A stretch of 47,606 nucleotides of DNA, taken from positions 1-47,606 of the IMG/VR virus record IMGVR_UViG_3300042731_005702. One strand, written 5' to 3'. The position numbers and the translations under genes are program-made. The DNA comes from a virus. Position 1 is the first letter of the stretch. Every line of letters starts with the position of its first letter. Below, piece by piece: positions 1-47,606 of the stretch. The notes below the pieces were generated by a model. It made no database searches, was not told the origin of the DNA, and saw only the letters and a list, made by a program, of their open reading frames with translations.

Positions 1-2
1 CA

Positions 3-857
3 GGAAATCCTAGCCCGATTGGCACTGTTTTATGGACGAGTCAATATGGAAATGCGTTTTACCATGTTGGATCTTCTGATAGCGATTTAATATATAATTT
101 TGATACTACTCCAACAAAATTAGATATGGGTCCATATGCAAAGGGTCTTTTTGGTCTGTCTGAAACCGAAATAATGTGGGCGGATGACACGACTGGTTCC
201 GGGGGTGCGTTTAGAAAATGGGACGGAGCATCCATTACAACAGAGGCTTTTGGTGCATCTAATATTCAACAATTATTTGCATATGAGGCGTTAGCAGGAA
301 CAGGAACATTCGGTATTGTGGAGGGATCATTTACTGGATCTGGCGGATCTAATGATGCTGTTTTTATTAAGGGCGGTACTGGAATAACTCATGTTATTAA
401 GTCTGTAAGCGGTAAGATTGAGTTAGATAACGGCGTTGTTATCCTCGGTAAACAATCTGAAACTCCAGCAACACCAATAAATAAAGGCATTATCTATACC
501 AAAGAAGTATCAGGTGAAACAGAATTATTTTACCTCGGTACTTATGGAACTGAAATACAAATAACTTCTGAAGGTAATTTATTAGGTGGATCAAGTGGGG
601 GTATGGTTGAAGAGGAGTTCACCACTACGGGAGCGGAAACTCCAGACGCAACTATATCATTTGCTCTAACAGCAACGCCTTCAGGAAGTGCAGACACACC
701 CTCAGGTTATCGAATCCTCGTTTTCAGAAATGGTGTCAAGCTAGGCTACGCTGCAACGCTCAGTGATAGACTTCATTACTTTTATGATTCTGTTAATAAT
801 GAAATTGACGTCTTAGCTTCAGGTGAAGTTGAGGAGTTCGAAGTTATAATTGAATAA
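3..857 (+). CDS. Tail fibre or tail surface protein, 5' end outside window
   Basis: The reading frame is open from the left edge, so the first ATG at 126 is probably internal and the gene continues upstream of the window. The visible 284 residues are rich in Gly, Ser and Thr with short beta-strand-like stretches and no hydrophobic membrane segment, as in phage fibre proteins. The C-terminal ~80 residues, after a Gly/Ser linker, look like a separate beta-rich domain. It stands first in a run of tail genes on the same strand, 13 nt ahead of the next start. No catalytic motif is visible. Tail assignment rests on composition and neighbours; the exact role is unknown. Confidence 0.7.
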   Translation, partial: GNPSPIGTVLWTSQYGNAFYHVGSSDSDLIYNFDTTPTKLDMGPYAKGLFGLSETEIMWADDTTGSGGAFRKWDGASITTEAFGASNIQQLFAYEALAGTGTFGIVEGSFTGSGGSNDAVFIKGGTGITHVIKSVSGKIELDNGVVILGKQSETPATPINKGIIYTKEVSGETELFYLGTYGTEIQITSEGNLLGGSSGGMVEEEFTTTGAETPDATISFALTATPSGSADTPSGYRILVFRNGVKLGYAATLSDRLHYFYDSVNNEIDVLASGEVEEFEVIIE

Positions 858-870
858 CTCAGGATAAACT

Positions 871-1515
871 ATGAGCCGAGAATTAAGAGACTTCCAAATT
901 GAATCAGAGAGCGTTGGTTATAGAGATAATTTTAATGATAGTTCAGTCAACGCAAGATGGACACAGAATATTGTTGGCAACGTGACGATTACCGAGGATA
1001 CAGAACACCTTACAATCTATGATCCTGACATAGAGACACGCGATTGGGAGGCTGATACGGCTCCTAATATTAGTATACGTGTAGCCCCTCGTGATTTTAC
1101 TGCGAGAGTTACTGTCAGCGGGTTGGAGCAGTTTCATGGAAATGACGTTGGTATGAGTCTTTATCTGGATGGGGATCAATCAGATTGCTTTACTGTTCAA
1201 TGTGCTTGTCCTGCTGGTGCGAATTCATATGCACAACTTAGATATAACCAAACGGATCAAGATAGTATAGACTTGGGAATGTTTAAGACGGGTTGTGGTC
1301 TCGCTATAATAAGACGTGGTAATGTGATTTTCGGTCTTTTTGTAGATGGCGGTGGGCCTGAAATAATGGACATGACTTATCTTGGAGGGGGCGGCCATCT
1401 TGCATCACCAATAAGCTCCCCCTTGCAGAATCGGATCGGTCTATTTTTTAATAAATATAATCTTCCTCAGATTGTTTCAGCAGAGTTCTGGAATTTTAGT
1501 TTAACGTATCCATAG
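871..1515 (+). CDS. Jelly-roll-like tail protein, paralogue 1 of 3
   Basis: This 214-residue protein is the first of three tandem paralogues. All begin with a Met-Ser/Ala-Arg start followed by a DFQ or TFQ motif, then an F-x-D-x-F/L-NDSS element about residue 20 and a W-T-Q/E-D/N-I motif. The C-terminus ends with a pattern like F-x-F-S-L-T-Y. Alternating polar and hydrophobic strands with a closing W/F-rich strand suggest a concanavalin-A-like (LamG or DUF1349-type) sandwich, often used for glycan binding. It has more cysteines than its sisters (CFTVQCAC near the middle). The fold is inferred from pattern only. Its position suggests a virion surface role. Confidence 0.7.
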   Translation: MSRELRDFQIESESVGYRDNFNDSSVNARWTQNIVGNVTITEDTEHLTIYDPDIETRDWEADTAPNISIRVAPRDFTARVTVSGLEQFHGNDVGMSLYLDGDQSDCFTVQCACPAGANSYAQLRYNQTDQDSIDLGMFKTGCGLAIIRRGNVIFGLFVDGGGPEIMDMTYLGGGGHLASPISSPLQNRIGLFFNKYNLPQIVSAEFWNFSLTYP

Positions 1516-1524
1516 GATTGTCCA

Positions 1525-2181
1525 ATGAGTCGTGAGATAAAAACATTTCAGAGCAACGTGATACCAGCTACATTTAGAGATGACTTAAATGACAGCTCTA
1601 TACATTCTGCTTGGACGCAAGACATTGTAGACGTTACAGGACCAGATCCAACAATCGCCGAGGATGGGACGTCATTGACAATTTCTTATGTTGGGGGTCA
1701 ATCTCAAAATGTGTATTGGAATACTGAGACCGCACCTTGTGTTCGTATACGATTACACCCATTAGATTTTACCGCCAAAGTGTACGTAAGCAATGTTTTA
1801 ACTACAGCGTCACAGTCAGGAGGTATTGTTCACTTTAGAACCTCAAACAAAGATAATTATAACTTAGTAGCTTTGAAAAATGATGGTGGTAACCCCTATA
1901 TGTTTGGATCAATTGGGGGAAATACTAATAATGTTATGTTAACCAGTGAAACTGAATTGTGGGTAGCGCTTACTCGCCGTAACTCTGTGATAAGGATGTG
2001 TTACTCAACAAACGATCTCTCTAATGAGCCAGATATAAATTCTATGACATACGTTTATGTCGATGACCATCCAGGGACATATCATGATTGGCAAATAGGT
2101 TTATTTGCAGAATCCTACTCGGTAGGTTATCCAGCAATAGATATTAAGTTCCAAAAGTTCAGTTTGGTTTATCATATGTGA
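1525..2181 (+). CDS. Jelly-roll-like tail protein, paralogue 2 of 3
   Basis: This 218-residue paralogue shares with its neighbours the N-terminal F-R-D-D/K-L-NDSS signature, the TEDG or AEDGT strand and the 'LTISYVGGQS' segment that is identical in the next gene. It is closer to paralogue 3 than to paralogue 1, which fits a later duplication. The start codon follows the previous stop by 9 nt. The likely fold is a concanavalin-like beta sandwich and the likely place is the tail surface. The ligand is unknown. Confidence 0.7.
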   Translation: MSREIKTFQSNVIPATFRDDLNDSSIHSAWTQDIVDVTGPDPTIAEDGTSLTISYVGGQSQNVYWNTETAPCVRIRLHPLDFTAKVYVSNVLTTASQSGGIVHFRTSNKDNYNLVALKNDGGNPYMFGSIGGNTNNVMLTSETELWVALTRRNSVIRMCYSTNDLSNEPDINSMTYVYVDDHPGTYHDWQIGLFAESYSVGYPAIDIKFQKFSLVYHM

Positions 2182-2190
2182 GGACTCTCA

Positions 2191-2859
2191 ATGGCTAGAA
2201 CATTACGAGACTTTCAAGTTGAATCCGTTGCAAATGGATTTTCTGATAAGTTAAATGATAGCTCGCTCCATTCGAACTGGACAGAGGATATAACTGATGT
2301 TACTGGGGACGACCCGGTTATTACAGAGGATGGGACAGCTTTAACAATATCATATGTTGGTGGCCAAAGTTTAGTATGGAATTGGCCAGCGTCTCCTAAT
2401 GCCCCTTGCGTGACTTTACCAATTGAGTGGATTAATTTCACGGTAAAGGTCTATGTAAGCGGAATACAAACCGGGAGTCTTAATAACCAAAATGGGGGAA
2501 TGCTAGTTGTTAGTAGTGCAGGAAAAAGTCAGTTCACGAATTTGACTTTTTCAAATAACAACACCTTTGATCTCGTCATGTCACATTCAGGCGGGGTAGA
2601 CAACGAACAATCAACTATATTTGGTGACCATACTGGGGAGTGCTGGTTAGCTATGGCACGCCGAGGTGACAAGATGATTTTATGCTATTCTCGTAATGCT
2701 GTTACTAACGAGCCGGATTTTGACGATATGGACTATCACAGAGTGCTTGATACACAACATACGCCCCCTGCTAGTATATCGCTGGCGGCACTTTGCAGTG
2801 GAACGCAAAATCCAGCAATTAGTATTGAGTTCAGAAAGTTTAGATTAACGTACCCGTAA
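2191..2859 (+). CDS. Jelly-roll-like tail protein, paralogue 3 of 3
   Basis: This 222-residue member of the tandem family carries the same KLNDSS, TEDGT and 'LTISYVGGQS' blocks as paralogue 2 and the C-terminal EFRKFRLTY strand. Divergence is concentrated in the loops between these blocks, as expected for receptor-binding surfaces under diversifying pressure; that reading is inference. It starts 9 nt after the previous stop, and the three genes probably share one transcript. A dispersed motif copy follows the stop codon. Confidence 0.7.
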   Translation: MARTLRDFQVESVANGFSDKLNDSSLHSNWTEDITDVTGDDPVITEDGTALTISYVGGQSLVWNWPASPNAPCVTLPIEWINFTVKVYVSGIQTGSLNNQNGGMLVVSSAGKSQFTNLTFSNNNTFDLVMSHSGGVDNEQSTIFGDHTGECWLAMARRGDKMILCYSRNAVTNEPDFDDMDYHRVLDTQHTPPASISLAALCSGTQNPAISIEFRKFRLTYP

Positions 2860-2861
2860 AA

Positions 2862-2871
2862 TGAACGTTCA
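2862..2871 (+). promoter_or_regulatory. Dispersed motif copy, TGAACGTTCA
   Basis: Perfect 10-bp palindrome followed by GAATT, directly after the stop of the preceding gene and 33 nt upstream of the tailspike start. It is the only intergenic copy I found in the tail block. Confidence 0.6.
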
Positions 2872-2894
2872 GAATTCTGATAAGGATTAGATGA

Positions 2895-5800
2895 ATGACA
2901 CGAAAATCAAAAGCAGATCAACGGGAACCTAAAACCACGGTTGACACATCAAACCCTGTAGGTGCTACTCACCATTCTGGGGCCGGTTATTCTATAGGCT
3001 CGCGATGGATTAACACAACGACACAAAGGGAATATGTTTGTGTAGATGCCACAAATCCCGCTACATGGATTGATATGGGTGCGGCGTCTGCTACGTTTCT
3101 TGGGTTGTCGGATACGGTTAGCGGGTACGTAGGAAGCGGTGAAGGCTATTTGGTTGTTCAGAATGCCACCGATGATGGTTTAGAAATAGTAGAAAATAAC
3201 GCTGCGGCTGTGGGCTTAGGAAATGTTGCTAATTTGAAAAACAACACAGCCGCAGGAAGCCCCCAAACAACAGATGGGGCGAATGATGGTTACTCCATAG
3301 GGTCTAGGTGGTGGAACACAACATTAGACTCTGAATTCGTTTGTCTAGACCCGGATGATGCGGGTAGCACATGGATTGAAACAACTAGCGGCGGTAGTGG
3401 GGGTGCGTTTACTTCGTTATCAGATACGCCAGCTAATTATACCAATTATGAATATGGTATGGTGCGCGTGAATAGCGGAGCTAGTGCATTAGAGTTCCTA
3501 AATAATAAACCCGATGCGACTGTGAGACCCCTAGCTACGAATGATGTGGATGAATATTACAAGGCTGGGTCATTTTGGATTAACACCACGGACAACCATA
3601 TTTATTGTTGCACTGATAACACCAATGGAGCCGCCGTGTGGCGAAGGGTATCAACTCCTTTTTCAAATTACGCTGGTACGGTTGCGCCAGATTTAGATGA
3701 TGACATTGATGATGGTTACGAAGTGGGTTCTTTATGGATAGACACCGTTTTGGGCAAAACGTATATATGCTATGATCCCGATGGCGGGGAAGGCGCGGAA
3801 TGGACACAACTTGAAAATGCTGGTGGTTCTTCAGGCGCATCAACGTTTTTAGACCTAACAGATACCCCAGCCGGTCCCTACTCATCTTATTCTGGAAAAT
3901 ACGTAAGGGTTGAAACTACAGCACCGGATGAGCTGATATTTGATGATGCTATGAGCTGGGATAATAACGACTGGGCATCTAAAGCCGAGGAGATAAACCC
4001 GGATCCTACGGACTGGTTAATTTCGGAAACAAACGCAAGTGGTCTTAAGCAGAAAGTCCAGATGAAAAACCTGCCGCAAACAACGGCTTCGAGCAAGGGT
4101 TTATGCCCTCAGCTATCTGGTGTTTCTACTCAGTTTTTAAATGGTGCCGGTTCGTTTTCAGTACCAAGTGGTGGCGGCGGCTCTCTTGGCACGCGTTTAG
4201 TAACGGTGGATGATCCGGACGGGGGTGACACAGGGGATTATGCTACCATTAACGCCGCTGTTTCAGGTTTAGGTGGGGATGGCGGCACTATTTTATTAAG
4301 GGAAGGTGTTTATCCTATTAGTACAACTATTGTTATCTCGTCTGCGATACGAATTATTGGTGTACAAGAAAACGTTCAGATACAAAATAACACCTCTGGT
4401 TATGTTATTCAATACACTGCTGGGTGTGATGGCAGTTTAATGGAAAACCTTAAGTTTGTGGTTGGGACTAGGGATGATGCAATTTACATTTCTGGCGATA
4501 ATGTATCAGCAAGGCAATGCGTATTTAATGGTGTGAGCTTTTTTACTGGAAGTGAAAATATTGTTTTCGATAATTGCACGTTCCAGCATACAAGTGCTAG
4601 TGAAACGGATATTGTGGCTAGCGTTACGGGAACTAATCCTATCGTGACGTTTAGAGATTGCTACTTTTATGGTGCCGCTACTGAATGGCTATTACACATA
4701 AACGCCACGACTAGTGGTAACGATATAGGCCACGTGTTGGTGTCTGGTTGTAGATTTGAAAATAATAGTAACGCTGGCGGTGTTTATGTTGAGGAAGTTT
4801 ATAGTGCTGTTTTTCATGGGTGCGATTTTGTGAGTTTAATAAACCCCAATGTAACGTATAACAAACCGTTACTTTATGTGTATGGAACTAACGATATAAA
4901 GCAGTGTGTTATTCGAGATTGTTCTATAAGGATGGTGGATAACGCAGGGACATTTAATGCTAGTCTAGTTCGTATACATAATAATGGTGACGAGGAAATA
5001 CTTGTTGATGGTGTCACTATTGATTTAGATAATGCCGCTATGACTCATGCAAGCGCAAGTGTTGCACCAATTTTTATTGATGGGGTATGTATTCGCCTTA
5101 GAGGAATAATTCTAGAAAACGTGAAACTACCTAGCAGTACGGTTACCACTTTAGATTTTGGGGCTATTACTTTGGACCCTCAGATTCCTAACGCGCCCGC
5201 AGACTTTGATGGATCAATTCATATCTCAGATAGTTTTTTTAGAAAAATATCTGGAACAGCAGGAGATCATATAGATGCAAGTGTTATATGCTCTCCCTCG
5301 GCACTTACTGGTAAAGGTAATATTCGGATAACGAACTGCCATTTTGACGGACAAGATCAAACGGTGGAGCACTCCAGCAACTCAAATTATTTTATTAAAG
5401 TTGCTGGTACATCTACTGATGAATCATCATTAGAGGTTGCACATTGTTATTTCACAAAAGGTGCATGGTGCGGCTGTGTTGGCACTATAGACAAGGGGAC
5501 TATTATACGAGATTGCCAGGTTATGTTTAGGGATGAACCAGACGATTACCTTCAATTTGCTTTTGTTGCGTCTGGGTATTATGACGGAACGGCCCGGCGG
5601 AGCAGTTTTTGTAGCATAACAGGTAACCATATACAATGCCAAGATCCACGCAATGAACCAATTTGGGTTAGAGACTTTCATACTGCTATAATATCTAATA
5701 ACACTGTCTCAAATATTGGTGCCACGCTCTATTATGAAATAAGAGTAGACACCACAGATAAAGCAATTATTTCTGGAAACATATGCACAGGAACTATTCG

Positions 5801-5918
5801 GACAGATTCTGGAGTTGCTGACGTGACGCTCCATGGAAATCATGCCGATGCTTATTCTCTAGGTCAGACAGGAACACAGAAACCGGCAACCGTCGCAGAT
5901 CAAAACGTCGAATTTTAA
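2895..5918 (+). CDS. Tailspike with beta-helix (pectate-lyase-3-like) domain
   Basis: A 1007-residue virion protein. Residues ~20-310 contain four copies of a ~40-residue repeat (G-Y-S-I-G-S-x-W-I-N-T-T then a C-V/C-x-D strand and W), alternating with a second repeat of type F-x-x-L-S-D-T-P-x-x-Y ending in L-E-F. After a Gly-rich hinge (~425), the motif D-Y-A-T-I-N-A-A-V begins a right-handed beta-helix of the pectate_lyase_3 type. It continues as short parallel-strand repeats (N/D-C-x-F patterns) to ~990. Such domains bind or cleave host surface glycans; no catalytic residue can be assigned by eye. The start at 2895 follows AAGGA with a plausible spacing. Confidence 0.85.
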   Translation: MTRKSKADQREPKTTVDTSNPVGATHHSGAGYSIGSRWINTTTQREYVCVDATNPATWIDMGAASATFLGLSDTVSGYVGSGEGYLVVQNATDDGLEIVENNAAAVGLGNVANLKNNTAAGSPQTTDGANDGYSIGSRWWNTTLDSEFVCLDPDDAGSTWIETTSGGSGGAFTSLSDTPANYTNYEYGMVRVNSGASALEFLNNKPDATVRPLATNDVDEYYKAGSFWINTTDNHIYCCTDNTNGAAVWRRVSTPFSNYAGTVAPDLDDDIDDGYEVGSLWIDTVLGKTYICYDPDGGEGAEWTQLENAGGSSGASTFLDLTDTPAGPYSSYSGKYVRVETTAPDELIFDDAMSWDNNDWASKAEEINPDPTDWLISETNASGLKQKVQMKNLPQTTASSKGLCPQLSGVSTQFLNGAGSFSVPSGGGGSLGTRLVTVDDPDGGDTGDYATINAAVSGLGGDGGTILLREGVYPISTTIVISSAIRIIGVQENVQIQNNTSGYVIQYTAGCDGSLMENLKFVVGTRDDAIYISGDNVSARQCVFNGVSFFTGSENIVFDNCTFQHTSASETDIVASVTGTNPIVTFRDCYFYGAATEWLLHINATTSGNDIGHVLVSGCRFENNSNAGGVYVEEVYSAVFHGCDFVSLINPNVTYNKPLLYVYGTNDIKQCVIRDCSIRMVDNAGTFNASLVRIHNNGDEEILVDGVTIDLDNAAMTHASASVAPIFIDGVCIRLRGIILENVKLPSSTVTTLDFGAITLDPQIPNAPADFDGSIHISDSFFRKISGTAGDHIDASVICSPSALTGKGNIRITNCHFDGQDQTVEHSSNSNYFIKVAGTSTDESSLEVAHCYFTKGAWCGCVGTIDKGTIIRDCQVMFRDEPDDYLQFAFVASGYYDGTARRSSFCSITGNHIQCQDPRNEPIWVRDFHTAIISNNTVSNIGATLYYEIRVDTTDKAIISGNICTGTIRTDSGVADVTLHGNHADAYSLGQTGTQKPATVADQNVEF

Positions 5919-5926
5919 GGTAAACC

Positions 5927-7594
5927 ATGCCTACGTTCCATTATTCAATATTCGGTGAGTTCACTTATGGTGAACATCCATATGGTGGCTATTACCTTGA
6001 GGATGTACTTGCCGATTCATCCTTACTGGATATTTACAGGATGATTGTACTCGGTGTCAGGCAGATGGATGAGAATGGTGAGGGGTTACTTGAAAAAATA
6101 TGTAATGCGTTAGAGGTTGCATGGGAAAACTATATTTATAACAAAGCCACACCTCTGACAACACTTTATGAAATAGATAATATTGAAGAGAATTGGTTAC
6201 AATATATGAAACCTCTATTAGGTTTCACTCGGGATATTCCATTTACTTCTAGTAATAGTGAACTTCGTACAATACTAAATCATGCGATCCCGTATTGGAA
6301 TAATAAACCCTCTGAATATGGAGTCATTGATAGATCAATTAGGTTTTTAACAAATAAGAATTTTAGGGTGGGAAACTTTTTTGATTTCAGAATGCAAGTT
6401 GGTAGCACGATATTGGGTGATGAACTTGAAGACTTTGATCCCTGGATGATAGATTTCAGCAACCCATCAACCACGGGCGTCAATGGTGCTGTCACTGGTA
6501 ATAACACGTTTGACCTAAAGGACTTGTCTACGGGAACCTTTGACACGGCAGATGATTACAAGTTCTTAGTCATCATTGGGGATGAAAACAACCCCTCGAA
6601 TGAGGGCATTTACGAGATAGACACATTAACCGCAGGGGGAACGACTGGGGTGATAAAGAGTACATTCAGCGTTACTCCTTCAACTGTTTTCAGCTATAAA
6701 GTTTTGAGTTACTCCGATGAAATGCTAACAGAGGTGAGGTTAGTAGATAATGGCGTTGGTACGTTGCGATATATCAACTTATCGTCTTCTTTTAATTTGT
6801 ATGAGAAAGTGGTAGGCGCAACGTCTGGGGCCTCCGGGTATGTTGTGGAGGATGAGGACGGAATCTTAACGCTCAGAAATATCAAAGGGCGGTTTGTTAG
6901 TAACGAAACTCTTACCGGGTTATTGGGCGGTTCCGCAACCTCTAAAGGAACTTTATCTAACGTTTTAAACCGTTCAATTTTACGTTACATGATGAGTGAA
7001 AAAACTTCTAAGCCTATCGGGGAAAGAATTGACATTGTATACATTGATTTCTTAGAGCAGTTTTTGTTACCCGAGGATTTGAGTTTGTGGGATGATACAA
7101 ACGATGTAACAGTTCCTAGTCCAGGGGGGGCTGCATTAATTGCTACCGGGGGCTACCTGCAATATAAGCACCCATTTAATTGGTGGCGTAGTCAAGTTGT
7201 AATTGCAAAGTGGAACGCAACGTCTGCTAGCAGTATTCCAAAATGTCAATTTATGCTTATGCCAACCGCTCCTTCTTATTATGCAGTAACAATAAACTAC
7301 ACAACCAAGGTCGTGACTCTTTATTACATTACTACACTTATGGCGTCTATTACTCTTCCATATTTAAAACATGGAGTAAGTGATACGTTAAGAATAGAAG
7401 TTATTCGAACACCCACTGACGACACTGTTATAACAGTTAGAGTAAATAACGAAATTCAAATAGTGTATACTGATATAGGCGGTTTTGATAGTGGTGGAAT
7501 AGGGTTTACTACAGCAGGTGATTCAGTATCTTTAGAGCATGTGGAAGTTTTTACGCTACCAGTAGACGTTGATAGAATCGGGCCGAATCCCTAG
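5927..7594 (+). CDS. Baseplate/tail protein, gpI-like N-terminus plus lectin-like C-terminus
   Basis: A 555-residue protein. Residues ~25-150 follow the pattern of P2 gpI-type tail proteins: a short helix bundle, then 'YMKPLLGFTRDIPF' and a later S-E-Y-G-V-I-D segment, like the conserved L-P-x-L-A-x-x-x-x-x-x-x-W and K-G-T-x-x-x-I blocks of that family. The middle is beta-rich. The last ~180 residues (from 'LSLWDD') look like a concanavalin-type domain like those in the neighbouring genes. It would join the baseplate to the fibres. The gpI relationship is a pattern match, not an alignment. Confidence 0.65.
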   Translation: MPTFHYSIFGEFTYGEHPYGGYYLEDVLADSSLLDIYRMIVLGVRQMDENGEGLLEKICNALEVAWENYIYNKATPLTTLYEIDNIEENWLQYMKPLLGFTRDIPFTSSNSELRTILNHAIPYWNNKPSEYGVIDRSIRFLTNKNFRVGNFFDFRMQVGSTILGDELEDFDPWMIDFSNPSTTGVNGAVTGNNTFDLKDLSTGTFDTADDYKFLVIIGDENNPSNEGIYEIDTLTAGGTTGVIKSTFSVTPSTVFSYKVLSYSDEMLTEVRLVDNGVGTLRYINLSSSFNLYEKVVGATSGASGYVVEDEDGILTLRNIKGRFVSNETLTGLLGGSATSKGTLSNVLNRSILRYMMSEKTSKPIGERIDIVYIDFLEQFLLPEDLSLWDDTNDVTVPSPGGAALIATGGYLQYKHPFNWWRSQVVIAKWNATSASSIPKCQFMLMPTAPSYYAVTINYTTKVVTLYYITTLMASITLPYLKHGVSDTLRIEVIRTPTDDTVITVRVNNEIQIVYTDIGGFDSGGIGFTTAGDSVSLEHVEVFTLPVDVDRIGPNP

Positions 7595-7602
7595 GAGAAA
7601 AA

Positions 7603-10140
7603 ATGCCTACTAATGATAAGAGAATAAATTTCTATAACCGACGGTTGTTAAGCCTCACGGCTATGAAGGATAACTTTTTAGATTACCTGATAGACACAAT
7701 TCATGGGATGGCTCAATCCATGTTTGTGTTTTCCTCCGGGATATTAGATGGGGATTCAATTGGTCTAAATAATAATAGTGGTGGGAGCACGTTTGATTTA
7801 GATTTGACAAATGCTAGTAAGGTGTTAGTGGCCTCTGGGGATATTATTGACATATCAAATATCACGGGATCAAGTATCACTACCGCTATTTGGTTTGAAA
7901 ATACTCCGGCTACCACTTATTACGTCGGAATCAGATTTCAGGAGATACCCTATGGAGTAGAAGCAAATGCTTCTACAGGTGATCCTGAATACCCAAGTTG
8001 GAAACAGACGTATGGTGAGAAAAATTTCCCAGATAGCGTCACGGATAATACTACGTATATTCGGCTTATAATAAATAGCATCACAGAGTCAGGTGTTGAT
8101 CATTCAGGACGTACCGTGAAAGTATGGCTAATGGATCCTGTGAGCCTCCTAGAGGGCACTGCATATTGGGAGGGGTCATCTAGTTACAGCTCACCAAACA
8201 ACTATGTAGATATCCCGTACAGTGGTTCTAACGGGCCTTTGGGTCAGGACACATCAGTTGACCCGCCAAGCACCACGGCAACCGATTATGAAGTATTCAT
8301 GGAAGGGGCCACGTGGAAAAAGAATACTGATTTAAGCGCTGATTCCACGTATGCTTATTTGGGTTCCATAACAGGGGGCACCCCACCAACGTTTAATGTT
8401 GCTACTCAAGAACTGCTCTTTACCAATTCTCTAGACACATCTTATGATGGTCCAACAGATAGTGGATCAGGTAGAATCATACACGTTGATGGTGGAGCGG
8501 TAGAGCTGGAAACCGCAACGTCTACAGGAGACACTCACGGGGCACAGTTACGATTAACAAGACACGGCGCAACGGGTAACGCAGAATTCCATTTAGAGAT
8601 ACTTGCATCAAATGCTCAAGAGGGGACACTTTTAGCAATATTAGATCCCGTGCAAGATCCTGCTGGAAGCAACCGAACATTAGAAGATTCAGACGCGGTA
8701 ACATTACATGCCTCTATTGATGGCAGAATGGATTTTACTCGTGGTGATGTTGATTTAGAGGACCCATCGTTACGTCTTGATCAAAAAATGCATGTGGTGC
8801 TATTGGAGGGAACCACAAATAGTGATGGTCTCTATTCAATTAATACGATTAGTGACACGTATCTTGTTGTCAGTGACATGTCAGCTGGAACCGCCCCCTC
8901 AACCTGGGACCACAGTGAAACAGGAACCGCAACTGTATTAATCCCTCGTTTCATTTTGGGTCAAAATGAGCCCGTTGCAAGTGCATTAACAAATCACCTT
9001 GATTATTGGAAGGGGAGTTTATTTGTCCTATGTGACGGGAAACGCGACGTCAAACCAATCCGCTATATCCCAAACTTACTTGATGCAGGCACTGGGGATG
9101 TGGTGGAGTTTTACGATAACTTCAGAGACTCAGGAGGATGGAAACCATATCCACGTATTGGAACGAGACTATCAATAAATTCTGATGGAACGCAAACATG
9201 GAAATTCGGTGAGTATGGTCCAACTATCGATTCCATACCTCTAGAGAGATTTGTCAGGACGGGGGTCACGTTTAAAACATTTGTTGCAGGCTCCGGGTCT
9301 GCCGATGCCCATGGCGTTAATATAAAACCTCAAGACTTGAGTTCAGAAAGTTTACGAAAGCCTCATGCTAGATCACTTGGGTTATTTAATGCGGATGGAT
9401 ATGAGCAACACCGATTAGAAGCTTGTGGCAGGATAGCCAAGCCTCGGACTTATTTTGAGGATGACTTTTACTATAGAACTATACCAACTCATATGTATTT
9501 CCATGAAGGTAACGGTATAATGCAGCCTGATAGCACTTTCGAGGGACGTGCGGGCGGTGGAATGTTTTTAGTGTGCAATAGTAATGACAATGATGAAAGT
9601 TCAGTAACGGGTCCTCAGACGGCCACAGCTAGACCACAGGCTGGTTACGTTGGTATAGATTATGACAGAACCGTTTATTTCTGCGCCAGACTTTTTGTAC
9701 CAGCAAATACAGGGATAGAGTATCAATATACTAATTACTTTTGCGGCCTACGTTCGAGAAATGGTGATGCCTATATTGGATTGATATATGATGCGACAAC
9801 TAGTACCGAATCTATTTGGCGATTCACAACTTATTTTACTGGATTTGCTGGTCCAAATACTAATGCTGGTATAAGTAACCTTGTTGGCACGCGGGAAGAT
9901 GATGACAATTGGATCATGTTCTGGTTCCGATTTAACTTAGCCGATGGCAATTGGTATTTTACAGCCAATGGTAACCCTGAAAATACGTTAGCAATTAACA
10001 GCCCTACAGATAATAATTGGAGAGGAGTATTTTATCCATACATATACATTAAAAATTATCCTGGTGGCCCAGGAAATAATTTATTCTTAGATTATTGGGC
10101 TGTTTGGGACGATGGCGTAAAGAGCATGGATCCAGAATAA
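7603..10140 (+). CDS. Large tail/baseplate structural protein
   Basis: An 845-residue protein with a short helical N-terminus (residues 1-40, F-Y-N-R-R-L-L then D-N-F-L-D-Y-L), followed by beta-rich sequence. Its C-terminal ~230 residues contain W/F-rich strands resembling a laminin-G or concanavalin fold ('WIMFWFRFNLADGNWYF'). The start follows AGGAGAAAAA. It is the last gene of the tail block; the next gene has its own promoter. No enzymatic motif is seen. Structural role inferred from size, composition and context. Confidence 0.7.
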   Translation: MPTNDKRINFYNRRLLSLTAMKDNFLDYLIDTIHGMAQSMFVFSSGILDGDSIGLNNNSGGSTFDLDLTNASKVLVASGDIIDISNITGSSITTAIWFENTPATTYYVGIRFQEIPYGVEANASTGDPEYPSWKQTYGEKNFPDSVTDNTTYIRLIINSITESGVDHSGRTVKVWLMDPVSLLEGTAYWEGSSSYSSPNNYVDIPYSGSNGPLGQDTSVDPPSTTATDYEVFMEGATWKKNTDLSADSTYAYLGSITGGTPPTFNVATQELLFTNSLDTSYDGPTDSGSGRIIHVDGGAVELETATSTGDTHGAQLRLTRHGATGNAEFHLEILASNAQEGTLLAILDPVQDPAGSNRTLEDSDAVTLHASIDGRMDFTRGDVDLEDPSLRLDQKMHVVLLEGTTNSDGLYSINTISDTYLVVSDMSAGTAPSTWDHSETGTATVLIPRFILGQNEPVASALTNHLDYWKGSLFVLCDGKRDVKPIRYIPNLLDAGTGDVVEFYDNFRDSGGWKPYPRIGTRLSINSDGTQTWKFGEYGPTIDSIPLERFVRTGVTFKTFVAGSGSADAHGVNIKPQDLSSESLRKPHARSLGLFNADGYEQHRLEACGRIAKPRTYFEDDFYYRTIPTHMYFHEGNGIMQPDSTFEGRAGGGMFLVCNSNDNDESSVTGPQTATARPQAGYVGIDYDRTVYFCARLFVPANTGIEYQYTNYFCGLRSRNGDAYIGLIYDATTSTESIWRFTTYFTGFAGPNTNAGISNLVGTREDDDNWIMFWFRFNLADGNWYFTANGNPENTLAINSPTDNNWRGVFYPYIYIKNYPGGPGNNLFLDYWAVWDDGVKSMDPE

Positions 10141-10183
10141 CACCACTCACTTATTTTCCTATAGTTCTATTTTCTTACCTATC

Positions 10184-10192
10184 TGTTATAAT
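10184..10192 (+). promoter_or_regulatory. Extended -10 promoter
   Basis: TGTTATAAT fits the extended -10 form TGnTATAAT exactly. No good -35 is visible 17 bp upstream. Initiation would fall about 7 nt downstream, immediately before the AAAGGAGG ribosome site of the membrane-protein gene, giving a very short leader. It separates the tail block from the lysis-like cassette. Confidence 0.65.
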
Positions 10193-10216
10193 CAATATAA
10201 AAAGGAGGTGCTTCCT

Positions 10217-10717
10217 ATGTATAAAAGTATCCTTGCAATAACGTTCTTAATGTTCCCTGTGTCTAGTTACGCCGATACTAATACCTACAAAGATAGCGGC
10301 TTGCCTAAAACTGATTCTGGTGTAGATATTACCAAACGTGTATCCGATCCTTTTTATTATACAGATGACACACCTACAGGAGGTGCCACAGATATATTGA
10401 AACGTAGCGGGGATATAATCCATTTAGCTAAAACTAAAAAGTACTTCGCTATGTCAGCCGCATGTATTTGGCTGCTTATGTTTTTCATAAAAATCGGTAG
10501 AAAGAATTTTACGTTTATGCAAAAAATGTCTAGACGTTGGTTATACATTATTGTCGCGTTGCTGACTGCAATTGCCACAGTATTAACGAAGTTTCAGGCA
10601 AATGTATCTTGGGGAGATGCCTTGATTGTGTTAACTAGTGGGCCGTTTGCTGCGTATATAAATGACCTTGTTAAGAGGGGGGTGTTTAATAAAACCCCCT
10701 CCAAGGATACTAAGTAA
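10217..10717 (+). CDS. Secreted-signal, multi-span membrane protein, holin candidate
   Basis: I place the start at ATG 10217 because AAAGGAGG (10201-10208) lies 8 nt upstream; the GTG at 10208 lies in that ribosome site. The 166-residue product has a signal-peptide-like N-terminus ending in SYA-D, a polar domain, then hydrophobic segments at about residues 76-95, 103-122 and 132-150, with a Lys-rich tail. It opens a run of membrane and coiled-coil genes that includes a spanin-like protein. A holin role is therefore possible but not shown by any motif. The family is not recognised. Confidence 0.75.
   Translation: MYKSILAITFLMFPVSSYADTNTYKDSGLPKTDSGVDITKRVSDPFYYTDDTPTGGATDILKRSGDIIHLAKTKKYFAMSAACIWLLMFFIKIGRKNFTFMQKMSRRWLYIIVALLTAIATVLTKFQANVSWGDALIVLTSGPFAAYINDLVKRGVFNKTPSKDTK
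10675..10701 (+). other. Stem-loop at gene junction
   Basis: GAGGGGG pairs with CCCCCTC around a 13-nt loop at the very end of the holin-candidate gene, 17 nt before the next ATG. No T-run follows, so it is not a normal terminator. It could protect the mRNA end or tune translation of the next gene. Confidence 0.45.
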
Positions 10718-11146
10718 ATGCCTTGGTGGGTGTTTGTTGCTGCAGGGTTTTTAATTGCTGTGACCATTATTTCTGTGGTCTTGATCGCCTATGACTATAT
10801 GGCTAAAAAGAATCTATTGCTATCAATGGATATTTTAGAGAACGAAAGAAAGCGTATAGAAAATGATCTAGAAGTGGAAAGGATTACCCGAAAGCAAATA
10901 GAAAAGGAATTCATAAGGCTTACTGAAAAGCACAAACAGATAAACAAATGGTACCTGAAACGTAAAGATGAAATAGAGGAAGACATTCGAGATGAGTACG
11001 AAAACATGGCTGAAGATCCTGCATTTCTTAGTGCTAAACTTGATAGCTTGCTCGGCATTCCAAGGGAAACTAAACGCCCAAGAAGAAAAGAAGACACTGC
11101 AAGACTTAGTAAAAGAAATAAGGCACCAGCAGGTGAAAAAAGGTGA
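10718..11146 (+). CDS. Membrane-anchored coiled-coil protein, i-spanin-like candidate
   Basis: A 142-residue protein whose ATG directly follows the previous TAA. Residues 3-25 form one hydrophobic transmembrane helix; residues ~35-95 are highly charged with heptad spacing, so a coiled coil is likely; the C-terminus is basic. An N-terminal anchor plus periplasmic coiled coil is the plan of an Rz-type inner-membrane spanin. A lipoprotein gene overlaps its 3' part in another frame, as Rz1 does in many phages. The lipoprotein itself looks like a one-piece spanin, so this protein may have a different job. Confidence 0.7.
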   Translation: MPWWVFVAAGFLIAVTIISVVLIAYDYMAKKNLLLSMDILENERKRIENDLEVERITRKQIEKEFIRLTEKHKQINKWYLKRKDEIEEDIRDEYENMAEDPAFLSAKLDSLLGIPRETKRPRRKEDTARLSKRNKAPAGEKR

Positions 11147-11501
11147 TCGAGTACCCTTTAACGGAGTTCTCCTTACCCCGGATGCTATGGCCACAATCAT
11201 CTCGAACTATGAAAAACAGATTAGAATGCTCATGCTGGAGCTCGAGAAAATAGAGGATGTTTCTATGGCTGAAATGGATAGCAACCAAGCGATCTGTAGA
11301 GTTCAGATACTTGAGTTTAAGACAAAATTGAAAACCTGTGTTGACGAGTCTAATAATCAACGAAAACTATTTTATGATGAATTAAAACAGTATAAAAAAA
11401 TTCATAGGTCACCGCCTTGGTATACCAACCCTTACCTCTCATTTATCGTTGGAGGTGTCGTTGTGGGGGGTATTTGCGTTGCTGTGGATTATGCTGAGTG
11501 A
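10992..11501 (+). CDS. Lipoprotein with C-terminal TM helix, u-spanin-like
   Basis: This 169-residue frame overlaps the previous gene by 155 bp in another frame, then continues through DNA not used by any other gene. The N-terminus has Lys at 4 and 8, a hydrophobic stretch and the lipobox L-I-A-C with Cys20, so it should be lipidated. A charged helical middle follows. Residues ~148-165 (start 'YLSFIVGGVVVGG') form a transmembrane segment. Lipobox plus C-terminal membrane helix is the architecture of unimolecular spanins such as T1 gp11, which join outer and inner membrane at lysis. No similarity search was possible, so the function is inference from architecture. Confidence 0.7.
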   Translation: MSTKTWLKILHFLVLNLIACSAFQGKLNAQEEKKTLQDLVKEIRHQQVKKGDRVPFNGVLLTPDAMATIISNYEKQIRMLMLELEKIEDVSMAEMDSNQAICRVQILEFKTKLKTCVDESNNQRKLFYDELKQYKKIHRSPPWYTNPYLSFIVGGVVVGGICVAVDYAE

Positions 11502-11505
11502 AAAC

Positions 11506-11778
11506 ATGGAAACAGCTATTGCGTCATTACTCTCAAAATTAATTGAGTATGGCCCCGGTTTTTTAGTAGCGGGGCTGTTCATGGCCATGTATTGGCTTGA
11601 AAGGAAGAAGAACGAGAGACTTGCAGAAAAGCTTTATGAGCTTGGTTTGCAGAGTTTAAAGTCTGACCTCGAACACACTAAGATGTACACCGCACTAGAG
11701 AAGGCGATTGAGACACTTGGTAAAACAATTTCTAATCTGGCGTTGGAATTATTGAAGGCACGAAATGAGAAAGACTAA
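11506..11778 (+). CDS. Small single-span membrane protein, possible holin
   Basis: I choose ATG 11506, 4 nt after the preceding stop, giving 90 residues. Upstream in-frame starts at 11491 (ATG) and 11449 (TTG) would add a second hydrophobic segment (V-S-L-W-G-V-F-A-L-L-W) and cannot be ruled out, since no Shine-Dalgarno sequence clearly decides. One transmembrane helix lies near residues 15-30 (FLVAGLFMAMYW), followed by a charged amphipathic helical tail with coiled-coil spacing. Size and plan fit small holins or a scaffold protein. Its 3' end overlaps the next gene by 14 bp. Confidence 0.65.
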   Translation: METAIASLLSKLIEYGPGFLVAGLFMAMYWLERKKNERLAEKLYELGLQSLKSDLEHTKMYTALEKAIETLGKTISNLALELLKARNEKD

Positions 11779-12118
11779 AAGCATTGACACATCAATCGGA
11801 TCACTACTTATTAAACTGGAATTTATCTCCGAATCAGAATTAATACACATGCTAGAAAAACAGAAGATGTATAAGAAAAGGGCTAGCGAGGAATTACTGA
11901 TAGGAAGGATTCTTGTTTCAGAGGGGGTGATCACCGAGGATCAGTTACAAGAGGCTATTGTTTTGCAGGATAGATTAAGGTGTAAAACGAAGTATGAAAA
12001 TTCAATGGCAATAGCCGAGCTTGCCATTCAATCTAAAAAGAGAACTCAAGAGAAAATAGTAGCCACAACTAAAAAAATAACTGATGAGTACCCTTCAATA
12101 GTTCCGAATGAAAAGTGA
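11765..12118 (+). CDS. Small MshEN / T2SSE-N-like protein
   Basis: The 117 residues contain two copies of a 24-residue pattern: I-G-x-x-L-(L/I)...(F/V)-I-(S/T)-E...L-x-x-x-(L/I)-x-x-Q. Gly12 to Gln33 and Gly47 to Gln68 are both 21 apart, with a period of 35. This matches the paired motif of MshEN domains (GspE/PilB N-terminal type), some of which bind cyclic di-GMP. The leading Arg of the classic motif is absent in both copies and copy 1 lacks the second Gly. The rest is a charged helix. Ligand binding is a hypothesis. The stop codon lies in a dispersed motif copy. Confidence 0.7.
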   Translation: MRKTKSIDTSIGSLLIKLEFISESELIHMLEKQKMYKKRASEELLIGRILVSEGVITEDQLQEAIVLQDRLRCKTKYENSMAIAELAIQSKKRTQEKIVATTKKITDEYPSIVPNEK

Positions 12119-12125
12119 ACGTTTA
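12116..12125 (+). promoter_or_regulatory. Dispersed motif copy, TGAACGTTTA
   Basis: Followed by GAAATA; its TGA is the stop codon of the MshEN-like gene. One of two copies before the helicase gene. Confidence 0.55.
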
Positions 12126-12183
12126 GAAATACCTACTGTGTAGTAATTACATAACATTCCAACCAAAAAATATTTATTAATAG

Positions 12184-12193
12184 TGAACGTTCA
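12184..12193 (+). promoter_or_regulatory. Dispersed motif copy, TGAACGTTCA
   Basis: Perfect palindrome followed by AAAAACG, 16 nt upstream of a TTGACA box. Confidence 0.6.
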
Positions 12194-12208
12194 AAAACGA
12201 AAAATTAT

Positions 12209-12237
12209 TTGACATCTATTCGGTTCATACTTACTGT
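12209..12237 (+). promoter_or_regulatory. Possible sigma70-type promoter for helicase gene
   Basis: TTGACA (12209-12214) is a perfect -35. The -10 at 17-bp spacing is TACTGT, a poor match. The site lies downstream of two dispersed motif copies and about 85 nt before the helicase start, so a regulated weak promoter is plausible. Confidence 0.35.
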
Positions 12238-12321
12238 TTTCCGTGGTTGAAGGAAGCGGGTTGAGGTTGTTTGTAGTGACTGTTAAAGTTAGTTCCAATT
12301 AATACGTGCATGTGGTAGTTA

Positions 12322-14727
12322 ATGCTGGTTCAAGTTAAAATTAAGGAAAAACTGTATTTCAAAAAGGGCGATCTCCCAAAATCTGTTCAAAAAGAAATCA
12401 GAAAATCCTTTACCTATAAAGACCCTCAATTTTCCAAACTTGTCAGTCTAGGCTACAAACCCTGGTTCTCGGGGATGAAATCCAAAATGGCAACGTTTGA
12501 GGAGACTGACAGTAAGTTTGTGGTGTGGCGTGGGGGGTTAAAAAAACTAACAACCATTTTTAAACGGTCTAATATTGACTACGTACTAATCGACAAACGT
12601 CTTTGGCATGACAAGATCAAGCTGCCCCATACCATCAAACTACGTGACTATCAGGTAAAACCTGCTGATGTATTGATCAGACGTCAGCAGACCCTCTTAA
12701 AGGCTCCTTGCAGCTATGGGAAGACCGAAGTGCTCTTGCATTGTGTAGGGCATTTCAGACGACCTACGTTGGTTCTAGTATGGCAGGAAAGGCAACAAAA
12801 GGTTTGGGTTGAACGTATTGAGAAATGGTTCGGCTTTACCCCAGGGGGTATTGGTGGGGCATATAAACAGCCTATGATTAAATCCATCACGGTTGGGTTA
12901 TTGCAGTCTGTAAGGAATAAACTAGATGATTTGAAGGACCTTTTCTCAGTAGTCATTGCAGACGAGGTTCAGAGGTTTGCGGCTGAAACATTTAGAGCTG
13001 TTATTAACGAGCTACCGGCTGCAATTAGGTTAGGTGCTAGTGATGATGAGAGGCGTAAAGATAGGCGCGAGTTTTTACTGTACGACACGTTTGGAACTCG
13101 TGGGTATGACGCGGGTGACGATGAAGGCCAAGTGCCTGTAAACATCTATGCAGTGCCTACTAGATTTAGTCCCGATATGGAAACGGACAAGTGGGCAAAA
13201 TTAATTACTGCGCTAACTGAGGATCGCGCACGAAACAAGTTAATTGTAACCTTAGCTTGTAGAGAGGTGGAGGAAGGAAAAAGGGTAATCCTATTTTCCG
13301 ACAGAGTAGATCACTGTCGATCATTAAAATACTTGATTAACAAAGCTGGTTATAGAGCGGGGTTATTATTAGGTGGTAATGAAAATAAACGAGAAGCGGA
13401 TAAAACACAAAAGGGGTTAATTGATGGATCCATAGAAATAGGAATAGGAACTTCTGTAGCAGAACAATCAATTAATATCCCCCCACTGAACGTTGGGATC
13501 ATGACGTGCTGTAGCGCTGATAGTGATCTGTTACGTTTCAGGCAAATGAGGGGACGTATAGCCAGACCTGATGAAGGAAAGGAGAGTGCTAGATTATATT
13601 ATATTTGGGACAAACATATTTTCATATTGAAGCGGAAACTGTACAACATTAAGAAACGTTACAAGTATAAAATACTTGTTTACAACTATTGGGAGGATGA
13701 TTTGCCTACGGTTAAGAGAGCAAAGGTCGTCATAACGATGGAAACATTGAAGCGGGGTTGTGAGGATCTAGGTATTGAAGTACCCGCAAAAACGACGGCT
13801 AAAAAATTAGAAAAACTTATTACGAGGGAGCTTGCAAAAGATAAGACATATGGCGGTTATAGTTGCGGAGCATGCTTTAAGGACATTACTGATGGTTTGG
13901 ATATGTGCTCTTTTTGTGCTACTCAGTTTGTACCGATACCCGATGATGATAAGGATAAAAAGTCACCTAAAAAAGATGTGGAGGTAGACGAGGAGGAAAC
14001 TGAAGAGGAGGAAACTGAAGAGGAGGTAGACGAGGAGGAGACGCCCGAAGCTGATGATGATGAGGAGGAGGAAGAAGAGGACACAGAGGAGGATGAGGAA
14101 GAGGAAGAGGTTGCAGAGGATGATGAAGAGTCTGAAGAGGAGGAAGATGAGGAGGACGAAGAGGAGGCCGCAGAAGATAAGGATGAAGAGTTAGAGGAGG
14201 ATGAGGATCAAGAGGAGACGGAGGATGAGGAAGAGGACGATGAAGGCGACATGGGGCTTGAGTTAGAGTTTGAAGGTGAGGATGAAGAGGAGGAGGAGGA
14301 CGAAAAGCCAAAGAAAAAGAAAAAAGTCAGCCGAAAAAAATTGCCTACTAAAAAGAGCGATGTGAAGCGCAGCCGCAGCGCTGTTAACCAGGTACGATCT
14401 AGATTCAGTGATACTAAAACCGCTGCTAAAAAAAGAGACCTAGAAGAAAAATATAAAGTCATTGAAGCCGGGCTGCCTTATTCGGAAGAGCATTTGGCTC
14501 AGATGAAACGTTCTGCACTTCTAATGACATTAAAAGCTCTTGGTGTCAAAAACCCAATTGGCGTATCAAAAACCGGCAACATGGTCAAAACGATTATGGC
14601 AGCCCAAAAAGAAAAGTTTGGTACCTCGGGTAAACAAGGTAAAAAACCATCTAAAAAGAAGGCTAAGAAAGTATCGACATCGACAAAGAAGACTACTGGT
14701 AAGAAAAAGAAATTGAGAAAGGCATAA
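12322..14727 (+). CDS. SF2 DNA helicase (UvsW-like) with acidic and basic tails
   Basis: An 801-residue protein. A Q-motif-like 'LRDYQ' precedes Walker A A-P-C-S-Y-G-K-T (Lys134), motif II D-E-V-Q (Asp214), motif III-like G-A-S-D, and motif VI Q-M-R-G-R-I-A-R (Gln408). That makes it an ATP-driven superfamily 2 helicase like T4 UvsW. A four-Cys zinc ribbon sits at ~515-532, followed by ~110 almost purely Asp/Glu residues (~550-660) and a Lys-rich C-terminal ~140 residues. It probably acts in branch migration or replication fork repair. No clear ribosome site precedes ATG 12322. A strong terminator follows, so it is likely transcribed alone or as the last gene of its unit. Confidence 0.88.
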   Translation: MLVQVKIKEKLYFKKGDLPKSVQKEIRKSFTYKDPQFSKLVSLGYKPWFSGMKSKMATFEETDSKFVVWRGGLKKLTTIFKRSNIDYVLIDKRLWHDKIKLPHTIKLRDYQVKPADVLIRRQQTLLKAPCSYGKTEVLLHCVGHFRRPTLVLVWQERQQKVWVERIEKWFGFTPGGIGGAYKQPMIKSITVGLLQSVRNKLDDLKDLFSVVIADEVQRFAAETFRAVINELPAAIRLGASDDERRKDRREFLLYDTFGTRGYDAGDDEGQVPVNIYAVPTRFSPDMETDKWAKLITALTEDRARNKLIVTLACREVEEGKRVILFSDRVDHCRSLKYLINKAGYRAGLLLGGNENKREADKTQKGLIDGSIEIGIGTSVAEQSINIPPLNVGIMTCCSADSDLLRFRQMRGRIARPDEGKESARLYYIWDKHIFILKRKLYNIKKRYKYKILVYNYWEDDLPTVKRAKVVITMETLKRGCEDLGIEVPAKTTAKKLEKLITRELAKDKTYGGYSCGACFKDITDGLDMCSFCATQFVPIPDDDKDKKSPKKDVEVDEEETEEEETEEEVDEEETPEADDDEEEEEEDTEEDEEEEEVAEDDEESEEEEDEEDEEEAAEDKDEELEEDEDQEETEDEEEDDEGDMGLELEFEGEDEEEEEDEKPKKKKKVSRKKLPTKKSDVKRSRSAVNQVRSRFSDTKTAAKKRDLEEKYKVIEAGLPYSEEHLAQMKRSALLMTLKALGVKNPIGVSKTGNMVKTIMAAQKEKFGTSGKQGKKPSKKKAKKVSTSTKKTTGKKKKLRKA

Positions 14728-14740
14728 GTTTAATTCACAC

Positions 14741-14768
14741 GGGCAGGGTAATACCTGCCCATTTTTTT
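14741..14768 (+). terminator. Intrinsic terminator after helicase
   Basis: GGGCAGG / CCTGCCC stem of 7 bp with a 6-nt loop, followed by A and seven T. It ends transcription after the helicase gene and before the primase-helicase gene. Confidence 0.9.
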
Positions 14769-14790
14769 ACACGGACATTGAGGGGGCTCA

Positions 14791-16539
14791 ATGCAAGTAT
14801 TACCAGAGTTACAGCACTACATCGATTCAAAAAAGTGGAAGTACAAACGGGCTAGTGACAATGACATAAAAGTAAAAGTATGTCCCTTTTGCGGGAATAC
14901 GAATTTTAAATTTTGGATACATGCTGAAAAAGCACTTTACCATTGCTGGGTATGTTCAGCTAGAGGGAACCTGTACAGGCTAAAACGCGAGCTAGGGGAC
15001 TTACAGAAAGTTGTCTCTGCGGCTAGTTTAACTGGGGATGAAAAGCCTACCTCTAATAAAATTGTACCTATGAAACGGATAATGAAATGGCATAAAAAGC
15101 TAATCGCTTCAGAGTCGGCAATGGATTATTGCGAGCGTCGTGGGTTCGCAATGAACACGGTTTTACACTTTAAGCTAGGGTTGCATCTAAAGGATGGTAA
15201 GCGATGGTTAGTTATTCCTCATATGGTAGATGGTATCTGTCACAACGTGAAGTTTAGAGTTTTACCCCCGCATGACAAAGCATTCAAGCGGTTTAAGGGC
15301 GGGGCCAGTGTTTTATTCAACCAGGATTGTTTAGCAGAATTCGATCAAGTTGTAATCACTGAAGCTGAAACGGATGCAATAGCCCTGTGGCAAGCCGGTG
15401 TTAAAAACGTGGTTGGATTGACGTGCGGGGCCGATAGTTTTTTGCCTGAATGGTATGATCTATTAATCGATAAAGAGAAAATATTCTTAATTATGGATGC
15501 GGATTCTGTGGGTCAAAACGGTGCTAGGTCAATAGCAACACGTTTAGGATTTGACAAGTGCTTTAACATTTTACTCCCAGCGCATGATGCAAACGAAGTG
15601 CTTGTGACTCTAGGACCGAAGGTATTAAAGAAGGTATTAAAAAGCGCAGAGCAATTTGACGTGCATGGAATAGTGCATGCTGCGGATGTAATAATGATGT
15701 GCCAGGAGGCTGAGGAGATAGGGGAGGAGGGTCTACTAACGCCCTGGAGGGGTGTTAATAGGATGCTAGGAAATGGTTTGCAGCCGGGAGATCTAATGGT
15801 GCTGAGCGCTAAGGTGAAAACCGGTAAAACGACAGTCGCGTTGCAGATGGCAACACATTTATCTATTTTGGGCGTCCCTAGCTTATTCTTCTGTCTAGAG
15901 ATGGGACTCAAACGACTGGGTAAAAAACTAACAGCAAGTGTCAGGCGTCGGGTGTCAGATGACTTGCAAAGCACAGATTATAAACTCGCTCGTTATATCA
16001 TGCGACGAATACCTTTGTACTTTGTCAGGCCGGATTGGGGAGAGTCGTTAAAGATTGATAACGTATTGACCAAGCTTCGAGAGTCAGTTAAACGGTATGG
16101 AATAAAATTCTTGGTATTTGATAATTTACATTTCCTTTGCCGCAGTCTAAAATATGTGACTACCGAAGTTGGTCAGGTGACCAGAGCATTCAAACTAATA
16201 TCTGAGGAGTTGAATCTAGTGACCGTGCTCATTGCACAGCCGAAGAAGATTGAAGGTCAACGTATTATTAAATATGACGACATAAAGGACAGCAGTTCAA
16301 TTCCTGCGGATGCGGATCATGTTTTATTACTGCATAGGGAAGCAAGGGAAGCGGGTTCGATTAGTAGGGGTGGTATTGAGGATGAATCAGATCAAGACGT
16401 GCTAGACCCGAAGATGCTAGTTAGATTGGATGCGGCTAGGTTTTCAGGTGGAGGGGAGTGCAACCTTTATTATGAGGGCTCAACTTCAACACTGTATGAT
16501 TGGGATGATAGACCGAAAATTGAAAACGAGTATACTTGA
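14791..16539 (+). CDS. Primase-helicase (T7 gp4/Twinkle type)
   Basis: A 582-residue replication protein. The N-terminal zinc domain has C31-x2-C34 and C52-x2-C55. A TOPRIM primase fold follows, with I-T-E-A-E-T-D-A (~189) and M-D-A-D (~236). The C-terminal half is a hexameric RecA/DnaB-type helicase with Walker A K-V-K-T-G-K-T-T (~343-350) and Walker B FLVFDNLHF (~445). It should lay primers and unwind the fork with the phage PolA. It starts 28 nt after a terminator with GGGGG ahead of ATG. The length fits the family. A GC-rich structured element follows its stop immediately. Confidence 0.92.
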   Translation: MQVLPELQHYIDSKKWKYKRASDNDIKVKVCPFCGNTNFKFWIHAEKALYHCWVCSARGNLYRLKRELGDLQKVVSAASLTGDEKPTSNKIVPMKRIMKWHKKLIASESAMDYCERRGFAMNTVLHFKLGLHLKDGKRWLVIPHMVDGICHNVKFRVLPPHDKAFKRFKGGASVLFNQDCLAEFDQVVITEAETDAIALWQAGVKNVVGLTCGADSFLPEWYDLLIDKEKIFLIMDADSVGQNGARSIATRLGFDKCFNILLPAHDANEVLVTLGPKVLKKVLKSAEQFDVHGIVHAADVIMMCQEAEEIGEEGLLTPWRGVNRMLGNGLQPGDLMVLSAKVKTGKTTVALQMATHLSILGVPSLFFCLEMGLKRLGKKLTASVRRRVSDDLQSTDYKLARYIMRRIPLYFVRPDWGESLKIDNVLTKLRESVKRYGIKFLVFDNLHFLCRSLKYVTTEVGQVTRAFKLISEELNLVTVLIAQPKKIEGQRIIKYDDIKDSSSIPADADHVLLLHREAREAGSISRGGIEDESDQDVLDPKMLVRLDAARFSGGGECNLYYEGSTSTLYDWDDRPKIENEYT

Positions 16540-16544
16540 TTGAT

Positions 16545-16612
16545 CGGGGGCCGTCCTGGAGAGGCGCATTTAACCTAGGACCTTCCCTTGCGTCTTTCCT
16601 TGCCGGCCCCCG
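16545..16612 (+). other. GC-rich compound hairpin after primase-helicase
   Basis: CGGGGGCCG (16545-16553) pairs perfectly with CGGCCCCCG (16604-16612). Inside it, GGAGAGGCGCA (16558-16568) pairs with TGCGTCTTTCC (16589-16599) with two G-T wobbles. The element is far richer in GC than its surroundings and lacks a T-run, so it is not a standard terminator. It may be a structured RNA, a replication signal or an mRNA end. Confidence 0.55.
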
Positions 16613-16625
16613 GCTTTGTGTTAGC

Positions 16626-16823
16626 ATGCCTAAAGATGAAATAGACTATCCTGAAGTTGAAATAAGATGTGTCTGGTGTCAGCGAAAAATATCTATCTAT
16701 CAAGATTCGAGATGTATGCGCGTGGTTGATTTTCATGGCAACGATAGTTTTTTTCATTCCTATTGTTGGCGGATGTTCAAACGTGCTGAGAACAAAACCT
16801 ATTACGAAGAGTCGCCGAATTAA
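16626..16823 (+). CDS. Small zinc-finger-like protein
   Basis: Starting at ATG 16626 gives 65 residues. I reject the in-frame TTG at 16536 because it would translate the whole GC-rich hairpin. The product has C-V-W-C near residue 15, then C-x-R-V-V-D-F-H and H-S-Y-C-W, a plausible zinc site. No convincing Shine-Dalgarno sequence precedes the ATG. The next gene starts 2 nt after the stop. Function unknown. Confidence 0.6.
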   Translation: MPKDEIDYPEVEIRCVWCQRKISIYQDSRCMRVVDFHGNDSFFHSYCWRMFKRAENKTYYEESPN

Positions 16824-16825
16824 CG

Positions 16826-17095
16826 ATGTCAATTGAACTTGAACTCCTCAGGCGATTAGGCCAGCCGTTAAGAAAATGCCCAGCATGTAAAGTGGAGCCA
16901 TTTCACGCTGCAAAACGCGGGGTTGTTTTGCACGCCCCTCTATTATCCTTGATTCGAGCAGGTGGCGTCCTGCGCAGGAGTTATTACTGCTGCGTGATAT
17001 GTGGTGCCTGCAAGGAAATAGTCGGATACGAAAATTTAATGGGGCGAGTAAAGTTGAAATGGCGGTACCGGAAGTTTAAGGACGAGTGTATGTGA
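16826..17095 (+). CDS. Small zinc-ribbon protein
   Basis: The 89 residues contain C-P-A-C near residue 18 and C-C-V-I-C-G-A-C near residue 55, a typical four-Cys zinc ribbon, followed by a basic C-terminal segment (K-L-K-W-R-Y-R-K). Probably a nucleic-acid or protein binding accessory of the replication block. It is the last gene before the 17.1-17.4 kb control region. No family recognised. Confidence 0.65.
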   Translation: MSIELELLRRLGQPLRKCPACKVEPFHAAKRGVVLHAPLLSLIRAGGVLRRSYYCCVICGACKEIVGYENLMGRVKLKWRYRKFKDECM

Positions 17096-17165
17096 ACAGT
17101 AACACGATGTACTACACCTATTAAAAACCAACCAAAAAAAGTGCGTATATATAGTATCCAGTTTT

Positions 17166-17175
17166 TGAACGTTCA
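17166..17175 (-). promoter_or_regulatory. Dispersed motif copy, palindrome
   Basis: TGAACGTTCA whose A-rich flank (AAAAACTGG) is on the minus strand. The same 18 nt recur at 23100-23117. Confidence 0.6.
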
Positions 17176-17258
17176 TTTTTTGTAACTCTATACAACCATT
17201 AGATAATTCCCAAATGCTCTATTTGTAACTAGTTGAATATACTAGGTATACATGTTTT

Positions 17259-17268
17259 TGAACGTTCA
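17259..17268 (-). promoter_or_regulatory. Dispersed motif copy, palindrome
   Basis: TGAACGTTCA with the A-rich flank (AAAAAC) on the minus strand, in the middle of the control region. Confidence 0.6.
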
Positions 17269-17345
17269 TAAATTAAAATCAACTTTTTTTGAGTTTTTTT
17301 GTAGGAAATTTGTAACCACACGTTATCCTTACAAATAATTATTTC

Positions 17346-17355
17346 TGAACGTTCA
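17346..17355. promoter_or_regulatory. Dispersed motif copy, palindrome
   Basis: TGAACGTTCA ending 10 nt upstream of the TTGACA box, where an activator or an upstream operator could sit. Confidence 0.6.
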
Positions 17356-17365
17356 CATTTAGCTA

Positions 17366-17394
17366 TTGACATATCATCGTATATCAACTATTAT
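17366..17394 (+). promoter_or_regulatory. Sigma70-type promoter of the MoxR operon
   Basis: TTGACA (17366-17371), a 17-bp spacer and TATTAT (17389-17394); a second TATAAT overlaps at 17395. The start would be near 17401, about 20 nt before the ATG of the first gene, with GAGGAGAC as ribosome site. This is the best promoter in the window. Confidence 0.75.
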
Positions 17395-17423
17395 TATAAT
17401 ATAAGCAACGAGGAGACAAAAAG

Positions 17424-17834
17424 ATGAACAAGCTACAAACAAAAGACATTTTCAGTTACATAACAGCCGGTAAGGCGGTATTCACAATTCAAAACAAAAC
17501 GACGGGGGGTCGTTTCACGTTCAAGATGAAACGCCACCAAGAAAAACAAGACCTTTTTTATGTATTGCTACTAACTGGTAGTGATAATGACTCTGACTAC
17601 AGTTACATCGGTTTCATTCGCGGAACAATCTACTTACACGGCGGGAAAAAATCCGCTGTGAAAGACACATCGATATCTAACAAGGCATTTGCTTGGTTTT
17701 TCAACAAACTACAAACAGAGGAATTACCAGAGTGCGTTGAAGTGCATCACTCAGGAAATTGTGGAAGGTGTGGTCGCACGCTGACAACCCCAGAGAGCCT
17801 AAGAATCGGCCTTGGTCCTGTATGTGCAGGGTAG
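17424..17834 (+). CDS. DUF6011-like zinc protein
   Basis: A 136-residue protein whose C-terminus reads C-G-R-C-G-R-x-L-T-x-P-E-S then G-L-G-P-V-C-A-G, the signature of the DUF6011 zinc-binding domain found in many phage and plasmid proteins. The N-terminal ~100 residues are beta-rich and may bind a partner. It is the first gene after the 17366 promoter, with ribosome site GAGGAGAC. Function unknown in the family; an early regulatory or host-takeover role is only suggested by position. Confidence 0.8.
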   Translation: MNKLQTKDIFSYITAGKAVFTIQNKTTGGRFTFKMKRHQEKQDLFYVLLLTGSDNDSDYSYIGFIRGTIYLHGGKKSAVKDTSISNKAFAWFFNKLQTEELPECVEVHHSGNCGRCGRTLTTPESLRIGLGPVCAG

Positions 17835-17841
17835 TTAGCTT

Positions 17842-17877
17842 TGATTGAGTGACTCTCAAACGAGAGTCACTTGATGA
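17842..17877 (+). ncRNA. Leader stem-loop A, covarying pair
   Basis: The stem AGTGACTCTC / GAGAGTCACT (10 bp, loop AAAC) lies between TGATTG and TGATGAG. The same flanks surround a different stem sequence at 18465-18503. It lies between two genes, about 35 nt before the next start. Confidence 0.65.
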
Positions 17878-17906
17878 GAATTAACACAAACCGAGGAGGC
17901 AGGACA

Positions 17907-18461
17907 ATGAACAAAATTAAATGTAACATTGAGCAGTCGGACACCGATAGCACAAACGACGTGAGAATTGCATTTAACCCAAAAACGTTGGAGGCGTATA
18001 CAATACTCGATATCACTATTTGCCCCTTAGACGTATGGCATAAACGCAGTATTTGGATACTAAGATACTCACCCTACACAGTAGCCACTACGGTTGAGGA
18101 CTGGTTATCTGTAAATACAGAAAAATTAATTGAGATAGCATCGAATTATAGGGGGAGTAAATGGGACGGGTCAAATCACGTTGGGGAATGGGATGATTGG
18201 GACAAGGTAATGGTATTAGCAGAACGTCTGCAAAGAAATTTTGAATCTGATGTTACATACATCAGAACTTATACTGCAATGGCGGATTGGGTTGCAGGCG
18301 ACAATGATTTGAATAAGTGGTTGGAAATGGAGGACCGGGAAAAGGCTCTAGATGACATAATCGAAACAGCGCTAGGGGATGATATTTATTTAGAGCGGGG
18401 GGATGTGGATGCATATCTAGACCACGTTCTAGAGAAACGTCAGGATGAGGACTCAGATTAA
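17907..18461 (+). CDS. Uncharacterised acidic protein
   Basis: The start is ATG 17907, with GAGGAGG at 17893; an upstream in-frame TTG at 17871 falls in the leader hairpin and is unlikely. The 184-residue product is acidic and Trp-rich, with a beta-rich N-terminal half and a helical, acidic C-terminal half (ends K-R-Q-D-E-D-S-D). No motif recognised. It is the second gene of the operon and has the covarying stem-loop in its leader. Confidence 0.75.
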   Translation: MNKIKCNIEQSDTDSTNDVRIAFNPKTLEAYTILDITICPLDVWHKRSIWILRYSPYTVATTVEDWLSVNTEKLIEIASNYRGSKWDGSNHVGEWDDWDKVMVLAERLQRNFESDVTYIRTYTAMADWVAGDNDLNKWLEMEDREKALDDIIETALGDDIYLERGDVDAYLDHVLEKRQDEDSD

Positions 18462-18464
18462 TTC

Positions 18465-18503
18465 TGATTGAGTAGCACTTAAAAACAAGTGCTACTTGAT
18501 GAG
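18465..18503 (+). ncRNA. Leader stem-loop B, covarying pair
   Basis: The stem AGTAGCACTT / AAGTGCTACT (10 bp, loop AAAAAC) lies between TGATTG and TGATGAG, the same flanks as at 17842. Seven inner base pairs differ from copy A and each change is compensated. It lies before the next gene, whose ribosome site is GAGGAGAC. Confidence 0.65.
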
Positions 18504-18532
18504 AGTTAACCAAAAACTGAGGAGACAAAAAA

Positions 18533-18832
18533 ATGAGCAAAATTAGAGTAAAAGTTAGTGATCTTACGAAAACTGAAACCGGTGTAGAAAATGGTATAGA
18601 CGCTATCTTTGAGTTTGAAGGCTATGGATTAAGCATAGTCGGTGAAGTAACGCTAATAAAAAATAAGCTAGGATACTGGTCAGCTTGGGGAGATCCCGAT
18701 CATTGGGTTAGTGGGGAAGCACTTAACCAATTAATGATCTTGCCCGATAAAAAATTCACAGAAGTACTGAATGCAATTGAAGCAGCGGCAGCCGAAGCAA
18801 TCGAAAAAATAGCCGACGAGTTAGGGTATTAA
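18533..18832 (+). CDS. Small uncharacterised protein
   Basis: A 99-residue protein with ribosome site TGAGGAGAC 9 nt before ATG. The first ~65 residues are beta-rich and include W-S-A-W-G-D-P-D-H-W; the last ~35 form an Ala/Glu-rich helix. It sits between the covarying hairpin and the MoxR gene (1 nt gap), so it is very likely co-translated with MoxR. No family recognised. Confidence 0.72.
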   Translation: MSKIRVKVSDLTKTETGVENGIDAIFEFEGYGLSIVGEVTLIKNKLGYWSAWGDPDHWVSGEALNQLMILPDKKFTEVLNAIEAAAAEAIEKIADELGY

Positions 18833-18833
18833 A

Positions 18834-19988
18834 ATGCCTAAAAAGAAAAAAGCAAAAGTTGATATAAAAACCAAGTTACAAACGCTCAGAAATGAGTTAA
18901 AGGCAAATTTTATCGAAAGGGGCGAGGAAATAGACGGAATACTAATAGCCCTGCTAGCCCAGGAACATGTGTTGTTCCTCGGCCCCCCGGGGGTCGCTAA
19001 AACTCTACTCACCAGCACTATTGCAGGTGCCATTGAACTTTCAGAATACTTTGAATGGCTCATGTCAAAATTTTCTGTCCCAGAGGAGTTGTTTGGCAGT
19101 TTTTCTCTTAAATCTTTAAAGGAAGATAGACACGAGCGAATACTTGACGGAAAACTACCCGAGGCGAGTATTGCTTTCCTTGACGAGATATTCAAGGCCA
19201 ATAGTTCAATCCTCAATTCCCTTCTCACATTAATTAATGAGCGGAAATTTTACAATGGTGGGTCGGCAGTTGATTGCCCCCTTGAAACAATGGTGGGGGC
19301 TAGTAACGAATTACCAGAATCAAAAGAACTGGATGCACTTTACGACAGATTTCTTTTGCGTTATTGGGTGGGTTATATCCAGGACATGGGAAAGTTTAAA
19401 GACTTGCTCATGTCTAGCCCCCCATCGGTTACTACCTCGATCACACTAGATGAGCTGCATGAAATGCAGGAAGGGGCATGTAACGTTGATATCTCAGAAA
19501 AAACAATAGACCTTATAATTCAACTTAAACTTTCTTTGGAGAGGGAAGGTTTTACTAGTAGTGACCGCAGGTGGAAAAAGGCTCTAGATATCATTGCAGC
19601 GCACGCGTATCTCAACGGGCGGGTTGAAGCAATTGAAGACGACTTACTAGTGTTGCAGCACGTTTTGTGGGATGACCCAAAAGATAAGTCAACATTGAGT
19701 TGGTTGATTTCTAAAATATGCACACCCGCTATTTATGCCGCTCAAGAAATATTAGCCTCCGTAAAGGAAGCATACCTCAAAATTAATTTCTTGAGGGAAG
19801 TTCCTGACAGTGAGGTTTCAGGGGCGTTGAATGAAGCTATTCAACTGAATAGCCAAATCAAAAAAGCCATTACTAAAATCAAACGGGTGGCTAATGGGAA
19901 CATGAATAATGTCCAAGATTCAATGGATGAACTAGTTGACATGCAGGAAAAAGTCTCTAAATATGCCATGAAACTGTCAGGATTATAA
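18834..19988 (+). CDS. MoxR-family AAA+ ATPase (RavA-like)
   Basis: A 384-residue AAA+ protein with a basic start (M-P-K-K-K-K-A), Walker A G-P-P-G-V-A-K-T (50-57), Walker B A-F-L-D-E-I-F (~114-120), a sensor-1-like region after 'MVGASNELPES', and a helical lid. MoxR proteins act as chaperone-like motors that load metals or remodel partners together with VWA-domain proteins. A VWA gene follows two genes later, so a RavA-ViaA-like pair is likely. The target in a phage is unknown. The start lies 1 nt after the previous stop. Confidence 0.9.
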   Translation: MPKKKKAKVDIKTKLQTLRNELKANFIERGEEIDGILIALLAQEHVLFLGPPGVAKTLLTSTIAGAIELSEYFEWLMSKFSVPEELFGSFSLKSLKEDRHERILDGKLPEASIAFLDEIFKANSSILNSLLTLINERKFYNGGSAVDCPLETMVGASNELPESKELDALYDRFLLRYWVGYIQDMGKFKDLLMSSPPSVTTSITLDELHEMQEGACNVDISEKTIDLIIQLKLSLEREGFTSSDRRWKKALDIIAAHAYLNGRVEAIEDDLLVLQHVLWDDPKDKSTLSWLISKICTPAIYAAQEILASVKEAYLKINFLREVPDSEVSGALNEAIQLNSQIKKAITKIKRVANGNMNNVQDSMDELVDMQEKVSKYAMKLSGL

Positions 19989-19991
19989 TTC

Positions 19992-20001
19992 TGAACGTTT
20001 A
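19992..20001 (+). promoter_or_regulatory. Dispersed motif copy, TGAACGTTTA
   Basis: Followed by GAAACG, just after the MoxR stop and 28 nt upstream of the next start. Confidence 0.6.
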
Positions 20002-20019
20002 GAAACGATAAGGAGCAGT

Positions 20020-21018
20020 ATGATGAAAAGACAACGAAATCAAAAAACTCGGCAACGGGTTAAGCAGGCATTATCACGTGGAAAAGACCACTTAGGCACA
20101 ATTGTGATGTGGTCAATTGAAGGGGTTGAAGTGGAGAGGGCAGAGCTGGAAAGCCTATATGGGCAGTATGGGCTGGGGGCCGACTACCTACCACCTGAGA
20201 TCAAGCCTGTGGCTGCTTTCAGAAAAGCTATTAAAAAGGCATCTAGTGGAAGCCCAGACCACTTGTTCCGCAGTATATCTAAATCAGGTAATGAAATAAT
20301 AATAGGTATCGTGCGGGAAGACGTGGATCGTCACCACAAAGATTTAGGTTATGACGTTGAGTGTAAAGTAACTTTACATGCAAAGGACCCTGACAATGCC
20401 TATGTGGACGTCACACCACGAACCCACAATCAAGGGAGGGTTGTAGCGGCTGAATTTAGAACGCTAAGAAACAGCTATACGTCACGCGATATCTACAGTA
20501 TGCTACGGATAAATGTAACTGAGAAAATGTTTGGCATCCCCCTCCGGGATACAGGTGGGGTCTATTTCGTATCGCCAGAATTCAGTAGTGACCTCAAAAA
20601 ACATAAAGACGTTATTCGGGAGCTGGGGACGTCGGAATTAATTTTGCTGCAAGTGAATAACGACCCTGGTAGCAGGGAGGATATGAGCAAGCAGGCAAAG
20701 AAAAGCCTGGAGGCTGAGCTACAGGATATCGCAGAGGAGCTTGAAACGTTCAAAGCAGAGAAAAAAGATGTGTCAGGGTCGATGGTCGAACTACGGTTAG
20801 ATAGGTTCAAGGAGATTCAGGAAAAAGCGGATATGTACGCAGGGATTCTTGATCTTAAATCGACTGAGATTAAACAGAGTCTTAGAGATGCAAAAAGTAT
20901 CTTACAAAAGCTATTTGAAGATACCGAGCAGCGGTATGAGGAGCAAGCCATAGAAGAGCTAGAGAATAAAAAACGCTCTGCTAGAAGAGTAGCAAAACGC
21001 ATTAGGAAAACGGTTTAG
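20020..21018 (+). CDS. Uncharacterised protein between MoxR and VWA
   Basis: A 332-residue protein with AAGGAG before the ATG; a second ATG directly follows. Residues ~20-200 look globular, mixed alpha/beta, with a central segment G-I-V-R-E-D-V-D-R-H-H-K. Residues ~225-330 are charged and helical with likely coiled coil, ending in a basic tail (R-R-V-A-K-R-I-R-K). Its fixed place between MoxR and VWA genes suggests it is the third part of the same complex, perhaps an adaptor. That role is inferred from order only. Confidence 0.75.
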   Translation: MMKRQRNQKTRQRVKQALSRGKDHLGTIVMWSIEGVEVERAELESLYGQYGLGADYLPPEIKPVAAFRKAIKKASSGSPDHLFRSISKSGNEIIIGIVREDVDRHHKDLGYDVECKVTLHAKDPDNAYVDVTPRTHNQGRVVAAEFRTLRNSYTSRDIYSMLRINVTEKMFGIPLRDTGGVYFVSPEFSSDLKKHKDVIRELGTSELILLQVNNDPGSREDMSKQAKKSLEAELQDIAEELETFKAEKKDVSGSMVELRLDRFKEIQEKADMYAGILDLKSTEIKQSLRDAKSILQKLFEDTEQRYEEQAIEELENKKRSARRVAKRIRKTV

Positions 21019-21028
21019 GAGTAGAACA

Positions 21029-22477
21029 ATGAACCCCATGGATAAACAATTGGCATACGATGTCACAAGGTGGCAAAGGTTTCTGTACGAGGATGAAAAA
21101 TTCCACAACAAGAATCTTCAAGATACTGAGCTAGCGGGAATTCAAAACGTAAGTGGTGACTATGGGGTATTTCAAAAAGAGGTATTCGCCCGCCTCTATT
21201 CTAACGATGACCTACCTAAAGTAGAGTCCCCCGTTGACTGGGCAGAAAAACTCCATAACCAATTAGATGAATCAAGAGAATTCGCCTCAATCAGCTCCAG
21301 ATGTAAAGGGGATGAATTGTGGTCAGGGATTGCCTGCTCAACGTTATCAAAATCGTTATCCGCTACAATGCAGGATAGCAACGCCAAAGCAATAGAAAAC
21401 GCCAAGAGGGACGTTGAGGAAGCACAGAATATTGTGGATGGACTAGAGGAACTAAAAGCACGCGGTGCAAACGTGGGTAGGAGGTTAGAAAAGGCAAATG
21501 CGAAGCTAGTTAGGGCGAAAGAAAACTTGAATAGACTGGATAGTAAAATGAACGTTCCAGCTATCCAGAGAGCCATTAGAAAAGCCTGTGACACAATAAA
21601 TGTAGAGCTGAACGAAACGGAACGATTGATTGACTCTATGGTATATGATTCAAGCGAGGGTAGTAGCGTGGCAGGTAGTAGCGGAAACGTAAAAAGAAAA
21701 AGAGAATTGGCCAGTAAACTACAAGCTAACCCAAAGCTGAGGGAGGTTGCAAAACTGGCTGGTAGACTTCGCAGAATAGCGGCCAAAAAACAACGCTCAA
21801 AAACAGAAAACACATGCAATGAAATAAGTGATATTCAGCAGGGGGACTCAATTGACAGGTTACTACCAAGTGAGTTAATCGGCTTAGTAGAGCCATTATA
21901 CGAAATCATGTTCTACCGCAATTTACTTGAAAAGCAATTACTGCAATATGAATTAAAGGGAAAAGAGATTGAAGGAAAAGGACCGATCATTATCTGTATT
22001 GATGAATCAGTTTCCATGAGGGGTCAAAGGGACGTGTGGAGTAAAGCGGTAGCGTTAGCACTTTTAGAAATTGCCAGGAAACAAAAAAGAGCATTTTCTA
22101 CCGTTCACTTTTCCTCCTCAGTAGATAAAATACACGTGGTAGGAGTAAAAGATGAAGTCACCCCTGACACCATTGATAAGATAGTAAATAACTTCGCAGG
22201 AGGGGGGACAAGTTACGAAGCACCATTGGGGCAGGTAATGAAAATGGTTCCAAAGAAAAAGGCAGACGTTATTTTTATAACTGATGGGGCTTGTGAGGTG
22301 AGTAACGAGTTTCTGGATAGGTGGAACGCTGCAAAGAAGGAATTGGAGTTCAGCTTATATTCAATAGCAATCAGTTGCTTGAACACGGCTACTTTAAACA
22401 CATTGAGTGATCAAGTATTTAATCTAGACGACATGCTTCAAAGCGAGGAAATGGAAGACTCGCTATTTTCAATTTAA
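21029..22477 (+). CDS. VWA-domain protein (ViaA/CoxE-like)
   Basis: A 482-residue protein. Residues ~1-310 are helical, with a coiled coil at ~115-175. The C-terminal VWA domain keeps a full MIDAS metal site: C-I-D-E-S-V-S-M (D-x-S-x-S from Asp325), Thr in G-G-G-T-S-Y-E (~395) and Asp in F-I-T-D-G-A (~418). Proteins of this plan work with MoxR AAA+ ATPases. It starts 10 nt after the preceding gene with TAGGAG as ribosome site. A partner of the ATPase at 18834 is the likely role; the substrate is unknown. Confidence 0.88.
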   Translation: MNPMDKQLAYDVTRWQRFLYEDEKFHNKNLQDTELAGIQNVSGDYGVFQKEVFARLYSNDDLPKVESPVDWAEKLHNQLDESREFASISSRCKGDELWSGIACSTLSKSLSATMQDSNAKAIENAKRDVEEAQNIVDGLEELKARGANVGRRLEKANAKLVRAKENLNRLDSKMNVPAIQRAIRKACDTINVELNETERLIDSMVYDSSEGSSVAGSSGNVKRKRELASKLQANPKLREVAKLAGRLRRIAAKKQRSKTENTCNEISDIQQGDSIDRLLPSELIGLVEPLYEIMFYRNLLEKQLLQYELKGKEIEGKGPIIICIDESVSMRGQRDVWSKAVALALLEIARKQKRAFSTVHFSSSVDKIHVVGVKDEVTPDTIDKIVNNFAGGGTSYEAPLGQVMKMVPKKKADVIFITDGACEVSNEFLDRWNAAKKELEFSLYSIAISCLNTATLNTLSDQVFNLDDMLQSEEMEDSLFSI

Positions 22478-22497
22478 CAAATCTGAGGAGACAAAAA

Positions 22498-22782
22498 ATG
22501 AAAGCTGACACCGCGCAGGAAATCGCAACCTGGGGTAATAATTATCCACCTAGTGATTTTAAGTGGTGCTATGAGACATTGTTCCGAACAAAAAACGGCA
22601 ATTGGTTTTTGTGGGGAGAGGGGGGTGCAATGAGCAAGTATAGCCGACCATGTGGAAACGGCACAGCAGGAGGAAGGGAAATAATTCCACTAACTAATAG
22701 TGAAGCATTTGATTGGCTAGCTAGTACCGATAACATTGATGTGGCAGAGGAATACTTCCCTGGGGAGATCGAGGACGCCTAG
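22498..22782 (+). CDS. Small conserved-looking phage protein
   Basis: A 94-residue protein with ribosome site TGAGGAGAC 7 nt before ATG, the same leader style as the other genes of this operon. The core 'LFRTKNGNWFLWGEGGA' followed by S-K-Y and a later P-L-T-x-x-E-A-F-x-W-L resembles small uncharacterised proteins I have seen in phages and plasmids; the memory is not precise enough to name a family. It is the last gene of the operon; terminators follow. Confidence 0.72.
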   Translation: MKADTAQEIATWGNNYPPSDFKWCYETLFRTKNGNWFLWGEGGAMSKYSRPCGNGTAGGREIIPLTNSEAFDWLASTDNIDVAEEYFPGEIEDA

Positions 22783-22910
22783 ATTTCTAATTGACAGATA
22801 AAGAATGTTGCTGGGTAAAACCCCTTTTCGAGAATGATCTTGAAGATGGGTTTTATTTCGGATATACTTAATCTATTGTCCCAAACAGTTCTTGTTGTGT
22901 CTAACCAATG

Positions 22911-22952
22911 CCCCTTGATGGAAATGGTTTCATCAAGGGGTTAGTTTTTTTG
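22911..22952 (+). terminator. Intrinsic terminator
   Basis: Stem CCCCTTGATG / CATCAAGGGG (10 bp, 10-nt loop) followed by TTAG and seven T. It ends the MoxR operon. Confidence 0.9.
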
Positions 22953-23025
22953 TTGAATAACGTAACAGCTTGTTATACACTTTAAACGTCTGGATTCTAA
23001 AGTGCTGGATGATTCGCATGTGATG

Positions 23026-23068
23026 GCCCCTTTACGTCAATTGTGTCGTAAAGGGGCTCCCTCTTTTT
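23026..23068 (+). terminator. Intrinsic terminator, possibly bidirectional
   Basis: Stem GCCCCTTTACG / CGTAAAGGGGC (11 bp, 10-nt loop) followed by TCCCTCTTTTT. It stands between convergent genes, so it may also stop the minus-strand gene, although no T-run lies on that side. Confidence 0.85.
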
Positions 23069-23092
23069 ATTTGGTTTTATGGGCCCCTTCCT

Positions 23093-23341
23093 TTAATGAC
23101 CAGTTTTTGAACGTTCATAATTGATTAAACAGAAGTTGTTCATTTCCTCCACCTCACCTGACTCCACTGCTTTTTTGTATTCATTTACCAAGTAAAACTC
23201 GATGGCTTTCGTTAACCAGAGGGCTAGGTCCATACAGAACATGTTGTCAACAAATATCACGTTGTGTTTTTCTACGTAGTACCTGATCTCATCAACTAAC
23301 AACTGCTCTATCTCACGCATAGCATCAAGCTCTCTCAACAT
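23093..23341 (-). CDS. Small minus-strand protein, unknown
   Basis: An 82-residue protein, the only convincing minus-strand gene here. The ATG at 23341 is preceded by AAGGAG at 8-nt spacing and by an extended -10 promoter about 55 nt further up. The product is helical and acidic (E-I-E-Q-L-L-V-D-E-I-R-Y-Y), with two hydrophobic helices but no clear membrane span. Its last codons read through a dispersed motif copy (Y-E-R-S-K). Being alone and divergent from the next gene, it could be an early regulator; there is no sequence proof. Confidence 0.72.
   Translation of the reverse strand: MLRELDAMREIEQLLVDEIRYYVEKHNVIFVDNMFCMDLALWLTKAIEFYLVNEYKKAVESGEVEEMNNFCLINYERSKTGH
23108..23117 (-). promoter_or_regulatory. 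Dispersed motif copy inside minus-strand gene end
   Basis: TGAACGTTCA with AAAAACTGG following on the minus strand, so it is oriented with the minus-strand gene. It overlaps that gene's last codons. Confidence 0.55.
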
Positions 23342-23402
23342 AGAGTTGCTCCTTATCGGTACTAATTTTGTTAATTGGCACTAACTAGAGGCTCTCAGAG
23401 GC

Positions 23403-23411
23403 ATTATATCA
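23403..23411 (-). promoter_or_regulatory. Extended -10 promoter, minus strand
   Basis: On the minus strand TGATATAAT matches TGnTATAAT. The -35 is weak. It would start a transcript near 23396 with a leader of about 55 nt to the minus-strand ATG. Confidence 0.55.
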
Positions 23412-23477
23412 CGATTGGCAGTTGAGATAGGGGAAAGAATCATGTATAACGTGACACCCCCTTAAATCCGCGTAAAA

Positions 23478-23503
23478 GGGGGCAGGGGTCACAGCCTGCC
23501 CCC
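23478..23503. other. GC-rich hairpin
   Basis: GGGGGCAGG / CCTGCCCCC, 9 bp with an 8-nt loop. On the minus strand the stem is followed by TTTT, so a weak minus-strand terminator is possible. The upstream CCCCCTT (23457) can instead pair with AAGGGGG, giving an alternative fold. Confidence 0.5.
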
Positions 23504-23588
23504 CAATACATGTCACGCGATACAGGGGAAGAGTAGAGGTTATAATAGTTTGATGTTTAAAAAAGTGAAAATAATGCGGTAAAGAAGC

Positions 23589-23632
23589 AAGTCCCATTCA
23601 CATGTTTTTTTGCGATTCTGTGAATGGGACTT
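23589..23632. repeat. 14-bp perfect inverted repeat before 340-aa gene
   Basis: AAGTCCCATTCACA (23589-23602) and TGTGAATGGGACTT (23619-23632) with a 16-nt T-rich loop. It covers the upstream in-frame ATG at 23624 and ends 9 nt before ATG 23642. It could be an operator or an autoregulatory mRNA hairpin. Confidence 0.65.
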
Positions 23633-23641
23633 AGACAAAAA

Positions 23642-24664
23642 ATGAACTCCTTATATATAAGCACCAAAAAACGATTTGTCACCCCTAAAATTAGACATTT
23701 CGTACCTTCTAACCCTGATTTAGATCTCTACATCCCTACAGTTTACGAACATTACAGCAGAATTACGGTAAACGTGCGGGTTAAAAAAAGTTCTCGGTAC
23801 GGGTTATCAGGATTACTACGCAGTAAATGCAGTAAGAGCTATTCTACAGAATCCAGGATGTTCTTTCCTGTGGGTCAAACGGCCAGGTTACTCGGTATTA
23901 GGTACTACATGGGTATTGTGGGGTTAGTAGTACGTCCAATTGATAGCGGGTTTGCATTTGATGCAATGGTGGCACCTGGAAAAGGGGTAAGGGATTTATT
24001 AATTGAAAAACTGAATACGTTAATTCCTGATAACCAGGGAATTGAGTCGCAGGATACGTGTGATAAGTTTGAATCCTTTATCTGGATTAACTCATCAGAT
24101 GTTCCACTAATCAAAAAAGCATTATCTCCTCACCTTGTTTCTGATCGTTCAAAAATAAGAGGTAATCAACCCAATTACAAATTTGTGATCAACTGCAAAA
24201 TAAATCTTGAGAATGACGTTTGTATACCAGGTAAGCTTGCTGCTTATCATCATGACAGCATGCCTGAGCACATTGACAAACTAGAATTGAAAGTAGGACA
24301 TAGTGGTGATTTCCAACCGATCAAAAACGTAAAGACTAAGTGCGCAGGATGGATGATTCATTTAGCAGATTCTTTGGGTCTTAAAAAACCTGATATCAAA
24401 AAGAAGTATTTCTTATATTCCAAAGAAAGGCACTGGAAAGGGGAACCAATTGATATCCGTTTTGGTAAAAACATGAAACTCGCTTGGTTCAGATTAAAAC
24501 AGGGACCTGTTTCTGTTCCTGCATTTAATGCATACTGTAAACTATGTCATGAGGATATTGATTTTAACCGTTCAAAATTGGTTTTTAGGGAACTAAATAA
24601 ACTAGGAATTGCTCACACTGCTAAAAAACGTTTTTTGACTTTCAAAGAGTCTCCTCTTTTCTAA
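23642..24664 (+). CDS. Unrecognised 340-aa protein in isolated locus
   Basis: I choose ATG 23642 because the in-frame ATG at 23624 lies inside a strong hairpin arm. The product is basic, mixed alpha/beta, with a Cys/His-containing segment near the end (Y-C-K-L-C-H-E-D-I-D-F). No membrane segment or known catalytic motif is seen. It is flanked by a palindrome upstream and by a weak terminator and 17-bp tandem repeats downstream, a setting that resembles an initiator protein with its repeats; that is speculation. It stands alone as a transcription unit. Confidence 0.75.
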   Translation: MNSLYISTKKRFVTPKIRHFVPSNPDLDLYIPTVYEHYSRITVNVRVKKSSRYGLSGLLRSKCSKSYSTESRMFFPVGQTARLLGIRYYMGIVGLVVRPIDSGFAFDAMVAPGKGVRDLLIEKLNTLIPDNQGIESQDTCDKFESFIWINSSDVPLIKKALSPHLVSDRSKIRGNQPNYKFVINCKINLENDVCIPGKLAAYHHDSMPEHIDKLELKVGHSGDFQPIKNVKTKCAGWMIHLADSLGLKKPDIKKKYFLYSKERHWKGEPIDIRFGKNMKLAWFRLKQGPVSVPAFNAYCKLCHEDIDFNRSKLVFRELNKLGIAHTAKKRFLTFKESPLF

Positions 24665-24702
24665 TTTTCCATCCTATTTTTCACATGCAGGAATTACATT
24701 AT

Positions 24703-24725
24703 ACCCTTTATTGATAAGGGTTTTA
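24703..24725 (+). terminator. Weak intrinsic terminator
   Basis: ACCCTT / AAGGGT stem (6 bp, 7-nt loop) ending in a short T-run (GGGTTTTAA), about 40 nt after the 340-aa gene. Confidence 0.4.
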
Positions 24726-24806
24726 ATGAATATCTAAATCGTATTACAATCTGTTACACATGGGTAATATTTGAGGGGGTAAAAAAAGGGGTGATCGTTA
24801 CTAAAC

Positions 24807-24849
24807 GTGATCCATATACACGTGTGATCCATATACACGTGTGATCTAT
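24807..24849. repeat. 17-bp tandem repeat, 2.5 copies
   Basis: The unit GTGATCCATATACACGT occurs at 24807-24823 and 24824-24840, and a third partial copy (GTGATCTATA) follows. GTGATC also appears at 24791. The unit holds the imperfect palindrome GTG...CAC. It is iteron-like in form. Confidence 0.75.
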
Positions 24850-25128
24850 AAGGGTAGTACGTAGTACAGGAATTTAAAAACTAAAAGGTGACACGTGTTA
24901 ACCGATTTCTTTTTTACGAAAGTAATGGAAATTGGTTTAGGGTGTCATGTTTAGAAATTTTAATATCCTGTAACAGAAATCTTTCTTTTCCTTTCTTTTT
25001 TTAGAAACCCATGTAGGTTTACTTGATCATTTATTTTCTCCTTGTTTGTTTTCTTTCTTTTCTTTAGGGGGTGGTTTAGAGTTAAGTTTAATTTTAGAAA
25101 AGGTGGGAAGTTCATTAGTTATTAAATC

Positions 25129-25138
25129 TGAACGTTAA
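25129..25138 (+). promoter_or_regulatory. Dispersed motif copy, TGAACGTTAA
   Basis: Followed by GAAACG, 54 nt before a small membrane-protein frame. Confidence 0.55.
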
Positions 25139-25182
25139 GAAACGAGAGAAGAGAAAACAAAACAAAAAGGGGGGGATAATTT

Positions 25183-25323
25183 ATGATATCAACATTATTT
25201 AACATAATCTCATCTGTTATCCAGTTTCTTGCTGGATGTTTAATTTGGGTATATGTATGGGGTTCTTCATTTCAGAATATATCTATCTCTCACTTATTCA
25301 GGTTCCCTGTAATCGGCTTTTAG
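25183..25323 (+). CDS. 46-aa single-span membrane peptide
   Basis: A short frame of 46 residues with AAGGGGGGG ending about 6 nt before ATG. Residues ~8-27 form a transmembrane helix (V-I-Q-F-L-A-G-C-L-I-W-V-Y-V-W-G). It has the same layout as the small genes downstream: motif, ribosome site, short frame. After its TAG the same frame stays open for 65 more codons, so a longer ancestral gene is possible. Function unknown. Confidence 0.5.
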   Translation: MISTLFNIISSVIQFLAGCLIWVYVWGSSFQNISISHLFRFPVIGF

Positions 25324-25360
25324 CCACTTTTTACGATATTTACCACCTTACATCTATTCA

Positions 25361-25376
25361 CCCCCTTTAAATCGCC
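25361..25376. repeat. 16-nt dispersed repeat, copy 1
   Basis: CCCCCTTTAAATCGCC. Exact copy at 25564; a related form CCCCCTTAAATCCGC lies at 23457. Confidence 0.6.
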
Positions 25377-25487
25377 TTGTAGTGGCTCACAATTAGCTTC
25401 GCCTAACAGTCAGAAGGGGGGGGATATAGGGTTAGACAGAATTTTAGAACCATGGTACAACCTGCAGGAAACGTTATTAGTTAATTC

Positions 25488-25497
25488 TGAACGTTCA
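25488..25497 (+). promoter_or_regulatory. Dispersed motif copy, TGAACGTTCA
   Basis: Perfect palindrome followed by AAAAAACAC in a region without a firm gene. Confidence 0.55.
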
Positions 25498-25563
25498 AAA
25501 AACACATCTTATCAGCAGTGATAACGAACAGCAGGGATTATGGAAAGAAGAGAGTATTATACG

Positions 25564-25579
25564 CCCCCTTTAAATCGCC
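25564..25579. repeat. 16-nt dispersed repeat, copy 2
   Basis: CCCCCTTTAAATCGCC, identical to 25361-25376, 203 bp further on. Confidence 0.6.
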
Positions 25580-25838
25580 TGTGAGCCCCACAGTCGTCAA
25601 ATAGCCCTCGTTTACCACAATTCCCGTGGTTATCTACCCCTCAGACCTTTCCCACCTCTTAAATCGCGTTCTCGTAAGCCTAATTAGTCACAACTAACAG
25701 CAGATATCTTAAAATACCTGTATAATCTCTATACATTTGTAATACAACTTGACATACAATAGGAAACTATGTAAATACACCCTTGTGAGTAAGGTGGTTG
25801 TAAGGCAAGGGAGGGATAAAAAGGTAAATATAGAAAAA

Positions 25839-25848
25839 TGAACGTTAA
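25839..25848 (+). promoter_or_regulatory. Dispersed motif copy, TGAACGTTAA
   Basis: Followed by GAAAGG, 32 nt upstream of the start I favour for the next gene. It also overlaps an alternative ATG at 25838. Confidence 0.6.
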
Positions 25849-25870
25849 GAAAGGGGGATGGTATAATTGG

Positions 25871-26308
25871 ATGAATAGTTTAGGCCCAATATGGTTTAAG
25901 TTTAGAATCCACGGGAAGAAAACAATACTCTTAATCCCAGAAGCGAAGTCACCTATTAAACTTGAGACTATTAGACAGCATTTTAATGTCACATCAAGCG
26001 ATGATGTTGTCGTTACTGCCTATGTTAATATGGGACGTGGGAAAGGCCAACCCGCCTTGTACTTAAAACTTGTTCAAAAAGGATTTTATTTAACTACGAT
26101 GCAAGCCGAGGGGTTAAGAGACGAGGGTATATCAACCTCACCAGGTGGTGTAATACAACTTACTTTGCAGGGGGTATTTAGGAATAAAGCATCAAGTGAG
26201 ACCCATATGTTTAGTGTGTTGAAAGATCTGTATTGGCAGGCAAAGATATTGAAGCAAGGTGTTGAAGGTAAAGTTATTCGGGACAAGCGAGAGGGCCCAA
26301 CGTATTAG
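25871..26308 (+). CDS. Uncharacterised protein, first of small-gene array
   Basis: Two in-frame starts exist. ATG 25838 lies in the dispersed motif and has no close ribosome site. ATG 25871 has AAGGGGG upstream (13-nt gap) and sits 32 nt after the motif, as in the neighbouring genes, so I prefer it (145 residues). The product is basic with beta strands in the first half and contains G-R-G-K-G-Q-P-A-L-Y-L. No motif recognised. It may be a nucleic-acid binding protein by charge only. Confidence 0.68.
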   Translation: MNSLGPIWFKFRIHGKKTILLIPEAKSPIKLETIRQHFNVTSSDDVVVTAYVNMGRGKGQPALYLKLVQKGFYLTTMQAEGLRDEGISTSPGGVIQLTLQGVFRNKASSETHMFSVLKDLYWQAKILKQGVEGKVIRDKREGPTY

Positions 26309-26319
26309 AAATGGAAAAC

Positions 26320-26329
26320 TGAACGTTAA
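26320..26329 (+). promoter_or_regulatory. Dispersed motif copy, TGAACGTTAA
   Basis: Followed by GAAAAATAAG and 30 nt upstream of the next ATG. Confidence 0.6.
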
Positions 26330-26349
26330 GAAAAATAAGAAGGCAGAAA

Positions 26350-26568
26350 ATGACGGTAAGAGTAGCGCGGGAATCTAATCCTGTTCGTTGGAAATATGGA
26401 GTTATTATAGAGAAAAGAGGGGATGTGAAAATGTACTGCGCGTTTGATCGCCCTGGGGGTGAACGTGCACCCCACGATGTTCCTTCGGAAAGGCGGTTTA
26501 GTACTTTAGAAGAAGTAAAGCAATTTATTGAAACCTATGAGCGTAAGGAAGGGTATGCTAAAGAGTAG
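26350..26568 (+). CDS. 72-aa uncharacterised protein
   Basis: A small basic protein with AAGG 9 nt before ATG. A mixed alpha/beta pattern ends in a helix ('EEVKQFIETYERK'). No motif recognised. Part of the motif-ribosome site-gene array. Confidence 0.65.
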   Translation: MTVRVARESNPVRWKYGVIIEKRGDVKMYCAFDRPGGERAPHDVPSERRFSTLEEVKQFIETYERKEGYAKE

Positions 26569-26574
26569 GAAAAC

Positions 26575-26584
26575 TGAACGTTTA
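26575..26584 (+). promoter_or_regulatory. Dispersed motif copy, TGAACGTTTA
   Basis: Followed by AAAATAGG and 27 nt upstream of the LexA-like gene. Confidence 0.6.
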
Positions 26585-26601
26585 AAAATAGGAAAAGAGT
26601 T

Positions 26602-26835
26602 ATGGTCATTCAGAGTCATTTCGATTTGACAGAAGAGCAAAACGAGATGCTAGAATTTATTATTCATTTTTTTACTGAATATTCATGCAGTCCAACCGTG
26701 ACTGAGATAGGTAAACACTTTTCACTTTCAAATCAAAACGTGAATGAGAGGTTAGCGGTATTGATTAGAAAGAAGTATCTTAGGCGCTGTAAGGGGAGAA
26801 ATTATCTTGCAAGAATATTAAAAAATGAACGTTAA
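26602..26835 (+). CDS. LexA N-terminal-like winged-helix protein
   Basis: The 77 residues follow the LexA DNA-binding domain: L-T-E-E-Q-N-E-M-L-E-F-I, then S-P-T-V-T-E-I-G-K-H-F, a recognition helix around S-N-Q-N-V-N-E-R-L, and a wing. The C-terminal protease domain is absent, so it cannot self-cleave like LexA. It probably binds DNA as a small repressor or activator. Its last codons (N-E-R-stop) are written by a dispersed motif copy. Because LexA half-sites contain GAAC, it is a candidate reader of the motif; binding is untested. Confidence 0.8.
   Translation: MVIQSHFDLTEEQNEMLEFIIHFFTEYSCSPTVTEIGKHFSLSNQNVNERLAVLIRKKYLRRCKGRNYLARILKNER
26826..26835 (+). promoter_or_regulatory. Dispersed motif copy, TGAACGTTAA
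   Basis: Its TAA is the stop codon of the LexA-like gene (GAA CGT TAA). Followed by GAAATAG and 31 nt upstream of the next ATG. Confidence 0.6.
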
Positions 26836-26856
26836 GAAATAGATGGGATAAATTAA

Positions 26857-27135
26857 ATGGGAAAAAGATTTAGAAGTCAGAGGGCTATAGAAAAAGCAGT
26901 TGATGAGTCATTGGAACCAGGGGGTAACTGGGTTTCGGTTAAATTACTTCGTGAGAAATTAGGTTTTGATGAGATTGACGAAGACGAAGACGAGGAGGAG
27001 GAAGACGAGGAGGAAATGGAACCAGGACTAAAAAGGGATACACTTGGTTTGTTATTGAGTAACGTTACTCGAATAGCGGATGCTATGGAGGTTATGAGTA
27101 AATATTATCATCGATTAAAGCCGCCTAAGAAATAG
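26857..27135 (+). CDS. 92-aa protein with acidic middle
   Basis: A helical N-terminal half (R-A-I-E-K-A-V-D-E-S) leads to ~25 residues of nearly pure Asp/Glu at 38-62, then a helix and a basic end. The acidic stretch resembles the linkers in the helicase and SSB of this phage. The ribosome site is weak (GATGGGAT). Function unknown; DNA mimicry or a histone-like partner is a guess. Confidence 0.65.
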   Translation: MGKRFRSQRAIEKAVDESLEPGGNWVSVKLLREKLGFDEIDEDEDEEEEDEEEMEPGLKRDTLGLLLSNVTRIADAMEVMSKYYHRLKPPKK

Positions 27136-27215
27136 AGGACGCCCGGCGAGCGGTTTCAGAGGCGGTTGAGCAGATATTTACTAAAAACATTAAGCCTCTA
27201 GCGCCACCAGAAAAA
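27136..27215 (+). other. Gene-less gap with an open frame
   Basis: An open frame without start codon ends at TGA 27216. Reading from 27132 it would give ~28 residues (E-D-A-R-R-A-V-S-E-A-V-E-Q) and looks protein-like. It could be a frameshifted tail of the preceding gene or a remnant. Confidence 0.3.
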
Positions 27216-27225
27216 TGAACGTTAA
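27216..27225 (+). promoter_or_regulatory. Dispersed motif copy, TGAACGTTAA
   Basis: Followed by GAAATAAAGG and 29 nt upstream of the next ATG. Confidence 0.6.
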
Positions 27226-27244
27226 GAAATAAAGGAGATTTGTA

Positions 27245-27523
27245 ATGGTAATTCGACCTGAGGAGTTAATGGAAACCTACGACATCAGGGGGTTTGAAGA
27301 AAAGATTGACAACACATTAATAGAAAAGTGGGGAAAGGGGGAATTACTGGCTGTACGATTTGATTACAATGTGCCCCTAGCAATTCTGGAGCGGGTTGCG
27401 AACAGCTACAGAAAAGTAAAATGGGACGTTGTATGTCAGAGCCATCAATCGATGGGACCCCATGACCCCCTGGACTATAAAGAAATGATTTTTAGTTTAC
27501 GGGAGAATAAACCCGCAACATGA
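27245..27523 (+). CDS. 92-aa uncharacterised protein
   Basis: AAAGGAGA precedes ATG with good spacing. The product has a helical N-terminus, a core strand (L-L-A-V-R-F-D-Y) and a second half with V-V-C-Q-S-H-Q-S-M-G-P-H-D. No motif recognised. A short GC hairpin (GAGGC AAA GCCTC) lies over the stop. Member of the small-gene array. Confidence 0.68.
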   Translation: MVIRPEELMETYDIRGFEEKIDNTLIEKWGKGELLAVRFDYNVPLAILERVANSYRKVKWDVVCQSHQSMGPHDPLDYKEMIFSLRENKPAT

Positions 27524-27571
27524 GGCAAAGCCTCGGCCTCGTGGTTCATAATTGGTTGTGACTATTTAAAC

Positions 27572-27865
27572 ATGCCTAAACTATTGACACAGCCAAATAC
27601 TTCTGGTAGTTTACATTCGTATATCACTCAGCAAAAAATAGGAATGAGAGTGGCAATCATGTTCAAAAGGGACGTGTTTAAGCAAATACTATTACAAAAT
27701 GACCTATCACAGGTTGAGTTCTGCAATAGGGCGGGGGTTAGTCTATCAACACTTAAACGGGTGTTAGCAAATCAGCCTGTAACCAGCCTTTATTTTCAGA
27801 GGATCGTGAACGCATATAGACGATTGGATAGATATGGGATGGAAGCAATGACAATAAAAAAGTGA
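27572..27865 (+). CDS. XRE/Cro-like HTH protein
   Basis: The frame starts at ATG 27572 (97 residues), but no ribosome site lies there. ATG 27644 or 27659 gives 73 or 68 residues and leaves the whole domain intact. The helix-turn-helix reads L-S-Q-V-E-F-C-N-R-A-G-V-S-L-S-T-L-K-R-V-L, followed by a helical end, as in Cro/CI proteins. It is a probable DNA-binding regulator. It lies in the middle of the motif array; its stop TGA is part of a motif copy. Confidence 0.75.
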   Translation: MPKLLTQPNTSGSLHSYITQQKIGMRVAIMFKRDVFKQILLQNDLSQVEFCNRAGVSLSTLKRVLANQPVTSLYFQRIVNAYRRLDRYGMEAMTIKK

Positions 27866-27872
27866 ACGTTCA
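27863..27872 (+). promoter_or_regulatory. Dispersed motif copy, TGAACGTTCA
   Basis: TGA is the stop of the XRE-like gene. Followed by AAAAAACAGG and 30 nt upstream of the next ATG. Confidence 0.6.
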
Positions 27873-27892
27873 AAAAACAGGAGAGACATAAA

Positions 27893-28177
27893 ATGAACAC
27901 TACACCAAGAGACGTGATTAGTGAAATGGTATTTGGGAGTGAGACGAGAGCAGGTGGGTTGAAAATGGTCCCTAGCGATTTATTACCGCCTGGTTTAATA
28001 TGCTTACAGGGGGCTTATGGTCAGCTTGTTTTTGCTCATGTGGGTATAGGGATCTTGAAGTGCAAGTATTGCCATGAATGTACGTTTAGGTTTTACGCAG
28101 ATTCCAATGGGGGGACGTTGCGTTTGATTTGTGAGTCATGCGGTAAAGATTTCATTAATCGTGAATATAAATATTGA
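27893..28177 (+). CDS. 94-aa zinc-ribbon protein
   Basis: CAGGAGAG precedes ATG. The C-terminal half has C-K-Y-C-H-E-C and C-E-S-C, a four-Cys zinc ribbon, and the N-terminal half is beta-rich. Possible nucleic-acid or transcription-factor-like accessory; the family is not recognised. The stop TGA is the start of the next motif copy. Confidence 0.7.
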   Translation: MNTTPRDVISEMVFGSETRAGGLKMVPSDLLPPGLICLQGAYGQLVFAHVGIGILKCKYCHECTFRFYADSNGGTLRLICESCGKDFINREYKY

Positions 28178-28184
28178 ACGTTCA
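28175..28184 (+). promoter_or_regulatory. Dispersed motif copy, TGAACGTTCA
   Basis: TGA is the stop of the zinc-ribbon gene. Followed by TAAATG and 39 nt upstream of the start I choose for the next gene. Last copy of the dense array. Confidence 0.6.
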
Positions 28185-28213
28185 TAAATGAAACTACAGG
28201 AGGTGTGATTACC

Positions 28214-28522
28214 ATGCAGTTACCGCAAGATTTTGATAGTCAGCAAAAAACCCCTACTCAATTACCCCCTCAAGAATTAACGTACAAGAATTCTAGTCCT
28301 ATCATTATTAGTGGGTTATGGGTTAGATCAAATGAGAATAACGATGGTTTAGAGATATTAGTGGAGGTCCCCAGAGTGTCTGGAAGTAGGAGGTGGAAAC
28401 TGTGTTGGTCAGGACGTTTCAATGAAGCTATTGTATCACAGATAATTGAACCGCTAGGCATTAGAAATTCACCAGAGGATGATGAGAAGGGACAAAAGTG
28501 TAAAACTAGTAGTAGGAGGTGA
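28214..28522 (+). CDS. 102-aa uncharacterised protein
   Basis: The start is ATG 28214: AGGAGGTG at 28198-28205 lies 8 nt upstream, and the in-frame GTG 28205 is part of that ribosome site. The N-terminus is Gln/Pro-rich, the centre beta-rich with W-K-L-C-W-S-G-R-F, and the C-terminus is charged. Unknown function. Confidence 0.68.
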   Translation: MQLPQDFDSQQKTPTQLPPQELTYKNSSPIIISGLWVRSNENNDGLEILVEVPRVSGSRRWKLCWSGRFNEAIVSQIIEPLGIRNSPEDDEKGQKCKTSSRR

Positions 28523-28528
28523 ACCGCA

Positions 28529-28774
28529 ATGAAGGTAAAGCAGAAAAAAACAAAGCCATGCACGTTTTGCAAAAGTCCAGATAACTTTATTAATTTTAAA
28601 GCTGATTATACTAAATACTGGGTTCAATGCAAAAAATGCATTGCCCATGGCAGTTGGTGCTCTACAGCAAAAGAAGCAATCGATGCTTGGAATGGGGCGC
28701 AGCAGGTTGACCAAAAGATTTTAAAGGATATGGCACGGATTGCCGAAGATGTTAGCAACATCCCCAGAGGGTGA
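28529..28774 (+). CDS. Lar-like zinc protein (restriction alleviation family)
   Basis: The 81 residues fit the Lar family plan: C-T-F-C-K-S, a strand region, C-K-K-C-I-A-H-G, then T-A-K-E-A-I-D-A-W-N. Rac prophage Lar modulates type I restriction. Many phages carry such small proteins without tested function. AGGAGG lies about 6 nt before the ATG. Helping the phage DNA escape restriction is the family-based guess. Confidence 0.75.
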   Translation: MKVKQKKTKPCTFCKSPDNFINFKADYTKYWVQCKKCIAHGSWCSTAKEAIDAWNGAQQVDQKILKDMARIAEDVSNIPRG

Positions 28775-28783
28775 GGAGAAGCA

Positions 28784-29494
28784 ATGATTGGAATTGAAAT
28801 TATAAAGCCACACGTAAAGCTAATTACTCCTGAAGAATGGTTTGAAAAGATACCTTGGTTGATTGAGTATTGCGGGAGGTTGAGCCATAAGTCAGAAGAC
28901 AGAATGAAAGATGGTAGCAGTGATAAGTTTATTAGGAAAGTGGCTGGAAAACTTGGGCATGAAAGTATTATTGAGCATATGGGAATAACGTATCATGTTT
29001 ATTGCGATAGAACATGTAGCCATCAATTAGTCAGGCACCGAGTAGCCGCTTCTTATACGCAGGAGTCACAAAGGTATTGTGATTATTGTAAGGGGGAGGA
29101 TTATTACCTGCCGGTTATATTGCCGCCGACGATTGGTGATATACCACACGGCACAATTTTAAATCAAGAGTGTATTAGGTTTAATACTAGCACGTACACA
29201 AAAGACAACCCAGCTTTGCGGGCATGGACAAAGAACTGTCTCTACAGTTATGAGGACTATCGATTTTTACGTGATAAGGGGATACCCCCAGAGGATGCAC
29301 GGTCAGTTTTACCTGGGGCCACAAAAACAGAGGTCGCCGTGACGTACAATTTAAGAATGTGGCGTCATGTTTTTAAAATGAGAGCATTGAATCCAAAGGC
29401 ACAGTGGCAAGTTAGAGGCGTTTTTAAAATGCTCTTAGCAGACTTATCAAAACGTCTACCGATGTTTTTTGATGACTTGGTTATGGAAGAATGA
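28784..29494 (+). CDS. thyX: Flavin-dependent thymidylate synthase ThyX
   Basis: A 236-residue ThyX-type enzyme that makes dTMP from dUMP using FAD and folate. The signature is R84-H-R-V-A-A-S-Y-T-Q-E-S-Q-R-Y, one residue longer than the usual RHR-x7-S by my count, since eight residues separate RHR from Ser95. Other family marks are G-H-E-S-I-I-E-H near 60 and the R-S-V-L-P-G-A segment near 180. It raises dTTP for phage DNA, which fits the uracil-DNA glycosylase next door. It overlaps the next gene by 4 bp (ATGA). Confidence 0.92.
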   Translation: MIGIEIIKPHVKLITPEEWFEKIPWLIEYCGRLSHKSEDRMKDGSSDKFIRKVAGKLGHESIIEHMGITYHVYCDRTCSHQLVRHRVAASYTQESQRYCDYCKGEDYYLPVILPPTIGDIPHGTILNQECIRFNTSTYTKDNPALRAWTKNCLYSYEDYRFLRDKGIPPEDARSVLPGATKTEVAVTYNLRMWRHVFKMRALNPKAQWQVRGVFKMLLADLSKRLPMFFDDLVMEE

Positions 29495-30123
29495 AACTTG
29501 TTGAAGATTTAAATAGAATGCTTAAAGAAAAGTATGTAGAGGTTCAATCAGATTTATTTATGGAGTCCGGTGCAAATGCGAGTGGACTGGAATCAGAGCT
29601 GCAAGATAAACTCAAAAAAATGCAGCAAATGATAAAAGATTCACCAAGGAAAATGATGGAAAAAATACTCACTATAAACGACTGTGACACAGACCTGCTT
29701 CAGTGCTTAATTCTAACAGACAACGTAGAGCAGTTTGTCGAAACCCATCGCACCGAGCTGGCTCTGCTTTTGGCACAACTAGTACTTTTAAAATACGGTA
29801 AGCCAAAAAAGCCAAAAGAAGTCAGTCAATGGGATGAGGCATTGGACTCTAAGATAGGAGCGAATATGATAACGAAACAAAACGTGATAGATTTGTTTTT
29901 GACATTTGAAACACAAAGTGCGAATCACTTTGAAGCACAGCTCTATCGTTTAATTGCAAAAGCAGACACAAATAACAGGGCACGGTTGCTACTGGGGTTT
30001 TTGAATCAAGTGCAGACTTATCTTGCTTGGTACGAGACGCCAAGTCCTAAAGAATTCTATGATGTGTATTTGACCGAGCAGGAACAGCGGGACTTGAAAA
30101 ATGGAAAAGTGGTTGTGCCATGA
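29491..30123 (+). CDS. 210-aa helical protein, unknown
   Basis: Translationally coupled to ThyX by an ATGA overlap. Mostly helical and charged: a coiled-coil-like N-terminus (L-Q-D-K-L-K-K-M-Q-Q-M), a hydrophobic helix (L-A-L-L-L-A-Q-L-V-L-L) at ~90-100, and a C-terminal helix bundle. No catalytic motif. Its link to ThyX could be functional but is only positional. Confidence 0.72.
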   Translation: MKLVEDLNRMLKEKYVEVQSDLFMESGANASGLESELQDKLKKMQQMIKDSPRKMMEKILTINDCDTDLLQCLILTDNVEQFVETHRTELALLLAQLVLLKYGKPKKPKEVSQWDEALDSKIGANMITKQNVIDLFLTFETQSANHFEAQLYRLIAKADTNNRARLLLGFLNQVQTYLAWYETPSPKEFYDVYLTEQEQRDLKNGKVVVP

Positions 30124-30481
30124 TTTTTGAACGTTTAAAATTCCGTAGTTTATCATCCTTCTTTAGAACTAATGTGGTTGATTTATAAGTAATAGGGGTT
30201 AATGTTGTTAGTTTAGCCTACTATTAGTTAGTTAACACTATGTTTTCTAAATTGAAAAAAAGTAGGAAAAAATAGTTGATCCTTTTCGAGAGTCCATGTT
30301 AACTAGTTAATCGGAAGTTTGAAAAGCACGTTGAAGCACGCGACTCAATTTTCCATGAAAATTTAATAGAATCGCACCTTATGGTGACGTACCTTCATCC
30401 AACCTACTCTGTCTCCTCAGGTCGGAGTGGATTTATTCAACGTGCATGGCTGGGGGTACGTTGCCACCATTTTTTGGGTAA
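30124..30481. other. Non-coding region before the replication block
   Basis: About 358 nt, AT-rich in the first half with TTAGTT and GTTAAC repeats, then a small CACC-TTAT-GGTG hairpin near 30375 and a more GC-rich stretch. I find no firm promoter, only TTGAAA at 30252 without a good -10. It probably holds the control of the polymerase operon. Confidence 0.5.
30128..30137 (+). promoter_or_regulatory. Dispersed motif copy, TGAACGTTTA
   Basis: Just after the preceding stop; followed by AAATTCC. The next gene is about 350 nt away, unlike the other copies. Confidence 0.5.
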
Positions 30482-33400
30482 ATGTGGAAGCGACGGCTAA
30501 AGATAAGGTTTGTGATTGTGACGACGAACACGATGCGACCTTTAAAAAATAATCCAGATTGCGAACGATGCGATCTCTGGAAAACCTCGAAAACAGTTTG
30601 CTGTCCGGCCAATGGGAAGAACTCACATATTATGCTTGTGGGGGAAGCCTTAGGGGCACAAGAGGAGATCTACGGTCGCCCGTTTGTTGGTGACGCGGGT
30701 AGGAAATTAAACTACGTTTTACATCGTGCGCGAGTAAATAGAAAATCCCTCGTTATAACGAATACCGTGCGGTGTCGCCCACCGAAAAACAGAAAGCCGA
30801 GCAAAAAGGAAATGGATGCGTGTTGGCCTTATTTGCTCCACGATATTCTGAAATACAAGCCAACAGTAATTGTGGCATTAGGGGCAACGGCCTCTCATGT
30901 TCTTATGTCTGCTGGCGAAACGAAGGCGGGTAAGCTATTACTCGCAAAACAAGCGGGTAGCTGGCGAGGGTACCCCCAGGAAAAAACGTTTACGTATACA
31001 GGAAAGAAAAAGACATTCACGCATAACTGCCAGGTGATATCAACTCACCACCCCTCAGCGGCTTTAAGAAATTGGGCGCTAGATGACCTACTGGTGTTTG
31101 ATTTTGTTACAGCTAAAAAATTAGCTGGGGGTGAATGTCGATTCAAGGATCCCGATACGAAAGTGAACGCTGTAAAAACGTTGACAGAGGTTCAAGCGTT
31201 ATTTAAACGTTTGAGTAGAGTTAACAGATTTGTGGTGGATTTAGAAACCACGGGCCTTGATCCCCACAAATCAGAAATCATGTGCATAGGGTTTTGTTGC
31301 CAGGCAGGTGAAGCACATGTTTTACCCTTGCGGGTAAAGGGTAATAAGACCTATTGGTCACCCACAGAACAAAGATATATAAAGAAACATATAACCACGA
31401 TATTTGAACGCTCAGAAATAATCGGACAGAATATAAAATTCGATATCAAGCATCTTAGAAAATGGTTAGGCATAGTTGATTACAACATTGCTTTTGATAC
31501 CATGATTGCCCACAGTTTAATCGACGAAAACAAACCTCACAATCTCACTTTCCTGTGTCAATGGTTTTTGAACTGGGAAAAGTACGACGCCGTAATGGAT
31601 GACTACAAGTCCAGTGAGGGTAGAAAAGACGTCTTTAAAACGTGGGAGGTTCCAGATCAATCGCTTTGGCAGTATTGTGGAATGGATGTAGATGCAACAT
31701 ACAGGTTAACTAAAATATTCACGAAAGAATTGAACGCTCAGAAATTAGTGAAAGCGTTTAAAAACGAAATGGGTTTGATATTACCTCTAGCCGATATGGA
31801 ATACAGAGGAATTCAGATCGACACAAAAAAAACAAACGAATTAATAAAGAAGTACACAAAAGAAGTTGTTAAAATTCAGAAACGACTAACAAAGACAGCT
31901 TCACGATATTTAAAACCAGCTATACTAGAAGGTGAAGACGCCGACGAAATAGAATTCAACGCAAATAGCCCAAAACAGGTTGCAGTACTTCTAAAAGCTT
32001 GTGGGGCTGACCTAAGACGGCTAACGCCAACGGGGCAGCCTTCTACAAACAGCATTGTAATCGATAAACTAGCACTAAAGAAAAGCGCACCCGGTAGAAT
32101 AGCAACCCAATTAAAAACTTTACGACTATATGCCAACAAATACCTAGGGACGTATTTACATGGTAGGGATGGGACAAAGGGCTTTTTACAGTTTTTAGGA
32201 TCACATGATCGTGTGCATCCTAATTATAATATTGGGCTTGCTCGCACGGGCAGGCTATCCGCTGATGACCCTGCTATTCAAACGTTACCACGTGATGGTG
32301 GTATGCGCGAAATGGTAATACCCGATAACCCAAAAAACCAAAAACTGATAGCCGTCGATTATAGCAAAATTGAACTTTGTGTATTAGCATATCTTGCAAA
32401 TGATAAGGTCATGTGCCATGAGCTTAAAAGTGGTGTGGACCTCCACACCAGGATGGCTGTAACGGTTAGGTTGAATAGGAACCCAACAGATAAAGAGTTT
32501 GAAAAGATAGCACCTGATATAAGCAAGAACGAACGAACCCTGGCTAAATGTTTTCATCCCGACACTGAAGTATTAACAAAAATTGGGTGGAAAAGGATAC
32601 TCGATCTAAATGAGGGCGAGGAGATAATCCAAGCCATGCCTTTAGCAGATGGTAAGGTTAACCTTGAATGGTGCGTACCCACAGAGGTATTTACCCAGCC
32701 GTCTAAAGGTAAATTGATACACTTAAAAAATGAAGGTGTTGATTTAAGAGTAACTGAAGATCACAGAATGCTAGGGTGGGGTGAAAGTAATTGGTGTGTC
32801 AGGACACCGCATGAATTCAATTATTTTAGAAAATGGGCAAATGCTGGTTCTTTGATTCAGAGAAGGCCAACCAAGTACGATATAAATTTTTTACGTCTAT
32901 GTGTAGCAGTACAAGCAGACGGAAGTTATAAATGTAAACAAATAATTTTTGGATTTACGAAAAAAAGAAAAATACATCGAATGAGGGAATTACTGCGATT
33001 AGTGGGGAGTGTTGGGAGCAAAGACTATGTAGAGAGTATCCAAGGAAAAAAACGGTGGGTGATAACATATACGTTAAAGGGAAATTTGTCATACAGAATC
33101 AGGAGGGTATTAGGCGAAACTAAGTCTTTTCCTTGGAGTTGGTTGCAATTACCTCCTATGCATAGAGAAGCAATTTTGGATGAAGCTAGGCACTGGGATT
33201 CCCGTAGAGCAGAAAACTGGACACAGTATACTTATGTTAATATTGATTTACAGTCAGCCAATGTGCTTCAGGCTATCGCGGCTGTTACGGGTAGAAAAAC
33301 AAGAATGCATATCACGGTTAAAGATAACCCAAAACACAATGACGTTTACGAAGTATCAATAAAAGATCATAGTACTTCAAGAGGGGACCATGTAGAGACA

Positions 33401-34099
33401 ACATACGTTTCTTATAACGGTAAGGTTGCGTGTTTATCTGTTCCTTCGTCTTTTGTGTTAGTAAGAGACGGTGGGGTACCTGTAATCTGCGGACAGTCTG
33501 TAAACTTCGGTGTGATTTATGGTGTAGGTGCAAAGTCTATTGCAGACGCCAAGGCCGATGCATTCCCCTCGAATATGCCAATCGTTCAAAGAATCGAAAA
33601 AGTAAAACAAATAATCAAAACGTATTTTAAAAAGTATGAAGGTGTTGCGAGATACCGAGAAATGCTAATTGCAACGTGGGAAGCTGAAGGTGTACTTAGA
33701 GCGCAATTGTTTAAGCGCAAGCGCCGCCTCACTGGGATTGATTGGTTTAACAGCAAGTGGGGCGAGGAAGCTGAACACGTTAATGTTGATTATGCACATA
33801 CGAAAAACGAAGCACTAAACTTTGAAGTGCAGTCAACTGCTAGTGCTATCTTAACGCAAGCCACGCGGCAATGTTACGAGGGAATGAAAACAGCAGGTAT
33901 TCCAGAATTCAGAATGCTACTGAGTTTACATGATGCACTTATATTTAGTTGTCACAAAGGCTATATAGACCAAGCAATAGAAAAAATAAAACAGTGGATG
34001 GAGATAACGTTACCTAAGAAACCGAATTACAAATATAGCATGCCATTAAAGGTAGATGCCTTGGTTCAGGACTACTGGGGCCAAGGCGAGTATGATTAA
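30482..34099 (+). CDS. Uracil-DNA glycosylase (family 4) fused to PolA, intein inside
   Basis: A 1205-residue precursor. Residues ~20-215 are a family 4 glycosylase: C-E-R-C, G-E-A-L-G-A-Q-E, G-R-P-F-V-G-D-A-G and two more Cys in V-R-C-R-P-P and M-D-A-C-W complete a [4Fe-4S] site; H-H-P-S-A comes later. Next is a DnaQ-like 3'-5' exonuclease with D253-L-E-T-T-G, 'NIKFDIKHL' and Y-C-G-M-D-V-D. PolA motif A is D626-Y-S-K-I-E-L; motif B R-T-L-A-K...S-V-N-F-G-V-I-Y-G is split by the intein; motif C is H1150-D-A. The spliced protein would be ~889 residues. ATG 30533 is a possible later start; neither has a ribosome site. Confidence 0.92.
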   Translation: MWKRRLKIRFVIVTTNTMRPLKNNPDCERCDLWKTSKTVCCPANGKNSHIMLVGEALGAQEEIYGRPFVGDAGRKLNYVLHRARVNRKSLVITNTVRCRPPKNRKPSKKEMDACWPYLLHDILKYKPTVIVALGATASHVLMSAGETKAGKLLLAKQAGSWRGYPQEKTFTYTGKKKTFTHNCQVISTHHPSAALRNWALDDLLVFDFVTAKKLAGGECRFKDPDTKVNAVKTLTEVQALFKRLSRVNRFVVDLETTGLDPHKSEIMCIGFCCQAGEAHVLPLRVKGNKTYWSPTEQRYIKKHITTIFERSEIIGQNIKFDIKHLRKWLGIVDYNIAFDTMIAHSLIDENKPHNLTFLCQWFLNWEKYDAVMDDYKSSEGRKDVFKTWEVPDQSLWQYCGMDVDATYRLTKIFTKELNAQKLVKAFKNEMGLILPLADMEYRGIQIDTKKTNELIKKYTKEVVKIQKRLTKTASRYLKPAILEGEDADEIEFNANSPKQVAVLLKACGADLRRLTPTGQPSTNSIVIDKLALKKSAPGRIATQLKTLRLYANKYLGTYLHGRDGTKGFLQFLGSHDRVHPNYNIGLARTGRLSADDPAIQTLPRDGGMREMVIPDNPKNQKLIAVDYSKIELCVLAYLANDKVMCHELKSGVDLHTRMAVTVRLNRNPTDKEFEKIAPDISKNERTLAKCFHPDTEVLTKIGWKRILDLNEGEEIIQAMPLADGKVNLEWCVPTEVFTQPSKGKLIHLKNEGVDLRVTEDHRMLGWGESNWCVRTPHEFNYFRKWANAGSLIQRRPTKYDINFLRLCVAVQADGSYKCKQIIFGFTKKRKIHRMRELLRLVGSVGSKDYVESIQGKKRWVITYTLKGNLSYRIRRVLGETKSFPWSWLQLPPMHREAILDEARHWDSRRAENWTQYTYVNIDLQSANVLQAIAAVTGRKTRMHITVKDNPKHNDVYEVSIKDHSTSRGDHVETTYVSYNGKVACLSVPSSFVLVRDGGVPVICGQSVNFGVIYGVGAKSIADAKADAFPSNMPIVQRIEKVKQIIKTYFKKYEGVARYREMLIATWEAEGVLRAQLFKRKRRLTGIDWFNSKWGEEAEHVNVDYAHTKNEALNFEVQSTASAILTQATRQCYEGMKTAGIPEFRMLLSLHDALIFSCHKGYIDQAIEKIKQWMEITLPKKPNYKYSMPLKVDALVQDYWGQGEYD
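32549..33496 (+). mobile_element. Intein in DNA polymerase motif B
   Basis: 316 residues between ...L-A-K and S-V-N-F-G. Block A starts with Cys (C-F-H-P-D-T-E-V-L-T-K) and block B has R-V-T-E-D-H-R-M-L. The end is G-G-V-P-V-I-C-G-Q before Ser +1, so the usual His-Asn is replaced by Gly-Gln, a known kind of variant. The middle has C-V-A-V-Q-A-D-G-S-Y and a degenerate second block near R-E-A-I-L-D-E-A, as in LAGLIDADG homing endonucleases. It splits the O-helix motif of the polymerase, so splicing is needed for activity. Confidence 0.88.
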
Positions 34100-34601
34100 T
34101 TTAGGAGAAGTAAAGTTGGAAGAAGAAAATGTAAATGTAGAAGAAAGCTTATTGGCAGAACTAGAAATAAGTTCTGACCTTGGTTACGAATTCACACGCC
34201 AAGCGCCATTTTATGCCCATTGGGCGTTTCTTCACGCAAAGGCTGAAGACAGGGTGAGGAAGGCCGAGGAGAGGACAGATATAGCTTTTGCTCAATTATA
34301 TCGAGCGTACAGACAGAAAGTACCTGACGCCAAAGAAAATGATTGCAAATCATATATCAGAACCCACGTAGACCATAAAAAACGCATAAAAGAACTAAAT
34401 AGAGCAAAGTATAATCGAGACATGTTAAAGGCTGCCGTGCGTGCCTTTGATATGCGGCACTCAATGCTAATCCAGCTCGGGTTAGATCGCCGCAGAGAAA
34501 TGGATGAGATTAAGCAGACGGAAAATATAACTACCAAAAAAGCAAAACGTGCAAGCAAAATAGTAAGACGAACTTATGATAGTGAGAGGGGAGTAAAATA
34601 A
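34092..34601 (+). CDS. 169-aa helical protein, possible recombination mediator
   Basis: The start is ATG 34092 with AAGGCGAG upstream, overlapping the polymerase stop; the earlier in-frame ATG 34056 lies inside the polymerase gene. The product is almost fully helical with many Arg/Lys and Glu and contains H-V-D-H-K-K-R-I-K-E-L-N-R-A-K and a basic C-terminus. It lies between polymerase and SSB genes. A UvsY-like loader role would suit the order but no sequence signature supports it. Confidence 0.72.
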   Translation: MINLGEVKLEEENVNVEESLLAELEISSDLGYEFTRQAPFYAHWAFLHAKAEDRVRKAEERTDIAFAQLYRAYRQKVPDAKENDCKSYIRTHVDHKKRIKELNRAKYNRDMLKAAVRAFDMRHSMLIQLGLDRRREMDEIKQTENITTKKAKRASKIVRRTYDSERGVK

Positions 34602-34604
34602 AAA

Positions 34605-35528
34605 ATGGCAAAGAAAAAGAAAAGCAAAAAGAAATGGTACTCTGGCAGAAAACTAGATAAAGAGAGCGCAAAGAAAAAGCAGCAAGAGGTGCATGAAAGA
34701 AACGCGGGAGCATTCCACGAATTAAAAAGCGGGTATAATAAAAAGTACGAGCCAAACCATTATTTCATATTGCCACCTTGGCGAGACCTAGATGGTGACC
34801 AGCCCTTAGATATTTGGAAAGAAGTCTGGAAGCATAAATATCTGACATGTCCTCGGTTAATGGCGAATAAGCCGTGTAAAATTTGTGATGCATTAAAAAC
34901 TCGAAAAAAGGACGCTACGTTTGTAAATGAATGGAAGCCGAGACCTACGGGTTATGTCAACGCGATTCGAAAAAAGGACATAAAGAAAGCAAGTGTTGAC
35001 TCGGTTAAAGTTTTGAGGTTTCCGAGTCGGTTATTTGATCAATTAATTGACTACGTGAATGAGGAAGACAGGGACCCATCAGATCCTGATAGGGCGTATC
35101 CCGTGTGCATTAGAAAAACAGGCTTTGGGCAGAAAACACGATATAGAGATCTTACGTGGGGTGATCCGATGGATATTAGCGAGTACCTCACCGATGAAAT
35201 ATTTGATGCTATGTACGATTTAGATAACGCCTCATTTGTTCAGCCCGCTAGTAAAAAACAATTACTTGAAGCACTGGGAAATAAACCCGCGGATGAGGAT
35301 GAGGATGAAGAGTATATGGATGAGGACGAGGAGAGTGAAAGTGACGAGGACGAGGACGAGGAGGAGCTTAAAGAGCCTGGTGATGAAGACGAGGACGAGG
35401 ACGAGGATGAAGAAGAGGAAGACGAGGACGATCTAAGTGAGTTCGACGAGGACGACGAGGACGAGGAGGAGGAAGAGCCACCACCAACTAAAAAACGTAA
35501 AACTAAACGTTCAAAAAGCAAGAAGTAA
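34605..35528 (+). CDS. Single-stranded DNA-binding protein (T4 gp32-like)
   Basis: The 307 residues have a very basic N-terminus (A-K-K-K-K-S-K-K-K), a globular core with a zinc site C-P-R-L-M-A-N-K-P-C-K-I-C near residue 85, and W/Y/F residues for base stacking. The C-terminal ~75 residues are Asp/Glu-rich, ending in a Lys-rich tip. The plan fits T4 gp32, whose acidic tail contacts other replication proteins. The basic last ~12 residues are unusual after an acidic tail. It starts 3 nt after the previous stop. Confidence 0.85.
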   Translation: MAKKKKSKKKWYSGRKLDKESAKKKQQEVHERNAGAFHELKSGYNKKYEPNHYFILPPWRDLDGDQPLDIWKEVWKHKYLTCPRLMANKPCKICDALKTRKKDATFVNEWKPRPTGYVNAIRKKDIKKASVDSVKVLRFPSRLFDQLIDYVNEEDRDPSDPDRAYPVCIRKTGFGQKTRYRDLTWGDPMDISEYLTDEIFDAMYDLDNASFVQPASKKQLLEALGNKPADEDEDEEYMDEDEESESDEDEDEEELKEPGDEDEDEDEDEEEEDEDDLSEFDEDDEDEEEEEPPPTKKRKTKRSKSKK

Positions 35529-35530
35529 AT

Positions 35531-36940
35531 ATGCGTTTATTAGTTGACATAAGCGGTATAGCCTATGCTTCGGGCTACAAGTTAGATTTATCTGATAGTA
35601 AGGGTAGAGCAACGGGAGCAATCTACGGTTCACTTAAAACACTTAGAAAACTTGTTACAGATATCCGGCCTAGAGAATTGATAATTTGTTATGATGGCGG
35701 AGGCAACCCTCGACGGATAAGCCTTTTACCCACATATAAAGTGACTAGAAAAAGCGACCCCAAACAAACCATAATGCGCGAGGAGGTGAAACGACAATTG
35801 CCAATCCTCCGGGGGTTGCTTAGCCATCTACCTATTGTTCAGATTTACCAGCCGGGTTTAGAAGCTGATGATGTGATTGAGGTTATTGCTACGTTTTGCA
35901 AGCATGAAAATGTGGGTATCGTGACACGCGATCATGATCTTTATCAATTGATAACCGATAATCATGTGATCATTAATCCAAACACATGTAGGGAGGTAGA
36001 ACTAACAGAATCAGCAAAGTTCTACCTGTGGCAAAAGGTAATTTGTGGTGACTCATCAGACAACATCCCAGGGGTGCCTGGAATCGGCCCTGTGCGGTCT
36101 GAAAAACTTCTAAAGGAACATGGTACCCTCAAAAATATCATACGTCACGTAAGGGCTGAGGACTCCATTAGTAGTCTGAACTACCAAGAGTTTTTGAAAC
36201 TAGTGAAACGGAATCTAAAATTGATCAAACTAGGTGAGCTAGTGAAGGATTCACAACGTTCAGAAATCCTCAATTACTATAAACGAGCTAGGCTGAACTT
36301 AAAAATAGACAGAGAATTATTCTTACGTGATGCAAGGGATCTTGAGTTCGAGAGTATCTATAGTCGTGTTAAGAATTACTTGTATCCATTTAAGGCATTA
36401 GAGAGACAATCTAAGCATGTGCAGCACAAAACGAGTGAGAAACATTTGGTACGTAAAGAAGATACGGAATGTCGCCACCATGCCCGAAAAATCAGAAACC
36501 CCATCCCAGCCAGTGCAAAACGAGTTATACGACCATGGGACAAAGAAGGCGCCGCAACCTACGTTAAGCGTATACGAAAAATTGCGCTTGATGGCCTGGA
36601 TTCAGCAGGCCGACAATCAAACGTTAACCGAGCTGTACAGTCAGATAATGGCAAAGCACGGCTTGTCCGAGTTGGGTTGCGTAATTCGGGAGTACCTAAA
36701 AATACGGAGTTTCGGAAAAGGGCGTCAATGCGACGAAACAACGCCTTGTCCATTTTGCAAGATTTACAAACAGGAAGTGGGTTAGTGTGGCTGCAAATGC
36801 AGAAGGGCGATGTAATCCAGTTTGTGGATGATTTAGTTGAAGCAATGAAGGTTGAAGAGTTTACGATGCCTCGCCGGTATCTTGAAAAACTTGAAGCAAT
36901 TTATCAGGACTATTCGAATGAGGCACCGGAATGGATGTAA
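35531..36940 (+). CDS. 5'-3' exonuclease (FEN/RNase H family), extended frame
   Basis: Residues 1-~300 are a complete flap endonuclease: L-L-V-D-I-S-G, I-C-Y-D-G-G, G-L-E-A-D-D-V, V-T-R-D-H-D and the helix-hairpin-helix C-G-D-S-S-D-N-I-P-G-V-P-G-I-G-P. It would remove RNA primers and flaps. The frame stays open for ~170 more residues; ~300-415 look like an out-of-frame shadow (Arg-rich) of a gene in another frame, and the last ~51 residues match a separate small gene. So the true enzyme is probably ~300 residues and its stop is missing or bypassed. See findings. Confidence 0.8.
   Translation: MRLLVDISGIAYASGYKLDLSDSKGRATGAIYGSLKTLRKLVTDIRPRELIICYDGGGNPRRISLLPTYKVTRKSDPKQTIMREEVKRQLPILRGLLSHLPIVQIYQPGLEADDVIEVIATFCKHENVGIVTRDHDLYQLITDNHVIINPNTCREVELTESAKFYLWQKVICGDSSDNIPGVPGIGPVRSEKLLKEHGTLKNIIRHVRAEDSISSLNYQEFLKLVKRNLKLIKLGELVKDSQRSEILNYYKRARLNLKIDRELFLRDARDLEFESIYSRVKNYLYPFKALERQSKHVQHKTSEKHLVRKEDTECRHHARKIRNPIPASAKRVIRPWDKEGAATYVKRIRKIALDGLDSAGRQSNVNRAVQSDNGKARLVRVGLRNSGVPKNTEFRKRASMRRNNALSILQDLQTGSGLVWLQMQKGDVIQFVDDLVEAMKVEEFTMPRRYLEKLEAIYQDYSNEAPEWM
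36480..36785 (+). CDS. 101-aa protein with C-P-F-C motif, overlapping FEN frame
   Basis: This frame reads like a normal protein: a polar start, two amphipathic helices (V-Y-E-K-L-R-L-M-A-W-I-Q and L-T-E-L-Y-S-Q-I-M), G-L-S-E-L-G-C-V-I-R-E-Y-L and a C-terminal Cys set (C-D-E-T-T-P-C-P-F-C). The stretch of the FEN frame lying over it is Arg-rich and low-quality. Its TAG overlaps the GTG of the next small frame (TAGTG), a sign of coupled translation. An upstream in-frame ATG 36417 is possible. Function unknown. Confidence 0.65.
   Translation: MPEKSETPSQPVQNELYDHGTKKAPQPTLSVYEKLRLMAWIQQADNQTLTELYSQIMAKHGLSELGCVIREYLKIRSFGKGRQCDETTPCPFCKIYKQEVG
36785..36940 (+). CDS. 51-aa protein coupled by TAGTG
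   Basis: GTG 36785 overlaps the previous stop and AGGAAG lies 7 nt upstream; ATG 36797 is an alternative start. The product is an acidic helical peptide (Q-F-V-D-D-L-V-E-A-M-K-V-E-E-F) ending E-A-P-E-W-M. It shares frame with the extended FEN frame, so it could also be that protein's tail. I favour a separate gene. Confidence 0.5.
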   Translation: MWLQMQKGDVIQFVDDLVEAMKVEEFTMPRRYLEKLEAIYQDYSNEAPEWM

Positions 36941-36964
36941 ACACAATTGGAGGGTTTGATTATT

Positions 36965-37279
36965 ATGAAAAGTGCGAAAAACGAATCCCAGCAGGTGACA
37001 CATGATGAAGTAGGATTGTGTCCAAGAAAACATAAACACGCGGACAGTTTGATCCGGGCTTTGACAAACGTGAATGTTCAGTTAGAGGAGTTATGTGTTG
37101 GGTGTGCATATGAAATGGGATACAAAATGGGTTATGATGCTGCATTCGGAACGTTCGAAAAGCGAATTGAGAATCTAATCTTTCGGTGGGACCTAGCGCC
37201 GGAAACAGCAGGCAAACCTAATAATGAAAAAGAAGAAAGTAGTACGAAAACCATACGTATCTATCGACAGCATAGCTGA
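36965..37279 (+). CDS. 104-aa protein with Cys/His site
   Basis: The start is ATG 36965 with GGAGGG 11 nt upstream; the in-frame TTG 36947 overlaps the ribosome site. The product has C-P-R-K-H-K-H and C-V-G-C-A-Y, a possible zinc site, followed by a helix and a basic tail. The 3' end overlaps the recombinase gene by 56 bp in another frame. Unknown function. Confidence 0.65.
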   Translation: MKSAKNESQQVTHDEVGLCPRKHKHADSLIRALTNVNVQLEELCVGCAYEMGYKMGYDAAFGTFEKRIENLIFRWDLAPETAGKPNNEKEESSTKTIRIYRQHS

Positions 37280-38138
37280 GGCAGTAGCATCAGTTCTGGG
37301 AAGCGAGGACGTTTACAAAGCGCATAATTCAGACCAAGGTACCCCAAAAATGTTCATCCCGTCTGGGGTGCCTGATTTAGATTTTGTGTTGGATAGAAAA
37401 GGTAGGGGATGGCCCACGGGTAGGGTTGTAGAAATATATGGAGGAGAGGCAACCTGTAAAAGCGGAATAGGCTACGCTCTGATTGCAGAGGCTCAAAAAC
37501 TAGGGGGGAATGCGCTTTTGTATCCTGCTGAGGGAAATTATGATGAATGGTTAGCCGAACAGTATGGGGTTGATTTTGAACGTTTGGTATTAGGGGACAA
37601 TGAGACGATAGAAAAAATATTTGGCTCATTTAGTAAGGCAATGCGGAAAAGCAGTGACAACATTTTGATTGGAATGATTGATTCGATAGCGGGAAGTAGT
37701 ACTCAGGCAGAGCTTGATGAATTTGAGGAAACAGGGATTATAAAACGGGATAGGTCAGCACAGATAAGAGCATTACAGTTAAGTAACGCGTTACGAAAAA
37801 TAGGTGCATCGATTCCACGAACTAACTCTATACTATTTTGTGTCAATCAAATACGAGAGAACCCGGATGCCATGTTGTTTCAAAAAAAAACTAAACCACC
37901 TGGAGGCCGAGCATTAAAATTTTACGCCTCAATACGTTTGGAGTTGGAGGCAATAAAAAAAGTAAAACGGACAGTGAAGGGTAAGCAAGTTGTGGCTGGG
38001 TTTGATTTACGAATCACGGCAGTCAAAAACAGACTAGCAAGGCCATACCAGGAAGCTGAAATCTATCTCGACTATGAAAAGGGGCTACTACCCAAACGCA
38101 AGCCTAAAAAAAAGAAAGTAGGGAGAAAGAAAACGTAA
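37224..38138 (+). CDS. RecA/UvsX-like recombinase
   Basis: The 304-residue RecA-fold protein has Walker A G-G-E-A-T-C-K-S-G (73-81; Lys79), a variant of the usual GPESSGKTT with Cys before Lys. Walker B is I-L-I-G-M-I-D-S-I-A-G, and loop-2 region V-N-Q-I-R-E-N-P-D is followed by P-P-G-G-R-A-L-K-F-Y. N- and C-termini are Lys-rich. It should form filaments on single-stranded DNA for recombination-dependent replication, together with SSB and the Mre11/Rad50 pair. Shorter than cellular RecA (~350), like phage forms. Confidence 0.88.
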   Translation: MKKKKVVRKPYVSIDSIAEAVASVLGSEDVYKAHNSDQGTPKMFIPSGVPDLDFVLDRKGRGWPTGRVVEIYGGEATCKSGIGYALIAEAQKLGGNALLYPAEGNYDEWLAEQYGVDFERLVLGDNETIEKIFGSFSKAMRKSSDNILIGMIDSIAGSSTQAELDEFEETGIIKRDRSAQIRALQLSNALRKIGASIPRTNSILFCVNQIRENPDAMLFQKKTKPPGGRALKFYASIRLELEAIKKVKRTVKGKQVVAGFDLRITAVKNRLARPYQEAEIYLDYEKGLLPKRKPKKKKVGRKKT

Positions 38139-38139
38139 A

Positions 38140-38406
38140 ATGTTTGATGCTGAAGTTGATTTAACTGCATTTGAACAAAAGTTATGTATGCACATACTTG
38201 ATTATAATTACAATCAATACGTTTGGTCGGGCGACCTGTGCTTAAAACTGAAAAAGAAGATATCATATGTTTCAACTCGCATGAGGGGGTTGGTTAGAAA
38301 AGGGGTGCTGGTTGAGCATCACAGAGTGCCTGACTATTTTAAGTTTACGCCATTCGGTCGAGAGTTGGCAAAAGACCATGTGTTCCGGTTGGCAGACTTA
38401 AAATGA
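38140..38406 (+). CDS. 88-aa winged-helix protein
   Basis: ATG follows the recombinase stop by 1 nt and the end overlaps the next gene by 4 bp (ATGA). The product reads as a winged helix: helix at 8-20, G-D-L-C-L-K-L-K-K-K, recognition helix V-S-T-R-M-R-G-L-V-R-K-G and a wing with H-H-R-V-P-D-Y-F-K-F-T. The same fold type is used in small regulators or DNA-structure binding proteins. Function unknown. Confidence 0.7.
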   Translation: MFDAEVDLTAFEQKLCMHILDYNYNQYVWSGDLCLKLKKKISYVSTRMRGLVRKGVLVEHHRVPDYFKFTPFGRELAKDHVFRLADLK

Positions 38407-39533
38407 TTGGCGTGCTAGGTGATCTTCATCTCGGTAGATCAATATACAATTATGATGTGACCCCTTATATTAGGGAATCAATGTACAGATTCTTTGATTT
38501 GTGTAGGGGTTGCAACGTTGACTTTGCTGTTCAATTGGGTGACGTCTTTGATCACTCAACACCTAGTGAGGCACACCGAAAGCAAGTGGTGCAATGGTTC
38601 AATGAATTCGAACGTTCAGAAATACCACTTTATGTTTTAGTAGGGAATCATGACGCTACGAATGATAGTGCAACAGGATCGGCATTAGCGGCTTTTAGGG
38701 TGTCACGATGGAGATATGTAACAGTGGTTGATAGGCCCTTGACAGTAAGGACACGGGGCGATCATGTCGTAACGGTTTTACCCTTTCCGTCACCCGGATT
38801 ATACAGAAGTATCCACAGTTATTTGAAGGACGTTTGGCAGGCGTTTTATAACCATCCCTTTATTACGCCAAAATGCCAATATGTGTTTTCTCATTTGATG
38901 GTAGAGGGGGCTGCTTATGGGAGTCAGGATTTTGTTTACCGAGGTGGGGATTATTCAATACCAGATTATGTTACGAGATCCAGATCAATGAATACGAAAG
39001 TTATTTGCGGCCATATTCACAAGGGGCAGACGGTTAATAAACGTGTGCATGTTGTGGGGTCTGCTAACCGTCTTAGGTTCGACGAGCAACGGGATAAAAA
39101 ACACATCTTATTGATAGATGGTGGCAAGTTAAAACGAGTGATGCAACCGTCTTTGCAGTTAGTAGAGGTCAAGTTAGATGTTAGCAATAATAAAGAACTG
39201 AGGGATACGAGCAGTGTTATAGCGTATTTAAAAAAACGTTCGTTTGATGACTGTATTGTTAAAGTCACATCGGTTGTGGACACCATATCTAGTGTTGATT
39301 GGTCAGCTATTGAAGACACGATTTATAGTAAGCGAGCTAGATGGGTTCATTTGATGGCACCGGATATTAGGCAGCCAAAAATAGGTGCAGCAAAAAGAAT
39401 ACGACAACAGAGCGACACCCTAGCAATTGCAAAGCAGTTTATAAAGCATAACGTCAATGGAAAAAGTGAAAAACAATTAGCCTATAAGCTTTTTAAAAAG
39501 CTCTACACAAAGGCAATATACAATGATCCTTAA
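38403..39533 (+). CDS. Mre11/SbcD-like nuclease (T4 gp47 type)
   Basis: The 376-residue metallophosphoesterase has all motifs: G-D-L-H-L-G (6-11), Q-L-G-D-V-F-D-H (~46-52), V-G-N-H-D (~80-84), F-S-H-L-M-V-E-G and C-G-H-I-H-K-G (~202-208). With the next gene product it forms an ATP-controlled double-strand-end nuclease. The genes overlap by 11 bp, so co-translation is expected. A near-motif copy (GAACGTTCAGAAAT) lies in this gene near 38611. Confidence 0.92.
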   Translation: MIGVLGDLHLGRSIYNYDVTPYIRESMYRFFDLCRGCNVDFAVQLGDVFDHSTPSEAHRKQVVQWFNEFERSEIPLYVLVGNHDATNDSATGSALAAFRVSRWRYVTVVDRPLTVRTRGDHVVTVLPFPSPGLYRSIHSYLKDVWQAFYNHPFITPKCQYVFSHLMVEGAAYGSQDFVYRGGDYSIPDYVTRSRSMNTKVICGHIHKGQTVNKRVHVVGSANRLRFDEQRDKKHILLIDGGKLKRVMQPSLQLVEVKLDVSNNKELRDTSSVIAYLKKRSFDDCIVKVTSVVDTISSVDWSAIEDTIYSKRARWVHLMAPDIRQPKIGAAKRIRQQSDTLAIAKQFIKHNVNGKSEKQLAYKLFKKLYTKAIYNDP

Positions 39534-41292
39534 AAGCCTTTCACTACAAAATTTCTTAGGATATAGAGCCAAGACAGAGTTAGATTTCAGAGATAAAAAA
39601 ACGGTGGGGATAGTAGGAGCAAACGAAAGTGGAAAATCCTCACTGCTCCAAGCAATTCGCTATGCTCTTTACGGTAGGTCACAGGCAGAGAGGGAGGCAC
39701 AGTTATTTAATGGAAATGCAGACGGGCCGTTGTTAGTAGAGGCGAGTTTTTTGTTTGACTCGCGATTAGAGATTACTAGAGGGAGGACAAAAAAGGGAGA
39801 GCCTATTTTAAAAGTGGCTGGCATTAGTGGGTCACCTCAGCAATTACAGGAAGCAATAAATGAACGGTTAAAATTGAGCCACGAGGATTTTATAGCGCTG
39901 TCCTATTTCGTACAGAAAGACATTGATCAATTCATGTCAGAGAATAAACGTCCTTATTTCCAACGTTGGACATCTACTTTAAAAGTTTGGGAGTCCGTAC
40001 ATGTTGAAGCGAAATCCAGAGTGAGTGAGCTTGAATCGAAACGTGAAAAGTTATTCACTGCGCTTAAGCACTTTGAAAGTGAGGCTTTGACGGTAGACTT
40101 ATTAGTCTGTGAGGAAAAGGAAACGTTATTTGTTATTAAGAAGTGGAATAAACGAATAGCTGAATTGAAAAAAGAGATTCGAAAACTTGAGAGAGCATGG
40201 AAGAAACAAGCAGAGAGTAAACGGCTTAATTCAGACCTAGTGACAAACAAGAGAGCGTTAGTTGAGACTAACAAGCAAATGGGAGACTACCGAGATGCCG
40301 TAAAGGAAGTGGAGCGAGAAAAGGGGCAAGCTGAAAAGGGGATATGTCCTATCTTGCATGTTCGGTGCGGAAAGCTCAAGGATCATGAGTTATCGAGTTT
40401 AGAAAAGAGATTACAGCACGCGTTGAAACGAGCGGCTACTCATCAAGAGAAAACCGAACGTTTAAAAATAGCAATTACTAATATCGAGAAAGCTCTAGCG
40501 AGTTACAAAAAAGATATTCGGAATGATGAACATTTGATGGCATCAAAAAGAAAGTTAGAATCATACGAGAGAAATGTTAGCCATCTACTTGTAAAACTTG
40601 GGAAAATACGCGCTAGTAGGGAAAGCGCCCAACGAGCAAAAAAACAAGTGGAGGTGCTGACTGCTGCGGTTAAAACGTTGGATGTTGAGATATCAACGGC
40701 TAGATTCGTTTCGTATATGTGCGGAAACTCTGGGGTTCCTAGCGTATTGATAGAAAATGAATTGCAATTAGTAGAAAGCAAATGCAATTGGGTGCTCCAT
40801 CGGTTAGACTCGTCCAAACGTATTGTATTTAGGAGTTACAAGACTCTTGGGGGATTTGAGAAAATCTGTCCCAAATGCGGAAGCGTATCTTGGATGAAGG
40901 GGGTGTGTTTGACATGCGGATTGAAAAGGCCACATAAAGTGAAATACGAACCTACTGTGATAGTTAGGGATCAATATGGGGAACGGCCATTTTGTTTGGA
41001 AAGTGGGGGGGCGCAGACATTACAATCTTTTGCCGTGCGGTTAGCCTGTGCATTGTTTGTTGGCTCTATGCGTGGGGTACAATTAGATATGATCATGCTA
41101 GACGAGGTCTTTGCCCATTTGGATGCAGAGAATAGACAACGTCTATTAACTTTGATTGTCAGTAAATTATCGTCGGAGTTTAACTTAAGACAGCAACTCA
41201 TTGTGAGTCATCATAATGACGTAATTCATGCGGTAGAGAACATTGTGGAAGTCAGAAAAGAGAAAAGTGGTTCAATCGCCCGTTGGCTATAA
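39523..41292 (+). CDS. Rad50/SbcC-like ATPase (T4 gp46 type)
   Basis: A 589-residue SMC-like ATPase: Walker A G-A-N-E-S-G-K-S-S (32-40), long coiled coils (~155-260 and ~290-390), signature L-E-S-G-G-A-Q-T (~493) and Walker B M-I-M-L-D-E-V-F (~525). At the coil apex C275-P-I-L-H-V-R-C282 may serve as zinc hook, in wider spacing than C-x-x-C. A second zinc site C449-P-K-C...C-L-T-C465 sits in the ATPase half, which is unusual. It partners with the nuclease encoded before it. Confidence 0.9.
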   Translation: MILKSLSLQNFLGYRAKTELDFRDKKTVGIVGANESGKSSLLQAIRYALYGRSQAEREAQLFNGNADGPLLVEASFLFDSRLEITRGRTKKGEPILKVAGISGSPQQLQEAINERLKLSHEDFIALSYFVQKDIDQFMSENKRPYFQRWTSTLKVWESVHVEAKSRVSELESKREKLFTALKHFESEALTVDLLVCEEKETLFVIKKWNKRIAELKKEIRKLERAWKKQAESKRLNSDLVTNKRALVETNKQMGDYRDAVKEVEREKGQAEKGICPILHVRCGKLKDHELSSLEKRLQHALKRAATHQEKTERLKIAITNIEKALASYKKDIRNDEHLMASKRKLESYERNVSHLLVKLGKIRASRESAQRAKKQVEVLTAAVKTLDVEISTARFVSYMCGNSGVPSVLIENELQLVESKCNWVLHRLDSSKRIVFRSYKTLGGFEKICPKCGSVSWMKGVCLTCGLKRPHKVKYEPTVIVRDQYGERPFCLESGGAQTLQSFAVRLACALFVGSMRGVQLDMIMLDEVFAHLDAENRQRLLTLIVSKLSSEFNLRQQLIVSHHNDVIHAVENIVEVRKEKSGSIARWL

Positions 41293-41319
41293 TTCAAGTT
41301 AATAAGGAGAGGAAACGAA

Positions 41320-42771
41320 GTGAAAGCCGTCAAAGTTAATGAGGAAGTCACCAATAATTTGTACTGCTCAAATGAAGTTATAGAGCTAGATCCAAAGCTG
41401 ATTAAAATAGGGTGGCGGGCAAGGAAAGACTATGGGGACGTTAGTGGTCTTGCGGTATCAATCGCAACTGTTGGACAACTGCAACCCGTGGTCGTGAAAC
41501 AAAATAAAAAGGGGCAGTATGTCATAATTGCCGGGCTCCGCCGAACCAGGGCTTGTAGAAGGCTAAAGATAAACGTCAAAGCTGTAGTTGTGTCACCTGA
41601 GAATGAGTGGCACATGCTATCTATGCAGTTAGCGGAAAACGTGAAGCGAAAGGACTTTGATAAGCTTGAAGTGGGAGAGGGGCTGCAGCGGTTAAAAATT
41701 GTTTATGAGAAGGCTAATCCAGAGGCCAAGGTTGGCAAAAGTGGAGGGCCGCATAAAATTACTAAGGACGCGGTGGCTGCAAAGTTTGTGACGGGGGCAG
41801 CCGAGGCGTTGAATATTTCTGAACGCTCTGTTTATGAATTATTGAAAATTGCGGATTTGCCCGAGGAGGATAAAGAGGAAATAGATTCAGCTAAAACAAC
41901 CCGCGAGAGAAATATTAACGCTAGAAAAGCATTAGGTAAGGTTCGCAAAATTGAGAAGGAAAAGCGTTTAAAAAGGCTAGCCGCTAAGAAAAAAGAAGAG
42001 GCAAAAAAGCAGCGAGCAAAGAAGGAATCAGCAGAAAAGGAAACCACACCACAGGATGAGGAACCGGAAGTTGATGAGGTAGAGGAAAATGAAGATACGC
42101 GTGAGTCCATCGTTATTAATATCCACGCTGGTGATTGTATGCATATAATGGGCGACTATGAACCCATTATGGATTTAGTATTTACTGATCCTCCATACGG
42201 TCGGCGACGGTCAACAATACAGCGGAATGAGAGTGTATCGATTAATGAGACGATTAGTTGGGACGTTTTAGATCTTGGGTGGGTTGAGCTTGCAGCACAA
42301 ACATTAAATGAGGGAGGCAGTCTGATTTCGTTTTGCCCGCTTGAGGCTATTGGTGATTATGAACGCGCCATAGTAAAAGCCGGTCTTGAATATAAGACGG
42401 CTATCGTCTGGCATAAAACGAACCCTGGCACGGCCTACAGAAATACGTATCTTTCATCCTGTGAAGCCCTGGTGTGGGCTGTTAAAGGAAAAGAGTACTA
42501 TTTAGATCTGCCCGATGACGATAAGCAAAATTATGTCACTGGTCCAATATGTTGTGGCGAAGAGCGGTTAGATCACGCGACACAGAAACCTTTGTGGTTA
42601 ATTCAGTATATATTAGAGAGACACGGATTTGAGGGTTGCAATGTGCTTGACCCCTTTTGTGGGGTTGGTACAACTTTAGTTGGATGTAAAAAATTGGGGA
42701 TGAATGGATATGGAATAGAGATGGAAGAAGCATATATTGAAAAAGCCAAACTAAGGATAGATGCGATTTAA
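41320..42771 (+). CDS. ParB-domain DNA methyltransferase fusion
   Basis: A 483-residue protein with a GTG start and AAGGAG 10 nt upstream. Residues ~15-190 are a ParB/Spo0J nuclease-like domain (G-Q-L-Q-P-V-V-V, I-I-A-G-L-R-R-T-R-A, L-A-E-N-V-K-R-K-D) with an HTH (L-N-I-S-E-R-S-V-Y). A charged linker leads to a beta-class amino-methyltransferase with D290-P-P-Y-G, T-Q-K-P and D444-P-F-C-G-V-G-T-T. It should methylate adenine N6 or cytosine N4 in phage DNA. The target site cannot be read from the sequence. It ends directly against the next ATG. Confidence 0.9.
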   Translation: MKAVKVNEEVTNNLYCSNEVIELDPKLIKIGWRARKDYGDVSGLAVSIATVGQLQPVVVKQNKKGQYVIIAGLRRTRACRRLKINVKAVVVSPENEWHMLSMQLAENVKRKDFDKLEVGEGLQRLKIVYEKANPEAKVGKSGGPHKITKDAVAAKFVTGAAEALNISERSVYELLKIADLPEEDKEEIDSAKTTRERNINARKALGKVRKIEKEKRLKRLAAKKKEEAKKQRAKKESAEKETTPQDEEPEVDEVEENEDTRESIVINIHAGDCMHIMGDYEPIMDLVFTDPPYGRRRSTIQRNESVSINETISWDVLDLGWVELAAQTLNEGGSLISFCPLEAIGDYERAIVKAGLEYKTAIVWHKTNPGTAYRNTYLSSCEALVWAVKGKEYYLDLPDDDKQNYVTGPICCGEERLDHATQKPLWLIQYILERHGFEGCNVLDPFCGVGTTLVGCKKLGMNGYGIEMEEAYIEKAKLRIDAI

Positions 42772-43521
42772 ATGCAGTACACCAAACGAATTCGAAAAGC
42801 GATTGCTAAAGAACGTGTAAACGTAATATTGGGTCTAGATCCGTCATTGGTGGGATTTGGAGTATCAGTTTTTATAGATGGTGCATTAACACAATATAAG
42901 AGCTGGACAGATAAAAAGGGCTTGCAAAAAAAGAATCGCCATAGCCTGTGTTATATGAAGTTGCCTAGGGTAACAGAGAGTAACCGCGCCAATAGGGCGA
43001 GCATATTATTAGACTGGATAAAAGGGTATGTCGATGATTACTTGTATACAGAAATCGACGGTAAGCCAGTTAATTTATACGCAGCGATGGAGGGTTACGC
43101 ATTTAATGTGCAGTCAAGAGGCGCTAGCGATATTCACGAATTATGCGGACTGATAAAGCATTTGTTGTTTACTCACGAGGTACCATTAAGAATCTATGAT
43201 CCGCTATCCGTGAAGCTCGCATGGGCGGGAACGGGAACGGCCACTAAAGAGGATATGGTTGATGTGGCAGAGCGGCAATTTGAAATAGACCTAGAACGAG
43301 AGGAGGCAGCCGCCGAGAATATAGCCGATGCTATTTTAATTGGTGCTCTATTGCAGGTTGAGTTAGAGGTCAGGGCAGGTGTAAGATTATTGAAGGATTT
43401 GGATGAGAGTTTTAGGCGCGTGCTATTGCGGGTTACTAAAACGCAACCTGAGGCTTTAATATCTAGGAATATGTTACACGCAACATGTATTGAGACTAAT
43501 GAATTGATAATGAGTAAGTGA
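42772..43521 (+). CDS. RuvC-like Holliday junction resolvase
   Basis: The 249-residue RNase-H-fold protein has G-L-D-P-S (Asp23), M-E-G-Y-A-F (Glu107), P-L-S-V-K with G-T-A-T-K-E-D near 160, and I-A-D-A-I (Asp186), the acidic set of RuvC nucleases. It should cut branched DNA made by recombination before packaging. It starts right at the methyltransferase stop (TAA-ATG). The C-terminal ~60 residues lie beyond the catalytic core and may mediate partner binding. Confidence 0.85.
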   Translation: MQYTKRIRKAIAKERVNVILGLDPSLVGFGVSVFIDGALTQYKSWTDKKGLQKKNRHSLCYMKLPRVTESNRANRASILLDWIKGYVDDYLYTEIDGKPVNLYAAMEGYAFNVQSRGASDIHELCGLIKHLLFTHEVPLRIYDPLSVKLAWAGTGTATKEDMVDVAERQFEIDLEREEAAAENIADAILIGALLQVELEVRAGVRLLKDLDESFRRVLLRVTKTQPEALISRNMLHATCIETNELIMSK

Positions 43522-43527
43522 GCAATA

Positions 43528-43866
43528 ATGGATCATAATATACCAGTTAATAGCAGTGAGGCACCAGAAAGAATCCGATGGATTTTAGAAATTGTGATTA
43601 AGGAGTTAGTTGATCAACCAGATAAGGTAAATGTAAATCAAGTCGTATCGCAGGGGGGTAACACCTTGGTATTCACGATCCAAACGGCTATGGGTGAGGC
43701 CGGGAAAGTAATTGGAAGGCAGGGAAGGTGTGTACAAGCGCTTAGGTTGATAGTTGAGTCAATGGCAGCCAAACATAAACGTCGCGTTGTGTTAGAGATT
43801 GCGGATAGCAATAAACAACGAAAGGTTAGACGGAATAATGGTAATGAAAAGTTGGGAGCTTATTGA
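43528..43866 (+). CDS. KH-domain RNA-binding protein (KhpA-like)
   Basis: The 112-residue protein has a helical start, then a type II KH fold with the G-x-x-G loop V-I-G-R-Q-G-R-C-V-Q-A-L-R (~62-73), followed by a basic tail (K-Q-R-K-V-R-R-N-N). Bacterial KhpA binds RNA with a similar core of ~75 residues. A phage copy could act on mRNA or host RNA networks. It overlaps the amidase gene by 29 bp. Confidence 0.82.
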   Translation: MDHNIPVNSSEAPERIRWILEIVIKELVDQPDKVNVNQVVSQGGNTLVFTIQTAMGEAGKVIGRQGRCVQALRLIVESMAAKHKRRVVLEIADSNKQRKVRRNNGNEKLGAY

Positions 43867-44641
43867 ACTAGAAATTATTGAAGCTATTGCTAACAATATA
43901 ATTGTAGATAGGAGACATCGAATGCCTGCCGGTCCCGGTAGGTGGAAAACTCGAACGTCTACTCATGACATAATTGGTCAATGCATTCATCATAGCGCTG
44001 GCGTAAATGTCACAAACCCTTTCAGTGTTGCAATTTATCACACGGGACCTAATCATATTTCAGAAAATGGTTTACCTGGTATTTGTTACACCATTTGCAT
44101 CCCGGATACCGATGAATTGCCTTGGCTCACGTCGGATTTTGAGTATATCACTTCGGCACAAGGCGCACCGGATGACGTGCATCCAGGGGACGAAAACAGG
44201 CATTTGATACCTATTTTAGTAATGGGGTCATTTACGGGGCCAGGGTGTAGAGGACGGCTACTGAAACCAACTGCTAGGCAATTGAAACATCTGGCTAGAG
44301 TTACAGCATGGTTGAGCGATACTTTTGACTATGGTACTGAGGGAATATTCGGACATTATCATTTCGGTAAACCAGCTTGTCCAGGTGGTTATTTAACCGT
44401 TTGGATCGAGAACATGCGAGCAAATGGAAGACAGCTTGCATTGACTGAGGATTGGCAATACGCGTTAACACATATCATTCCTAATTGCTTGCCTAAGTAT
44501 GGGATTGATGGTCAATGGGGCAATGAAAGTAGACGGGCATTAATTGCGTTCCAAAGACAGTGTGGGTTGAGGGTAACAGGAGTCCAAGACGCGTTTACGG
44601 AATTAATGTTAATGCGTGCAATGAAAAATGTAGACAATTAA
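43838..44641 (+). CDS. N-acetylmuramoyl-L-alanine amidase endolysin
   Basis: I prefer ATG 43838 or 43844 over the upstream TTG 43799, since AAAGG lies at 43820. The product has an amidase_2 domain (first zinc ligand in I-H-H-S-A-G, last in G-H-Y-H-F-G-K-P-A-C-P-G-G) and a C-terminal peptidoglycan-binding_1 domain (G-I-D-G-Q-W-G-N-E-S-R-R-A-L...F-Q). It cuts the bond between muramic acid and stem peptide to lyse the cell. No signal peptide, so it needs a holin; the nearest candidates are at 10.2 and 11.5 kb. Confidence 0.88.
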   Translation: MVMKSWELIELEIIEAIANNIIVDRRHRMPAGPGRWKTRTSTHDIIGQCIHHSAGVNVTNPFSVAIYHTGPNHISENGLPGICYTICIPDTDELPWLTSDFEYITSAQGAPDDVHPGDENRHLIPILVMGSFTGPGCRGRLLKPTARQLKHLARVTAWLSDTFDYGTEGIFGHYHFGKPACPGGYLTVWIENMRANGRQLALTEDWQYALTHIIPNCLPKYGIDGQWGNESRRALIAFQRQCGLRVTGVQDAFTELMLMRAMKNVDN

Positions 44642-44655
44642 TGGAGGGCTATAAG

Positions 44656-45159
44656 ATGCTAATGCCGCAACGTCACAGTTTAGGACTTGATGGGTTTGTG
44701 TTAAGTGGCGAGGGATTGTCTATTGTTACCCAATTAGAGCATGTGATTAGTTCAGTAGCATGTCTAAGTGATATGAGGATAATAAACTTTACGTGTTCAT
44801 ACATTGAAGAGGATCTAAAAAAACTTTATTCTCAAGTGTTCAGGGATGAAGGTGGCGTTTCGGTTCAAGCGCTTATTAGCACGAGCCATATTTGCATTCA
44901 CTGTTGGCCTAACCGTGACTTCTTTATGTTTGATATTGTGTCTTGTAAATCCTTTTCACCTGTGGATGTGGCAAACTACTTAATCATAGGTTTAGGTGTT
45001 CGTGAGATAAAATTTTGCAAGGTGGTTGTGAGTGGTGAAGTTAATTTTGATGCAAAGAAAATTATTAGCGAGAACCCCACGTTAAAGATGAATCATACAG
45101 CTTATCGGGATACGGCAAGTAGAACAGATATTACATTTGATACTGGAAAGGAGGACTAA
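44656..45159 (+). CDS. SpeD-family pyruvoyl decarboxylase (AdoMetDC-like)
   Basis: The start is ATG 44656 with GGAGGG 7 nt upstream (167 residues). The self-processing site is S-T-S77-H-I-C-I-H82, and C97 follows in D-I-V-S-C. The spacings Ser to His (5) and Ser to Cys (20) equal those of bacterial S-adenosylmethionine decarboxylase, but the usual Glu before Ser is Thr here. Cleavage at Ser77 would make the pyruvoyl group. Some phage SpeD homologues are reported to use other substrates such as arginine or ornithine, so the substrate is open. Confidence 0.85.
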   Translation: MLMPQRHSLGLDGFVLSGEGLSIVTQLEHVISSVACLSDMRIINFTCSYIEEDLKKLYSQVFRDEGGVSVQALISTSHICIHCWPNRDFFMFDIVSCKSFSPVDVANYLIIGLGVREIKFCKVVVSGEVNFDAKKIISENPTLKMNHTAYRDTASRTDITFDTGKED

Positions 45160-45161
45160 CG

Positions 45162-45641
45162 ATGGATACCCCAAACGAAGAAAAAACGAACGTTCAGAAA
45201 CAGGATCCTAAAAACTTCCGCACCGTTTTAGAATCTATACCTAATCCAACTTCTAGAGCGCTAGTTGAATTCAAGCAATGGAAAAAAACAATCATAGACA
45301 TGATACGAAAAAAGTCATCTTTGCAGTTCTATGATGATAGCAACTATAAATTTATTCTCCCTCCGGGATTAGTTCGGTTGGTCTGGGATGTAACAATCAA
45401 TGAAAGAATTGCAGCGCAAGACGCCACACTACCAAGGCAGGAACGTATTAAAAAGGCATATGACAGTTTACAGCAGGATTTGAGCCTAGTTCAAAACCAA
45501 CGTGCTCAGTTTGAAATAGAGAAAGCAAAGGCAATTGCCGCCAAAGCTACACAGACGCCCGTAGAGGCCCCTAAAAATACCCCTGACTCGAAACATGCTG
45601 AAGAGGTTAATAACCGCCCTACGGAGCCACAGGGAGCGTAG
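45162..45641 (+). CDS. 159-aa uncharacterised protein
   Basis: GGAGGAC precedes ATG 2 nt after the SpeD-like gene. The middle is a mixed fold (L-Q-F-Y-D-D-S-N-Y-K-F), followed by a coiled-coil helix (D-L-S-L-V-Q-N-Q-R-A-Q-F-E) and a low-complexity Pro/Thr/Ala tail. A near-motif copy is embedded in codons 8-13. Could be a scaffold-like or virion accessory protein; no evidence beyond shape. Confidence 0.68.
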   Translation: MDTPNEEKTNVQKQDPKNFRTVLESIPNPTSRALVEFKQWKKTIIDMIRKKSSLQFYDDSNYKFILPPGLVRLVWDVTINERIAAQDATLPRQERIKKAYDSLQQDLSLVQNQRAQFEIEKAKAIAAKATQTPVEAPKNTPDSKHAEEVNNRPTEPQGA

Positions 45642-45644
45642 AAA

Positions 45645-46034
45645 GTGGGGTATAAGAAGAAAGTCTTACCGTGCAATAAACATGGATACCGAGTTACGAA
45701 AGATACACCACTAAAACCGCACCATGTTGAGATACTGCAAAAGATAAAATTAGCATTGTGGGAGTTAGGGGATTTGTGGCACCCAATGAGCTATTTGTTA
45801 CAAAAGCTCCCTGAGCATCCTTACCAGACGGTTATAGCGGTTTTAGACAGGTTAATAGATAATGGTGAGGTAGAGAGAATGCAATTTAGGTTTAGGTATG
45901 GGGATAAGATGTTTAGGAAAAGACGGTTTATTCGATTGCCGGATATAGAGCGATCTAGGTTAGATGAGTTATTAGGTAAAAATACATTTATGGCTGAGCA
46001 AGACGTTATCGAGTTTATAGAACAAGACAGTTGA
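45645..46034 (+). CDS. 129-aa winged-helix-like protein
   Basis: GTG start 3 nt after the preceding stop, with GGGAG upstream. Residues ~30-80 resemble a winged helix (I-K-L-A-L-W-E-L, Y-Q-T-V-I-A-V-L-D-R-L-I-D-N-G-E-V-E-R-M), with a basic wing. Probably a DNA-binding protein; it lies two genes before the terminase-like gene. Function not known. Confidence 0.68.
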   Translation: MGYKKKVLPCNKHGYRVTKDTPLKPHHVEILQKIKLALWELGDLWHPMSYLLQKLPEHPYQTVIAVLDRLIDNGEVERMQFRFRYGDKMFRKRRFIRLPDIERSRLDELLGKNTFMAEQDVIEFIEQDS

Positions 46035-46066
46035 TTAAGTTCAAATGACGTGTTATTGTATATCAC

Positions 46067-46279
46067 ATGCTAAAACAGTTCTTAATATCTGTCCTAAGAT
46101 TAGTGGATCGTCTCTGGTATGGGCACGATTTAGAACGTTCAGTTTTTAGGTTACCGTGTTACAGAAAGAAATCACGATCTGCAAAACTCCACAAACTAAA
46201 AAAAGTGTATCTACTCCCCGACCCTAAAACATCGGTAAGACAACGGTTAGTAAAACACATCGCAGAACGTGTGAAATAG
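46067..46279 (+). CDS. 70-aa very basic protein
   Basis: No ribosome site is obvious before ATG. The N-terminal ~20 residues are amphipathic (L-I-S-V-L-R-L-V-D-R-L-W) and the rest is Lys/Arg-rich. It contains a near-motif copy at 46134. It may be a small DNA-binding protein or not translated; moderate doubt. Confidence 0.5.
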   Translation: MLKQFLISVLRLVDRLWYGHDLERSVFRLPCYRKKSRSAKLHKLKKVYLLPDPKTSVRQRLVKHIAERVK

Positions 46280-46292
46280 AGGATCGTAAACG

Positions 46293-47231
46293 ATGCCCAC
46301 GAAATATAATCGTAAGTCAAAAAAGCAGCCTGCACTTCCCCCTGAAAAACGAACGGTAAGAAAGATAAAAAGGAATAGACGTACACGTAATAAGAACACT
46401 GTTGTTAAGGCCAGACAGAAACATATACTAGACCTCTATGCTAAAGGTAACACCCCTGAACAAATATCAACCCTCCTCGACATGGACATTACTCACGTTA
46501 AGAATAATATCAACATTGCTACTGACGATCTCATCAAAGGATACGCTACCCCCTCACCCCAGCAATCGTTCATTAGATATGCCACCTTCCAAATGAACAT
46601 TATAAATAAACTTCAAATGTCTTTAGAAAAAATAACCCCAGACCCAAATGCTCCCGCAACCCTTAATTACAACATTAACGCCCTTAAGACCCAATCAGAG
46701 ATCTATGATAAAGTTTTAAATAAAGGAATAGACTTCGGCGTCATCCAGTACAGAAGAGCAGATCCCGCCTCCATTACAGCCAAACCAAAAGATATCCGTA
46801 TCCAACTAAAAAGAGAAATAACCGTCCTCTCAGCCCTCTTAGATGACATTACAGATGAAACAAACTTCAGAGCTATCAAACAAGAAACCTCCTCCACAAC
46901 CACTACAATTATTCGTAAACCACTTCTGGATAAATATAATAATCCCGTTCAAGATATACCAGATTTTAGATTCAAAAAAGATGAGTTCATCCCCATCAAA
47001 CCCCCCGATACCCATTGGTCCGAACAAGAATATGAGAAACACCCCCTCCCCCTACGAAACCCCCTTATACCCTCTCTAAAAGATGAATACCTAAAAGAGA
47101 AAACAAGACAACGTACAGAAATAACCGTTCAGAATCACCCCAACCAACCCATCGAATCAACCGTAAAGTTATCAGATATCCCTGAAGAAAAACTTCAACA
47201 AATCTCCTACCTCATCCCCCCTAAAAAATAA
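46293..47231 (+). CDS. Terminase small subunit-like protein
   Basis: The 312-residue protein has a very basic N-terminus, then an HTH at ~45-75 (I-L-D-L-Y-A-K-G-N-T-P-E-Q-I-S-T-L-L-D-M-D), as in small terminase subunits that recognise the packaging site. A helical central part and a Pro-rich C-terminal ~110 residues follow. GAGG lies 9 nt before the ATG. From about 46430 the coding strand is C-rich, unlike all upstream genes, so it may be of different origin. The terminase call rests on HTH, size and basic start. Confidence 0.65.
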   Translation: MPTKYNRKSKKQPALPPEKRTVRKIKRNRRTRNKNTVVKARQKHILDLYAKGNTPEQISTLLDMDITHVKNNINIATDDLIKGYATPSPQQSFIRYATFQMNIINKLQMSLEKITPDPNAPATLNYNINALKTQSEIYDKVLNKGIDFGVIQYRRADPASITAKPKDIRIQLKREITVLSALLDDITDETNFRAIKQETSSTTTTIIRKPLLDKYNNPVQDIPDFRFKKDEFIPIKPPDTHWSEQEYEKHPLPLRNPLIPSLKDEYLKEKTRQRTEITVQNHPNQPIESTVKLSDIPEEKLQQISYLIPPKK

Positions 47232-47250
47232 TTACACATCCCTCCCCCAC

Positions 47251-47292
47251 CTAAACACCCACCACTCTTTTCTAAACACCCACCACTCTTTT
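47251..47292. repeat. 21-bp tandem repeat, 2 copies
   Basis: Two exact adjacent copies; the unit begins CTAAACACCCACC and ends ACTCTTTT. Confidence 0.85.
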
Positions 47293-47349
47293 CCCCCCCT
47301 AAACAAACAACCAATTCCTATTTACAGTTCTTATTCTAAGTTATTCTAT

Positions 47350-47391
47350 ATTATCCAAACACACTAAAAAATTATCCAAACACACTAAAAA
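47350..47391. repeat. Second 21-bp tandem repeat, 2 copies
   Basis: Two exact adjacent copies; the unit begins ATTATCCAAAC and ends ACACTAAAAA. Its sequence differs from the 47251 repeat but it has the same length. Confidence 0.85.
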
Positions 47392-47606
47392 GAAATGATC
47401 AATCCTAATATGAGAAATAAAGAAATAAGAATAAGAAGGAATAAGAAGGGAAAAGAATTTCTATTACCAGGAATTCTTATGCAGGAATATATAACCCACC
47501 TAATATGAATATCCCCTTTTAGTATCTATAATGTAACCCTACTTATCTTGTACTTTAAATCCCTTTAATTAATCCTGTTGTAATGAGTTTTTGTTACCAC
47601 ACCACC

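Follow-up and report, generated by a model that had tools for sequence, protein, structure and literature searches.

A dispersed, mostly symmetric DNA motif in an uncultured phage genome, probably a site for a DNA-binding protein

Main finding

A short motif, TGAACGTTHA, recurs throughout the 47,606-nt stretch of viral DNA analysed here (the window), and is probably a dispersed double-stranded DNA site for a dimeric protein. The initial annotation had listed 18 copies, and all 18 are present on the plus strand. Dinucleotide shuffles of the window gave an expectation of 0.37 copies and a largest count of 4, which places the observed number far above chance. With moderate confidence we take the motif to be what a DNA-binding protein recognises, most probably a helix-turn-helix (HTH) protein encoded by the phage and bound as a symmetric dimer, the sites serving as operators and as transcription-blocking sites.

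Symmetry and extent of the motif

The 18 copies comprised three variants, TGAACGTTCA (nine copies), TGAACGTTAA (five) and TGAACGTTTA (four), and nine of them were perfect palindromes. Under a second-order model, TGAACGTT was the most over-represented 8-mer in the window. The alignment of 19 copies showed a bounded block with A/T-restricted arms, a mostly symmetric unit of about 20 bp that reads AAWWnTGAACGTTHARAAAY. Outside this block conservation ended, and no -10/-35 signal was seen around the aligned copies. An asymmetric, A-rich tail had been described before. The right flank is indeed AAA, but the left flank (WWWW) is also restricted to A/T and half of the copies are perfect palindromes. 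Altogether, about 36 sites were found in the window, 19 strong and 17 weaker ones, and about half of them were intergenic. Although 92% of the window is coding, 16 of the 19 strong sites were not fully coding; the strong copies were placed between genes, in the gap between a stop codon and the next Shine-Dalgarno sequence, or in long leader regions.

The half-site raises the question of a host transcription factor whose sites the phage accumulated, for example for host regulation of its genes or for titration. LexA boxes of Gram-positive bacteria share the half-site GAAC, but the site here lacks the 4-nt spacer of those boxes. A load of about 36 copies per 47.6-kb fragment also seems high to us for such a factor, and we give this explanation little probability.

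Sites at gene boundaries

Eight plus-strand copies had been reported 27-33 nt before start codons, and the measured distances agree. They lie at 2862..2871 (TGAACGTTCA, in the gap 2859-2895, 33 nt), 19992..20001 (28 nt before the start at 20020), 25839..25848 (32 nt, start 25871), 26320..26329 (30 nt, start 26350), 26575..26584 (27 nt, start 26602), 26826..26835 (31 nt, start 26857), 27216..27225 (29 nt, start 27245) and 27863..27872 (palindromic, 30 nt, start 27893). The palindromic plus-strand copy at 28175..28184 is 39 nt from the start at 28214, as claimed. A ninth copy with the 27-33 nt spacing, absent from the earlier list, is the variant TAAACGTTCA at 35504..35513 (+), at the end of an SSB-like gene and 27 nt before the start at 35531.

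The reported overlaps of the motif with stop codons were confirmed as well. The TGA of the TGAACGTTTA copy at 12116..12125 (+) ends the ORF 11765-12118, that at 27863 ends an Xre-like gene (27572-27865) and that at 28175 ends the ORF 27893-28177, while the TAA at 26833-26835 within the 26826 copy is the stop of a winged-helix (wHTH) gene. The TGA at 27216 also terminates the -1 frame continuation of the preceding gene.

The other strong copies lie in longer gaps or at gene ends. A palindromic copy at 12184..12193 (+) is within the 203-nt leader of the helicase gene at 12322. The long gap preceding the small-gene region contains copies at 25129..25138 (+) and 25488..25497 (+, palindromic). Three palindromic copies, all assigned to the minus strand, share the 328-nt gap 17095-17424 at 17166..17175 (tail toward the minus strand), 17259..17268 and 17346..17355. 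The last one precedes an 11/12 sigma-70-like promoter (17366-17394) by 10 bp; sigma-70-like matches in the region were at chance level overall. Another palindromic copy, at 23108..23117 (-), is at the 3' end of the minus-strand ORF 23093-23341, and the copy at 30128..30137 (+) lies 5 nt past the stop of the ORF 29491-30123 and opens a 358-nt gap.

All 12 boundary sites were oriented with transcription, compared with 8 of 17 sites inside genes (Fisher 0.003). The reported pointing of the tail along transcription holds for the boundary copies, but the three copies at 17166-17346 oppose the downstream gene in their best-scoring orientation. Some of the boundary orientation could have its source in the TGA stop codon on the left side and, on the right side, in the A-rich stretch that precedes the Shine-Dalgarno.

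These positions bear on the idea that each copy is a single-element promoter, the core for a phage RNA polymerase or for the host polymerase with a phage factor, with transcripts starting at the motif and leaders of about 20 nt. The spacing of the boundary copies, all along transcription, and the tandem copies within leader regions would fit. However, perfect dyad symmetry gives half of the copies no direction, the in-gene copies show no strand preference, the three palindromes at 17.2-17.3 kb oppose their downstream gene, and the copies at 30128 and 23108 precede no start. A T7-type RNA polymerase (PF00940) gave no match, which is a weak argument, as the control of that search was silent too. 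Weakened mainly by the dyad symmetry and by the in-gene copies on both strands, the promoter explanation is unlikely.

An element acting in the mRNA upstream of the Shine-Dalgarno, in the manner of a start-associated sequence (SAS), would be in line with the nine copies 27-33 nt before starts. However, copies also occur in leaders of 100-350 nt and inside genes, and no RNA structure was found from the motif (z 0.39 and 0.43). Mycobacteriophage SAS include AGGAG and are 3-7 bp away from the start (PMC3203893), whereas the motif here is upstream of the Shine-Dalgarno. The start-associated reading is thus weakened and appears very improbable.

Weaker sites inside genes

The start spacing is a property of the gene-boundary class only. 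The 17 weaker copies, all within genes and remote from starts, follow no such rule. On the plus strand they are at 20458..20467, at 31405..31414 and 31731..31740 in the DNA polymerase gene, at 36253..36262 in an exonuclease gene, at 38609..38618 in an SbcD-like gene, at 39861..39870 and 40455..40464 in an SbcC-like gene, and at 45187..45196 and 46350..46359. On the minus strand they are at 6866..6875, 6967..6976, 22098..22107, 24142..24151 and 24565..24574, at 37577..37586 in a UvsX/RecA-like gene, at 41820..41829 in a ParB_N-methyltransferase gene, and at 46132..46141.

Column-permuted matrices gave 0.39 in-gene sites (maximum 3, n=200) and synonymous-codon shuffles gave 1.02 (maximum 4, n=100), against the 17 observed. 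In a comparison set of 191 kb of other phage DNA with similar G+C, one site matched. Among one-mismatch cores outside the training set, 10 of 22 had A/T at all six arm positions, with 0.93 expected; the flanks of the in-gene copies obey the A/T rule independently. The excess of in-gene copies over the synonymous-codon null and the independent agreement of their flanks with the rule make a start-associated, translational or promoter role of the motif unlikely. As these sites were found with the protein sequence held fixed, they also show how site selection at the DNA level is detectable within genes.

Palindromes dispersed inside and between genes could also be centromere-like sites for partition or nucleoid organisation, bound by a ParB-like, Noc-like or other architectural protein, and a ParB_N-methyltransferase fusion is encoded at 41320. 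Against such a role stand the fusion of this ParB_N protein to a methyltransferase and the clustering of the strong copies at gene boundaries in a single orientation, and no ParA was found in the window or in a 95-kb relative. The ParA-type ATPase domain PF13614 was absent from both, with 14 of 14 controls positive, although both records may be incomplete. A partition role seems improbable to us.

Relatives and other contigs

The motif was absent from the relatives found, which share 35-67% protein identity with the window, so conservation across relatives cannot be demonstrated. In the 95-kb syntenic contig (G001), TGAACGTT occurred once and TGAACGTTHA-type sites were absent; in each of the shorter relatives TGAACGTT occurred once at most. 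In G001 a different palindrome, TGTATATACA, clusters at 43.4-44.0 kb; it had no dispersed weaker copies above its null and so gives no ground for taking it as the same system.

When viral contigs were scanned for the motif together with its tail or a Shine-Dalgarno, the fetched stretches mostly contained single copies. A double-copy scan returned 58 stretches, including TGAACGTTCA arrays in L056, L084, L086 and L097. These arrays were discarded as support, being local repeats of one region in contigs with no proteins in common with the window. A gene-sized double-copy scan found nothing, and no paper of relevance, judged by title or abstract, came up when the literature was searched for TGAACGTTCA.

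The small genes at 25.8-28.2 kb, which are separated by copies of the motif, have no counterpart in the relative. This would agree with recombination boundaries that shuffle small gene cassettes. But conserved replication genes and leader regions contain copies too, conservation stops at the arms (about 20 bp), the site is symmetric with an A/T rule, and no family of swapped cassettes was found. The recombination reading is weakened accordingly, and we regard it as highly improbable.

Candidate binding proteins

Two phage HTH proteins, both encoded among the sites, are candidate binders of the motif. The 77-aa winged-helix protein encoded at 26602..26835 (+) matches a LexA DNA-binding domain by sequence, with a poor structure model; its gene is flanked by two sites, one 27 nt before the start codon and one at the stop. 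The 97-aa protein encoded at 27572..27865 (+) has a predicted lambda-repressor/Xre-like HTH after a beta hairpin, and its gene has a site at its stop. Homologues of the first were not found in viral contigs and phages gave only matches of E about 1e-3; for the second none were found in phages. Because neither has usable homologues, repressor and site cannot be linked by co-occurrence. Neither the window nor the 95-kb relative yielded an integrase, a serine recombinase or ParA, and a lysogenic state is therefore unsupported, with both records possibly incomplete.

Proposed mechanism

In the proposed operator and blocking scheme, sites in the long leader regions (12.1, 17.1-17.4 and 25.1-25.5 kb) would be operators acting on promoters. 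In the stop/start gaps, the bound protein would block passing RNA polymerase, and the genes downstream would be silent, those of the small-gene cluster at 25-28 kb in particular. The spacing of 27-33 nt would follow from packing, the site filling the space between the preceding stop and the Shine-Dalgarno. Possible roles are lysogenic silencing, superinfection immunity or the shut-off of early genes during lytic growth.

A more specific form is stoperator-like silencing that arose independently of that in actinophages, with a small dimeric HTH protein on a symmetric site, one-way copies at boundaries, weaker copies in coding regions, genome-wide occupancy and a polar block of elongation. We hold this to be possible but doubtful. 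To our knowledge, genome-wide elongation-blocking repressor sites are well studied only in actinobacterial phages. The best account of the motif is a set of binding sites through which a phage DNA-binding protein can silence transcription along the whole genome. Such silencing is already known, though rare; the phage described here is unrelated to the earlier cases, and the sequence is new. If true, a version with symmetric sites in an uncultured phage unrelated to them would suggest that the strategy arose more than once.

Comparison with known systems

In mycobacteriophage BPs, a small phage repressor binds operators that are short palindromes and lie at several loci (PMC4557955). Unlike the motif here, these operators occupy five loci and the full operator consists of two half sites with a variable spacer. 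In cluster K phages, SAS and ESAS lie upstream of many non-structural genes, mostly in one orientation, and sometimes include the preceding stop (PMC3203893); these SAS include the Shine-Dalgarno, whereas the motif here is upstream of it, 27-39 nt from starts, and also in genes.

The SPBRE of SPbeta is likewise a regulatory-type element repeated within a single phage genome, where it lies in several intergenic regions and is read by the master repressor MrpR (PMC10516654). It is a 15-bp motif from nine ChAP-seq peaks, bound by a repressor with a recombinase fold, and is not known to follow a rule of placement in stop/start gaps.

Closest in kind is phiC31, likewise with many repressor-type sites dispersed over the phage genome. 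Its repressor sites are inverted repeats in intergenic regions, a form and placement shared here by most of the strong sites. The sequences differ, and the phage described here has copies inside genes; no relationship was found, nor a phiC31-like repressor among the window matches, the genome being probably incomplete. Together, phiC31 and L5 have 18-30 dispersed repressor sites (PMC4557955).

In L5-type phages the repressor sites number 20-30; they are dispersed and oriented, and lie in promoters and in short gaps between genes (PMC9283540, PMC6550527). Of the comparisons that the initial annotation had offered, the one with stoperators was the best: in both cases many sites are dispersed, mostly outside promoters and in short intergenic gaps and leaders, and oriented with transcription, which holds here for the boundary copies and not for those in genes. 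The motif is, however, not a member of the cluster A stoperator family. In L5, a repressor with two DNA-binding domains binds asymmetric 13-mers as a monomer, whereas the sites here have a symmetric core, A/T arms and perfect palindromes in nine of 18 copies. An L5-type two-domain repressor was not found among the scanned window proteins, part of the genome probably being missing. With half of the sites palindromic and half not, a silencing system of this kind would, if true, allow a test of whether polar blocking needs an asymmetric site.

Copies and anatomy of the motif

The initial annotation had reported 18 TGAACGTTHA sites, and all 18 were recovered on the plus strand at identical coordinates; its distances from motif to start codon and its stop codons built from the motif were also correct. 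Counted strand-wise, the motif gave 28 matches, with 0.37 expected from dinucleotide shuffles, and no 8-mer of the window is more over-represented than TGAACGTT. Of the 18 copies, the perfect palindrome TGAACGTTCA accounts for nine, TGAACGTTAA for five and TGAACGTTTA for four. A reverse variant, TAAACGTTCA, conforms to the pattern as well: it lies at 35504, 27 nt upstream of the 35531 start codon.

When these 19 strong copies were aligned, the conserved part was a single compact block with TGAACGTTHA in the middle and one free position on either side of it; four positions, mostly A/T, precede this stretch and three A/T positions, mostly A, follow it. Beyond the block nothing notable was seen in the 19 copies, and neither a −10 nor a −35 signal recurs at a constant spacing. 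In each arm the three inner positions allow only A or T and mirror those of the other arm in placement, as in an operator that a symmetric protein binds. The right arm (AAA) is stricter than the left, and position 9 of the motif is degenerate; in copies that are not palindromic, the left half is therefore perfect and the right half weaker. Over all sites, the block reads AAWWnTGAACGTTHARAAAY.

Sites within genes

A matrix built from the 19 strong copies was used to scan the window and found 17 more loci at a threshold of at least 13 bits, every one within a gene. Column-permuted matrices gave 0.39 such loci (maximum 3 in 200), and synonymous-codon shuffles, which preserve every protein and the codon usage, gave 1.02 (maximum 4 in 100). 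In DNA from other phages with a comparable composition (191 kb), the matrix matched once. The arms were checked independently of the matrix arms in 22 one-mismatch cores, all outside the training set; 10 had A/T at all six arm positions, where 0.93 were expected. The within-gene sites lie in differing reading frames, many being read as E-R-S/L codons. Since they show neither a strand preference (8 of 17) nor a tie to starts, the element belongs to the DNA as such rather than to the starts.

Placement of the strong copies

Although genes cover 92% of the window, 16 of the 19 strong copies lie at least partly outside coding sequence. All 12 gene-boundary copies are oriented along transcription. 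They lie mostly inside or directly after the preceding stop codon, and the remaining room just fits a Shine-Dalgarno sequence, so that packing can explain the spacing of 27-33 nt to the starts. Motif-free gaps between genes are mostly shorter than 15 nt. Perfect palindromes make up 5 of 6 copies in long leaders versus 3 of 12 at gene boundaries (Fisher 0.043), a difference that is suggestive only.

Beyond the gene at 26857-27135, a protein-like −1 frame (27124-27218) reaches the motif's TGA at 27216, which suggests a frameshift or a gene remnant. A short repeat, CCCCCTTTAAATCGCC, occurs in three to four copies in a gene-poor stretch at 25355-25669 and at 23455.

Function and candidate binders

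The motif is very probably a dispersed double-stranded DNA site that is read by a protein, probably a dimer. By analogy with known repressor sites, we somewhat favour a role in repressing transcription, in which sites in leaders would serve as operators and those at gene boundaries as roadblocks. The copy at 17346 is followed, 10 bp further on, by a strong sigma-70-like promoter match (17366-17394, 11/12); overall, such matches were at chance level.

Two small HTH proteins are encoded in the site-rich region. The candidate at 26602 is a LexA-like winged helix protein (Pfam 1.7e-9, with matches to LexA structures), and one site lies 27 nt ahead of its gene, a second at the gene's stop. The candidate at 27572 is Xre-like (model pLDDT 72; matches to C proteins and HipB with E 0.02 and weaker) and has a site at its stop. 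Co-occurrence with the site tied neither protein to it, and the actual binder may be encoded elsewhere, in the part of the genome that is missing.

Relatives and lifestyle

The window is syntenic with the 95-kb contig G001, with protein identities of 32-67%. The initial annotation had proposed looking for the motif in related phages; it is absent from G001 and from the shorter relatives. G001 lacks counterparts of the small genes at 25.8-28.8 kb. Neither the window nor G001 yielded an integrase, a resolvase or a ParA. A temperate lifestyle therefore lacks support, and the sites may equally well serve immunity or a shut-off of early genes during lytic growth.

In G001, another kind of gene-boundary repeat was seen: an RNA-hairpin-like element, TAGCTTATCG-N5-CGATAAGCTA, in six copies at 4863, 21600, 29719, 48160, 57492 and 82546. 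Several are at gene boundaries directly upstream of Shine-Dalgarno sequences, and a compensatory pair change occurs in the one at 48160. G001 also carries TGTATATACA palindromes clustered within about 600 bp (43438-44012; 3438-4012 in its stretch L033) ahead of leftward genes, with further copies at 22301 and 22516; the cluster is probably G001's own operator array. In an unrelated phage contig (L056), 10 TGAACGTTCA palindromes lie within 570 bp (10980-11541), immediately 3' of an Xre-like gene.

The row of consecutive ATPase (MoxR-like by our reading), DUF6744 and VWA-domain genes at 18834-22477 of the window is kept in the relative. About 315 aa (residues ~690-1004) of the DNA polymerase (30482-34099) form an insert that the relative lacks. 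The insert matches regions of phage ribonucleotide reductase and thymidylate synthase families and is probably an intein.

Comparison with known systems

The repressor sites of phiC31 are inverted repeats. L5-type stoperators are described as 20-30 dispersed sites of 13-14 bp with no dyad symmetry, bound by a monomer and located in promoters and short intergenic gaps, oriented along transcription (PMC9283540; PMC6550527). Dispersed repressor sites are likewise described for phiC31 (PMC4557955), and SPBRE/MrpR is a third case (PMC10516654). The start-associated sequences of cluster K, to which the motif had also been likened, differ from it in position and content (PMC3203893). In its mode of working, the window's system would resemble L5, phiC31 and SPBRE/MrpR, but its sites fail the asymmetry that is a feature of the L5 stoperators and the proteins proposed to bind them are candidates. 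The window's sites would therefore be a variation on the already known strategy of dispersed repressor sites, in a new version.
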